DNA of 64,000 nt from Bimuria novae-zelandiae CBS 107.79 (taxonomy: Eukaryota > Ascomycota > Dothideomycetes > Pleosporales > Didymosphaeriaceae), in assembly GCA_010015655.1 (NCBI GenBank), contig ML976678.1, positions 492,595 through 556,594 of the forward strand. The letters run 5' to 3'. A model generated the notes under the pieces. It was not told the DNA's origin, made no database searches, and saw only the letters and a list, made by a program, of their open reading frames with translations. A program made the position numbers and the translations under genes. Positions 1 through 64,000 of the stretch are shown here, in pieces; the stretch's first letter is position 1, and every line of letters begins with the position of its first letter.

Positions 1-1016
1 TAATATATAGTTATAAATTTATCTAAAGTATAACTACTATAGCTATCGACGATAAGTAACCGTGCCTTAGAGGGATTATTAGGCTTAGTCTATAGCAAAA
101 ACACCTTTTCTAGCCACTTGACAGCGATGTTATTACTTGTCTATCTATTTTGCGAAAAGGTAACATGCTAGCCTAAGTTCTAAGCTAAAAACTCCTTAAA
201 CCACTGCTCCTGGATACTCTTAGCCTTAAAGATAATAAGGGGGTCTAGAGCGACGCCGAGCGCAGAGATACACTCTACTATAGAGGTCTAAGTGCGGGCA
301 TTTATTATCTTAACTAGTACGGCGTTTAGGCTCTCTTGCGAGGAGCCTATAATAAGCCTATTAATGCCCTAGCCCTCTATAATACTACCCTTGTCGGCAT
401 TATACCTACGCCGGGGGGGAATCTAGTTTACTATTTTATACAGGTTAAACAAGTGCCTAATATTTTTTAGAGTAGCCTTATTTACGCGTTCCTAGCTAGT
501 CTAGCGACCTAACTTTAACTTAATAGCTAGGTGGCGTTATATAAAGTAACTAGTCCACTTCTTCCCTAGGTTCTTATAGTTACCTTATTACTTAAAAATA
601 ATAATTATAATAGCCTATACTTACGCGTGCGTTAGCGCATAACTAAAAGCCTTTTACTAAAGAATTTATTTTTCTAGAAGCTCTTCTTAAATAGTTATAA
701 GCTATTATTCACCGTTGTAAGCATACTAATAGGGTTAGGCACTATTAAAGTGGCCGCGAAGAGTATTACGTAGGATCTTATGTTAGGTAGTAGTAGTAGC
801 TAAAGCAACCTAGATTTAAGGTCTACAAGCGCATTCTAGACATTTTCTTTTATATATCTAGCTATTTAAAGGTAGCGAAAATAGTGCAAAAAATATTTTT
901 AAAATTGGCGAAGAATTAAGTTGTTTAAAGTTGATATTTAGTCGTGGTGTATGGTGGGGGGCGAGGTTGCGGGGCTATTGGAAACTATGGGGTGTCGGAA
1001 ACTAGGGTGCCCGACT
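1..1016 (-). mobile_element. RIP-degraded pogo/Fot-type DNA transposon, truncated by window edge
   Basis: Read on the minus strand, the segment from about 890 down to 1 gives a DDE-superfamily (pogo/Fot1) transposase broken by many TAA/TAG codons. Recognisable pieces are IPPRRRYNADKGSIIEG near 430-360, IFKAKSIQEQWFKEFL near 235-185, and the catalytic-strand region LLIVDSYSSYT near 70-35. The start of the element lies to the right. At 936-1016 there is an unmutated G-rich end containing GGAAACTA twice, finishing at a TA dinucleotide (1017-1018), as expected for a terminal inverted repeat at a TA target. The other end is outside the window. Family assignment is firm; the exact terminus is inferred because the partner repeat is not visible. 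Confidence 0.8.
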
Positions 1017-1634
1017 TACTATCTACAAGCTACAAAGTATGTAGGTACACGAACGTAAATAGCGGTAGTCCTAGATAGGTATAGCCCTCTCAGAAAGGTG
1101 AGTAGCCACCATGTAGAAGTAGGTGCAACTATCTCGTAAGGTAAGAGCCATAAACCGTGAAAAATACACATAACTACTTCGTATAAACAAGAGCTCTACG
1201 AACTTGGTAGCTAGAGGCGCCGAAGGTCCGGACCGCGCATATGTCTCGGGACATAGTGTATCTCTTTACTTCGGGACGCACCTTAGTTGAGAATGTACAG
1301 ACGCCTTTGTATTTGAAGTCGATGGCTCAGGAGGAGACGGTGATGCAAAGGTATTATACCGATTGGCTACCTAATGCAAACCGCACAGCACACTAAACGA
1401 TGGGGTATAAATTATCGTACGTCTACTATAATAGGTATACGGCAGTAGCGCCAATTATGTCGGTATAATTCCTCACTGCATTTTCCCCTCCAGGGCGAAA
1501 TGCGGGTTTGAATACCTAACACGAATAACGAGAGCAAGCTATACACCAACAGACAAAATCAAGGTCCCTCTCTGTAACGTTTCGGTACCAAGAAATCTGC
1601 ACAAGCAAAGATACAAGACCAGCAGTGCAAGCCT
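1017..1634. other. Intergenic, no gene seen
   Basis: Between the pogo end and the 3' end of the secreted-protein gene. Base composition is closer to genic DNA than to the RIP block. I see no protein homology, RNA gene or repeat here. It presumably carries the 3' UTR of the minus-strand gene at 1635-2138. Confidence 0.4.
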
Positions 1635-2138
1635 TCAAATCACAGCCATCCCAGCAACCCCACACGCCGCAGCAGCAGCATTTCTAATACCCGAATACCT
1701 CGGCCGCGCCGCATTGTTCGTATTTTCAGCCGGCGCGAGCGCGGGCGTCTCCTCCGAAGCGGAGGGCGTCGGCGTGACTTCTTCGGACGATGAGCTTTGT
1801 GTATGTGTTTCGCGATGCAACGACGTCCTATGCGGCCGCATATGCGACCTCAAACGCGACAGGAACGGTGTTGGCTCCAGGAGAGAGAAGCTTAATGTCG
1901 ACGTGCCGTAGTCGCCGTACCTGATACCGCTCTCTGATGAAGACCGCGATGGAGAACGAGTTGGGGTGGGCTCTGGCACAGAGGGGCTCGGGAGATCCGT
2001 GAAGACGCAACCTGGGTCGCCGTATCGTATTCCTGTGTTTGAAGGCGCAGCACAGGTCGCGGGACCCGCCGGGGCATCTATGAAGGTCACTGCCACTGCA
2101 GCGCTGCTTAGGAGGAAGAACCCTGGAAAGTATCTCAT
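1635..2138 (-). CDS. Small secreted, GIRYGD-repeat, Ser/Pro-rich protein
   Basis: The ATG at 2138 gives 167 aa; in-frame sequence upstream of it starts only at TTG. Residues 1 to about 20 (MRYFPGFFLLSSAAVAV) look like a signal peptide. The mature part is rich in Ser, Thr and Pro and has a repeated motif: NTGIRYGDPG near residue 35, SGIRYGDYGT near 70, and a shortened YSGIRN near the C-terminus. The last 15 or so residues (AAAAACGVAGMAVI) form a hydrophobic tail that could be a GPI-attachment signal. There are only two Cys in the N-terminal half. The likely role is a cell-wall or secreted surface protein; a repeat-containing peptide precursor is an alternative, but no KR/KEX2 sites flank the repeats. 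I do not recognise a named family. The gene sits between two pogo transposons, one inserted about 340 bp upstream of its start codon. Confidence 0.6.
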   Translation of the reverse strand: MRYFPGFFLLSSAAVAVTFIDAPAGPATCAAPSNTGIRYGDPGCVFTDLPSPSVPEPTPTRSPSRSSSESGIRYGDYGTSTLSFSLLEPTPFLSRLRSHMRPHRTSLHRETHTQSSSSEEVTPTPSASEETPALAPAENTNNAARPRYSGIRNAAAAACGVAGMAVI

Positions 2139-2479
2139 CTTGAGTGGTTTCTGGGATGATTGGGTATAGGGCAAGGGGAAGGGGAAACAAAAGTAGATGC
2201 AGAAGCATTAAAAGACACATCAAGATATAGCAGTACCGCCGCAGCGGACAAAGGATATTATGGAGGGCAGAGCTCTTTTGTTACTGTCCCCGCCCCTCAC
2301 GAGGCTTCGCTCGTTCTTTCATCTCAGAGGTTTTGCGCTCCTAAGGGCGGTTACTACAAGCGAAATGCAGTGGCAAAGGCCTTTATAGGGTTGCGGCAGG
2401 GCGGCCGTGGAAATGGGCATGGTGGAGGTTGCAGCGTTGAGGAGGTGATTGGTTGGATGCCGCCGGCTAAATTTAGCGG

Positions 2480-2532
2480 TAACGTGTCTGTGCGCGTGCC
2501 GAGCCACTTCGCGTAACGAGCCACCCAACACC
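2480..2532 (+). repeat. Left terminal inverted repeat of pogo copy 1
   Basis: The 53 bp, including the TA target dinucleotide, match the reverse complement of 5456-5508 except at two positions (2489 and 2515) where this copy has T or A against C or G. Both differences are transition type, as RIP would give. Confidence 0.95.
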
Positions 2533-2580
2533 TAAAGACTGAATGACTCACTAACTTTGACGCGTCGTAACTCCACCAAT

Positions 2581-5353
2581 ATGGGGGCAATTGAAGATGC
2601 GATTGAAGCTATTCAATCTTTGGATCCAGGAGAAAAATTTTCATATAGAAAAATAGCGGCTACCTATGGTGTAGATCGGACTACGTTGTCCCGAAGACAC
2701 AAGCGCGTTCAGGCCCCAAATGAAGCCAAGAATATCAACCAGCAGAAACTTACACCACAACAAGAGCAGGAGCTTGTACGATATATCGAAGGACTCACAA
2801 AGAGACATACACCTCCTACTAGAGAGATGATACAGAATTTTGCCTCTACGATAGCAAAGGAGCCAGTCAGCGAGAGCTAGGTTACCCGCTTTATCAACCA
2901 ACACAGCATTCATCTCATCTCCCAATGGACCATCGGGATGGACAACAATCGCCACAAAGCTAATTTAGTAGATAAATATCGCCTCTATTTTAACCTTCTA
3001 CATAGTAAGATAGATGAATATCGCATAGATCCTCGTTATATCTACAATATGGATGAAAAAGGCGTCCTGATCGGTATTATTAGTAGATTAAAGAGAATAT
3101 TCAGCAGACGAATGTAGGAGAAGAAGGAGGTTAGGGCATCACTCTAAGATAGTAATCGCGCATAGATCACGCTCCTGGCATGTATCTGCGCTAATGGATC
3201 AGCTCTGCCGCCAAGCCTTATTTATAAGGCCGCCAACAAGGGCATCCAATTAAGCTAGGTAGAGGATATTAAGGCAGGAGAACATGAAGTCTTTATCACC
3301 TCATCATCCTCTAGCTGGACAAACAACGATATCGGGCTTGCCTGGCTTAAGCAGGTGTTCGATCGCTGTATAAAAGAGAAGACTCAACGATCATATTATC
3401 TTTTAATTATAGACGGCCACGGATCTTATGTCACTATAGACTTTATTAACTATTATAATAAGTATAGGATCCTGCTTGCTATCCTGCCTCTTTACTTAAC
3501 TTATACGCTTTAGCCACTTAACGTTGCGATGTTCAAGCCTCTATTAATAGCATACTTAGCAGAGCTATCACGATACCTTTATAGAAGCTAAGGCCTAGCT
3601 TCTATCACTAAAGACAACTTCTTCCCCTTATTCTAGAATGCGTAGAAGGCCTCCTTTAAGGAATCAACTATCCTTAGCTCTTTTAGAGCCACAGGCATAT
3701 CGCCACCTAATCCTACACTAAACATTAACTTTTCTAGGTCACCGAAAGGTTAATATCTATTAATTTTTTATTAAAACACGACTTAAATGCCTTCGTAAAT
3801 CTGTTTTCTAGTGTCCTCTTTTAGCTACAGGCGTTATAGCAGGCGCGCTGCCCTATTTTCTCTTTTAGCTCCCTAGTAAGCTAAAATCTTTTTAAAATAG
3901 CCCGTGCGCTGCTTAGATTTTCACGTTTAGTTAAAGGCTATAACTACAGCTAAGACAAGGAGACAGTCGTAACACTCCTTACTCTTATAAGATATAGGCA
4001 CCTGCTAGGCCTAAATACAAAGGCTCTCCATGCGAAGAGCTATGGCACGATTTAATAGAGTACTAGCTCTTAACACCTATAACGACGAGAGCTGCCCGCA
4101 GCTATCTAAAGACTAACTATTAGCGTCCTTGACCTAACATAACACGCAAATAAGGTAGCCAGCCTGGCCTTATATTATATAACTCTTGGGGATAAAGAAG
4201 AAGGACAGGCCTGGCTCTGCCTTCCTACTACACCTATCTCCTTCGACACAGGCATTACTAAGCCTGGTACAAAGGCTCTCCTCGCGCAGAGCCATGGCTC
4301 CAATTCGACAGAGCACTAGCTCTCTATACCTATCCACTCTTTCCTTTTCTTTCTTCTCACAGCACTAAACTGCCTCTAAACACACATAAGGGATTCACCC
4401 TAATGTACATATACTGCTTAGTCTCCCTAATAGGAAGGGGAGCTATAGCTTAAAATGGTAGCAATACCCGCGCAGGCAAGAAATGCTTTCTAAGGTAGTA
4501 TGTTAGTACTATAATTCCATAGCTTAGCACGTCGTATATGCCCTTCGGGAGGCGAGATGGTGGACTTAATCCCCATCAACTAGACGAAAAATAAATACCA
4601 ACCAACTAACTAAGCCACCTAATCCTAATCCTATCCTAGATAGGTTCGCCTAGAATCAAGAATCAGGCGATAACTCCTTATCAGGGCTTAGCAATCATGA
4701 CTGGAGAAAGATGGATAGGCTTGTACGATCAGCAGTAAAGGATCAGGGTAGTTAAGATACAAAGAAGCTTCGTCAATCGCTCCACCACCTATCTGTCTAA
4801 AATAAGCTACTTAAGCATGAGATGGATAGGATTAAGTAGGCACTATCTATTAAGGAGAAGCGCAGAAAGAAGGGTAAGACTCTAGATCTCTAATAGCGCT
4901 AGGAGTATTAGAGTAGGGCTATCTTATAGTCACTAAGGAAGGTAAGGGAGGCACGTGTTCGTTAATCTATTAAGGAATAAGAGGATAAGCAGCAGCAGCT
5001 TTAAAAAGTAAAAATAGTAGAGCTAAAAAAAGGCAGCTAAGCTATACAAGGAGAAAATGTAGCAGGAAAAGCGTAATGCGCGAGAGGCAGCTAAGAAGGC
5101 GAAGGAGAAGGAGAGGGCTAAAAAGGCAGCTCAGCGCGCTGCCCAGAAGTCTGCCCGCGACGCAGAAAAAGCTCTATAACTATCCCAAAGGTGTAAGAGA
5201 AAGGCTTCTCAGCCATCTGCACAGAGCAGAAAGCGTCCAAAACGTGTTGTTGATGCTACAGATGTTGGGGAGGCCTCAGAGGGCGCATCTGCTGCCCCGA
5301 GCAAATCTACACGCAGCGGCCGCGACGTCAAGCTTCTAGATAGATTTAAGTAG
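2581..5353 (+). pseudogene. Pogo/Fot1 DDE transposase, broken by stops and a nested insertion
   Basis: The first ATG (2581) opens a psq-type helix-turn-helix: FSYRKIAATYGVDRTTLSRR at about residues 22-41, then a second CENP-B-type DNA-binding stretch (RYIEGLTKRHTPPTREMIQN). A TAG at 2878 ends the intact part at 99 codons. Beyond it the same frame continues through the DDE catalytic region: YNMDEKGVLIG near 3046, LLIIDGHGSYVT near 3400, and a late-strand PLNVAMFKPL near 3515. The frame then jumps a 0.9-kb insertion (3716-4613). It resumes with the Lys/Arg-rich coiled-coil tail (SIKEKRRKKGKTLDL near 4850) and ends in RSGRDVKLLDRFK before a TAG at 5351. The stops are TAA/TAG where CAA/CAG is expected, so RIP is the likely cause. 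It is not functional as it stands. Confidence 0.9.
3702..4627. mobile_element. 0.9-kb insertion inside pogo copy 1, with 14-bp direct repeats
   Basis: The 14-mer GCCACCTAATCCTA occurs at 3702-3715 and again at 4614-4627, exactly where the transposase frame breaks off and resumes. The intervening 898 bp are therefore an insertion with a 14-bp target duplication. A duplication of that length and the A-rich end before the second copy (AAAAATAAATACC near 4588) fit target-primed insertion by a non-LTR element or a SINE-like passenger better than a DNA transposon. Inside, a segment near 4000-4085 resembles one near 4255-4340 (AAAGGCTCTCC, GAGC, ATGGC, AGAG.ACTAGCTCT), so there is an internal duplication. 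I cannot name the family. Confidence 0.7.
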
Positions 5354-5455
5354 TGCAAATTAATCGCAGCTATCGATTAACTACCCTAGTAGAAAATCTT
5401 ATAATAATATTGTTTGTAGGTAGTTCTGCAGCCTCATTCTTGCATGAGCTGTTAT

Positions 5456-5508
5456 GGTGTTGGGTGGCTCGTCACGCGAAGTGGCTCGGCACGCGCACGG
5501 ACACGTTA
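5456..5508 (-). repeat. Right terminal inverted repeat of pogo copy 1
   Basis: Partner of the repeat at 2480-2532. It ends with ACACGT followed by the TA target duplication. The near identity of the two ends shows that both termini are intact although the coding region is not. Confidence 0.95.
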
Positions 5509-6579
5509 GATGCCAAAGCGAGATATCAGTTGGGAGAGGGACCTTAACCGTCACTTCCATCATGCTTCTCATGTATACCATTTCAAGGCAGGGTTCTATG
5601 CCTAGAACGGGGTATATGTGCGATTTAAAACACTCTTATTGACTTGTAAGCTATCCTTACATGCGCATCCGCGATAAGGCGCCTTTGGAGGGTCGATTCT
5701 ACATGTGTCACCTGAGCCTGGTCTTCACGGCACCAGACGGCCAGGTACAAAGTAGGTGTCAACTACTATATTGCTTATCCTAGGGTAACACACAGGTCCG
5801 AGATAATACTAAATAGAATTGTCTTACCCGTCCTTGTACCTATACGACTGGGCAGGCTCCTAGGAGGAAATCCAGGCGTGGTTCCTATTACTGAACGACT
5901 GGGCAGGATACACAAACACACACTTCAATGAACTGCCGCACTTGAAGCGTCTCTCATCTTCGCTTACAGTATTATCATTCCGAGCCGAATTAGATGTCAC
6001 AGCTTGTCCCGATTCGCGCCGGGTACTATCGGGTCTGAAAGGCGACGGCGCCAGCCTTATCTCCTCAGCTTACATATACTCCAGCCTCTTATCTGGGGTA
6101 TCTTTTTGTAAGAATCCGGTAAACACCGACAACCAACAACTATTCCGACAACAATTACATGCTCATATCTAGGAACCATGCTACGATCGCCTGCCCTAGG
6201 CAGGGCAGTACTTGCCTACAGGGCTGTTCGCTCCCATTCGTGTAATCATAACCGTGGGTGCCCAGTTGGCACTCCTCCCACGTATCAATCGTTGTGAATT
6301 GGCAACCACGCTTTGATCATCACGGTACCTGGGCATACATTCCCGACGATACCCTATCAAGCCCTCCTTATCATGGTGACCGCCAAACAAAGCATCACCT
6401 GGGCACATAAGCGCACATAGTTAAGGCACCGTGAAGCTCACTCAGCCAAATTTCAAAAAAAAAAAAAGAATAAAACAACCCCCAAAATAACACTGCACAC
6501 CACATTCCAAAATCAACCCATATTTATAGAGCCAAATCCTAGTCGCTCGCCAATCCCACATCTTGCGTAACGCATCTTC
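5509..6579. other. Intergenic, no gene seen
   Basis: No protein-like reading frame that I can defend. A 23-bp segment at 5771-5793 recurs with three C/T differences at 12965-12987, so part of this stretch may be an old dispersed repeat. A run of 14 A lies near 6457-6470, about 110 bp before the isochorismatase region. Confidence 0.4.
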
Positions 6580-6738
6580 ATGGGTTCGAAGTCGGTCACC
6601 ACCACCGCAGACCACGAAAACGACACCCCCGTCGGAACAATCACATGCACAACACCCATCCCCTTCGGCGGCCAACAGCAATGGCTCTACCACCCCTCCA
6701 CCCGAAAATTCGATCTCTCCCGCGGGTCACCCTAAAAA
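6580..6738 (+). pseudogene. In-frame N-terminal extension of the isochorismatase, cut by TAA
   Basis: An ATG at 6580 opens a frame that is exactly in register with the downstream enzyme (159 nt, 53 codons). It encodes GTITCTTPIPFGGQQQWLYH and, shortly after, TRKFDLSRGSP. Codon 52 is TAA (6733-6735), two codons before the ATG at 6739. Fungal isochorismatase-family proteins usually have an N-terminal segment of this kind, with an aromatic stretch then a (Y/F)DL motif, before the first beta strand. This therefore looks like the original start, separated by one nonsense change (for example CAA to TAA) or a sequencing error. Translation from 6739 would leave the catalytic core but lose this segment. 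Confidence 0.55.
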
Positions 6739-7443
6739 ATGGTATTCGAAAGCGATGAAGCCCAGCACCACCACACCGGCTTCATAATCTCCCCCAGCGC
6801 CTCCGTCCTCATCATCGTCGACATGCAAAACTACTTCATCAACCCGCTCTATCGCGACCACGCCGGAGGCCTCGCCGCCATCTCGCCGCTGCTGCGCGTG
6901 ATCGCGCGCTGTCGTAAAGAGGGCATCCAGATCGCGTGGCTGGGCTGGGGTATCAACGAGGCGGCGCTGGCGAGTATGGCGCCCGCGATCCAGCGCGGCT
7001 TCAGCAAGGCTCTGGGCTGGCACGTTGGGCTCGGCGCGCAGCTTCCCGGGACCCAGGGACGGTGTCTATTCAAGCGCTCGTGGAATGCAGAGTTGTACGA
7101 GCCGCTCAGGGTAGCCGCACTGCCTGGCGACCTTTTCTTCGATAAGACGCGCATGAGTAGGCTGTGGGCGACGAGCGAGCCGCTGCATGAGTATCTCCGC
7201 ACGGTGGGAAAGCAGACGCTACTCTTTGCAAGTGTGAATACGGATCAGTGCGTGTACGGCACCGTGGCGGATGCGTACTCGTATGGGTGGGATTGCGTTG
7301 TGCTGAGCGATTGCACGGGGACGATGACGGGGAGGGGCGCACAGGAGTTGACAGAGTATCAGGTTTCGACAAATATGGGCTTTGTTACTACCAGCAAGGC
7401 GTTTTGCGACGCGGAGGTGGTGGACTATCTTGAGCAGTGCTGA
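6739..7443 (+). CDS. Isochorismatase-family cysteine hydrolase
   Basis: 234 aa without an intron. The catalytic triad of the family is visible: Asp28 in VLIIVDMQNYF, Lys136 in FFDKTRMS and Cys171 in NTDQCVYGT. The fold is otherwise complete, with LPGD before the lysine strand and VVLSDCTGTM after the cysteine helix. Family members hydrolyse isochorismate, nicotinamide or other small amides; the substrate cannot be told from the sequence. Fungal plant-associated species have secreted and cytosolic members; no signal peptide is seen here. The start at 6739 is the first ATG after an in-frame TAA, but the frame continues upstream to 6580, so the true gene may be a broken longer one. Neighbours give no pathway context. 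Confidence 0.85.
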   Translation: MVFESDEAQHHHTGFIISPSASVLIIVDMQNYFINPLYRDHAGGLAAISPLLRVIARCRKEGIQIAWLGWGINEAALASMAPAIQRGFSKALGWHVGLGAQLPGTQGRCLFKRSWNAELYEPLRVAALPGDLFFDKTRMSRLWATSEPLHEYLRTVGKQTLLFASVNTDQCVYGTVADAYSYGWDCVVLSDCTGTMTGRGAQELTEYQVSTNMGFVTTSKAFCDAEVVDYLEQC

Positions 7444-8828
7444 GGTGGCTGTTGTTCTTGGTTTTCACGGCGGTGTTTTACTCGCAGTGGGCTTTGGTGC
7501 TGTGTTTGTGCTGCATGTAGAGCGAGTGTTTTTGTCATATACTATCATAGTCGCCGAGTGAATAGTTATGTTCAGTTATTTTGAAATGTGCTCATCCCTT
7601 TGCATCAAACAAGTCGCCATTCGTATGCTCCGGCAACTTGTAGATATACTGGGCCTCTCCTATACCTCCAGAGTCCTGTAACTTCCCCCTTAGCATCCAA
7701 ATCTTCATTCATTTAGACGATCTCAGGTAAACCGTCAATGGTGACAAAGACTATGCTCCTACTTATACACATCCTCCGGCGCCTAGTAAGTACACTCAGG
7801 CGATCGCATAGCCTGATATGATTCCGGGAACAGTCCACCGTGAGACCTGAGAAGTATTCACATAGCGTGGAAGTTGTGTTACTACAAGTAGTCTGGACAT
7901 GCAGGAATACGAAGCTGTAATTTTCAGACTGACGCCTTGGTATAGATCAGATCCGAAACGGCGGCTTACACAAGCCTGCCGTTGTACGGCGTGATCACAC
8001 CTTACGTGCACGCCCGCCTGGAGCAGCCTTGCTGCAATGCAATGATGACTGCAGCACTTACCTTCACACGCCGTCTAGTCGTGGTCCAAACGCAAGCAAT
8101 AACGCTCTGAACTCCAGGGAGAAAGATGAGGTAAAAGAGGTATTTGAGAACTACACAGTAACATCTCATGCTTCACGCGCCAAAATGCCCACCACGCACA
8201 GATCCATCATACAGAGTCAAAGGAAAATCTCCCCAACCCCAACTCGCCAACACTCCGCATCTGGAATCAAAAGCCAATTGCCTCATCGCCCATAATTCGA
8301 AAAAGAAACATACAGGTATCGCCTATCCTGCCACTCCTCTTCCATGGGGTGCAAAACAGTGACGGTGGTGCTTTTTGAAGAACCGAACACGAAGGCAAAA
8401 AAGGTAGTCGAGGTTATCCGGGGAGAGCTAAGATTGGTGGAAAGGAGAAGAGCAAGTACTGCTTCTGCGTCTGCGAAACAGCCAACCCAAGACGAACAAG
8501 ACGATCGAGCATGGCTCGCTGTGTCCAAAAGGAAAAGAAGCGGTGGTATGAGTGAGAAACGACAGCAAAGAGAGTTTCAAGCACCTCTTATCCTTCGGGA
8601 AACACGGCTGCCGTTGCACTCTCCGAGGAAGTGGTAAGGTGTATTATATCGGGGTGGTATCGGGGCTAGAAGGTGCCGTGGAAGAACGAGATGAGGAGGG
8701 GTATGTGGTGAAAGCGAAGCATATAAGTTTTGTCGTTCGCCGGGTATTAAAGCAAGTAGTGCACCTTTCGTCCAGACTTGCATCATTGCGCATTGTCATA
8801 TGTTGCCGCATTATGCCAGGTCGGACGA
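7444..8828. other. Intergenic, no firm gene
   Basis: 3' region between the convergent isochorismatase (+) and G-beta (-) genes. A short minus-strand stretch near 7700-7600 reads GIGEAQYIYKLPEHTNGDLF and then a stop. This is protein-like, but it has no frame upstream and no identity I can give. The ORF at 8344-8637 (+) has no recognisable domain. Confidence 0.35.
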
Positions 8829-10092
8829 TTATGCCCAGATGCGGAGCTGTGTCACGTCAGTCATGCTTAAGAGAATGGAGTACCAAACATACCATAGAAT
8901 CCCATGAACCAGTGCAAAGACTTAGTGCGTCGTTGCTTACACCGAGGCAGCTGACTCTATTGTCGTGACCTTGCAGTGTGCCTACGCGCTCGCCACGGAG
9001 GACATCCCAGACCTGTGGATTTGTCAGACATGCCGTGTAACGAACAACCATTGGATGCCTACCTTGCACTCGAAATCGTCATAACCAGCAAAGAGCAAAC
9101 GACCCGACACGGAGAAGGCTACCGATGTGATGCCGCAAACAGGCTCGGGAATCTAGCATGACGTTAGTTACGCAACACACGGATGAAAACGAAGCGATTG
9201 GGGAAAAGCATACTGTGTAGGCCTGTAATTCACGGTCAGCACGAATGTCAAACAGCCGGCAAGACGCGTCGTCGGAGCCAGTGCCGAAAGCGTTGCCGTT
9301 CGGGAAGAACTGAATGGCGTTGATGTCGGAATCGTGGGCGGCAAATGTCTGCACACACTTCTGTTGACGGATGTCCCACAGTTTCGCAAAGGCGTCGCAA
9401 GCACCAGAGACAAATTGATTGTGATCGAGCGGGTTTATGCTCAAGCTCATAACGTCACCCAAGTGGTCGGCGAACTCGTGCACCTTGGAGCCAGTCTCCA
9501 AATCCCAGAGAACGCAGGTCATGTCGCCCGAGGATGTGAGGATGCGCTTGTCGCTGATGAATCGGCAGCATGACAGGTAGCCCGAGTGGCCGGACAGCTC
9601 CCGGGCGACACGAGTGGGCCCTTCCCGCGCCGACAGGTTGTAAATAGAGCAGATGTTGTCCAAGCCACCGCACGCGACGTAGTTTCCAGACGGCGAGTAG
9701 GCGCAGGTCATGACCCACGATGATCGCAGCGGGATGGCGTGGACCTTGTTTGTGGTGTAGGCGTCCCAGATGATCAGCTTGCCGTCCTGCGAGGCGGACA
9801 CGAGATGTCGGCGGTCCGTCGACCAGTGCATCGCGTAGATCTTGGCCAGATGACCTTTGAGGGTGCGCTTCGTCTTCATGGAGAGACGCGGCAGAGCCTC
9901 GACGCGCTGCTTCGCGACATCGCGGACTGCATTGGCAGGTTAGCACGCGTTCACGGTAGCTGCGCGGGAGGACGTACGGGTGGTGTCAGCGAGCTCGTCC
10001 TTCTTCCGTTTTATTCTGTCCTTGAGGGCCTCGGCATCGCGGCGGGCGATCTGGATCTTCTGCTGGATGGATTCGGCGCTCATATCGGCCAT
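8829..10092 (-). CDS. GPB1: Heterotrimeric G-protein beta subunit (seven WD40 repeats)
   Basis: Five exons on the minus strand: 10092-9978, 9926-9214, 9152-9063, 9012-8893 and 8846-8829. They join in frame to 351 aa, the usual length for fungal G-beta (about 340-360). All introns are 46-61 nt with GT and AG ends. Residues 1-50 form the charged coiled coil that pairs with G-gamma ([23 protein letters not shown]). Seven WD repeats follow, starting at [17 protein letters not shown], with the family blocks [40 protein letters not shown] and [20 protein letters not shown]. The protein ends GSWDSM/LRIWA, the conserved blade that closes the propeller; the last six codons are a separate exon. In filamentous fungi this subunit acts at the membrane in cAMP/MAPK signalling, affecting development and virulence. 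The gene starts head-to-head with the deaminase gene. Confidence 0.95.
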
Positions 10093-10786
10093 GCTCTGCG
10101 GGCTACGCTACGGGTGCGGTGGGAGGGGGCGTCGTCGCAGGGGGAATGTCGCGGGCGAGGTTGGCGGGATCCAGGGGCCTCGCAGCTAGCGCAGCAGTCG
10201 GGCAATCGCACGATGCAAAGGCTCTGCGGGCGGCGGCAGGAACGAACAGCAGAGGCGCGCGGAGGGAGAGCAATTGCTCGCGCTGAGGGGCGGCGCAGGC
10301 TGCGGATGGCGAGCGAATGGTGTGGGTGGGTGAGCAGCGCTGCGGCAGTGTTGGTTGCTGGAGACGAGGTTGCGGTTACGGGGGCGGCCTGGGGGAGCTG
10401 GGCGTAAGCTAACCGAGAAACGTCGAGCTGGACGCCGACAGGAAGGGAGCGCGCGATCGGACAGCTCTCGCAGAGCGCTCGCAACTGGAAAAATAAAAGG
10501 AGTGCGGACTCGCAGTGCGGGGGTGCGGCTTTCTAGAAGACAACCTACAGGAACGCTGAGGAGGAGGCTGAGAGACGAACGGGCAAATGCGCGCCCTGCA
10601 CCTTCTTCGTCCGTTTGCAATCTCCTAGTCGCTCCTCCCCTTCTCGAAGTGCGCTAGCCGTTTTCGGCTGCTAGCTCAGGGTCGGCCAAAGCGTCGATTG
10701 CTGCGCCCGCGGCTGTCACTCAGACACTGGCTGCACTGCGTGTTTGACGCCAGCTCGCTGCCCAGTGCCCACTGTATTCCCCCACA
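10093..10786. promoter_or_regulatory. Shared divergent promoter region, G-beta / deaminase
   Basis: 694 bp separate the start codons of the minus-strand G-beta gene and the plus-strand deaminase gene. The stretch is GC-rich near the G-beta start. I see no clear TATA box or named element. The long ORFs here on both strands have skewed composition and no domain, and I take them as chance. Confidence 0.5.
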
Positions 10787-12341
10787 ATGGCAAATGCGAT
10801 GCCCGTCGACATTGACTATGCGGAGAGGCTGCCCAAGATCGAAGTACGTGGTCTCCAGCACCACCGTCTGTCTCCTATAGCCCTCTGCCAAGCGGCTTGC
10901 AAGGACTTCAATAATTGAATACATACACCATCCGTTCGCGGCCATGCTAATATCAAACAAGCTCCACGCCCACCTAACGGGGAGCATCAGCCGCCAGTGT
11001 CTCCACGAGATCTGGGAGATGCGACGCCAGCGGGAGCCAGACCTCAAACTGGAAGATCCACTGGTAGCCATTCCGCCAGAGAAGGTTGATTACGACGTCC
11101 AAACGTAGGGCTTTCATTTGTTTCCATTGATCTCCGGAACCCCGTCGGTAAGCCGCAAGCGCATTCACGTCCGACATTCATGAATGTCATTGGATCGGCT
11201 GCCAGAGCAATTGTAATTCTCCGATCGCGCCCAGGAGAGGCCTGCTGCAGCCCAAAGAACCTCAAAGTTTGTTCACAATCCTGATGCAGACGTCAGACTC
11301 ATCTTGGGGCTACCAGACGGCTAACCGTAACACCAGATTCTTCCCATTGTTCTCGTCATACATCTATAAACTTTGTGACAACCTTGTCAGTATAGAGTAC
11401 GTACAGGACACCTTGTGCCCGGTGCACCGGACGTTTGTCGTTATACCGCGATTCAGGCTTTGCGAGTCGAAGCTAGTCTCGTGCGAGATGATCATGTGCC
11501 TAACCGTTCACCAGATTCTCTACAAGGCGTGTGCTAGTTGACTTTCAAACTGATGGCGTTGTGTACGTTGAGTTTCGCACAACACCTCGAGCCATCCCAG
11601 CTCGTAATATCACCAAGGACGACTACGTCAAAACCATCCTCAACGTACTTCGCGAGCACAATGAAAATGGAAGCAATACCATGAGAGCATTCCTGATCCT
11701 TTCGATCGACCGACGCAATACAGCAGCCGAAGCACAAGAGGTCGTCAATCTCGCTCTCAAATACCGATCCGCTGGTGTAGTAGGTCTCGACCTATGCGGC
11801 AATCCTGCGAAGGGAGACATCAGCATATATACTGATGCCTTCGCTCGAGCAAAAGCAGCAGGGCTTCCCATCACACTACACTTTGCAGAAATCGCAGAAT
11901 CAGGTACGGATGAAGAGCTTAACACGCTGCTCTCCTGGCGGCCCGATCGGCTCGGGCACGTAATCCACGTCAAAGATGAATTCCGCGAGCGCATCGAGGA
12001 GGCGAATATAGGGGTAGAGCTGTGCCTGAGCTGCAATGTACATGCCAAGCTCATCACGGGGACGTACGCTGACCATCATTTCGGCTTCTGGAGGACGACA
12101 GGTGTTCCGGTCGCACTTTGTGTAAGCGGATGTGTTACGTTTAAGCCGTGTTTGAGCTGACGGTAACTAGACCGATGACGCGGGCGTGTTTTGCAGTCCA
12201 CTGTCGCAGGAGTATTACCTTGCTGCTACGCATTTTGGCTTGAGCCGGGATGAACTGAAAGAATTGGCACAGCGACCGATTCGTGCGATCTTCACCGGTG
12301 CGGAGGAGCGTTCGAGGCTAGAGAGAGTCTTTGACAATTAG
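10787..12341 (+). CDS. Adenosine deaminase-like protein (N6-methyl-AMP deaminase type)
   Basis: Five exons: 10787-10843, 10962-11104, 11337-11396, 11515-12121 and 12171-12341. They join in frame to 345 aa, the size of the ADAL/MAPDA subgroup. Exon 2 opens with the metal-binding HxH (LHAHLTGS, His21 and His23). Exons 3 and 4 splice to FFPLFSSYIYKLCDNLVSIE and then FSTRRVLVDF, matching the family's helical region. The substrate/metal motifs follow: GLDLCGNP, LHFAE with the catalytic Glu near residue 214, LGHVIH near 232, and TDDAG (Asp291, Asp292) at the start of the last exon. Family members deaminate adenosine or N6-methyl-AMP in purine and modified-nucleotide clearance. The internal boundaries were chosen so that each phase joins conserved blocks; the 118-nt third intron uses CCAG at 11511-11514 rather than the nearer CAAG, because only that restores the FSTR block. 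Confidence 0.92.
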
Positions 12342-13545
12342 ATCGATTAAGGATGCCGGTAGCTTATCGATGACTCACTCAAATGAGACTCACAACCATC
12401 AGCTTTAACGACTACGAAGTCCTCTGTAGCTGCTAGTTCTAGTTTGATCTACGTGTGAACCATGAGAGATCGGTTGCTCCTTCTATTTTGACCGAGTCCT
12501 AGTTCCAAGATCGTAAGGGGTGCACGTGCTCTGGCAAACATGGAAAGACCGACCCGACTGTGCATCGTCACATTGCATGGGAGTCATCACCAGTGCTTCT
12601 TTGTGGAAGCCAGAATTGCTGCCAAGTCGAATATTCCCATATCGATGGTTTCGTCGGGTAAAGCGATCGCACAAGCTCGTTGTCTGCCGGGGATTGAGTT
12701 CGTCGAATCGTACAGGACGCTGCGAGCGACGAAGTCGGCCCCGCATAAGCCATCCTAGGGCAACACGAGCTCTCATGTAAAGCTGCAACAGCTTGTGAGG
12801 TTTGATGCTTGCCACCGAGCTGATGGCTTGTCTTTTCCTTTGTTTGCCTTTTGTATGGGATTTGCCAGTTACCTGGGAGTTGTTTGCACCTAGGTATATA
12901 GGAGATAGCTTACCTCTAGAGGCAGGAGAATACACACTAGTTATTGGTTCACACAGCTATTGTATTGCTCATTTTAGGGTAACACACTACTAGGGCATCT
13001 AAGAATTGAACGGGTCGCCCTTGATCTGACCATTGCACGAGCTCGGCGTGGGTGAAGTGTCAGGACTGGGGCGCGTCTGAAGTACACCGCAAGATGTAGC
13101 TGTAGTAGTGGGCTCGGATTTCGTACGGGAGGTGCGCGCACATTACTTGGCCGATGGTATACCTGTATGAGCGATATATAGCATATCTCTTTGTTGGCTT
13201 AAGGTCAACGATGTTTCGTTCCGTACTCGAAGTAATTTATTTACTATAACTCATGCAGTAGGGTGGTGGTTCCTGTGGTTTCCACAGGCTTACGACTATA
13301 CGCTGGCTCATTAGGGCAAGCCCTTAATACAGATACCCAGCTTAAGATTACGGCATCATCAGATGTTGTCGAGCATTCCAAATGCCGTTTAGCTTCGATG
13401 TCACGTGCAGGGACTGATGTGGCTGGGAGACAGTACACCTTTCGAACCCGCCTTCCTGTATCTTAATACAAGGCGGGAAGAATTTAGTTGCAAAAAGAGG
13501 ATAGGCTCCCCTGCTCCGCTATTGCTTTCTCTTCCTATTGCAACT
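12342..13545. other. Intergenic with a small dispersed repeat and a hairpin
   Basis: No gene recognised. 12965-12987 is a diverged copy of 5771-5793. At 13447-13477 CCCGCCTT and AAGGCGGG form an 8-bp perfect stem, with GTAT/ATAC able to pair inside it. It lies just after the probable 3' end of the broken gene at 13546-14292, so it could be a 3'-end structure, but this is only a position-based guess. Confidence 0.4.
13447..13477. repeat. Short perfect hairpin CCCGCCTT...AAGGCGGG
   Basis: Eight paired bases outside, then an unpaired CCT and an inner GTAT/ATAC pairing around a CTTA loop. It is about 70 bp beyond the stop of the minus-strand pseudogene at 13546. No family is recognised. Confidence 0.5.
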
Positions 13546-14292
13546 TCATGGGCTCTTTCCTAACTTCTCCTCCAAGAAGACCCCCCACTCATCCCCGTTG
13601 GCTCCCAGAAAGCTCCCAACATCTTCGACCGCACAGACCGGAGGCTTCCTGTTAGGGAGACTTGCAAGAGTAAGCTGGACCTTCGCAGTAACTCCTAATG
13701 TGACCAGCATGACCGACGCCATTTTCGGTTGGTGTCCAAGATGGGACAACAGGCCGAAGGAAAATTTCTCGTACCAACATCCCAGAACATTAACATGAAG
13801 CCTGAAGCCTTTTGACCTCTCCTGCGAAAGGATGGCAGCAATGACCTCCCGGATATCCCAGTCCGTAGCGACAGCGTAATCAGCTAGGTCGATCTTCACC
13901 GTGAGGGAACGCAGTCTACAGTCCGCAGGCGTGACTTGGACACCGAACACGTCGGTGGCCATAAATTTCGGGAGATCACGCAAGTCGAGCGCTTCAAGGG
14001 TACACCTGCTAACAAGGCGGTTGTTACATGGCCACCATGAGGGTATTTCGGCGAATTAGCCGATTCCGAGGTCGTCGCCGCGGTTTTCATAGTACCACTG
14101 GACTAGCTCGGCAGCGATCTGACGATCAGTTGAGCGAAGAGAGGCGCATAGGCGCTCGTATGGCGGGTGAGACGTGGTTCCCAGCATCAACTATGAGTAC
14201 CAGACGCGAATCCATTCGAGGATATTGTCGTGTTCGGCCCAGAAGTGCGCGTAGACGGTGTCACGGAGCTCTCGGGGAAGATGATTGCACAT
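13546..14292 (-). pseudogene. Broken 'LPRELRD'-type hypothetical protein gene
   Basis: One continuous minus-strand frame of 249 codons from ATG 14292 to the stop at 13546, interrupted only by TAG at codon 34 (14193-14191) and TAA at codon 79 (14058-14056). It begins CNHLPRELRDTVYAHFW, the opening of a very large, mostly uncharacterised family common in Dothideomycetes (F-box-like 'LPRELRD.VY' proteins). It continues through RQIAAELVQWYYENRGDDLG and SRCTLEALDLRDLPKF to a C-terminal half with alternating hydrophobics. Codons on both sides of each stop stay in the same frame and remain protein-like. The two stops are best explained as nonsense mutations (both could be C to T). Very small introns around the stops are an alternative, but I see no good splice pair. 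Confidence 0.6.
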
Positions 14293-17200
14293 GAGGTCTC
14301 CATCTAGTGGCTTGCTGAACAGCGGGGTTAATTAAGTCAAGTTAACATCGCTTGTTTTCGAGCAGTAAGTCGTACACCAAATCTTGCTCTATGACTGATG
14401 TGCTGCACTTCGCTGTCGACCTAGCAGGAGGCTGCGTGACTAGAATCTGAGTTGCCATCGTGAAAGAGACAGCAATGGAGTTTTAACTTTCGCAACGTTC
14501 ATCCGTTCTTGAACCTCTCGTGCAGTTAAAAATTCGGAGTGAGGGTGGAGGTCCAGGTGTTCGCAGCCTGTTTACTACTCCGTAGAAGGCGCGGTGTGGG
14601 GTAGGTGCACTAGTGTAAAGTGGAGGCACTAACACACTTTCGGTCTAGCCGAGAAAGCATGCCTCACATCACTTGTGTAAGGGTGGAAGTAGGCCATAAG
14701 CACCCTAATTAATCGCCGGCGTGTTACACTAGGATAAGAACTACAATAGCCAACTTTCAACTTCACGCAAGAGCGCATTGGCATCGTTCAAGACCTCAAC
14801 ACCTCAACACTAAAATTCTCGTCAAATCACTTCGTCACCACCACACGGCTGACTTGGGGCACGTGTTTTGAAGTCAACCTACCTAGGTAAGTAGAGAGAG
14901 GTGTGATAAGGCCAACCCGCAGGGAAAGCGCGACCTTACTTCCAATGGACTCATAGAATAGCCTTCTTCAACTCTCTATGCGTCCGTTCATACGGTTAAA
15001 CTCCCACACATCATCGTCACAAGACTTTAACTTCCACTCCACGAGCTGCGCAAAGCAAGAAGGACTCAGGGAGATATTCTCTACCCCTATCGCCCCTTCC
15101 ACCTCTCAATTTCGTCGGTATTATCTTCCACCTTCCTATCTAGGTATCCAATTTTGCCTATATCAAACTTATTTCCTCACAAACCACAGCGCAGGTAGTG
15201 ACTAAGCTAGAAAAGAGACACGTCGAGCCTATTCTTCTAGCGCCTAGCACTCACGCCTGTGCCAATCTGCACAACAATTCTGCTATGGCCAATACACAGT
15301 CGTGAGCTGGATCAAGTACTAAAACGTCGCTGAATGGGGTCAAAATGGTCAGTGGTGGGAGGTACGTACAAAGGTACAGGAAAGGGCCCGATAGAGGCAC
15401 TGTGTGCCGTTGGCGACGTCCACGCCCATTACAGCGTTCATGTACTGCGTTATTCTGTGGCTTGGAGAAGCTGTGAAGAACGCCAAGATTCACGTCCATG
15501 CCCAGGTGGTATAGCAAGCCTCCGTCGTCGCTGCGTCTCAGAATCTTACTCAGAGCTCCGAGAGCTCCACATGGGGATTTCCAATGGCGTCAGAAACCTT
15601 GTCGCGACGGCATCTTGGACGGCGATAAAGTCTGCACCGAGTGCTGGGACCTTTCAGTACCGCCGCCGTTGGATGACTCGTCCACCGTCATTTCCGATCG
15701 GAGGGATGATGAACTTCACGAGTCGCGTCCATGGGTGGATCGGCAACACGTGGATGGAAAAGAAATCACTTCCAGTCCCATCGCAGTTCCCGCACGTTGA
15801 CCCGCTGCTTCCTTCCGCTGCAGCTGTGATGTCATGTGTTTGCCTGACTCGGCACCAACGGTGTACTTCGAAGATATCGGCGATGCTACCAGCTCAAGGC
15901 TAATTGTCTCGATTGTATCGTGTACAATAGGTAATTCGCGCGACTTGCTAAACACTATCTGAAGTTAGCCTCAGTCTTCTCCCATCTCGTTGAATATGCT
16001 TTACGGGAGAAACAATGGTATGCGTGTTTGGTGTCCCATCGGAGGCTTTTCATAACGTTCATAAAGATGAGAATCCCGTGAAGCTGTCGTTGTTTAGGCT
16101 ATCCTGGGCGGTGTTGCCGAGTAGTGGCCAAGCACCGCGCGGACAACGACCGTTGAGCTAGTAGATGAATAACTACGCGCGATTAATTAGCGCCGTTGAG
16201 AATTGAGGAAGTTCGGAGACCACCGACGGTGGATCCAGTCGTACTTCGGCTACTGTCAATTCGCTTCAATTGCCGTCATCGCGAGAGCCTCGGCTGCCTG
16301 CGTGTAGTAGTATTATAAGTTAGCATTAGGGGCAGGTGCAATGGATACAGCGCTCAAATAATACCAGGTACCAACGGGTCCGCTAGCGAAAAGAAAAAGG
16401 GTCCTCTAGCATACGATCGGCTTGCTGTCCGTCAGTCGCTGATATGAACACATGATTGTTCGAAACAACCCGTACCAACCAGCGCATTGCAGCATAACGC
16501 ATGACGAGATTGTAAACTCCGGATAGATGCACCCGATCATGTCGCATTCGAGGGAGTCCTTGCTTGAAGTCGAGGATGGGGTCTCTTCGGTCTAGATCCG
16601 ATCACATATAGCCCGTCTCATATGCTATACCAATGACGTGGAACGTCGCGTACCAGGCGTCACACTGCTCTCTTAGAAGGATCGTGTTTGAGTTCGGTGC
16701 CAGTTGGAGATGGTTCGAGACAGTATTGTGAAGAGAGTGCACTGCTTTCTACACCAATGCCTGGAGAATGGGATGGTGAGGCCAACATTTCGTCTGTCGA
16801 AACTCACGATCTTTCCAAATCTTGCACAAGACAAGCATCTCACCTGTGACAAGTGTCAGCTCGTGGTACTACTACCGAGGCAGCAACAGTCTAAGCTCTG
16901 CCCCGAGCCACACTCCACCTCATGCCCGAAAACATTACTTGCTAAGGCTAACTAGCGCAACGGAAGGACCCTCGAGCGCTTAGCGGACCTTTTGTTTCAC
17001 CACCTTCACGTGTCCATACAAACGAATCTACATCTGCGTGCATAACGCTACATTCGTTCCCGCATGTCCGATGACTGTCATTTCGTATTCGTGGCCATGG
17101 GTTTGTTAAATGTGTACGGAGACAGCTCCTGCGCTATCGATGTCTCATTGACAGTACTGTAGTGTTGTATATTTAGGGCGTAGGGCCGAGTGTAATAATT

Positions 17201-18391
17201 TTGTGGATCAATGCGTGCGAATTAGGCTAGCTACTTTGAGAGCCTTCGTGTTAGTACTCCCTATTGAGTCATAGTACGGAAGGGTGGCAGGCATTGTTGA
17301 GGACTCAGCGCCAAATCAGATCCTCTGTAGGTCGAGGAAAAGACACGTTTGAGACGTGGCTGTGCGCGTTTGCTGTACTGTAGGGCGGACATCAGCGGAC
17401 CTGCTCGAGGACCGAACGCTTCCTGAACATGACACTGTTGCTACGCGGACGCAAAGAATGCATTGCTGTAGGTAAAATTAGCCTCACCCAAGCTTGAGGT
17501 TGGTTTCCGTACGACGCGCGAGTCTCTGCAGATGATATTCGGATGGAACGCAAGATGGAATGAATGAATGCACGTGGCATATATCAACCCCAGAGTACCT
17601 ATCACATGTCCGTGCCCTTATTTTATTCCATATCATGGGCGAGGGTTGGAATGGAAGTCGTCGTCCCGAAGCAGGAGGCTTCTAGAAAGAATTCTGGCAA
17701 AAAGCAGATTCGCGCTGGGGTTGAGCATGCCCGTGCGGCAAAGCCCCCCTTTTCCCATGTAAATCGGGTTACCTATCTATCCGCCACTAGCGATGAACCG
17801 GCGAGCGCATGAATTCAGTGCCCCAGGGCAAAGTCTCCGTAGCAATGCCAGCGTGCGAGGAGCGTTTGTGACGTGCTCGTTTGGCGATGTGCTCCTCGCT
17901 GCCGGAGGCCGTTACAACAGCAGTTTCGAGTGCGCACATCGCGGCGAGGAACCCCGGTACAATTGGGCGGTTTAACAGAAACAAAGAGTTGTGTGGCCCA
18001 TTGTTTCGGCCTCGAGGGCGCGCGTTTCAGGAGGAGGGAGGAGGTGCTCGCCAATCTACCAATGCGGCGACGAGCAGGGGGTTGTCGCGTGGTCAGCTCA
18101 GCCCTAGCAACGTGCGAGCCGGGGAACTCCCTGCGCCGGCTGGGCGACTCATCCACGAGCAAACACAGCGACGCGCTGCTGGTCTGATCACCGCCGTAAA
18201 GACCAGACACACATCATCTCACGGCACCTGCACCCAATCGCAGCCCTGAGACGCCGCCAAAATAGCACACAGCCACCCCTGCCAGCCTCCGAGCTTTGCT
18301 TGTCACTGTGATTCAAGGCCTCTCCTCCCCGTACACGCCGCATCCGACCTACTTATAGACACGCCCGCCCGGCTCAGGCAGCTTTCTCACT
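14293..18391. other. 4.1-kb gene-poor stretch, nothing firm
   Basis: Several ORFs of 60-190 codons occur on both strands but overlap each other and show no domain. The frame at 15334-15903 contains GTGKGPIEAL, faintly like the C-terminal domain of isopropylmalate synthases, but nothing around it supports that. Base composition is not RIP-like. The stretch may hold decayed genes or unrecognised short genes. Confidence 0.4.
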
Positions 18392-19361
18392 ATGATCTCC
18401 TCTGCCGCCCAGGACGAATATAACGAGCTGTTCCGCGACAAGGACAGAGACACACAACACCCCGAAGACAGAGACCACGACAGCGACGGCGACGAGTCCG
18501 AGAAGGAAGAACGCTACTACGAGATCGACGACAACGACACTGACGACGAGCTCGACATTCCCAAGGACAGCAACATGCGTTCCAACAACTACGTTCTGCC
18601 CTCGATCCGCTCCGAGGCCAACACGGGGCCCAAAGGCGTCATTGCCGATGCGGCTGCCTTCGAGAAGGCGAAGAAGCAAGCCCGCCGCTTCACCTGGAAG
18701 AAGCAGCAGCAGCCCCAGTCCTACACCGTCACTGCCTACCACGACGAGAAGCTGTCATCAGACGAGGAGGAGGATGGCTTCATGAAGCAATGGCGGGAGG
18801 CACGGCTGCGCGAGCTCCAGAACGCTGGCCAGCGGATACGGTCACGCACAACGAGCCCCAGCCGGAGGATATATGGCAACATGCCTGCTGTCGACGGCGA
18901 GGGCTTCCTCGAGGCCATTGAGAAGGTCGCGCGGGACACCGTCGTGGTGGTCTTCGTCTACGACGACACAGTACGTTACATACTCTCGCTTCCACATGCA
19001 ACATTTCTAACGAACCGCAGTCTGAGATCTCTGCCATGGTCGAAGAGCAAATGCGCGAGGTAGCAAGACGCAACGACACCACCCGCTTCGTCAAGCTCCA
19101 CTACGAGGACGCAGAGATGGAGGTTGCCGGTGTACCCGCCGTCATCGCGTACAAGAGCGCCGAGAAGTTCGCCGGCCTGGTGCCACTTATGGACGAACTC
19201 CCGGAGGACTCAGAACTCACAGCTGTGAGCCTAGAAACAGTCTTCAGGCGGTGAGTTTTACCCTTCCCGCGTTAGCGCCTTTGTTGCGCTGGTCGCACCG
19301 CGTAAAGTGAAACAGGACAGTCAGCTGACTCAACCTTTGCAGGCATCGCATTCTAAATTAA
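18392..19361 (+). CDS. Phosducin-like protein (G-beta-gamma co-chaperone)
   Basis: Three exons: 18392-18970, 19021-19250 and 19343-19361, joining to 275 aa. If the second intron is not removed, a TGA at 19252 ends the protein six residues earlier. Residues 1-60 are highly acidic (EDRDHDSDGDESEKEERYY). A basic helical stretch follows (FEKAKKQARRFTWKKQQ), then a linker, and from about residue 165 a thioredoxin-like domain (GEGFLEAIEKVARDTVVVVF; FVKLHYEDAEMEVAGVPAVI; KFAGLVPLMDELPED), typical of phosducins and lacking the redox CxxC. In fungi such proteins (Cryphonectria BDM-1, Aspergillus PhnA) are needed for G-beta-gamma assembly and signalling. A G-beta gene lies 8.3 kb to the left, which fits functionally, although linkage may be chance. 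Confidence 0.92.
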
Positions 19362-21647
19362 TCGGCCCGCAGTGCAGCCGGTCTCGCTGCACGCCATTCT
19401 ACTTTTTCACTCCCTCTACCTGGACTAGAGATGTCTGCGTCGCAGCTGCTAACGTATCCGCTTCTCGGTTTCCGCAAACAGCGTGGCGCCTCGACGCGTG
19501 TTTCAGCCCGTATCCCAGAGATGTCCGGGCCCCGGCACGAGAGGCGATCATCTCCACTACTGCATGTAATCCGACACGCACGACTCCGGCTCTGCGAAAC
19601 ATGACAGTCATCTCATCTCCATTGCGTCTCGCTCTTGCATCCGCGGTCGGTCGCCTTGGACACGGACGAAGACATACCTCGCTGTCCCTTCTCACACCCA
19701 TCTAATTTCTTCTGTAACAACATGATCTTGTTCGATGCCTTGGACGTGCGCTACGACTCTCTCTGGTTTCACATGTCTCGTAATGGCTTGGTTCGACCAC
19801 GACATGTCTTCTTGGATTTCTGCGTCGGCGTTCTATCTAGAGTTGCATCTCCGCGGGAGGAGATGGGTCCTTTTGACTGGCGTTTTGTGGCTGTTTGTAG
19901 GCCCATCGCGGCCCGGCCTTTGAGTTTGCTGTTGCTTTCACTATGTCAGGCGTGTAGCGAGTGCATGAATTGTGCATGCAGTACTTTAATACCCCGATCG
20001 ATATGTTAGAATTTCCACCGTCTCTAGTCGATGGAAAAGTTTACTACTCTGCCTTACTCGTCTTCTTGCTTGTTGCTGATGTTGTGTTGTGAGGTTTGCT
20101 TTTGAGAAATCTTATCCGGCAGGGGCGACAGTGGAGTTGCTTCATCCCGCTACTCATTATTTCTTGCTAGTGATGTGAGGTTTGCTTCTGCGCAATCTTA
20201 TCTGGCAAGCCTGCCTCCATCGTCGCTTCCTCCCGCCACACATCGCGTATCGAAACCGACGTCGATCTTCGCTTTACCCTCACCTCACTATACCAATTCC
20301 ATGAGTGAGGCGTTGTAGTGTGGTATAGTCCAACACCAACGTATACGTATGCGCCTCGCTTGCTTGCATGCTTCCCACGCGGCTCCTTCCATCTACACCA
20401 CAGCCGGGCGTACAACACCGATCCTGCACATGCATGCACACGCGTACGCATGCAAACGCGAACTATACGAATCCGCCTCGAGCCCAGCTGATGTCTTACC
20501 GACCCAGCAAAGGCAGTTGAACCTGCACTGCATGTGTATAGAGGACATGGCTGTGCGTGTTTCAAGTCTAGGGCTGTGCTTCCTCAGGCCACGTAAAATA
20601 AATACACTTCACATGTCAACTTACCTTCCAATGTTGTCTTGCCTAAGCATTGTCTGCCCATCTATACTCTACGATATGCACACCACGAGACAAAGGCGAG
20701 GCAAGCGGAGAAGGTTCCACTCTTGCCTGGGGCTACGACGTTCTGTTTGACTACATGTCGAGCATCACGCAAGCAAAGCGTGAGTTTTTTTCAAACACTG
20801 CCTCGACGTCACCTAAGTGCTAGCATACGCTGCGGCTGAGGCCATCATCGATGTTTGCACCGTGGTAGTGCGGATACATATACGATTGGACGGTAACACG
20901 AGCCTGAGACCTACCTCCGTTACATCCTCCGCGGTGAGAACGTTAGTTTCATGAAACATGGTAACTACACATACACAATTAAACTGTGGAGAGGCGGTGC
21001 TAGACGGGCGGATCGCGATATGTGGTGGGCTGGTGGATTGATGTGTTGTGTTGTGTTGTGTTGGTGAGACGGTGAATTAGCGTGGAGGGTGTTTCGAAAA
21101 TAGCATGGGTGTTTTGGTTGAATGCGAGGGATGGCAGCGGGCTGACGGGTGCGCAATGATTGTAGGGAAGGGCGTGGAGGGGGATGCCTGAGGATACGTA
21201 GTGGTGAGGTGAGACGTTAATCGGCTCGTCTCAGGTGGTGCATGCCTCGTCCATGGAATAACCCAGCCGTCAGGTTCGGCGAGCTGTAGCGGTTGGGGTG
21301 ACAGCGGCAGGTCCGCTGCTCTCTATCGACAACTGCTTTCGGACGAGATGGTTAGCTTCGGCGTTAATTAGGTTGCTTCCACCTCTTGGTCATGTTCAGC
21401 GCGCGTACGACTATGGAAGCCAGGATTCAATTGCTTTCGGTGTGTGAGACCTACCCAGAGTTCCTGGTCAAAACCTTGTACTCGTTTCCAATGGGGTTGA
21501 TTGAGGTGATGAATGCAATATAGTATTAGCGGTACCATAATACCAGGTCTATATCTATCATTTACGCTCGCAGCCGAATTTATCTTTGAAACTTTGCGCC
21601 GCCGCTATGCAGCTATCCGGAATCAGTACTCCGACAAAATGCAGGCT
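19362..21647. other. 2.3-kb intergenic stretch, no gene seen
   Basis: Short overlapping ORFs only. It contains a degenerate direct repeat (20089-20122 and 20175-20207) and a TGTGT-rich run near 21041-21065. The right end is the 3' flank of the Sec14-like gene. Confidence 0.45.
20089..20207 (+). repeat. Degenerate direct repeat, two copies 86 bp apart
   Basis: GTGAGGTTTGCTTTTGAGAA followed by ATCTTATCCGGCA at 20089-20122 matches 20175-20207 with a few substitutions. TTCTTGCT precedes both copies. Function unknown; probably a local duplication. Confidence 0.6.
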
Positions 21648-22819
21648 TTATGCACTCGGCTGCGGTGCCTCTGCCGTCGTCGTCGCCGTGGGCGTGGCCG
21701 CGACGCTACCCTCGTCTCCACCCCAAAGGTATATTTCACTCTCGCCGACGAGCTTGCCAGCTTTCTCCCACCGCTCAATCCGCTCTTTCCGGCGCTCCTC
21801 GGCTAGCTTGGCGAGCGCAGGCCAGTATACGCTGTGATCATATTCGAAGTCGACTTCGCCGCCGGCATTCTTCATGAGCTGGGAGGCGGGGATGTGGTCG
21901 GTGAGAGGCTCGTTGTAGCGCATTTTGGTTTTGGTGACGGGGTCGATGAAGGGCGATACCAGCTTGAGGAAGGTTGTGACGTACCAGGGCACTGAGGTCA
22001 TTAGCACACATGCTTGATAGGAAACTTTGCTAAGGAGCTTCGAGATGGGTAGTGCAAATGCGCATTGTGCGAAATCCATGTGCCAGCCTGACGTCGACTG
22101 TACGTCTAGGGGTACAACCTGAGCAACTGGGAGAAGAACTTACAATGCGTGATCAGAGCCCTGCCCAAACGCTCCGGATAATGGTTCTGTAAAATGCTCA
22201 GAACCTGCCTTCCTGTCGCAATGCTAGGTTGGCTGCCAGCACTGCTGTTCCTGAAGTCGATCAACAGCGCCAACGTCTCCTGCCCCGGCGGTGCAATATC
22301 CAGTGTACGCTCTAGCATGTATACGAGGTGCTCGACTTGCTTTGGACCGGTTTTCGTGTTCTGCTTGTTCGGGAGGAGGTATAGACACGGTCGACCATCG
22401 TTGTCGTAGCCTAGGGTGACTTGCTTGCCTAATTTCTTGCATGAGCTTTTGTAAGTCACAGAAGCAGCACGAGAGTTACCTGTAGCGTTCTCCTCTGAGA
22501 TGTAGTCGGCGGTCAAGCGATCAGTGCCGTACTCTCGCCTCCAAATGACGGTTTCTCTTATCCGCTGAGTCGCTTGTGCAAGGTTCCATTTCGTAGCTCG
22601 AAGGTATCGAAGTAGGCATTCGCGGGTGAGCCACATGCGCTCCAAGTCTGACAATGCCTCCTCTTCTGCACCCTTTGCAGAGGTTTTTGGGAGTGTGGGC
22701 CAAGATCTCACAGTCGTAAGGAGCTCGTCATACTTCTTCTGCTGCTCGTCGGTGAGCTGCGGTGGTGCAGCAGGCTTCTTGCCCTCTGCAGGATACGGGA
22801 ATGGGCCAATGGCAGGCAT
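21648..22819 (-). CDS. Sec14-like CRAL-TRIO lipid-transfer protein
   Basis: Three exons: 22819-22480, 22428-22144 and 21991-21648, joining to 322 aa. The N-terminal CRAL-TRIO-N helices lie at about residues 25-110 (CLLRYLRATKWNLAQATQRI, RRE). The lipid-binding domain follows: ENATGKQVTLGYDNDGRPC, LALLIDFRN, VLSILQNHYPERLGRALITH, then LPWYVTTFLKLVSPFIDPVT after the second intron. This order is that of the Sec14/PDR16 family, which moves or presents phosphatidylinositol and other lipids between membranes. The C-terminus is a charged helix ending in an Ala/Thr/Pro tail. The first intron (22429-22479) is exactly 51 nt with no stop, so the unspliced frame reads through; removing it restores the conserved ENATG/KQV junction. 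The gene shares a promoter with POL12. Confidence 0.92.
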
Positions 22820-23201
22820 TTTGGTCGAGCAGACTGAAGAGTAGAAGAAGTTGACTGTTATCTTCGATAAAGACCAAGAAGACTGGGCTGGAGCTTTGGG
22901 TATGTTCCTGACGCTGATGCAGCTGCGCCCCCAAAATAATCGTACCAATCCCACGGATTGCGGTACGAATTGTTTAATTAATCCCGATAAGGCTAGCGTT
23001 GCGGCATGTGAGGCGACGCGTTTGGACGCGTTTTGGACGCGTCGTAACTTCAGGACGCGCATCACGCATCATCCCACTACGCTTTGTATATACACACTCA
23101 ATTGCAACGCTGGAACATTAACGATTTAGTGTGCTGTGATATTCTAGGATACGCGAAATTCGGTTCAATTTTACCTGTCACACCTGCCCGCCACGGACAC
23201 C
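22820..23201. promoter_or_regulatory. Divergent promoter, Sec14-like / POL12
   Basis: 382 bp between the two start codons. It contains three MluI boxes (23016-23042) about 160-185 bp before the POL12 ATG and a related GGACGCGC nearby at 23053. Confidence 0.8.
23016..23042 (+). promoter_or_regulatory. Three phased MluI cell-cycle boxes (ACGCGT)
   Basis: ACGCGT occurs at 23016-23021, 23026-23031 and 23037-23042, spaced 10 and 11 bp, so all three face one side of the helix. In yeasts ACGCGT (MCB) is bound by the Mbp1/Swi6 or Res/Cdc10 complex, which switches on DNA-replication genes at G1/S; the next gene is a DNA polymerase alpha subunit. The sequence and its position are seen; the binding factor is inferred from known biology. 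Confidence 0.8.
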
Positions 23202-25345
23202 ATGGACGACACTGCCGAGCTCACCGAACGCTTCGAGCGCTACTGCGACACGAAAGACAATGACGTGCCGTCCGATGTACTCAACGAGCTGCAATCTATC
23301 CAGCGCATATTCTCCATATCTGCAGAAGAGCTGGACTTCAAATGGCAGGCATACAACATGAAGATGGGCGGCGAGGAGAACAAATTGGACCTCAAGACGG
23401 CGCGAGACTTCAAGAAGAACTTACAGGATACATTGGAGAGAGAGACCAGAGGAAAGGTGCAGCAAAGGACCGATGCGAAGAGAGTAGCGCCGACGCCGAG
23501 AGCGGCGAAAGGCGCGGACATGTACGACATGCTGGACGGGATGATCGCGACTCCGCGAGCTGGTGCTCTGGGTAGCGCGGCAAAGCGGAGATCGAATTTC
23601 GATACGCCCGCCAGCAAAGCACACAAGAACCATGAGATGAGCTCACCGGCTGGAGGGGTCACTCCACGCGCAGACACCAATGGCGCACCGTATGTATAAC
23701 CCCCATCCGCCTGGGTACAAAATCTGACAGAACATAGCGCCTTTGATTTCTCCTCCCGAACCAGCGCCGGCGACATCACTGAGCAATTGAACGGACACAT
23801 TGCCCTCCCCGACCCCCCGGAAGAATATCCTACCGAGGCCCGCATCAAGCTTAAAGCGAACACCGACATGTCCAAGTTCTCCTACAAAACTATGGCCATG
23901 AAGCTCTCCGAAGCCTCTGAAGTCCTCGACGATCGGATTGACGAGTTCCGTCAACTACTACAAGAGCATCTGGAGCTTGAAGACAGCGCCTTTGGCAACC
24001 CTTATTACCAATCTCCATCTGAGATCATAGCGGTGGGACGTATTTGCTCGGATACAAGTGAGGGCAAATTGAACGCCGCGTCGGTCGTACTGGAGGGCTC
24101 GCGACGATGGGGATCAGGACGAAGAGTGCCATTGGCACTGGAAAAGCTGCAAACATATAACTTTTTTCCCGGACAGATCGTGGCGCTGAAAGGCACGAAC
24201 GCGAGCGGGGACAACTTCGTCGTCTCGGAAATCTTGACTCTGCCGTTGCTCACACAGCCCGCCTCCACACCGGAAGAATTGGATACGTCTAATGCACGGT
24301 ATCTCGATACACCCGAAAGCGACCCATCCTCCGTTCGCCCTCTGACCGTTTTTATGGCTGCTGGCCCGTACACCACAGACCAGAACCTCGACTTCGCTCC
24401 CTTACACCAACTTCTCGACAACGCGGCTGAAGCCTACGCAGACGCAATCGTCCTCGTAGGCCCCTTCCTCGACGCAGAGCACCCGCTGATTCGATCCGGC
24501 GACTTCGACATCCCGTCACACCTCGCCTCTCCTGACCAGGCAACCATGACCGACCTCTTCCGCCATTTCTTATCCTCCGCGTTGCAGTCGTTCGCCCAAC
24601 GTCTACCAACTTGCAACATCATCCTCGTGCCCAGCCTGCGCGACGCACACCACCACCACGCCGCCTTCCCCCAAGACCGGTTCGTGAAAAAGGAGCTCGG
24701 GCTCGGCGCTGCAGCAAAGCAGGTCCAGTGCGTGACGAATCCCATGACGCTTGTCATGAATGAGTTTGTGGTCGGCATGTCCTCCCTCGATGTGCTCGAT
24801 ATGCTGCGGCGCGAAGAGATCGCCAGCGGGAAAGCGAAGACGGTGAACTTGTACGAGCGCGCCGCGAGAAATGTGATTGAGCAGCGCAGTTTCCTGCCCG
24901 TGTTTCCCCCGACTGCGCGGGAGAAGCTTCTCAAGCCAGAACAGATTGAGTTAGCCGTGCTGAAAGAGGACGAGGAAGACCAGGGACCGGGCCCGTTCTT
25001 GCCGCTGGGGACGATGTTGGATACGAGTTATCTTAAGCTGGGTGAAATGTTGAGTGTGAGGCCTGATGTCTTGGTTACACCGAGCGTTTTGCAGGGGTGT
25101 GTTAAGGTACGCTTTATTTCCTTTGCGTCTGACTTGAGTAAAGGAGGACTGTGCTGACTGCGATCTAGGTTGTGGAAAGCGTACTTGTTATCAATCCTGG
25201 GACTCTGTGCAAACGCAGAGCGGCTGGCACATATGCTCGGCTCGTCGTACAACCAGCTACTATCAGCGACGACGAGCGAGAGAAGGGCGTGCCCATGGCG
25301 CATAAGCTGTGGGAGCGGGCGAGAGTGGATATCGTGAAGATCTAA
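23202..25345 (+). CDS. POL12: DNA polymerase alpha-primase subunit B (POL12)
   Basis: Three exons: 23202-23689, 23738-25106 and 25169-25345, joining in frame to 677 aa, normal for the family. The N-terminal helical domain is at about residues 1-75 (LTERFERYCDTKDNDVPSDV; KKNLQDTLERETRGK). A disordered Thr/Pro/Ala linker with several TPR motifs, possible CDK sites, follows to about 160. The OB-fold region (SDTSEGKLNAASVVLEGS; YNFFPGQIVALKGTNASGDN) is at roughly 265-345. The inactive calcineurin-like phosphoesterase domain runs to the end (TVFMAAGPYTTDQNLDFAPL; IVLVGPFLDAEHP; NIILVPSLRDAHHHH). The last exon gives VINPGTLCKRRAAGTYARL and the terminus DIVKI. The subunit tethers the catalytic and primase subunits during initiation of DNA replication in the nucleus. 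The MCB cluster upstream predicts G1/S expression. Confidence 0.96.
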
Positions 25346-25557
25346 CCACCCCATTGTGTAAGATCGCGATATGGCGTTCTAGGCTCTTGCATGGGAATCT
25401 GCTTGGATACCGGTATGGGTACGGGTATGAGGTATATAGCATGCACGCACAATCTACGCCACGATTTTCGCACTTCGAAGCTGCTAAAAGTGCTCAAGTT
25501 TTCGGTGCGAATCAAAGACGTTCGCGGGGTCACTCACGATGATGGGCGGCATCAGAA

Positions 25558-25699
25558 GGAGCTTTTCATCATTGATCCCGTCTAGGAATAGCTCCGCCCG
25601 CATGGTATTTATACCGCCTTCTTTCCTCCTTTGGTGCCTTACACGCACTACGGAATTGGTTCTACTTGAACTCTCTTGTACCTTTCCATAGACTAAAAT
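25558..25699 (+). promoter_or_regulatory. Promoter-like unit 0 (degenerate)
   Basis: CCGTCTAGG at 25578-25586, the palindromic TATA element GGTATTTATACC at 25604-25615, CCTTACACGCAC about 34 nt later, and GACTAAAA at 25691. The CTCACTAAAA position is not conserved, so this is the weakest left-hand unit. Confidence 0.45.
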
Positions 25700-25781
25700 G
25701 TCACTATCTTCAGACCGATGCTTTGCGGGCTGTGGTGCAAAAACATTGGGTAATGGCGTCATGAGCGCCGCTGTGGTTTTC

Positions 25782-25783
<2 letters not shown>

Positions 25784-25815
<32 letters not shown>
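25784..25815 (+). repeat. Uninterrupted run of 32 A
   Basis: 32 A residues lie between unit 0 and unit A. It could be the A-tail of an old retroposed sequence or a simple repeat; no target duplication is obvious. Homopolymer length in an assembly is uncertain. Confidence 0.8.
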
Positions 25816-25816
<1 letters not shown>

Positions 25817-25910
25817 CCTCTCGTAGAACCATGTGGGAGGAAGCGCGCGGTCTCCTCATCCAAGGACAGGAATTCCACGATCTGTACGCTGGCTATGTTG
25901 TCGATGTAGA

Positions 25911-26041
25911 GCGATGGTGATGCTCATCATTGTCTCTCCTATCTAGGCCTAGCTTACTTGCGAGTAGTATAAATATCACGTCCTTTTCGCAGTTTCTGGC
26001 TTCTTCACAGAACTGCCTCGGGTGGATGAAGCACTAAAAAA
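25911..26041 (+). promoter_or_regulatory. Promoter-like unit A
   Basis: Dyad GATGGTGATGCTCATCATTG at 25913-25932, CTAGGCCTAG at 25943-25952, TATAAATA at 25968-25975, TTCTTCACAG at 26001, CACTAAAAAA from 26032. Downstream to about 26320 are six head-to-tail modules of about 45-55 nt, each with an ATGGG-like and a GTGGT(C/T)TAAAA-like motif; the clearest are 26153-26285. Confidence 0.7.
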
Positions 26042-26378
26042 GAAAAGTTGGTCGACTTCATGGGCTTCGGCCTGTGTGTCTAAAAAATCGACGGTAGATA
26101 CTATGATGGGTGGAAGGAGGAGGTGCTCTTGGTGTAAAAGCCACGGACCGCTTTTCATGGGGAGTGGTGCTGTGGTCTAAAAAGACGACCTTGCCGCCGC
26201 ATGGGGAGGATTTCTGTGGTTTAAAAAGGTTAAGACTTCCCACGCACGGAGAGTGGCATCTGTGGTTCTAAAAAGGTGGGGACCTTCCTTTTATGGAGAC
26301 CGGTTCCTGTGGTGGAGAATCCTGAAGCTACACATAAACTTCTCATGCTGAGTACGCCGGCTGTTTTGTTCTCTGGTG

Positions 26379-26519
26379 TGATGGTGATGTCCATCGCCGC
26401 CGTCTTCCTCCACCCTTCTGTTCTTGGTCTAGCGTCGAGGGTGAGGGCATAAGTACACGCTATTTTCATAGTTTCGGTTTCTTCACGCAACTTGTGCGGG
26501 CTGGGGTGGCTCACTAAAG
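26379..26519 (+). promoter_or_regulatory. Promoter-like unit B
   Basis: Dyad GGTGATGTCCATCGCC at 26383-26398, GGTCTAGC at 26426-26433, the TATA-like CATAAGTA at 26448-26455, TTCTTCACGCAAC at 26479, CTCACTAAAG at 26510. The distance from the initiator-like motif to CTCACTAAA is 31 nt. Confidence 0.65.
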
Positions 26520-26679
26520 TCAAACAAGAGACATTAGTATGGACTAATGTGCATCGGGATCGGTATCATGATCTCCGTTCTTTGGCCTAAAAGCTATGGC
26601 AAACCCTTGCATGGGTAGTGTGTGCGGAGGGCAAGTCTAGTCGGTCTTTGCATGGGCAGGGAGACATCGATATGCGCAG

Positions 26680-26821
26680 TGATGGTGAAGCTCATCACCA
26701 TCTTAACCGTCTCCTTCCGATTCACGGTCTAGCTTTTTTTCGAAAAGCATAAATACTACGCTATTTTCCACGGTTGGGATTTCTTCACAGCACTGCCTCC
26801 GAGCTAAACTAACTCACTAAA
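26680..26821 (+). promoter_or_regulatory. Promoter-like unit C
   Basis: The best dyad, GATGGTGA...TCACCATC, spans 26680-26701 (8-bp stem, 6-nt loop). GGTCTAGC at 26725-26732, CATAAATA at 26748-26755, TTCTTCACAGC at 26779, CTCACTAAAA at 26812-26821. Confidence 0.7.
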
Positions 26822-26973
26822 AACAACCAGAAAATATTTTAATGGGAGTGAAAACCCTTGGACTCATACGGTATGGATCTTGGTCTATGGACTAAAATTA
26901 TCCAATTTCCCGTCCGTTGGGGAGTCTCCTGGTGCGTTGCGATTTTACGTCTTCCTACGTTGCTCGCTGTGCA

Positions 26974-27123
26974 GCGATGGTGCAGCGCATCATCGCTCTA
27001 AACCGAATACTTGTAAGATATCTTTCTCGGTCTAGGCTTCTTCCAAGATTCATAAATACACGCTCGTTTTCTACGGATTAGATTTCTCTACACCAATTCT
27101 GCGAGCTGTTTAGCTTACTAAAA
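26974..27123 (+). promoter_or_regulatory. Promoter-like unit D
   Basis: Dyad GCGATGGTGC...GCATCATCGC at 26974-26996, different bases from unit C but again self-complementary. GGTCTAG at 27029-27035, CATAAATA at 27051-27058, TTCTCTACACCAA at 27084, CTTACTAAAA at 27114-27123. Confidence 0.7.
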
Positions 27124-27304
27124 ATATACAGTCGAACGTATCATGCGCTAAAAGCTCTGTTTTAAATATTACATGGACTTTTGCTCTGTGGACTAAAACG
27201 AATGCAAATATGGACATGGAAGTGTCTGGACGGTCCAAAATTGAAGAAAGGAACATGCATGTTGAAGGACGCGTGTGTGGTACCACGCGACGTTGAGAAA
27301 CCGT

Positions 27305-27425
27305 GAGGTGAAGACCACCATCACTGTGGTTACCTAGCATGAGGAACGAATTATAAATACCCCGCTTTTTCTCCGAGAACTTAGGTTCTCTACAAGACTC
27401 TTGCGAGCTAGGCGGCTCACTAAAA
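27305..27425 (+). promoter_or_regulatory. Promoter-like unit E
   Basis: Dyad ACCAC...GTGGT at 27314-27330, ACCTAGC at 27332-27338, TATAAATA at 27352-27359, TTCTCTACAAGAC at 27386, CTCACTAAAA at 27417. Confidence 0.65.
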
Positions 27426-27613
27426 TTCTAAGTCCCACGACACCATGTGACTTAAACGCACCGATGACACGGCATATGTTCGTTGACTGGCGGAGTAAAA
27501 CCAGAATTTGAAGAAATGCATGGGAACTGTCTTGGAGGTCTTTAAGGTTAGCTGGTTTGAAGTTATGTGGACGACTTGCGGCGTATTGCGTACCGCAAAC
27601 GGTAGTGAAGAGC

Positions 27614-27760
27614 ATGATGAGCTCCACCATCATTTCTTACCAAGATTAGTGCAGGCGATGGGTCACAAATAATAATACTCTCACTGCAGCTTGGGGTTAC
27701 TCGCAGTGGCTTCGTGAGCCAGTTGGTTACGACATTCACAGACCTTGAGCTTTCATGACC
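27614..27760 (+). promoter_or_regulatory. Promoter-like unit F (degenerate)
   Basis: Dyad ATGATGAGCTCCACCATCAT at 27614-27633; AGATTAGTG in the place of the CTAG box; an AT-rich ACAAATAATAATA near 27665; and a poorly matching initiator region. It keeps its place in the roughly 300-bp spacing between units E and G, which is the main reason to count it. Confidence 0.4.
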
Positions 27761-27911
27761 CAAAACCTACGCGCAGGCAGTTTATGATCGCTGGCTGAGG
27801 GACTAAAAACTAAGTACGCCACCTGCCATGAAGGTTGCCTTGGTGGTTTAAAAAACCAGCTCTAGACATCATTGTGTGGGACGGCTCGTTCTCCGCTGTA
27901 TCCCTGAATCG

Positions 27912-28053
27912 TGGTGAGCAGCTGGGTGAGCTCCACCATTATGCCGACCGGACTTAGCGCAACATTTGAAGGCGAAGAGATATAAATACCATGTCTATTT
28001 CCCGAGTTTGTGTTCTTCACGCAACATTCCCTGGCTGGTACAGCTCACTAAAA
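27912..28053 (+). promoter_or_regulatory. Promoter-like unit G
   Basis: Dyad GGTGAGCTCCACC at 27925-27937, GGACTTAGC at 27950-27958, TATAAATACC at 27981-27990, TTCTTCACGCAAC at 28012-28024, CTCACTAAAA at 28044-28053. Confidence 0.7.
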
Positions 28054-28152
28054 GAGGACAGGCCGGCCCTTATGGGAAATGCCCTAGTGGTTTGAAAATG
28101 AAAAGCTGGAGATTCTACGTGGGAGGCTTCGTGGGATAAAGCAGTGGACAGT

Positions 28153-28285
28153 ATGGTGAAGCTCATCATCATTGCTTACCTGACCTAAGCTAAACAGCTG
28201 AAGGAAGTACAAATACCACCTCTATCTCCCAAGTCTTAGTTCTTCACCCAACAGTCCTTAGGCGGGTGGGCTTTCTCAAATAACT
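28153..28285 (+). promoter_or_regulatory. Promoter-like unit H
   Basis: Dyad ATGGTGAAGCTCATCATCAT at 28153-28172, TGACCTAAGC as the CTAG-type box, TACAAATACC near 28208, TTCTTCACCCAAC at 28239. The +30 motif is weak (CTTTCTCAAATAA). Confidence 0.55.
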
Positions 28286-28473
28286 TAGTGGCCAAACGTA
28301 TGGGCTAAAATCCGTGCCTGGACTTAATTATGGTCTTCCGACTGTGGGAAACTAAGTGCATCTGTCTTATGGGTTGGGAGATTCTCGTGTTGTCTTTTCA
28401 GTCTCTAAAGACGGTCCGGATTACGTTGCGATGCTCGCACTTAACTATCTAGCCGCGGTGGTAGTGGATAAAA

Positions 28474-28578
28474 GATGACGATGAATATCATCGCTCCCAG
28501 GGAGACTCTGGCGTAAGGTAGAGTAGGTATATAAACTCCCGAGCTCTTGTTCTTCTCCGCTGCACAATTATCTTCGGG
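28474..28578 (+). promoter_or_regulatory. Promoter-like unit I, split by the hAT insertion
   Basis: Dyad GATGACGATGAATATCATCG at 28474-28493, TATATAAA at 28528-28535, TTCTTCTCCGCTGCAC near 28550. The unit is broken 29 nt later by the hAT element; its CTCACTAAAA motif is found on the other side at 62552-62561. Removing the transposon and one target copy places CTCACTAAAA about 39 nt after the initiator-like motif. Confidence 0.65.
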
Positions 28579-28879
28579 CAGTGATGTACACGGATAGAAT
28601 TTCCATGGATTTTATCCGTATCCGTTCCGTTCCATAACTCCATGGAACTCCATGGAGAAGTGACACTAACCAACTATTATATAGCACCTACCTACTCAAG
28701 TTAGTTATAACGTACGTGTAATGACCTAACATTGCGGGGTTGTTAGAGGTTTTAGTATTAATATCCCTAATTTAACCTTACCCATCTTAAGCTATAAATA
28801 TTTACTCCTTTTAATAATAGCTATATAATATATTTAAAATTAGACTTTAGCATGCCTTTAAGAGCACCTTAAATAACTT

Positions 28880-29121
28880 TATTGGCTTTAAACCTGCGCA
28901 ACACTGCTACGGCTTTCACCGCCATGTAGTTTGCCTGCGGTTTGTTGCGCAGTTTGCCTGTAGTTTATTACGCTAGTCCTGATTAGGCTAGCAAGGGACA
29001 AACCACGCTCGATAAATACTTCTTATAATAGCCCACTACAATAGATCTGTAATTAAGAATTAAATCAACACCACATCGTTGCAACGAAGTCTTGATCTAA
29101 CAGCCTATTACCGTATTAACA
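28880..29121 (+). repeat. Copia-1 5' LTR
   Basis: 242 bp, same length as the 3' LTR. It starts TATTGGC where the 3' copy has TGTTGGC, and ends TTAACA against TCAACA. The differences are mostly transitions. Confidence 0.92.
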
Positions 29122-32100
29122 CTAATCAGTGGTTGCTACACCACAGATTGGCAAGATATACTGTGTACAGGGAATCTCAGCGCACGTTTCAGGCTGAGTA
29201 TTCTGGCGATAGAAGCGGTTAGCGCATGCCTCCTCCCCTACCAAGGCCCAGGATACAGCATCGCTAGTGCGAAGTACAGGTACGACAAGCTCACTGCTAT
29301 CCTGTATCAGGATCAGCGGCGCCTTGTATTTAAAGGATCTCTCCGCCTGGATTGTCCCTACTAAGGCTTAGTTCGGAAGGAGATTTGCGTTAACCACGCT
29401 AACTCTTGTTAAATTACACTAATTACAGGCCTATATCTAAAACGCTATTATAAAGTACACCTAAACAAAGGATCGCTCGTGGTACCTAGATAAGATAATC
29501 TATAAGGACTAGTACGCTAACTAAGATTTTAATATTGCTAACGCCACCGTTAATATAGATAAACTTAACACTATAGTTATTAACTAGATAATACAGGTGG
29601 AAGAAGATAACATATTCGACCTATTTTTACTACTTAAGTTTAAGGAGTATTTTAAGAATTTCACCCGCGATCTCTTTAATAGCATTAACAAGCGCATCTA
29701 AAAAGCACTTAAAGAGCTCCTCCGCTAGCAAGGTATCTATATTAAGTAAGGTAATAGTAACAATCTCCCTAACTAATTCGTAGAACTCTTTATATTAACT
29801 ATCGTCCTAAAATGGCCCGCCGAGCATCTTAAGCTTATAAGGCTTTACGAAGGCTTTAAGTGCCACTAGATCGTAGATAATAAAGAACAATAGTGGCAAT
29901 AGCGAGCTCCGCTAGGTGGAGGATTATTATTATTATTATAACCTGGATTTACGCCTGTGTAGAATAACTCTTATTTACTTACTAACCTCGCCAAGTTATA
30001 CACGCCGGAGCAGAAGTATTTAGGTAATAAATACGATATCCTTAAGACAAAGATTAAGGTGTTTAATAACCTCTACACTAAGATTAGGATTAATAAGGAT
30101 AAGTAGTATAAAATAGCACTCTCTGTTATGCTTACTAGCCAAGCGCTTTAGTATTACTATGATCACATTACTCCCTAGGCGCTTACGCTTACTTACAATA
30201 CAATGCTTAACAAGCTACGCACGTACTTTAACACCACACAAGCTTACTAGATATACCTCTAGGAGTGGCATAGCACTACGCTTAAGAGCGTTATAACTAC
30301 TAACCCTAAGAAAGACCCTATAGAGTGTCTTAAAATAGTTATTAGTAAGATAAACATGCTCTATCAGGCACTATCACAGGACTAGGGTAAGAGCTATAAT
30401 TAGCATTTGCTTACGCAATAGCTCCTTAGCGCATATCGTGGTATTAAAGTAACTACTATAGCTTGCTTAAAACTAGCGACTATATTTAAAGGTGTCGCTG
30501 CAGATCTCCGCAACGCAGTTAGCATGTGGTTAAGCTATTATCCTAATAGCTAGTTTCTATCACGAGATGCAGATAAGCAGTATTACACTAATCGCCACTA
30601 TATCTATAATAATTAATAAGCTACAGGATTATTAGATAATAACTACCATAGTTACTACTATTAAGGTTAAGGCGGATCGCGCGGCAATTAATTTAATAAT
30701 AATAATTATTAGTTAAACTACTTAGGTAATTGCCGTAATAAGACATGCTTTATCTATAAGTAGCCTAAGTGCTAATTAACTTAACACTTAAAGAAGGAGC
30801 GCATGGAGCATCGCTAACGCTTTAACTAATACGCTTAAGATAATCCTAATACCCTAAGCTATAAAGTGTTTCTCGCTGGCTATAAAGGTATAGAGCTTAA
30901 AGACAGCGACGGCAGCGACAATAATGCTAGTAATAATAATATTAAAGTATATTTTACTGACTAAGTCTACTTAACTATATTCTGTGGCAAGGTTAACGGC
31001 GACGCCATCGTCTCTAGCCTTAATAACGCTACCGCACTTTATGTAATTATAGGCGATAATCCTTATATCTCTAGCAAAGTAAATAAAGATGCTTAACTTT
31101 TCTTATTTAATTCACGCTATGGCGTAGATATCTTTTAAGGTATTATGCCTAATACTAGTGTAGCTAGTATCTTAACTACTGGCAAGACATAAGTGAAGGC
31201 GCTATAGCTTATCTAACTATTTATAGTTATTAATAAGTCTACTGCAGGACGTTGTTAAATCTAATTTAGAGATAATCTAGAGTGTTTCTCCCTTAGCGAC
31301 GTTAATGTCAGCACGCTATTTAGTATAATTACCTTTATAGTAATGCTAACTAACACACTATTTCTGCTCTGCTTAAATGATATGGATTATTATAGTATTT
31401 TCTTTAATAACATCGACAATATGCTCGTTTAAGGTGGCAAAGAATTCCTAATTATCTGTAAATAGGGACATCCATGGCTCTTGCTTAATAAACAAGAGAC
31501 TATTATTTACTACTTAACTAAGACTAAGCTGCGCTAGCTTTACTAACGCTTTGGCTATCTTACTGCTAGACAACTGCACAAGATCCTCAGTAAAGCAGGC
31601 TATAAAGATATTAATAAGGACATTATTAATCGCATTAATAAGTACTGTTACTAGTGTCAAATCTATAGCAAAGCACCTGGCCGTTTCCGCTTTACTATTC
31701 GCGATAACATGGACTTTAACTTATACGTTATTGTTAATGTGATGTATATTAATTAGAAACCAGTACTCCACGCAGTTAATAAAGCCACAGCTTTTTAAGC
31801 TACTTAATTTATACTAAATATTTAGGCAAACACTACTTAGGATCTCCTTCGCGCTATGTGGATTAACATGTACGTTAGTCCTCCCGACGTTATTAAGACA
31901 AATGCTGGCAAGAACTTTATTACTAATAAGTTTATTAATAACGCCACGTTACTTGTAATCGAGGTTAAGGAAGTCTTAGTAGAGGTATATTATTTAATTA
32001 ATAAGGTTAAGCGCTATTATGCTCCTATCCGCCGTGCTTATAGGGTAATCTCTGCAGACGTTAGACGCACAACCACTCCTGAATATATCTTACAGATGGC

Positions 32101-34455
32101 TATTAAGGCTATTAATAACACCGCAGGTCCTAACAGACTTGTCCTAACTCTTCTTGTCTTTGGAGCATATCCTCGCTTATTAAAGAAATCACTACTATCG
32201 CTATCTATTACCGCCCGCGGCGCTGCAGTGCGTAAAGCAATGGCTAAAGTGCGTAAGATTAAGGTAAAGCGCTAAGTTAATAAGGCTCTTATAACTCGTA
32301 ATAGTCCTAACGCAACTAATGTTTTACTATTACCTATTTTAAGTAGTGTTAAGGTCTAGTAAGAGAACTATAGATAGTCTAGCCCGCATTAGATAATCGC
32401 CCTCTACGTTAATAAGTAATTTATGGTTATTGAAATTAATAACAAACAAGTCACCTTCTGCATTACCGTAGTGCGCCCGTATTATGCAGACGATATAACT
32501 ATTATTACCCCTCTCGTAGAGGACAAGAATAACAGTGGCTCTAATAATAATTTCACTCCTATTATAGAGGAGCCCGCGCCTAAGCGTAAGCGCGATAGGC
32601 TAAAAGGCTTAAGGAATAAGCTAAAACCTAATAAAGTTATAATTATTATAGTTAACCTTAATTAACGTGAGCGTAATAATCTTGTCCTGGCTAAGAAGCT
32701 ACGAGTAGTTAGTAAGATTATAACACTAAGGTAACTATTTAAAGCATTTATAAAGGTAGAGATTAACGCCCTTATAACATAAGGTGTCTTTTACTTTAAG
32801 AAGTATAGTCCTTACTATTATAATAAGATCCGCATCTTTAAGTCACGTATTATTAATAAAGTTAAGGGTAAGACTACTAATCGCCCGTACGAGAAGTCTT
32901 GTCTTATTATCTAAAGATACGCTAATAACGATAAGAAGCTTGTCCTAACATAGTCTCTCACTATCTAGCGTGCAAGCCAGCGTGTGATTATCGCTCTAGC
33001 ACTATCACTGTTAAAGCTAGGCATGTACCTCTGGCTCCGTAACATCACTTAGGCCTATACGCAATCGGATAATCCACTCTAGCGTACTATTATAGCTAAC
33101 ATACTAGCCTAGCTTAAGGAAAGTTATCCAACAAACATAGTTATAGTTATTATTAAGCCGCTATACGGCATTGCTAAAGCAGGTGCCTATTAGTAGTTAA
33201 CGTATAATAAACACCACACTAAGACTCTCTATATAGTAACATCCACTTATAATCTATACCTACTTATTAGTAAGGCTAGTAGCAAGTGCTTTAGCATTAT
33301 TAGCATATAAACTAACGACACGCTTAGTCTGTCTAACAAAGCTTTTGCAGACCTTAAGGACTAAGAGCTACGTTTTAAGGCTAAGCCTAAGTAGTTTCTC
33401 TTACTAGACGCGCAAATTAACTTTAATAGCTATATTATTAAGCTTAATAATAATAATCGCGCTATTACTCTGCGCTAGAAGAAGCAAGACAAGAAGCTAG
33501 AAATAACTAATAATAAGTAATTATATATTTAATAGCGCGCTTGAGGTACTTACATTACAACAATTTATTAACCTGAGGCGAGCTTCGACCTCGCCGCCGC
33601 AGCCTAAGCAAGTGAGCCCACAAAAGAAGAAATTACTAGATTAAATAAGCGTATTATCTAGCAAAAGGAGAATATTACTCGCGGCCTTAACTTTATCCTA
33701 CTAGACTTAAGTAACTTAAAGCTATACGCCTTTGTTAACGCATTATTTATTAATAATAAGGATATGTTATTATAAATAGGCTTCGTAATCACGCTTAGTA
33801 ATAAGACTAAAGATAGCGATTATAACTTTAAGTTTACTAGTAATATTATTTACTAGTTATCTATTAAGTGTAAGCGCGTTACTTGTAGCGTCCTTATATC
33901 TAAGATCTACGCGATAGCATATAGAGTTAATATTATAATTATAATTAGCGGTACAATTAACATAATTATATAGTAACTTAACCTCCTTAATGTCTCTATC
34001 GTCGTGTGCATTGACTCACGCTCCTTATATAATTACCTTATTAAGCTTAGCACTACTAAGGAAAAGCGCCTTATAATTAACATTATAGCTCTACGTAAGG
34101 CCTATAAGCGCAATAATCTCATGGACATCCGCTAGATTAATAGACGTGACAATCCAGCAAACTTAATAACTAAGGCTAGCTCCAACTTAGCTATAGAGCA
34201 TCTTATTAACTATAACTAGCTTAAGCTTCGCGTGCAAGACTAGGTTAATCGTGCTAAAGTTAACACCCTAGAGTATAATTACAATAGCAAGAAGTAGTAA
34301 GTCTGTAAAAGAAGCAGTAAGATAGGCACTAAGAGGACGCGCACTAGCGCTAGTCCGGTTAAAAAACTAGTAACTATTACAGATTGTGTTTTATTGCAGA
34401 TTTAAGCGTTCTGGGCTAAACTGGCCACATGTAGCATAAAAGAAAAGATAGCCAG

Positions 34456-34697
34456 TGTTGGCTTCAAACCTACGCAACACTGCTATAGCTTTCACCACTA
34501 TATAGTTTGCCTATAGTTTATTACGTAGTTTGCCTGTGGTTTATTACGCTAGTCCTAATTAGGCTAGCAGGGGACAAACCACGCTCGATAAATACTTCTT
34601 ACAACAGCCCACCACAATAGATCTGTAATTAAGAATTAAATCAACACCACATCGTTGCAACGAAGTCTTGATCCAACAGCCTATTGCCGTATCAACA
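34456..34697 (+). repeat. Copia-1 3' LTR
   Basis: 242 bp beginning TGTTGGC and ending CAACA, followed by the target copy AACTT. Confidence 0.93.
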
Positions 34698-35744
34698 AAC
34701 TTAATATAAAATTTTAGTATTATAAATTAACCTAGAATATATTATCTATCGCTTATTTAACTCTAGTTTTAAAAATAATAAATTATAACTTACTAATTTT
34801 AACTTTAAGTAAGCTCTAGCGCCTACTAAGTAATAAACTATAAATAATAATAGTATTAAGGTTATTAGTAATTTAGTTAGTATCTTTAACGCGCTATTTA
34901 ACTACTTCTAAGTTAAATAAAGTAATATTTTTTATAGGTATATAGCCTTTATTAAATATTCCTAAAGTCGTGCATAGTTCTAGAAGTTTAGGGTGCCTCT
35001 TATAGTTTTCTAGTAAGATAAAGAAGGTCGTTTAAGTTATAGGAAGTATTATTTATGCTATACATATTACCTAGAAGGTTCGCAATATAGGGTAATATTT
35101 AATATTATAAGTAGAACCTCTAGCGTACGATTACACTTTAAAATAGTTTATCTAATAATATATAACGCAGAGACTATAATACCTCTAATTACTTAGCTTT
35201 TTACGTCTAACGCGCTTAAACTTCTTAATACTTTAAATTCTAAATAGTAATTAGTATATAACTAGATTATAAAAGTATTTAACGTAACTATACTACGTAA
35301 AGATATTCTTTAATAAGTTATACTTAATAATATACTATATAAGAAAGTTAATAGTTTTAACTTTTAGTATATTTTTTTATAAGTAATTTTATTAATTAAA
35401 GATAAAGTTATCCTGAGGCAAAACTTAATTTATAGATAAATATTAAAAAAGCATATTTTATATAAATAAAAGTTAAAAGAAACTATTAATAATAGCTTAA
35501 GACGCGTATATATTTTATTTAATATTTAAATTTTAAGGTATAGGCGTGCATTAAATAGTGTTATTAGTTATTAGGTTAATTATTAGGGATATTATTATAC
35601 TATTTTACTATTAATAAAAGAAATAGCACATATTTATAGTAGTAAGAATCTATATAAGAATGTTTTTAACACTATTAATAAGTATAACCTCTATAACTAA
35701 ATTAAATATTTCGTGACTAATAACGCTTCTATAAATAACACTAT
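34698..35744 (+). pseudogene. Outer hAT transposase, first remnant
   Basis: Plus-strand frame with many TAA/TAG codons. It has hAT-transposase landmarks: FRVPLIVF, a strand region before the first acidic residue, and near 35700 YFVTNNASINNT, the usual 'G(Y/F)xTDNASNN' block. It is interrupted by Copia-2 at 35744 and continues at 51744. Coding capacity is destroyed. Confidence 0.7.
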
Positions 35745-35975
35745 TGTCCAAATGGTAGTAGTCACGTAGACCGGATGCACACGGATCTCTGTGCGTAAGA
35801 TCCGGAAGGGTACGGATCTCCGTGCACAGAGACTAGGAATATATTAACCCTTTCCTTCGTACAATAGACAGGGAGAAGCAATCAACACCAGTTACCCCCC
35901 CCCCCCCGTACGATGTTTACACCGTGTAAACCTTTCTACCTCGTACGCAATTGCTAGTAGAGAGTTTATTTAATA
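35745..35975 (+). repeat. Copia-2 5' LTR with poly-C tract
   Basis: 231 bp, starting TGTCCAAATGG and ending TTTAATA (TCAACA in the 3' copy). It carries a run of 13 C, where the 3' LTR has 17 C. Confidence 0.9.
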
Positions 35976-38900
35976 CTAATTAGTAGTTTAAATACTATGA
36001 GAGAGAAAGCTTTTTTTATACCTTTCTATTTAGAGGTTCGCGTATAAGAAAAACCCTTTTCCTTACTACTTTAACTATAAATTAGTAAAAGACAAGATAG
36101 AGTCTAATTTACATGCAAGTAGCTGTAAATCTCTATTTAGTTACCTAAGCAAGAGCAAGAAACCTATCCGTATAATACTATTTAAAGGTACTATATAAAT
36201 AGTAGTGCTTATTTAACGCTAGGAGATCCGTTTTATCTTTTTGCACGAGGCTATTTAAAGGCAGCGTATAATAAGAAGTAAGATAGCGCGTAATAACGTA
36301 TAACTAACTATTATAAAGTAATAAGCGACGCCAGCTCTATTACAAACTAACTAATATAACATATTAACGTACGACTAATACGTACTGCTTATGAGTATCT
36401 TAGCAAAGACCCTAGCAGAGCAGACAAATATTAAGGACTAGGTAGATAAGATTAAACTATTAAATAATACACTAAAGAAAAAACTTAACTTATACGTAGC
36501 TAACTTAATTATAGAACTTCGCGCGTTAAGCGAAATAGGCGTACGAACCTTTAAGAACTTCTAAAATAATTTTATAAAGTAAAAGCTCGTATACTTTAAA
36601 GATCTTAGCTAACCCTTTTTATAAGAACTAATTGCTACCCTGCGGAATAAGGGTATTAGTTTTAAGAAGGATAAAATAGAGGCTACTACGCTATACAGAC
36701 TTGTAAAAGGAAAACACGCTTTTAACATCCTATTATAGCACTATACGGAATTACTATTACTAGCGCCAGTTCTAACGCCGCAGATTATGTCCCCGTACGA
36801 ATTACCCGCAGACTCGATACTTCCTCCGCAACCAGTACAACCACCTCATGCCAGCCTATCACACAAGAGCACGACCGGGCAGCCGTACAATCCATACTAA
36901 CTTCCACATACACGAGGGATTGCAGCGGAGAATCTTGCGCCTAAGAAGGTCGTACAATTCCAGAAGGCCTGGAAGAAGGAAAACAACTACACAGGGCAAC
37001 TGTACGATATCCTAGCTAATAAGGCGATGGTATTTATTAAGCTTTGCCAACGCCTTGTTATCCATGAGGCCTTGTACGCAAGCATTTTTCCTGATATCCT
37101 TGAAGGGCGTGCGCACATGTTCTACCTTCACAATATTGGCCCAGGACGAACATGGAAGTTACTGTACGAGCAGCTTAGCAATCACTTTAATACTAATATA
37201 AACCACAACTAGTATTAAATAGATTAGATAACAATAAGCTTCTCACGAATTAGATAAGAGAACTCTATAAAAACCCTGCATAAAGCTCTAAAAGTAATAA
37301 TTAATAAACTTACTCTCGTATAGAGAGCCCTTAGCCTATAATTCTAAGGCAAGATACCTCTTTATACTACTATCGTACGAGCATGTCGAGGATAGCCTAA
37401 GCTAGAATAAGCTATATTCTTAATTAAGCCTACGTGCAAGGCATTGTTTAGCGATCTCTATATAGTACTTTAAGTCTCTATTAACTAATAGAATAATACG
37501 TTTATAAGCGAATCCTAGGATGCGTACTACACTAATAGGTAATATAGCTTATCACGTACGCGAGGCTATTAACAACGTAGAAGAAGCCCTGGGGGATATA
37601 AAGGATTATTTAGATTATAGTTCTTCGCACGACTAAAGCGATGCTTTGTCTATTATAAGGAAGGATATTAGTCTATAAATTATCCTTGCACGGATTAATC
37701 CCGTGCAAAACGCTAGTATATCTCCTTATATAAAGGATTCTATAATAAAACACTAACGCGCAAGGAGGTAAGCGCGTATATTTAAGAATTTAAAGGTAAA
37801 CTAGAGCAGGAGGAAGAGGAGTTATATAATAATAATAACTTAGATAAAAAGAAAGGTAAAGAGATTATTAACTATCTTACTATAGTTATATTTCTTTACC
37901 GCGCGACAGCAGAGGACATCTATAGCCTAGAACCTAAAAGATACGCAGAATAGTTTATCCTTAAGGATTAATATTATACGGTATACTAAGGTGAACTATA
38001 GGACACCAGCGCGGTAAGGATTTCTACTGTTAGAAAGTTATAACTTAAAGCCTACCTACGAGAATTCCCTTATATAAAAGTAGACTAGATACTAAGCAAG
38101 GAGAGTATTAGCTTTAGAGGATAAGAATTAATAGGATTAGTTAGTACTATACAGATTACTAATTTAGTTAGTAACGTAACGTACTATATCCTAAACACTC
38201 TAACACCGTTCCTACTATCTCTTGTAAATGCAGACCAAATAGGTGCGTACTTTAATAACATGCAAAATATAATCGTATAAAGCGATAGCAATACTATTCC
38301 TATCGTACGAAAATAGGGTTATCTATTCTTTAACGTATAAAAGGAGGAATTAATGTCCTTCTTTACTAAACAGGAACTTTAATAACTATATAGGAGATTT
38401 AGCTATCCTCGTACGGAACGACTTTACATAATACTTAAGCACGCTAGACATAACGTTAATCCCTTTATACTTAAGGAGATTAAGAAGTTCTGCCACATAT
38501 ATTAGCTACATAATCTAGCCCTATAAAGATTTAAGTTTACTATTAAGGATAATTTATACTTTAATTACGAGATAGTAATTAACGTCGTATAAATTAGTAA
38601 CTAAGACGTACTTTACGTAATTAACGCGAACACATCGTTCTAAGTAGTAACCTTTTTAAAATTAATGTCCGTATAAGATACCTGGAACGCGCTATACAAG
38701 TGTTAGATTTACACGTACTAAGGCCCACCTAATTATATTATATATAACCCTGGTACGAACTTTGCGTTTAAAGACTTCTAGAACCGCGCGAAGATTGTGG
38801 GAGCAACGTGTTAATAGATGCTAGTTAAGGCTTACTAGGCTATAGGGAAGATTAAACGCGCGCACGCGCCGTTACGACGCGCATACGACATCCTCCGTGC

Positions 38901-39275
38901 AGAATTAGATAATTATATAAACGACAAGTTAGTGTTATAAATAGCTATTAAAGCCCTTAATAATATAGCAGGACTAAACGGTCTCGTACCTATATTACTT
39001 ATGTTTAGAACGTACCTAAAAATTAACATAGATTCTGCACTATCTCCTGACATTATCACGCGAGCCAATGCTGTACGAAAGGTAATAAGGATACTTTAAA
39101 GCAAGAGGGCAAAAGTTAATATTAATTATATAATTAACACTTAGAATAGCCTAACCTCGCACGAAGTGCTAAATCTTCTACTTAGTTTAGAAGTAATAAC
39201 ATAGCGTGAGAAGAAAGGATGGCTCGGGCCATATAAGATAAAAGGAATTAAAGATTAGGACATCATTGTTAAGCT

Positions 39276-42200
39276 CAGTAATGTCCATGGATAGATTGGA
39301 TTAACAAATCCATCTATATCCATCCAATCCAAACAGCCCATGGAAATCCAATCCATCCACGTAGATTGTTCTATACCTAATTAGGCGTTGTCTAGACCTA
39401 ATTAAGGTATTAAATTAGTGGTTTTATTGTCTAATAGTTTTCCTGTGGCTTGTTAAGGCAAGCGACCTAAAAAATTGTAATATTTAAACTTAACCTTACC
39501 TAGTTTAACGAAACTTCTATAACACCTATTTAATAGCTCTAAAACGGTCGAAGCTGCTTTTATTTAGTATTTTCTTAAATCCCGCGACTTATCTTTGCTA
39601 GTTGTCTAATTATCTATTAAAATGCGCCTTTAGTTAAATGGCGAGCGCCTACGGCACCAACGAATAAGGACCTCTCTAGAGCCACCTAGTGTCTCCCTAC
39701 CTACGCTAATAATTATAGAAGCTTTAGAGGCTATTAAGACGCCTATTAAAGGGGTAAAATAATAGATTAAGTTAAATTCTGCGTTATTAAAAACCCGTAA
39801 GCGTGTCTAGGCGCCAGAAGTGACGTTAGTGCCAAACTTACAGGGCTCCCTATAACTATCCGTTCTATTAACTTAAAGTGGCTAGTAGAGTAGCAGTACG
39901 TACGGTATAAACTTATAGTTACTTAGTATATCTATTAACAATGTTTGTGGCTCTATTACTAACCCTGTTACTGTAGATACTAGTGTTAATAATTAGCTTA
40001 ATTCTTAATTAGAGGTATTAGAATTAACTTTGTAATATACTACCCTAATTTAATTAGTATTAGCTAGAGACTCTATACATACCATAAGACGCCGCGAGAT
40101 TAAGATATTAAGCTTTAATTACTTCTAGGTTAACCTTACTAATAACTAGGCGTTTAATACTTACACTAAGGTATACGATCCTAAAAGGAGGCTTAACTTA
40201 TAGATCTAGAAGTACAGCGTCCTACTTAAAAGCAAGGATAAGAAGACATTTACTTAGTTCTTCTTATATAAACCGTGCTATATTAACTGCTTCAAGGCGA
40301 AGATCCTTAATATAAGAAAGAGGTGTAGATTAATTACTAGCTATCTTAAGAAATATAAGATCTTTAATCTAAATCGTCGGCCCCTTATAGGGCAGGATAA
40401 GATAGATTAGTTCGCGCTTGATATATCTTTTCTAAAAAGTTTAGCTACTATTAATACTATAGCGTCTTCCTTTAACGTTAATAAGTTCTATTAACTTTTA
40501 ATTAGATAGATTGTTATAAGCAGGATCCCCTTCGTTAAGCTAGATGCTAAGGAGCTCTGTAAGGTATTTTAGTATCTTAATTTAGCTATAAAGATGCCTC
40601 GCGCAATCCTATCTCGTAATATAATAAGGCGTAGGATCTCCGTGGAGTACGCACGTTCGAAGGATGTGGTTACTGCCCACCTGGACTAAGCTATTATAAA
40701 GATTTACCTAGCCCTCGACTTATAGACTTCTAGTAATAATAAGTTGTATAATGGTGTTGTTGTATAGTTTCTTAATAAGAAAGGTAATCTACGAAACCTT
40801 CTTCTTACTTTTAAAGCTGTAAAAGATGCTTATACTAGTAGAAATATTATAGCATCGCTATAGGGGGTTATCTCCCACTAGGGGCTTTAAGACCGTATAG
40901 GATATCTTACCTCTAATAACGCTGTAGCTAATGATACGGCAATAGACGCTCTAGAGGAGATTTTTAAGGAGAATTAGCTTAACTTTAACTCTAAGTAGCA
41001 GCGTATAAGGTGTATAGGGCATATCTTTAACCTTGTCGCGAAAGCGCTAATGTTTGGAGCTAATATTAGTAGCCTAACTTAGGCAGAGGAGGTGGCATTT
41101 TTTAAGTAATATAAAGCTTATAGGACTGTTAGAAAGCTTCATAATATTATTAAATAGATTAGGAAAAACACCTTAAGAAACGCCAGGTTTATTGCTACTT
41201 AGGAAGTTCATCCTGGATAGGTGCGATCGAATAGCCTTACAAGACCTTTATAGTTAATACTTAGTAACGCCACCCGCTAGAATTCTACATATCTAATAAT
41301 TAAGCAAGCTGTAGTGCTTAAAGAGGTACTTAATAACTTTTATAGAAATAAATTACGGTCTCTTAATAATACTAGATCGCAGCGGCAAAGTAGTAGCTAG
41401 TAGAGTTAATCTATTAGCTACTATTAACTAGATCTCCGTCTTTCTATAGCTGAGTAGTAGTACTTAAAGGAGAATCTTAAGCTTCTTAAACCTCTAAACA
41501 AGCTTACTTTACGCCTCTAAAGTTATCTTAGTAATAGTAACAACGATCCTTAAGAGTATAGTAATATTAGATAGTTATACACTTCGCTAGATAATCTCCT
41601 AACGGACCTTAAAGCTCAAGAACTTCAAGCACGAACAGATAGAGATATCTAGCTTAAATAGCGTCTTTATAAAGGCTAGGAGACGGCATCGAAGTACTAC
41701 ACCTTGTTTACAGAGTCTCCGGCCTACACGGTGGCAATCGTCTTAGATCCTACCTAGGGCATGGATTACATCCGTTCTCAATAGGCAATAGAGCATCCAA
41801 CTTGGCCAGGTATCGCACAAGGATGGATTGAAGAGCTGTATAACCGTAATTATAAAGACAGAACAACACTTAATTAATAGAAAATAGACCTATCTTCTTC
41901 TAAGACTACCTAAGCGCTCTTAAGATAGGAGACCTTTACGCGAAAAGGTTAAGCAAAGGTAAATAAGAAATAATAGGTAGATAGTAATAAGTTAGCAAAG
42001 TACCTTAAGTTTTCTTAGTTTGCTATTAATGTTCCTCCTTTTATTTAGTGGCAACAGGATAAGCAACGACGACGCTAGCTAAGAGTATTTTAGATAGCTC
42101 TTAACGTACTTTCTGCCATGCCTATAAGCGATAGACCTAAGAGAGCTTTCAGCGGCGCAGGTAACCTCATTATAAAGCCCCGTAATTGTCTTAGTAACGA

Positions 42201-42643
42201 TATTATAGGGCATCGCGAGTGTATAGCTTTATAGGAGAGGGCAGGATTAATTAAGATTAGTAATAACTTTGTAGAGGACTTAGACAAATTAGATAATATA
42301 GATAAGGAGATATTAGACTAGAACTTTACGCGTTGTTTTTTATAGTGCTCTTTTCTCCTATATTAAAATACTAAGGCACTTTATTAATCTATTTCTGCTA
42401 TATTATTAATAGGGTATTAATATATTATCTAGTTCGAGCGCCTGCGTGGCTAAAGTAACAATTCTTAATACTAAAATAGCTATTAAGATAGATATACTTA
42501 ATACTAAACGCTAGAATAAGCTTTTGCGACATCTGTAGCGTCTAATAGTGGAATATAATAAGCTTAAAACGGATGGATTAGATTTCCATGGATTTTGTGG
42601 ATTTTGCATGGATGGATATCTAATCCATCCGTGAACATCACTG
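39276..42643 (+). mobile_element. hAT-2 transposon nested in Copia-2
   Basis: It begins CAGTAATGTCCATGGAT and ends CGTGAACATCACTG, with 8-bp target copies GTTAAGCT (39268-39275) and GTTGAGCT (42644-42651) that differ by one RIP-type change. The interior plus-strand frame has an N-terminal zinc-finger region near 40240-40340 and ends near 42300 with the hAT dimerisation domain (FAINVPPFIQW; VLSAMPISDRPKRAFSGAGN; NDIIGHRECIAL). A stretch at about 41690-41870 is nearly free of RIP (TVAIVLDPTQGMDYIR, GWIEELYNRNYKD). 3368 bp, typical for hAT; broken by stops. Confidence 0.93.
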
Positions 42644-44218
42644 GTTGAGCTAGAGAACGGTCCAGTGAAATTCTGGGCCACACAAGTCAAGCCATATTAC
42701 CGTGCAGAGAATGAGGAACAATCTGTACGAGACTTGCCAGACCTAGATAAACCAGCTCTTGTACGAAGGGATCCTCTATAAGTATAAAAGAGAGGTTGAC
42801 TACGCAAGCAACTAGTATTAATAAAGGAAGTAGCTCCGCACGATCTACTAGTAAAAGATATAGTATTAGATTTATTATACCAACTAGATCTAGAGCTAGC
42901 GCTATAACTAGTTAAGAGAGGACGTAGAAGACTGCGTAAGAATCCCGTATAAGATATAATATTCTTTACCTAGAAGGAGAAGGATAATTACACGTTAGTA
43001 ATTAAACTCCGCGTAGATAGTGTAATTACAACACCTAGGGAACCGTTTAAAGAGTTAGATTATACAGAAATGGAGAGCCTAATCGCAGGAGGCACTTTTA
43101 AGGTGCTTATATACGATCTATCTATTCACAAGGGACGAATCTTTAACCTTCGCCTTGTACGCGAAATAAAAGGGAAATCAACACAGCCGTACGAAAAATC
43201 ACGACTTGTTTTTGCAGGGCATTCAGATGAGGAAAAGAAGGAGATCCTCACACAGTCTCCTACGATTCAAAGAATGAGCCAGAGGCTAATCCTGGCTATT
43301 GGCCCATCACTGATGGCTTCGTACGGTATGCACTGTGAGCTACGCGATATCACCCAGGCGTACGTACAGTTAACAGATAGACTCACACAAACGTTGTTCG
43401 CACGACCACCAAGAGAACTCCGTGAGAGTTTTCCTCCGCGCACGATATTTAGAGTTGTGCGGCCACTATACGGCGCAGCAGAATCTGGCCTGTATTAGTT
43501 CAAGACATATCACAACTACTATAAGGACAAACTTCGCATGGAAACCTCCTCGTATAATCTATGCCTATTAATTACGCACAAAGGCATGACAACGTTTAAA
43601 ATTATAAGGCTATAAATAGATAATACCCTTAGTATTATTACAACTAATTTCGCGCGACGTAAAAAAAAAGAGCTATAAAAGGCTAAGTTCTGCGCAAAGC
43701 CTAAGATAATTTTATTATATAAATAGCCTATAGAATTTAATAAAGGGAAGATCTAGCTCGTACGAGATAACACTATAATCTTGTTAAATTAAAAGGGACA
43801 AGCTAGGAACCTCTATATAGTAGACCTAAACGCAGAGGGCGCCGCGTAAAAGTATATTAAATAGCGCGCACGAGGTGCCTATATCGCATTAGTATATTAA
43901 CCTAAGGTAGTATTTAACTTGTCTACTATTACTTAAGCTGTGTCGCCGTCGCACGACAATATTAAGGCATTAAACGTACAAATCTAATAGTAAATTAATA
44001 ACTAGAATTAAGGACTATTATACGTACTACTTAATCTTTCTTATACGAAGTTATTTATTTTTACTAATAAATTATTCGCAAATAATAAGGACCTAAGTTT
44101 ATAGCTTAGCTTTCTTATTATTCTTAGGACTAAGCAGCGTACTAGGAACTCGTACGACTTTAAAATTATAGGCAATATCGTATACTAGAACTCCTCTAAG
44201 TGTAAACGCGTTAACCGC

Positions 44219-44695
44219 TGTTAGGATCTGTATTTAGCATCACCAGGCTAACATTCTGAGACGGCCAAGGTCTTATGGGAGCCAATGGTGGCACAGCAAT
44301 GGGCAGGTCACGTGACTGCTCGAAGCGCTCGAATCGAGCAAGTCGAGCATATGCAGAAAGCCAAGGCTGCGCTCGACATGCTCGAAGCGAGCAAGTCGAG
44401 TATATACAGAAAGCCAAGACTGCGCTTGACATGCTTAAAGCAAGCAAGTCGAGCATGCTAAGTATATAGGAACATGAGGATGGACTCTTCCACCTCGTGT
44501 TTAACCTGTTTATTAATCTATCGTTTAGATTCACTTAGGCTCTTGTTAATTTAATTATAATACACCTTACTTTAATACTAACACCCTATTAATAAGCGCG
44601 AGCTATTAATACACCCTTTCCTATCTTTAATATTACTCCTACTAGAGAACTAACCTTAACCCTATTTTAGACTAGCTACCCGTAGGGACTTAATA
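44219..44695 (+). repeat. Gypsy 5' LTR with internal 53-bp tandem repeat
   Basis: 477 bp starting TGTTAGGATCT. Inside, AAGTCGAGCATATGCAGAAA and the following bases recur at 53-bp steps (near 44341, 44394 and 44447), each unit containing GCTCGA/TCGAGC palindromes. Less mutated than the interior. Confidence 0.92.
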
Positions 44696-47600
44696 TCTTA
44701 AACACCCTAATATAAGCGAATACGAAACCCTTTCCGATGCACTAGATGTTATTCTAGGGAACACTCTAGATAATAATAACAACAATGCTACTATTACCTA
44801 TATTAAGGGAAGCCTTTACGCTAAACTTAATCTCTTTTATAAAAACTATAAATATATAAAACTATAAATCCTGCAGCTTAACCTCTACTTCCACGGAACG
44901 AAAAAGGAATAGAATAAAGCTAATAAGACTATTTTTATGGCATCTTATATAAAAGGACCAGCCCTTGCATGGATTCGACCGTATCTTAACTAATACCTAG
45001 CTAAGGAGAACTTGGAAGGAGATACTATTAACAAAATTATAGAAGACTACGACGAGTTCTATAAGAAAGTTAAATAGTACTTTAGAGTAGCTAATTAGGA
45101 GGCTATTTTTGAAAGAGCTATCTAGTAACTTAAGCAAGTTCGCTTAGCTACTAAATATAACTCCGAATTCCGCAGACACGCTAATTAAATCTATTAGAAT
45201 AAAGTAACTCTTATAACCATGTACTATTAAGGACTTAAGCCTAACCTACGCGAAGAACTACTGCGTAGCGGAGCAAAGATAGATACACTAGAAGCACTAT
45301 TAAAGGAAGCTATTAAGATTAATAAGGAATGGTATAAACTAAAATACAATATATAATAGAACTAGTTAGGACAACAAGGCTATAGACTACCCTTAAGCCA
45401 CGATAATTATCGCAATTAACAGACTTCTAGGCTAAGACAAGACAACTACGGACCTCAGCCGATGGAAGGAATCTAGTACTATAACTAAATTAATGCAATT
45501 AGAAAAGGAACAGGAAAGTCTCTAGGCTATCGCAAGAAGCCTAACTAAAGACGTATCTCAGATAGAACCTAATAACAACAGGGGACCGAGACACGCACTT
45601 GTTTTACGTGTAGCAAACCAGGCTATATAGCCAGGAACTGCAGATCTAAGAATAAGGTTATTAGACAGTTAAACGTACTAACCGTCGAGGACGCGGATGC
45701 GACTAACGAAGAATAGTAAGTTATTAGTGCTATTAAATAACTTAATAAGATAGGGACTTAGAGCGAACGGACTTGCCTGACTCTTAGCTATACGAGGATG
45801 TAGAAGAAGGATTGAAGGTAGAGTAAGAGGAGCCAAAGAAACGCGCCCCTACACCGCATCCGAATATAAGAAGACTTATAGATAAGGAAGAATATAATAT
45901 ATTCTAATTCTTAAATTAATATTAACCGCGTGAAACCGATTTTAGATTTATAGTAATTAAGCTAAATGCGATACGCACTAAACTAATTAACCTAGTAATA
46001 TAAGAATTTGTAGACTACGGTTATAAATACTAGGACCTAAAGAAGAAATACCCTGTTAAGAATCTTAGCTATAAACTAATGTACGACCTGGACCACCAAA
46101 ATCCTAATCACGGAATTCTTAGATAGAGATTCTGTACCGCTAACGCATGTAATACGTATCTTTACGCTAAATAGTGTAAATACTTCCTACGACTGCAGAA
46201 ACAATGTAGATAAGAATAGTTTAATTACCTAATTGCTAAATGCGACGCGCACTTATAGGATAAAAGAGAAGTAAAATACTTCCTATATCTTAGTAAAACC
46301 TAGAACCTTACCTATACTATATTAATTAATAATAAATGCATGTTAAAGATTTGGCAGACATGCCTACACCCAGACTATGTAACGCATTAATAGGATAAAG
46401 CACTCTTTAGATTTAGACCTAGCGACTATTATAGAGAACTAGTACGCATGGACCAACAAGAAGGGAGAAGCTATAGTAAAGCAACCTGGATAATAGCACG
46501 ATACTGCCAACCACAGGATAAAAACAGCAACCTTTAGCCTACTAAGCCACCTACTAAGGAATTATCTTTTTTAGACCTAGGCTTACGCGAGAAGACGCCT
46601 TTAAGGAATTAAATGCTATAAATAGTTAAGCATTAATTAAGCTACTAATACGGCTTAATAGAACATGGATAAAGGCTATGCTAGATTCAAGAGCCTAATA
46701 AAGCTATATCTCTCGAAAGGCACTTATTAGAGCGGGACTCTATAAGCGCAAGAAAGAAGATGCTTATATTATCTATATTATAAATAGACACCTAATGCCA
46801 GGCACGCCACGAATTAAGTATAAGGTTAAGACAACACTTAAGATCCATAGACACAGGGAAACGATTACCCTCAACGTTCTTAAGGAAGCTAGTTACGATG
46901 TAATACTAGGACTACCCTAGTTAAGAAAGCACAACCCTATAATTAACTAAGAAAGGAGAATGCTATTTTTTAAGCGCTGTAACTATGCATTGCAAGTAAT
47001 ACCTACGTATTAACAAAGTTCGATAGTAAATAAGAGAGCTATTAATAACATAGTCTCGCAAACGAGATTCAAGATCGAATCACCCTTGGTAGACGCTGGC
47101 AGGAACCACCAGGTCATAGAGCGCAAGGCAGTAGACAAGCCAATTCCCGCAAAGGAAAGAGAGCAACGCACAACCCACAGAATCCCTAAATAGTTTATAG
47201 AATAGAGCTATCTATTTCGAGAAGAGGAAGGAAAAGCAAACCTACCTAAACACTAACCCTAGGATCATAAAATTGACCTAGAAGAAGGGAAGACGCCACC
47301 CTTTAGACTACTATACGCGAAATTAGGCAAAGAACTCTAAAAAGAAAAGGAATTTATTAAGAAGAATTTGGCAAAAGGATATATACGACTATTAAAGTTA
47401 CTAGCGGCAAGCCTATTTATATTTATACCTAAGAAGAGCGGCGAATTGCGACCCTACGTAGACTACTAAAAACTTAATAATATAACAATTAAGAACTAAT
47501 ACCCGTTACTAAATATTAGAGAACTACGAGACAGGCTAGCACGAGTAAAGATGTTTACCTTACTAGACCTACGCGATAGATACCACCTTATATAAATTAA

Positions 47601-50544
47601 GGAAGGTAAAGAATAGAAAACAGCATTTAGATCTAGATATAGACTGTTTAAGTACACTATTATGCCATTTAGACTCATAAACGCACTGGCTACATTCCAG
47701 GCGCTTATTAACAACGTCTTATAATATTACCTTGATATCTTTGTTATTGCATACATGGACGACATTCTAATCTACTTAGAAAACATAAACGACCACGTGG
47801 AACATGTTAAGATAGTACTTAAGGAACTTAATAAGTTACACCTACGACTTAAACTAGAAAAGTGCAAGTTCTTCTAAATAGAACTTAAATTTCTTAGATA
47901 TATTATTAACACTAAAGGAATTAAGGTGAGCCTAGATAAAATTAAATATGTTAAAGACTAGCCACGACCACAATTAGCTAAAAACATCTAGGAATTCTTA
48001 GAATTCTGTAAATTTAATTAATAATTTATTAAGGATTACGCAAGGATCACAATACCGCTTATAAATCTTACTAAGAAGGACGTACCCTTTAAATAGATAA
48101 TAGAATGCGAAGAAGCATTCCAGGCACTACGGCAAGCATGTATTAGTCCACTAGTACTAATGCACTTCTAAGACAATAAACCACTAAGGATCGAAACGAA
48201 CGCAAGCGACTTAGCACTGGGAGTATGTGCAAAGCAAGAAAAGGATAGGCATTAGTATCTAATTGCCTACTACTCATGCAAACTCAACGACGCGGAATCA
48301 CGATACAACATACACGACAAAGAACTATACGCAATTATTAGAGTATTAAAGTATTAAAGGATCTACGCACACAGTTACTTAGATCTTATAATCTTTATAG
48401 ACTACAAGAATCTCTTATAATTCACGACAACTAAGGAATTAACACCACGTTAAGCGAGATAGTCAGAAACAATAGGGCAGTATAAATTCAAGATTGTGTA
48501 CACCCTAGGCAAGAAAAACAGACAAGTAGACGCCCTAAGCAGGCGTAGCGATCTTGTAGGAGATAAGATTAAAACCTATTCTACTATTCTATAGCAAAAT
48601 AAAGACAGATCCCTTAGACTAATAGCGGAACTTAATTAAATCCTCGTAACAACACGAGAGGTACCCGTAAAATAATAGACTAAGATTATCTAATAATACC
48701 ACGACGACCCTGCGTACGGACACCCAGGAATTAAGAAAATAATAGAACTTATCTAGCGCAATTATAGCTTTAAAGGAATTAAAGAAGTAGTAACCTAGTA
48801 TATCCGCAAATGCGCAGAATGCTAACGAAACAAGCACGCAACACATCTTAAGAATGGCGAGATGTAAGCGATCTAGATACTAATAGCACTATGGGAAGAT
48901 ATCGCTATAGACTTTATAACAGGACTACCCGGATCAAAGGACCTAGCAATAGGAATAAAGTACAATTCTATATTAGTAATTGTTTGTTAATTTACTAAAT
49001 ACGTAGAACTGCTACCATGCCAAAAGACAACTATAGCTAAAGAACTTACATTCCTTATCCTAGACTGCCTTATACAACACTATGGCATACTAAAGATAAT
49101 TATTAGCGATCGAGACAAGCTCTTTACCTTAAATTACTAGACAACGCTTATGGCACTTATTGGAACAAAACGGAAGCTATTAACAGCTTATTATCCACAG
49201 ACGGATGGACAAACAGAACGTACGAATTAGACGATTGAAACGTACCTACGCATCTACTGCAATAACTAGAAAAATAACTAGATTTCCCTATTACCTATGG
49301 CACAATTGGCATATAATAATAAGATATTAGTAGTAACGGGATACACGCCATTCTATATAAACTACGGAAGATATCTACATCTCTTTAATTAAACGTTTCC
49401 TACGACTATTAAAACGGAAGAAGCTATTAGTTTGGCGGAAAAAATAAAAAAGACGCACGAACAACTCCGAGAGAATTTTAAGAAAGCTTAATAGCAAGCT
49501 ATTTCCTACATAAATCGAAAATAAAAAACGGCACCTTAGCTAAAGAAGGGGGATAAAGCATATTTACTTATAAAGAATCTTTAAACTTAGAAGAAGAAAC
49601 ACAAGAAACTGGATTATATTAAGGTCGGACTATTTTTTATTTCCGAGCAAATATTACTAGTTAACTATAGATTGGAACTACCATTAGACGCCAAGATACA
49701 CCTAGTATTTTATATAGACCGATTGGAACTAGCCGACCTAGAGACACCAGTCGAAACCACCTTCTATCACCAACCAGAGGAAGAAAACGAATTCGAAGTT
49801 AAATAAATACTATAATACACGGATTAGCCACGCACATATCTTATTAAATAGAAGGGATATCTATATAGCAAGAATATATAGGAACCTAAGGAAAACTTAG
49901 CAAACTACAAATAATTACTCCACTAATACTATAGGAATATACCTAAGAGCCGCTCGCGGTTGTAGGCAAGATACTAGAGTAATTATCTAATAACCCTAGT
50001 GTTGACCACATTAGAGGAGAGAAGCCAACAGTAGCCGCTATAGCAGGATAGTCCTCTAACGCCGCCTCTACTTCTAACTCTCTAGTAGTATCTATTTTAG
50101 ATATAAGGCATTGCGCCTTCTTCTTAGCACGCTCTTTAGCCTGCTATAATATTTTCTTATTTCGCAGAAGTTAGATTAACACTTCTACTAATAATTTCTT
50201 ATCCGCATCCACCTTCTTTTTATACTTATTACGAGTCTTGTCTAACGATGCCTACGACAAGTTTACGCAAGGCTTTTACGCACGGATGCACTTAGAATAC
50301 TTTAGATAGGCGTTAGGATTAGACAACGGCATAACGATACACTTAAAGCTAGAAAGTAAGTAATAATTATAAGAGATAGGATAGATAACACTATTACGGC
50401 GAGTTTTAATGCTAAGACGGATAGCGCGGGCTTTAGCAGAAGATATTATAATAAAGCGTACTAAGAAGTAGGGCAACTAAACTTTATCTATTTAGTAAGA
50501 CAGGTTATGTGATTTAAGGACAAATCGTTGGAGAAAGGGGATAA

Positions 50545-51021
50545 TATTAGGATCTATATTTAGTATTACCAGGCTAACATTCTAAGACGGCCAAGGTCTT
50601 ATGGGAGCTAATGGTGGCATAGTAATGGGCAGGTTACGTAACTGCTCGAAGCGCTTAAATCGAGCAAGTTAAGTATATACAGAAAGCCAAGGCTGCGCTC
50701 GACATGCTTAAAGCAAGCAAGTTAAGCATATGCAGAAAGCTAAGGCTGCGCTCAACATGCTTGAAGCGAGCAAGTCAAGCATGCTAAGTATATAGGAACA
50801 TAAGGATAGACTCTTCCACCTCGTGTTTAACCTGTTTATCAATCTATCGTTTAGATTCACTCAGGCTCTTGTTAATTTAATTGTGACACACCTTACTTTG
50901 ATACTAACACCCTATTAATAAGCGCGAGCTATTAATACACCCTTTCCTGTCTTTGACATCGCTCCTGCTAGAGAACCAACCTTAACCCTATTTCGGACTA
51001 GCTACCCGTAGGGACTTAACA
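50545..51021 (+). repeat. Gypsy 3' LTR
   Basis: 477 bp, same structure as the 5' LTR including the 53-bp tandem repeats. It ends GGGACTTAACA. It starts TATTAGG, against TGTTAGG in the 5' copy. Confidence 0.92.
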
Positions 51022-51508
51022 CCCGCTCCGTACTAGCTAGTAAGCTATACAGGATAATAGGAGGATTTGACTGCGCGATTGCACTAAGCATAATAATTAA
51101 CTAGATTATACGTACGCTTAGAATACCTCTAGTACCTCTTATAATATACACGGATTTAAGATCTCTATATAAATGTCTTGTAAAGCTTAGTATAACAAAC
51201 AAGAAGAGGCTTATGATTAATATTATATTAATTTAAGAATTGTACGAAAAGAGGGAGATTATAGAAATTAGGTGGATTAATAGCAAGAATAACCTAGTAA
51301 ATGCCTGCACGAAAAAGGCGCTAAACTCTACGCTTAAAAAACTAATCTTACATAATTAACTAACTATAAGAGTTAAAGCGTTAGTTAATAGACTTGAGCC
51401 TGTACGAGAGGGGGAAAAGGGCGCTATAGAGTAAACGCTTTATACGCGCAGGATAAAATAGGGCAAAAATTAGTAAGGTCTGTATAAAGAAAAAAGAAAA
51501 GTTACTAG

Positions 51509-51743
51509 TGTCTAAATAGTAGTAGTTACGTAGACTAGATGCACACGGATCTCTATGCGTAAGATCTAGAAGGGTACGGATCTCCGTACACAGAGACTAG
51601 GAATATATTAACCCTTTCCTTCGTACAATAGACAGGGAGAAGCAATCAACACCAGTTACCCCCCCCCCCCCCCCCGTACGATGTTTACACCGTGCAAACC
51701 TTTCTGCCTCGTACGCAATTGCTAGCAGAGAGTCCATTCAACA
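51509..51743 (+). repeat. Copia-2 3' LTR with poly-C tract
   Basis: 235 bp from TGTCTAAATAG to CATTCAACA, with 17 consecutive C. The length difference from the 5' LTR is explained by the C run. Followed by ACTAT. Confidence 0.92.
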
Positions 51744-52524
51744 ACTATATTAAAAAAGCTAGGAAAGGAGCTAAGTTTTAATTTTACTTAGTAAAGGTTA
51801 TAGTGCGCTAGTTATATAATTAACCTTATTATTACTTAAGTCTTATATAGTAAGGACTTCGAGATGTTCAAGGAAGCCCTTAGAAATATAGAAACTATAA
51901 AGGAAGAAATAGTACTCTAGTAGAGTAAAGATCTAGTAGGTATAGTTTACACTATTATATAATAAATAAATAAGTCTCTAGACTATATTTAGTAATTTAA
52001 TAAAATTTAAAACTAACTTAGTTATATCTAAAGCTATAGGGGGGAATAAAGCTAAGCTCCTTTAGTATTATTAATAAGTAATGTAATAAAATAAGTCTAG
52101 CTATTCTAACTAACCTTAGCTAAATCTTGTCCCTACACCTAATTAGGTAGATAACGTAAAAATAACTAACTTTAATAAGTTGAATTTAACGTACGACATG
52201 CTTATTTAAGTATAATAATTATAGGCTTTAATTAAAGAGTTCTTAGAGGATAAGAGGTCTACTTACAAAGAGCTTACTTATTAAAGACTTATTAAACCTC
52301 TCTATAAGAAATTAGAGCAGTTACTTACCTGAATTATTTTTTAAAATAGAATAGGTTTTAATAACTAGGCTATTATTAGTAAATTAATAATAATTCTTAA
52401 GCTATTTAAATAAGCTACTAAGTAGCTTAAAGCTTACTTAAATAAATACTTAGCTACTAATATTAATAAGGTTATCCTTACTATTAAAGTTATTATAAAA
52501 GAGCTAGAAAAGTTAAAGGTATAA
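51744..52524 (+). pseudogene. Outer hAT transposase, second remnant
   Basis: It continues the hAT frame after Copia-2. Pieces such as KEFLEDKRSTYKELT, QATKQLKAYLNKYLATN and VIIKELEKLKV resemble the helical insertion region of hAT transposases. It is broken by many stops and stops abruptly at the pogo-A/Copia-3 insertion point. I do not find the C-terminal dimerisation domain in the remaining pieces. Confidence 0.6.
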
Positions 52525-52673
52525 TGTAAGCAGCCTAGTGCTATGTCACATGACGACACTAGTCTCATGAGTTAGCTCGATCACTATAAACGAGCCTCTG
52601 ATCACTCCATGTACACACACACACAGAACACACACAATACACTACCTTTATACATACCACCTACCTGCTTATA
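52525..52673 (+). repeat. Copia-3 5' LTR
   Basis: 149 bp including an (AC)n-type stretch ACACACACACACAG. Nearly identical to the 3' LTR, with C/T or G/A differences (for example CTTATA against CTTACA at the end). Confidence 0.93.
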
Positions 52674-55600
52674 GTTATGAGCCCGGCCTAATCCGCACTC
52701 ATATACATACATTGACTCCCTACCTACCTACCTGTCGATCGAACCTACTCTATAGAGCGATCTCGCCATGTTAAAGGCTATCTCGTCGATCATCCTTCAA
52801 GGGCCACACAACTGGGAACTATGGATCTATACTGTTAAAAGGCTCGCAGAGGCTGGAGACGTATGGGGATATATCAATCCAGACCTGCTACATCCGTCGA
52901 CACTAAACAAGCCTCTACAACCTACACAGATCCATGCTGCCAACGACGACGGATCACTAGTAACAGAACCTACCCCTAAAGCTCGAGCGCAGTATAATTA
53001 AGACATAAGTCTTTACTATAGAGAGCTTAAAGAATACAGGCGAACTAAAGATAAAATTAAGTAGATTAAAGCGTATATAGCTAACATAATTGCGCAGGAC
53101 CTAGTCTATTAAATTAAGGACTAAGAGTCCCTCCACGATCAGCTTAAGACTCTACAGGAGCTCTACAGTCCCTTAATAGCTGATCGAGAATATTAGGTCC
53201 AGAAAGCATACAACACCGCCAAAGTTCTGCACGCTCGCAGAGAGAACCTCGAAGATTGGTGTAGCACATTCCTTGCTGCCTATAATAGGGCCAAACAACT
53301 CCAGCTACTAGAGACGCATGGCTACAGACCACACAAGGATCTCATACAAGCCATTAAACAGATTGATCCTAGATACGCTGCTACTATCGCGATTACTGTA
53401 TTTAACGTAAAAGCAAGCTCCCATAACGACTCTATGCAGCCAACATTGCCTGATTTACTAGCTAGTTACCTACGCTACTATCGCACAACCACAACGAAAT
53501 TAACCGCCTAGAGTGGAGCATTTGCAGCTACATTAAATCAAGAAAAGTCTCTGTACAAATAAAATAGTAAAAAGAGATCTCGCCAGGACAAGCCATTAAA
53601 GCTATTAAAACCATGCCTCTGTGGAGACCTACACTACTGGGGACAGTGTCCGTACATCGACACCTCACTACGCAAAGGAGGATTTGTTAAAGACCCTAAA
53701 AAAGCCAAGAAAATAGTAGAGTTTAAAGCTAAGGATAAGAACGGCATATTAAACAAGATTCGGGAGAAGAATTAACGCTATAAGAAGCAGAGGACCTACA
53801 AGAGCTATATAGCAGAACCTAATTCGATAGAAATTAACGCAGGCGATGCACCTATAAGCAACCTTCTAAATAAGGTATATGCTATCTACTTATTAGTATT
53901 TAATAATTAGCTAGCGCACCGAAACTTCCTGCTTCTCTACTTATAGACACTGGACCCCGCTACTAATATCCATATCTGCAATAATCCGACCGAGTTTTAA
54001 TGGAAAGCTCTTGCATCACCTGACGATATCGTACTTGCAGGCGGCACTGAGATGACTATCCAGGCATGGGGAGAAGTCGAGATACCTTTATTAACACCAT
54101 AAGGATAAAAGAAAACAAAGCTTAAGAGTGTAGCCTTAATCCCTAGCTTTTTTACAAGCCTAGTCTCTCTAGCCCGGCTATTATCGTCAAACGTCTATTT
54201 CGACTCTGGCAGAAATGCACTATATCGATCTAAGTTATTAGGCTTACGAGTAGAAGACATCGCCACCCTTACTAGACTAGGTGGGCACTAGCTAGTAGTC
54301 TATCGAACTGAACCTCTATCTACTTAATCCGCTTAGGCTTAGGCTTTTGCGACCTATTAACGTTGGCTATAATACTCTGCTCTACCGCCTAGACTAAGAT
54401 TACTTAGCAAGTCTTAGCTCCATATACTGATAGGACATCTAAGCAGTAACGCTATCGATTAACTACAGAATCACGTGATAGGCATACAGCCATCTACTAG
54501 ATCTGCTCCTTAAACAATCGACTGCGAAGAATGCCTATAAAGCAAAGCACATTAAATCATCTCACGGCGAAATGGCCATGAGATTAGAGCCACAAGAGCC
54601 TTTGAAACTATTGCTATTGATCTTATTAAGCTTGATGCAAGAGCCTACAATGGCGATTGATACGTCTTTCATAGGTTTAATCTATTCTCGAAATTCCATT
54701 TCGTCTATATAATACCTAGACGGGATAAGCTTATGCTCCTGTCTATTATTAGACGACTGGATCAAACAATTAAACGAGAATTTAACACAACTGTCACCTT
54801 TCTTATCGCTGACGACGAGCGAGGATATGGCCTGACAGACGACTCTGCTAGAGACTACTATTAGAGAGAAGGTATCAAGCTACTGATTAGAGCTCCACAC
54901 ACTAAGGAGTAAAACGGATTAGTAGAGCGCTCTGGCAGAAGTCTTATTAAGAGAAGTCGTTTAATGAAGATTACTTTAAACCTACCTCTAACACTTAGCT
55001 CTAAAATCTACTCTATAGTAGCATACCTGCTTAATCGCACACCCACGCGATTACTAGGCTGGAAAACACTATTTAAAATTACCTATGGCAAGAAACTGTT
55101 AATTGCTCACCTACGCGTCTATAGCTGCCAAGCATACGCACTACGCAAGCAGATACCACGCATAGATAAGCTTAGTCCTTAAGTACTAGTAGGATATCTA
55201 GTTGGCTATGACTTGTTAAATATCTACCAGATCTAGATGCCTAAGGCGAGAAGTCGAGCATATAGAGGCAAAGTAATTCGTGTAAGAGACGTTACCTTTA
55301 GAGAAGACCTCTTTTATTAACTACACGATAAAACAGATCCTCTCCTATAAGGCTCTAAGCTAGAGCAATTCGCTTACGAGTATTAACTACCTTTAATACG
55401 CAGCCAAGATAGCTCTATAGAAGATTTATTAGAAGACAAGCTCACGTTAGATCTAGACTAGTCTAGCTAGACTACTGCTTCTACAGAACAAAGCCAATCA
55501 ACGCAAAAAGAAATAACAATCCTACGTTAAACTAAAAGTTATAATCTGTAGCTTCTAACACTAAGTTAAACAGAGACTATTAAGGTTTATAGCAGCTCAT

Positions 55601-57959
55601 AGGGCTTGCCTTATGACTACTCACCGCGCTTACTATTAGCTACGCCAGCCAGCCTACCTGTAATACCTATATCCTTAAGAAAGCGCAAGCGTTAAACATC
55701 AGACTTTATTTTACAAATAGACTTAAACTAAGCAGAGAATTGAGAACTAATTAATAGCAACCTTCGTCGGTCTTATATACTACCTAAAGGGTTAATAAGA
55801 TCTAGAAAGCTATCTTAGAAGAGTAGCAGCTTCTTTATTAATACATACTAGTTAGCATACGTAGCAGCCTTAGCTACAGCATCAAAAACACGATTTCACT
55901 ACACCGAGCTACCTCCTGAGCCGCGTCTCTACAGAGATGTAATAAGGATGCCATCTCCACACAAGGAAGGCTTTCTCCAGGCGATGCAACAAGAGATCAA
56001 CAACGTGAAACGAAAAGGCACGTACGAGAGGATTACTTAGCAAGAGTTAAATTTATAAAACTAAGAAGTTCTCCTGTTAATATAGGTCTTTAAGTTTAAG
56101 CTTAATAATTAAGGATACCTTACGAAATACAAAGCGCGCATCTGTGTACGAGGCGATCTATAGACAACTACTAAAGATACTTATGTAGCTACTTTAGTAG
56201 TTTGAATATTCTAAGCTCTAGTTGCTATAGCGGCCTACTTTAACATAGAGATCCGTTAGTATGATGCTATTAACGCATTTATAAACGCTTAGCTTGTAAC
56301 ACTAGTCTATTATTATTTACTAGAAGGATTCTCTGATCCTAATTATTTATGGAAACTACGTCGAGCTCTATACGGCCTAAAGACCTCGCCACTACTTTGG
56401 TATTAAGAGCTTACCAAGACGCTCTTTAAACTAGGACTACACGAAGTTAAAGATGCTCCTTATCTATAGAAGAATGACAAGCTTCTAGTCTTCTTCTATG
56501 TAGACGATATTGTTGTACTCTGCCTACCAGCCCACAAAGCTACACTACATGAATTCGAACAGAAGCTCCTGTATTAATATAAGATTCGATTTCTAGGAGA
56601 GCTTTAAACGTTCTATAGCATTCAAACGCATAGAGACCGTAAGAATGGCTCTATCTAGCTATCACAAGTTTTATACATCGAGAAGCTCGCACAGAAGTTT
56701 CCTCTATTAAAGCTATATACGAAGTTGCTAGCTATACTACTGCCTCTAGAAGAGTTATTACCGTTAGAGGATTAAGCAAATGACTTCACTAAGCACAGAT
56801 ATGCCTAGCTTGTAGGATCTATAGGATATGCAGCTAGAGCTACCTGACCTAATGTCTTAAAAGCTTACTTAAAACTAGCTAAGTTTCTCACGAATCTATC
56901 TTTACGTTATCTTAACGTAGCATACTAGACAATCGCCTACCTGCTAGAAACTAAAGATTAAGCGCTCTACTATACCGCTTCTATCTTAAACGAATTAGTC
57001 TATATAGCCAACCAACCTTAACCTAAGTTCTTTAGAGCAACAGATATATTATACGCTAATAATAAAATTACACGCAAGAGCTCACAAGGCTATATCTTCT
57101 TTCTATTTAGCGGACCTGTAGACTAGAAAGCAACACTCTAACGCTGTGTTATAAAGTTAACTACAAAAGTAGAGCTAGTCGCCGCATCGTCTGTAGGCAC
57201 TGAACTGATCTGGTGGTGGAGAGTCTTTAAACAAATCGGCTTTAATCTAGATTATAAACGTCTTTTATACTGTGATAATTAGCAAACTATCCGACTTCTT
57301 ACCTCTACTACGCCTCGTCTTAAGACTACTGTACGGCACGTCGATATCTATTATCACTGGCTTCGATAAGAAGCTCAATCTAACAATATCAACCTTTCAT
57401 ACATCTAAACAACCTGTTAACTAGCTAATAGCCTCACCAAGCTACTGCCTAGACAGAAACATAAAAACTAGGTTTCTCTTTTTCATTTTCAACCTTTTCC
57501 TTCAAGCAAATGAGCTTCCCTACTGTATAGTACTCTTCCTGGTTTTTCCCATGTGGTTTTTACAGGTTTAACGAGGCTATACATTTACCCAGTTCTATCC
57601 TGTTCCCCTTATACTATACTCAACTTTATACTATATTTCACATTATACACAGAGCAAACATGCTCGCATCATGTATTAAGCTCCACCTGCAAGACTCATC
57701 AACCTCAGCACAGAACGCGAAGCAATCAGGATCTCAGTACTAGCTCTAGGAGACGTCCTACTACTAGGGACGCCTGTAGTATAGAGCGAGATCCACCTAC
57801 ACTGCGACGGCGGACGGCTACCCACCTGGGACTGCACCAATACTCAGACTAGCACAAAAAGCTAGCTTCTCGACCCCAAAATGCAGCTGCCCCACAAAGG
57901 CAGAGGGGGAACTATAGCCAAAATCAGCTTCAAACATGCGTTCGAACCTGAAGGGGGTG

Positions 57960-58108
57960 TGTAAGCAGCCTAGGGCTATGTCACATGACGACACTAGTCT
58001 CATGAGTCAGCTCGATCACTATAAACGAGCCTCTGATCACTCCATGTACACACACACACAGAACACACACAATACACTACCTTTATACATACCACCCACC
58101 TGCTTACA
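57960..58108 (+). repeat. Copia-3 3' LTR
   Basis: 149 bp, starting TGTAAGCAGCC and ending CTGCTTACA, followed by the target copy TATAA. The high similarity of the two LTRs marks this as one of the youngest insertions in the nest. Confidence 0.93.
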
Positions 58109-59080
58109 TATAACGTATCCGGCAAGCGAGCTGCGCAGGCAAGCGAGCTGCGTACCCTACTAACTTTTCGTAACGTATTACTTTTTAACTATAATAGCTT
58201 AACTAACTACTTCTTAATTGCCCTATAATAAAGCTAATATTCTCCTTACTATCTTAGCTATTAACTAAAATTAAATTTAAAGTAGAAGACGCGCTACTAC
58301 TATTTATAAAGTTTTTAAAAGTATACTATATAGTTAATGCGCTAAAATTACTACACAACGTAATTATAAGCCTAGCTTAAAAAAGCTTACTAAGCTAGAA
58401 GAGGAGGTAATTATTAGGCATATACTTAACCTAGATTCGCGAGGATTTCCGCCCACGCTAGGTGCTGTACGAGATATGGCAGATAAGCTACTCGCTAAGC
58501 GAGGCGCTGGTAAAGTTGGCGAAAAGTGGCCGCGCAACTTTGTTAAGCGAACAAACTAACTTACTATATAATTTAATTAGCTATATAATTAATAAAGAGC
58601 TCTATATAAGGATCTAAAAGCTATTAGGGTATAGTTTAACCTTATAGCGCGTACTAAAGCTACCTATAGTATCTATAATTAGGATACCTATAACTTTAAT
58701 AAGACTAGCTTTATAATAGGCAAGATATTAGCGCAGCTTGTTATTATAGGCTTAGAGAAATAAGGTAGGCTAAAGGCTATCTAGCTAGGCAATCGTGGGT
58801 GGACTATAGTAATATATAGAATTAACGCTACTGGCTAGGCGATCCCGCCCTTTATTATCTTCCCTAGCTAGTATCACCTCTCTGCCTAGTACCAGGACGA
58901 TAATATACCACGCGACTAGGTTTTCGCTGTTAGTAATAATAGCTAGACTACTAATAAGCTTAGAGTAGAGTGGCTAAAGCACTTTATTAAGTATATAGTA
59001 AAGCGTAGGGTAGGTGCGCGCTAGCTACTTATACTTAATAGCTATAAGAGCTATAACTTGCTTAAATTTTAAAAGCTCTA

Positions 59081-61320
59081 ACGTGGTTCACCACCGAGCG
59101 GGCCAACCCCACCAAGCGGGCCACTTTTTAAAAGTCAGTCTATTGCGAAGCGCCTCCTACAACACCACTATAATTTACTATAATTTATAGAACATAGAAA
59201 TACTATTTAGACTTATCGCTATTAGATGCATCTATAATTTCTACTGCGTAGGTGCGAGCGTTGTGGTCAGCTTCGCCGTAACGTCCGCAGCGCCTCTGCC
59301 CACGCACCCTCTTTGCAGACTCTTTACCCTCCTTTTGCCTACTACTATCCTTTTTAGCCATTAAATCGACTACCTCTCTTACTATAAGTGTCTTAGCTGC
59401 CTAAATATACTTCCTCTTTTAATTTTTTACCTCTATTACTATCTCTACTACCTTACGAAGCCTTGCTATTTCTTATTATATTAACACTATTTTATGCCCT
59501 ATTAATACAACACCTTTATTAAGCTGCTTAATAGCTCTAAGAAGCGGAGAAACTAGTAAATCCCTATACTTCTATACACGCTTATAAACTAGCGTTAACT
59601 AAGCCTCTATCTCGCGGAGGTTACTTAGTATTTTTAATTCTTATAGGGTATCCTCTACGTTAGGTGGAGTTGGCGTACAAAGAACTATATTAAGTCTTAA
59701 TAACACCGCCTCTAGGTTATGTAGGACTAATCTAGCGCCTTTAAAGCCTGCGCAAATGTTTGCCTTTATTATTACTTTTTTAAAAGCTACTTTAAAGGCT
59801 AGTAGAAAGGTCTCCTTTTTAATCTACTTAGTGCTGTACCATGCTAAGCTACTAATTTCATTGCTATACGCCCGCTTTAAAGGCGAAAAATAACCTACAT
59901 TAAGTGGCTGCAAGAGGTGTAATAAGTGTAGAGGCATATAGAGAATAATAATCTTCTATTCCTCACAGTATTTATGGAATTCGTGTGAGCAGTGGCTCTC
60001 GTGATTATTTATAATTAGTAGCTAGTATGTACCTAAACTATACCCCTTAGTATAGGTATTAAAGTGCCTTAGCCAGGCAAGACTAAGCTTGTTTAACGTC
60101 TAGCTATTAGGACTAACTTTAATAACCTAGTCTCGGGGTAGATTGTGGAACCAGGACGTAATTAGAACCTTACTAAGGAAGATAAAAAAGGGTAGTAGAG
60201 CCTAGCCTTTAGCGCTAACACCCTAGATATTAGTAACTTACCTATAATTATTAAGTTAAATCTTCTTTAGGTTGCTTTGCTTCTTAGAGCCTGTAAAGAC
60301 TATCTAACCCTGTATTACCCCTATTATAAAGCCTATCTTGTCGAAGTTGTACGTGTCGTCATCAGCGATACTATACTTAGCCTTAGTATTAATAACTAGC
60401 TTGAACTAGGGCGTTATAATACGTAGATCTTCGTTTAGGGCTTATTAATAATTATATAGATAGCTCCTTTAAAGCTTAATTTCTAGCGTACGCGTCTTAA
60501 GCCTGTCTACCTAGTACTTACTAATAGGCTATCTACCGCGCTTAGCAAGTAGATTATTAGCTATATCTTAGACTATATCCCTTATTGCACCTATTCCTCG
60601 CTGGTTAAGCTTAAGTATACGTTAGACTAGAGCCTCCTCCTCTAGCTTAGTTAGCTTCTTTAAGTTAGGCTTGCGATCGCGTTGAGAGAGGGCTCCTTAG
60701 CGTTATTATTATACTATTATTTAAGGCACGCTAAAAGCTATAATAACGCGTCTTTTACTCTTATCGCAATCTTTAATTATAGCTTAGATAGCAAGCTATA
60801 GTACACTTTTAGTATAAGGTTGTTGCGCGTTATGTTGTGATAGCATTATAGTATAAGCTAGAGGTGGGCTGTGTATCGGCGCAGGTCACTCAAAGGATCG
60901 ATGTTGGCGTATCTCCTAGCAGAGGCATGTGGGAGTGCGTGTATAAGAATGTAGCCTCGAATGAATTAAGTGCCTATAGGCCTGGTACGAAAGGATACGG
61001 AAAAGGTACTGAACTACAAAGGCCCCAAGCTCCTCTAAATACACCTCTTCCCAGATGGCTAGCTAGCACATAACTGCCATAGGTTGACCGTCGGTCTGAT
61101 GGATCCGAAATAGGTCCGAATCGGATTCGTAGTTCCCCATCGGTCTGATAGATCCGAAATTGGTCCGATACGGATGAGTGTCGGTTTTCGGATGATCTCG
61201 AATCCTGTCTTGACTAGCCAAGGGTTCTCGTGTCGACGAGCGATTGTTCCTGTTACAGGCTGCATTTAGCAAAGTTGGCCCGCTCGGTGGGGTTGGCCCG
61301 CTCGGTGGTGAACCACGTTT
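59081..61320 (-). mobile_element. Pogo-B DNA transposon nested in pogo-A, opposite strand
   Basis: The ends are inverted repeats beginning ACGTGGTTCACCACCGAGCG, each with a second GAGCGGGCC or AAGCGGGCC copy just inside (59081-59127 and about 61272-61318). TA lies on each side (59079-59080 and 61321-61322), although the right end has two extra T. The transposase reads on the minus strand: NFDKIGFIIGVIQG near 60340, YQLLIINNHESHCSHEFHKY near 60010-59960, PLNVGYFSPLKRAYSNEISS near 59900, and a C-terminal CCHC-like RRCGRYGEADHNARTY near 59260. The catalytic part is broken by stops. The 5' leader (60860-61270) is almost free of RIP. Confidence 0.88.
61092..61175 (+). repeat. Two 35-bp direct repeats in the pogo-B leader
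   Basis: CGGTCTGATGGATCCGAAAT begins at 61092 and CGGTCTGATAGATCCGAAAT at 61141, 49 bp apart, each followed by a GGTCCGA(A/T).CGGAT stretch. Possibly subterminal transposase-binding sites or a small passenger repeat. Confidence 0.6.
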
Positions 61321-62927
61321 TAAGGAGAATAATATTATTACTTTTTATATACTACTATATTTATTATACTTTTTATAGCTACTTAATATTAACTACTTCT
61401 TGCCGTTAAAGCGCGCGTATAGCTACTAAATTAAGAGCCTAATACGCGACTATATTAGCTATATTATAAAATTAAAGTTCCTACTAGCCTTCTACGTAGC
61501 TTATAAGTAATTAATTATAAAGGAGAATATCTGCGTAAGCTTTTAAGGCGCCAGCCTAGTCCTATATAACCTAAAGGTAGTAATATTAAAGCTTAATATT
61601 AAGCTTTATACGCTAACGCCGCCTCTACTAGACGTTACTTTTTAAGAAGCTAAAACACTAAGTAACGCCCGCGAGCTAAAGGCTTAATTAATATTAATTT
61701 ATAATAGGATTTAAAGATATAAAAGCTTATTACTTACTTCTATTATTATAGCGCTTAATTAGCTTAAAAAAGGTGCTAAAGTAATAGCTTATAAAAGTAT
61801 ACTTATGCGCAATTAGATCGCGAGGCTTAAAAAAGCTAATAAGGCTACTATAATACGTAAAAAGAAAAAAAAAAGTGGATATAGTAGCAAGGCACCTTAA
61901 TAAAGGCAAAAATAAAAGAAATTATTACTTAAAAGGACACAAAGTAGTAAGTAGAGGGTAAAATATATTAAAGTAAGGCGTAATTAGGTGCTAATTAGTA
62001 GACTTTAACGCGCTATAGCTACTATAGAAAGACTAAGTATAACGCGCGAACGTATATAAAGCGTACTATAAATACTACTTAATCTAAAATAGTAATTATA
62101 TACTATTATCTTATTATGTTATTAAGGTAGGTTACTATAAAAGTGTAAAAAGTTGGTGGAGTGTGCAGCTCGCTTGCCGGACACGTTATTATAAATTTAA
62201 GTAAAAGTAAGGAGGATAGTAGTGTAATGTTTTAAAAAAAGTAAAAGGGTAAAACTAAGGAAAATTAGTTTAATTATTTTATATTTTTTTTTCTTTTTTA
62301 GTTATAATAAGTAGGTTTAATAGTGGTTCCTTCTCCTCTTCCCTAACATGTGACGTGGAACATCCACCTATTTAGTGTCTAATATGCGCGATGGAATTAA
62401 GCTCTTGACCCCGCACGACGCTATCTTATAATTGTACTAGTACTATAGCTGCATGCCAAGAGAATCTCTGGAGATCTCCATGGAGAAATGGAACGGAGTA
62501 AATGGATATCCATATCTGTCCATGTACATCACTGTCTTCGGGCTATACTAGCTCACTAAAAGTCCGATAACACCGAACTATGGTCTAAAAGACTGAAAAG
62601 CGGACTGTCATGGGGGCTGCTCCTGTGGTCAAAGATGCATCAGCAGACACTGTCATGGGCGGGATTATTGTTCGAAGACAAGGCCCTAAGGTGCGACGGG
62701 GAAGTCGCGGTCGGTTCTGCTCTTCCCACGTCTCTGCATGGGCAAAGTTCACCAAAACATGTGTCTAAAATGTCGAATGTCTTTGAACCGGGTCTCAAAC
62801 TTCGTCGGCGAAATTGGGATGGGATTCGCTGCGCTTAATCAACTTGCACCTGATAAACGGATGGAGGCGCAACTCAGCCCTAGGTTGCAGTTCACGTCGC
62901 TTTTGGAACGAGACGAGGTGTACTAAG

Positions 62928-63041
62928 TGTTACTAGGATATTTTATTTCTGCATATGGCGGTTGAGGAGTGTATAAATACCACGTTCTTTACTAGACCTT
63001 TCATCCTCTTTCACGCAACAACCTTAGCTTGGGCTCATTAA
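62928..63041 (+). promoter_or_regulatory. Promoter-like unit J
   Basis: TACTAGG at 62931, GTATAAATACC at 62971-62981, CTTTCACGCAAC at 63008 about 36 nt later, GGCTCATTAAA at 63032. The dyad is not clear. Confidence 0.6.
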
Positions 63042-63330
63042 ATTTGCAATATGGATGGGCTATAGACTTAAACAGAGCTCCAAGAGACTAATAGCCCTCA
63101 GCCAGTCTTCTTACAAATCGAGTGAAGGCTGTAGAATAGAGAGCACGGCTATGTTCTAAAACGTAGTCACCACGTCTTATGGAAAAGACAAGCCGCTGTG
63201 CAACATACCCCGAAGCTCAAGCTCTAGAATATACGTGCCATGATTGGAGAGAAGAAGTGACCAGCAACATGTTATGCACAGCGTCACCGGCGTATGATAG
63301 ACGTGTCGTTCCATTACAGGCGCAGCACTG

Positions 63331-63492
63331 AGCTGATCGGCTCCCAGACGCGCTTGTTCGTCCCGCGTATCACGTACCTAGCCCCATGCCTCTTCACGTA
63401 TTGCGCAGTGCGAGGATGGCTATAAACACCGCAATTTTCCCTCCAAACCGTCATCTTCACACACTTTCTTCGAGCCGCTGCGCTCACTAAAA
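63331..63492 (+). promoter_or_regulatory. Promoter-like unit K
   Basis: Dyad-like GAGCTGATCGGCTC near 63331, ACCTAGCC at 63376, TATAAACACC at 63421, ATCTTCACACACTTTC at 63452, GCTCACTAAAA at 63482-63492. Spacing TATA to initiator-like motif is about 31-33 nt. Confidence 0.65.
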
Positions 63493-63693
63493 TTATTCGA
63501 TCACGAACTTATGGACCCAATTACACCAGTACTATCCCGATGTGTTCTCGGCCGGGGCTAAAAGCTTCAACACATCCTCTCCATGGACGGCAGAGCGGCT
63601 TCCAAATACTTCCTCTCATCAGTTACATGTCGAGGAGACTTTCTGGTTAACCACGAGTTTGAATATGTGTGTGAGATGCGGAAGCCGTAGAGA

Positions 63694-63846
63694 TGGACAT
63701 TACCGCGCGTCCGAGAATCTATCATCGGTCTAATATCGAGTAATGTACCGTGAGAAGCTTCCGCGGTGTATAAAGGTCGGTTAAATTTTCAATAACTTAC
63801 CTTCTTCACACGCTGTTTTTCGCACAAAACCCGACGAGGCTAAAGT
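63694..63846 (+). promoter_or_regulatory. Promoter-like unit L
   Basis: CGGTCTAAT at 63726, TATAAAGG at 63769-63776, CTTCTTCACACGC at 63801, GAGGCTAAAG at 63837. The dyad position holds GGAC...GTCC (63694-63711). Confidence 0.55.
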
Positions 63847-64000
63847 GGAAGAAGTATGAGATGTGGTGGTCGGCGTTGTGACGCGGTCTTGGACAGATGT
63901 CTCTGTTGAGCCACCAAAACCGCCCAGAAGGACGTACATGATGCATGCGCCATTCTTTAGATATATCATTCGCGCTTGATACCTTTTGACATTGATGGTA

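What the first reader, a model, noticed from the sequence alone, without database searches (positions are those of the whole stretch)
25541..64000. Tandem array of about 13 promoter-like units with conserved spacing and no shared ORF
Seen in the sequence: same-orientation units (25541-28578 and, after removing the 34-kb transposon nest, 62543-64000) with dyad, CTAG box, TATAAATA, TTCTTCAC(G/A)C and CTCACTAAAA in constant order. TATA positions are near 25606, 25968, 26450, 26749, 27052, 27352, 27664, 27981, 28208, 28528, 62971, 63421 and 63769. Distances between neighbours are often about 300 bp. The units are too diverged to be a recent satellite, yet keep the same motifs, which argues for selection on each one. 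They show no RIP although repeated, probably because pairwise identity is low. Inference: an array of Pol II transcription units making short non-coding RNAs, or a regulatory/structural array. I know of no described family with this layout.
Basis: partly seen in the sequence, partly recalled or inferred. Interest (0 to 1): 0.92.

Follow-up and report, generated by a model that had tools for sequence, protein, structure and literature searches.

The report
Fungal arrays of fixed-length variable cassettes
A soil fungus carries, at dozens of places in its genome, rows of tiny cassettes, mostly behind promoter-like sequences, in which two short conserved boxes frame an 18-19 letter stretch that differs nearly every time; it looks like a store of guide RNAs and I found no description of such a thing.

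Summary
The array is real: 13 same-strand TATA-type promoter units in the window and a degenerate 14th beyond it, split by a transposon insertion. The main feature was missed. After the promoters come short cassettes: GGWCTAAAA, 17-19 free bases, YATGK. In the window 19 of 21 CTAAAA have ATG 17-20 nt on, against 4 of 53 elsewhere in it. The genome is that of Bimuria novae-zelandiae, and cassettes cluster across it: GACTAAAA-N17..19-YATGK 204 times (reversed control 11); with N20..24, 13 times (control 17). I read parts of 20 loci; 19 show promoter-like boxes (ten were found by them). Repeat bodies are often shared within an array, spacers are not; 372 spacers are nearly all unrelated. Mini-ORFs, hairpins and known RNA families were tested and not supported. 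Best reading: Pol II precursors of many short variable RNAs, a genome-encoded guide repertoire, perhaps for an enlarged Argonaute set (Piwi matches at about 12 loci). Transcription, processing and targets are untested; two spacers searched genome-wide had no second match. Main rival: a two-box binding site with inert spacer.

The parts
25541..28578 (+). left segment of the array, units 1-10 (unit 10 interrupted)
62535..64000 (+). right segment of the array (end of unit 10, units 11-13); continues about 0.4-0.5 kb past the window
28579..62534 (.). transposon nest inserted into unit 10; outermost element has 8-bp TSD TCTTCGGG and CAGTGATGTACA ends (hAT-like, type recalled)
25606..25613 (+). unit 1 TATA (TATTTATA)
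25968..25975 (+). unit 2 TATA; TTCTTCAC at +32
26448..26455 (+). unit 3 TATA (CATAAGTA)
26748..26755 (+). unit 4 TATA (CATAAATA)
27051..27058 (+). unit 5 TATA (CATAAATA)
27352..27359 (+). unit 6 TATA
27664..27671 (+). unit 7 TATA (CACAAATA, degenerate unit)
27981..27988 (+). unit 8 TATA
28208..28215 (+). unit 9 TATA (TACAAATA)
28528..28535 (+). unit 10 TATA (TATATAAA), unit split by the insertion
62972..62979 (+). unit 11 TATA
63421..63428 (+). unit 12 TATA
63769..63776 (+). unit 13 TATA
26681..26702 (+). dyad before unit 4 (GATGGTGA.AGCTCA.TCACCATC); others by the same rule begin at 26378, 26973, 27614, 28153, 28479
25693..25720 (+). cassette CTAAAA-N19-ATG
25738..25763 (+). cassette (weak box CAAAAA)
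26034..26062 (+). cassette
26080..26108 (+). cassette
26177..26203 (+). cassette
26268..26295 (+). cassette
26587..26613 (+). cassette
26817..26844 (+). cassette
27118..27145 (+). cassette
27148..27175 (+). cassette
27193..27218 (+). cassette
27235..27261 (+). cassette (CCAAAA)
27420..27447 (+). cassette
27760..27786 (+). cassette (CCAAAA)
27803..27830 (+). cassette; its spacer has no other genome match at up to 2 mismatches
28048..28074 (+). cassette
28305..28332 (+). cassette
62556..62582 (+). cassette of unit 10 (across the insertion from its promoter)
62585..62612 (+). cassette
62752..62779 (+). cassette (CCAAAA)
63156..63181 (+). cassette
63487..63513 (+). cassette
63558..63585 (+). cassette
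63914..63940 (+). cassette (CCAAAA)

Best explanation
The window holds one of dozens of loci at which promoter-like boxes are followed, on the same strand, by a row of cassettes: GGWCTAAAA, 17-19 bases of unconstrained sequence, YATGK. Shown from sequence: the boxes, the exact box-to-box spacing across the genome, the strand bias of the arrays, the sharing of repeat bodies within some arrays, and the lack of sharing of the spacers. Inferred: RNA polymerase II makes a long non-coding precursor; the two boxes are read as a ruler by a processing or loading machine; each cassette delivers one short variable RNA of roughly 18-22 nt, so the loci together form a genome-encoded repertoire of some hundreds to perhaps a few thousand guide-like RNAs. 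An enlarged Argonaute family in the same genome is a candidate user. Targets are unknown; spacers may be renewed or hypermutated separately from the repeats.
For: Fixed geometry: 95 of 129 CTAAAA in 12 segments of 10 loci have ATG at 17-20 nt (base rate over all hexamers 0.088; CTAAAA is the best of those with 15 or more occurrences). These loci were found by promoter boxes (the pattern also asks for one CTAAAA), and segment limits were set by A-box density, without use of the ATG. In the window 19 of 21, against 4 of 53 elsewhere in the window. Genome-wide 204 at N17-19 (three spacings, control 11) against 13 at N20-24 (five spacings, control 17). The reverse strand and a shuffle are flat. 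Spacer: under about 0.1 bit at nearly every position; 372 spacers with edit distances close to shuffled. Repeat bodies: 16% of 219 within-locus pairs reach 70% identity, against 1.8% of 2,183 sampled between-locus pairs; spacers within locus 1.3% of 3,690. Ten body pairs at 80% or more (mean 0.86) have flanking spacers at 0.54 and 0.58, null 0.52. Spacer is A/C-rich and the neighbouring body G/T-rich on the same strand. Promoter-like boxes lie on the cassette strand at 9 of 10 loci that were found through cassettes (17 sites, one hit on the reverse strand; the rule's last box is itself strand-biased). N18-19 plus ATG is 21-22 nt, the usual size of fungal Argonaute-bound RNAs (recalled). Piwi-domain matches at about 12 loci; two gene copies scanned have open exons with Piwi and ArgoL1 domains.
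Against: No RNA data. Two of two spacers searched in the whole genome had no second match at up to 2 mismatches. Of 364 spacers compared with 257 kb of fetched DNA, one had an exact match elsewhere, and that 'spacer' proved to be the end of a transposon inserted in the C32 array; at 1 and 2 mismatches there were 1 and 19 matches, against 0-1 and 7-14 for shuffled spacers. So there is no target evidence. No T bias at the spacer start. Spacers are not less paired than the rest in predicted folds, and consecutive spacers are not complementary, so no hairpin source. The shared-body evidence rests on ten close pairs from five loci, and the spacers after them keep slightly more likeness (0.58) than chance (0.52). 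There is a small excess of similar spacers overall (526 pairs at edit distance 7 against 355 shuffled). The same facts fit a binding-site array with inert spacers. One of ten cassette-found loci shows no promoter boxes. The Argonaute expansion is only a correlation.
Confidence: 0.42

Rival explanations
1. Arrays of a bipartite protein-binding site. A factor or complex binds CTAAAA and YATG at a fixed distance, on DNA or on the transcript, and the 18 nt between are inert filler that only has to keep its length. The locus would act as a decoy, scaffold or chromosomal structural array.
For: Fixed spacing with no spacer information; no spacer targets found; spacing of about 24-25 bp from C to A is close to two and a bit DNA turns.
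Against: Repeat bodies are shared within some arrays while the spacers next to them are not: if both were filler, both should decay alike; only 10 close pairs, from five loci, support this. Spacer and body have opposite base skew. Cassettes mostly lie downstream of promoter-like boxes and on their strand, which a DNA site would not need.
Confidence: 0.33
2. Each cassette is its own tiny transcription unit, as for C. elegans 21U-RNA genes: CTAAAA is a TATA-like or Ruby-like motif and the A of YATGK, about 24 nt on, is the start site.
For: Fixed motif-to-site distance beside free sequence is the logic of 21U-RNA loci (PMC3597512, passages read). YA is an initiator-like dinucleotide (recalled).
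Against: The promoter-like units place their TTCTTCAC-type box 28-35 nt after TATA in 10 of 11 window units, not about 24. The variable part would then lie upstream of the start. Cassettes mostly follow promoter boxes on the same strand.
Confidence: 0.1
3. An old minisatellite or satellite family decaying without function.
For: Tandem layout, locus-specific bodies, degenerate units at the array edge.
Against: Decay does not keep two boxes at a distance of 17-19 nt while the sequence between is randomised, at loci on many contigs. A DNA search with the window array found only itself. No repeat library was available.
Confidence: 0.06
4. RNA 3'-end signals in series: CTAAAA as A-rich positioning element, cleavage at YA, GT-rich stretch after it.
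For: Bodies after ATG are G/T-rich; A-rich elements lie about 20 nt before poly(A) sites in fungi (recalled).
Against: A spacing spread of only 17-19 nt is far tighter than poly(A) signals (recalled). Hits are clustered in arrays (54 neighbour pairs within 8 kb among the 100 listed of 204 hits, uniform expectation 2.3 for an assumed 32 Mb), not spread over gene ends.
Confidence: 0.06
5. Remnant of a coding repeat family or polycistronic mini-ORFs starting at the ATG.
For: Constant ATG; TAA inside CTAAAA.
Against: Base before ATG is mostly C or T, no A at -3; distances from ATG to the TAA of the next CTAAAA fall 47/37/39 in the three frames; stops in spacers show no clear frame.
Confidence: 0.03

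Closest known systems
CRISPR arrays of bacteria and archaea
   Same: Leader or promoter followed by same-strand repeats with unique spacers of near-constant length; repeats alike within an array and different between arrays.
   Different: Eukaryote; I did not search for Cas genes; 'repeats' vary in length (5 to over 40 nt), are alike only in part of the arrays, and only two short boxes are common to all; spacers mostly 17-20 nt; no target match in two whole-genome tests.
C. elegans type 1 piRNA (21U-RNA) loci
   Same: Many free short sequences placed at a set distance from a short motif, clustered in the genome (PMC3597512: passages; PMC6436959: start of abstract).
   Different: 21U units are autonomous with an upstream CTGTTTCA motif; here there is a box on both sides, and promoter-like boxes head each series.
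Long-precursor piRNA clusters of animals (recalled)
   Same: Single-strand non-coding precursor proposed to yield many short RNAs.
   Different: No conserved flanking boxes or ruler in those clusters (recalled).
Polycistronic snoRNA clusters (recalled)
   Same: One promoter, many short elements with two conserved boxes and a variable guide between.
   Different: Boxes are not C/D (RUGAUGA/CUGA) or H/ACA; no snoRNA match in Rfam for the window or ten array-locus sequences; spacers are nearly all different.
Putative 'hCRISPR' repeats of the human genome (PMC8993844, abstract and passages seen)
   Same: Repeat-spacer-like layout claimed in a eukaryote.
   Different: Those are mostly two repeats and one spacer, 65% overlapping known repeat families; here a defined two-box cassette with an exact ruler and a shared promoter type.

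Membership tests
CRISPR array | near-identical direct repeats separated by unique spacers of similar length | tested here: inconclusive
   Spacers nearly all unique and 16-21 nt, mostly 17-20; bodies alike only within some arrays (16% of 219 pairs at 70% or more), box-only elsewhere.
CRISPR array | spacers match foreign or other DNA | tested here: inconclusive
   2 of 2 spacers without a second genomic match; no excess in 257 kb. Foreign sources were not searched.
CRISPR array | associated cas genes | not tested
   No cas search was made in this genome.
21U-RNA / type 1 piRNA locus | motif at fixed distance from a variable short sequence | tested here: met
   Fixed distance between motif and second box; the RNA itself unseen.
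21U-RNA / type 1 piRNA locus | CTGTTTCA-type upstream motif, autonomous units, 5' U | tested here: not met
   Box is CTAAAA, no T bias at spacer start; autonomy not testable here.
known ncRNA family (Rfam) | covariance-model match | tested here: not met
   0 in window; in 10 array-locus sequences only two tRNAs; only E=0.46 in 25400-28600.
miRNA-like hairpin genes | spacer paired in a hairpin | tested here: not met
   Consecutive spacers duplex -5.04 against null -5.12 +/- 0.15 (195 pairs); mean fold z -0.47 for 170 bodies, -0.24 for 352 spacers.
solo LTR / dispersed transposon | high-identity copies elsewhere | tested here: not met
   Window array 25541-28578 found only itself.
protein-coding repeat | Kozak context, three-base spacing, framed stops | tested here: not met
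Argonaute-bound small RNA locus | small RNAs in Argonaute | not testable with these tools
   No RNA data held.

The most novel reading that the evidence does not exclude
A fungus with a CRISPR- or piRNA-like repertoire: dozens of promoter-led arrays storing some hundreds to thousands of distinct 18-19 nt guides framed by two ruler boxes, with spacers renewed independently of the repeats and used by an enlarged Argonaute family for defence or regulation.
Probability: 0.28. Interest if true: 0.98.

Novelty: categorically new. Interest (0 to 1): 0.88.

Why it matters
If the cassettes yield guides, this would be an array-encoded guide-RNA repertoire in a eukaryote, with a simple sequence rule by which it can be sought in any genome. 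It would open direct tests of whether eukaryotes renew guide sequences. Even if the spacers are inert, a two-box site kept at 17-19 nt across the genome, behind a shared promoter type, is an unexplained selected system. It is sharply testable: small-RNA libraries of this fungus would separate the explanations.

Tried and rejected
Mini-ORFs: no Kozak context, ATG-to-TAA distances 47/37/39 over the three frames, no clear frame of stops in spacers. Hairpins and complementary neighbouring spacers: none. Known RNA families: none. tRNA: none in the window. Spacer relatedness: all-against-all edit distances close to shuffled, with a small excess (83 against 72 pairs at 6 or less, 526 against 355 at 7); the two closest pairs are from one array each. 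Spacer targets: no excess in 257 kb. One exact match of 364 was the end of a transposon inserted in the C32 array, so that element is false. Two spacers have no second place in the genome. A 2.9-kb array as DNA query found only a separate ~100-bp dispersed repeat inserted in it; that search does not see 18-mers. Folding of bodies: weak (z -0.47).

Origin of spacers from mRNA: their trinucleotide profile correlates better with coding sense (0.77) than with coding antisense (0.63) or intergenic sequence (0.56) on a small set, and TAG and TAA are rare. With larger training sets spacers lie between coding and intergenic (-0.0011 per nt against +0.0072 and -0.0121), and repeat bodies lack TAG too. 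I treat it as inconclusive.

Literature: nothing on such arrays among the titles and abstract starts listed (15 of 42 papers; 10 of 794,615; none; 15 of 26; 15 of 22; all 17 papers that name Bimuria novae-zelandiae; none opened). Reports outside this library would be missed.

Limits: other fungal genomes could not be searched, so conservation is unknown. R1 model hits at other loci are not independent of the patterns that found those loci. About a tenth of the counted elements are expected by chance (160 at the right spacing against 14 off-spacing). Cluster counts used 100 of 204 hits (only those were listed), 44 of 50 (6 dropped as one transposon family) and 13 of 22 (9 dropped as unconvincing). 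No repeat library and no cas search.
Full report
WHAT WAS CHECKED. Aligning 14 units (12 of them for alignment A1) gives a common core: TATAAATACC, about 30 nt, TTCTTCACacaAC, about 20-30 nt, GCTCACTAAAA. A rule finds a dyad of the type GATGGTGA-AGC-TCATCATC 48-77 nt before TATA in 6 of 13 units; by eye four more have one. Overrepresentation against shuffles is clear. The 34-kb transposon nest sits inside unit 10 with an 8-bp duplication, and the joined flanks give a normal unit. The array lies right of the gene for DNA polymerase alpha subunit B (long exon 23700-25154, PF22062 and PF04042); on its other side, past the window, a minus-strand gene reads by eye as ribosomal protein S29 (L009 near 3200; name recalled). 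The best protein match names the organism: Bimuria novae-zelandiae CBS 107.79, 97% identity, on a contig of 821,012 bases, the length of C23.

THE CASSETTE. The CTAAAA boxes downstream of the promoters are followed by ATG at a set distance. In the window this holds for 19 of 21 CTAAAA (ATG starting 17-20 nt after the sixth base), but for only 4 of 53 in the rest of the window, both strands. In 12 array segments at 10 loci it holds for 95 of 129; the base rate over all hexamers is 8.8%, and CTAAAA is the best of those with at least 15 occurrences. These loci were found by promoter boxes, with one CTAAAA asked for, and delimited by A-box density; ATG was not used. The peak is 18-19 nt; the reverse strand and a shuffle are flat. 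Aligned on the boxes, the consensus is G-G-W-C-T-A-A-A-A, 17-19 free bases, Y-A-T-G-K; the free part has less than about 0.1 bit at nearly every position (elements there were chosen by having ATG at 16-21 nt).

GENOME-WIDE. Pattern ATAAATA-N18..38-TTCAC-N15..40-CTAAAA: 22 hits, control 4. GACTAAAA-N17..19-YATGK: 204, control 11. Same with N20..24: 13, control 17. GGTCTAAAA-N17..19-YATGK: 50, control 4, of which 6 belong to one transposon family. Of the 100 hits listed, 79 fall into 25 clusters of two or more within 8 kb, and 54 neighbour pairs compare with about 2.3 for uniform placement (span assumed 32 Mb). The lists together give 75 clusters, 35 of them with two or more hits (with the exclusions stated under Tried and rejected). 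Only 12 of 168 elements in the promoter-found arrays match the strict GACTAAAA form, so the total may reach about 2,700; this rests on 12 elements and is rough. Two layouts occur: many promoters with few cassettes each (C23, C17, C74), and one recognised promoter followed by about 3-5 kb of cassettes (C44, C50). YYAAAA is biased to the promoter strand in the promoter-found loci, least clearly in C16. Of ten loci fetched because of cassette hits, nine show promoter-like boxes on the cassette strand (17 sites, one reverse-strand hit; another rule had shown five); L059 shows none.

REPEATS AND SPACERS. Within a locus, bodies between ATG and the next box are often alike: 16% of 219 pairs of similar length reach 70% identity, against 1.8% of 2,183 sampled pairs between loci. 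Spacers within a locus do so in 1.3% of 3,690 pairs. In 10 body pairs with identity of 0.8 or more, all from five loci, the spacers before and after have mean identity 0.54 and 0.58, against 0.52 for random spacers. A first look at the promoter-found loci agreed: 19 pairs with flank identity of 0.75 or more, mean spacer identity 0.345, background 0.30. The clearest cases are C67 (TCGCTGGTGGA identical twice) and C78 (L057 5668/5869, body identical, spacers before and after unlike or only weakly alike). A few neighbouring spacers keep some likeness, so change is not always total. Spacers are A/C-rich and bodies G/T-rich on the same strand, which argues against a plain strand-wide mutation bias.

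WHAT IT IS NOT, as far as tested. Not mini-ORFs, not hairpins, not a known RNA family, not a high-identity dispersed element. Not a general gene-end signal, since hits cluster.

MECHANISM. Inference, not shown: a Pol II transcript starts near TTCTTCAC and carries the cassettes; a machine reads the two boxes as a ruler; each cassette gives or displays one short variable RNA. The distance from the end of CTAAAA through ATG is 21-22 nt, the size of Argonaute-bound RNAs in fungi (recalled). The genome has Piwi-domain matches at about 12 loci (19 matches). A paper passage gives one to nine Argonautes as the range in fungi and four in Zymoseptoria tritici (PMC8303167, passages). I fetched three of the loci: in L065 and L066 the exons are open and hold Piwi and ArgoL1; L067 shows an open exon where one search places the Piwi match (not scanned). 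Stops inside other matches may be introns or decay. This is a correlation only. Against a guide role: no targets found, no T bias at the spacer start, no RNA data. The main rival, a two-box binding site with inert filler, explains the ruler but not the conserved bodies beside unlike spacers.

STATUS. The two-box ruler and its genome-wide spread are firm. The promoter reading is strong by sequence but untested by RNA. The guide-repertoire reading is the best explanation I can give, at about 0.4. The dyad could be promoter or 3'-end element. Whether relatives of this fungus share the system could not be tested.

Noticed in passing
G000 contigs C9, C31, C42, C94, C98, C99, C124 (L065, L066, L067): Enlarged Argonaute set: 19 Piwi-domain matches at about 12 loci, six of them on contig C31; some matches contain stops, which may be introns or decay. 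Two copies have open exons with Piwi and ArgoL1.
   Followed up: partly
28579-62534: 34-kb transposon nest whose outermost element has 8-bp duplication TCTTCGGG and ends CAGTGATGTACA, AT-rich inside, inserted in unit 10.
   Followed up: partly
5490-5506 and L012 near 2093-2109 (minus strand): Shared transposon end TAACGTGTCCGTGCGCGTG at a TA site; in L012 it cuts off the C32 array and mimics a cassette.
   Followed up: partly
L014 about 2148-2250 (minus strand): A roughly 100-bp dispersed repeat (20 further places at 74-82% identity) inserted in the C50 array.
   Followed up: no
25783-25815: Run of 33 A inside unit 1, after its second cassette.
   Followed up: no
L050 1823-2007: Two tRNA genes in the stretch fetched beside the C44 array.
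   Followed up: no
L059 1672 and 1715: Neighbouring cassettes with one of the two most similar spacer pairs seen (edit distance 4), a possible young duplication.
   Followed up: no
spacers of all 22 array segments read: TAG and TAA are rare in spacers (O/E 0.43 and 0.54) and the trinucleotide profile leans towards coding sense; inconclusive with larger models.
   Followed up: partly
6736-7443, 9079-9939, 11504-12157, 18359-19063, 22106-23068, 23700-25154: Ordinary genes left of the array: isochorismatase-type, G-beta WD40, adenosine deaminase, phosducin-like, CRAL-TRIO, POL12.
   Followed up: no
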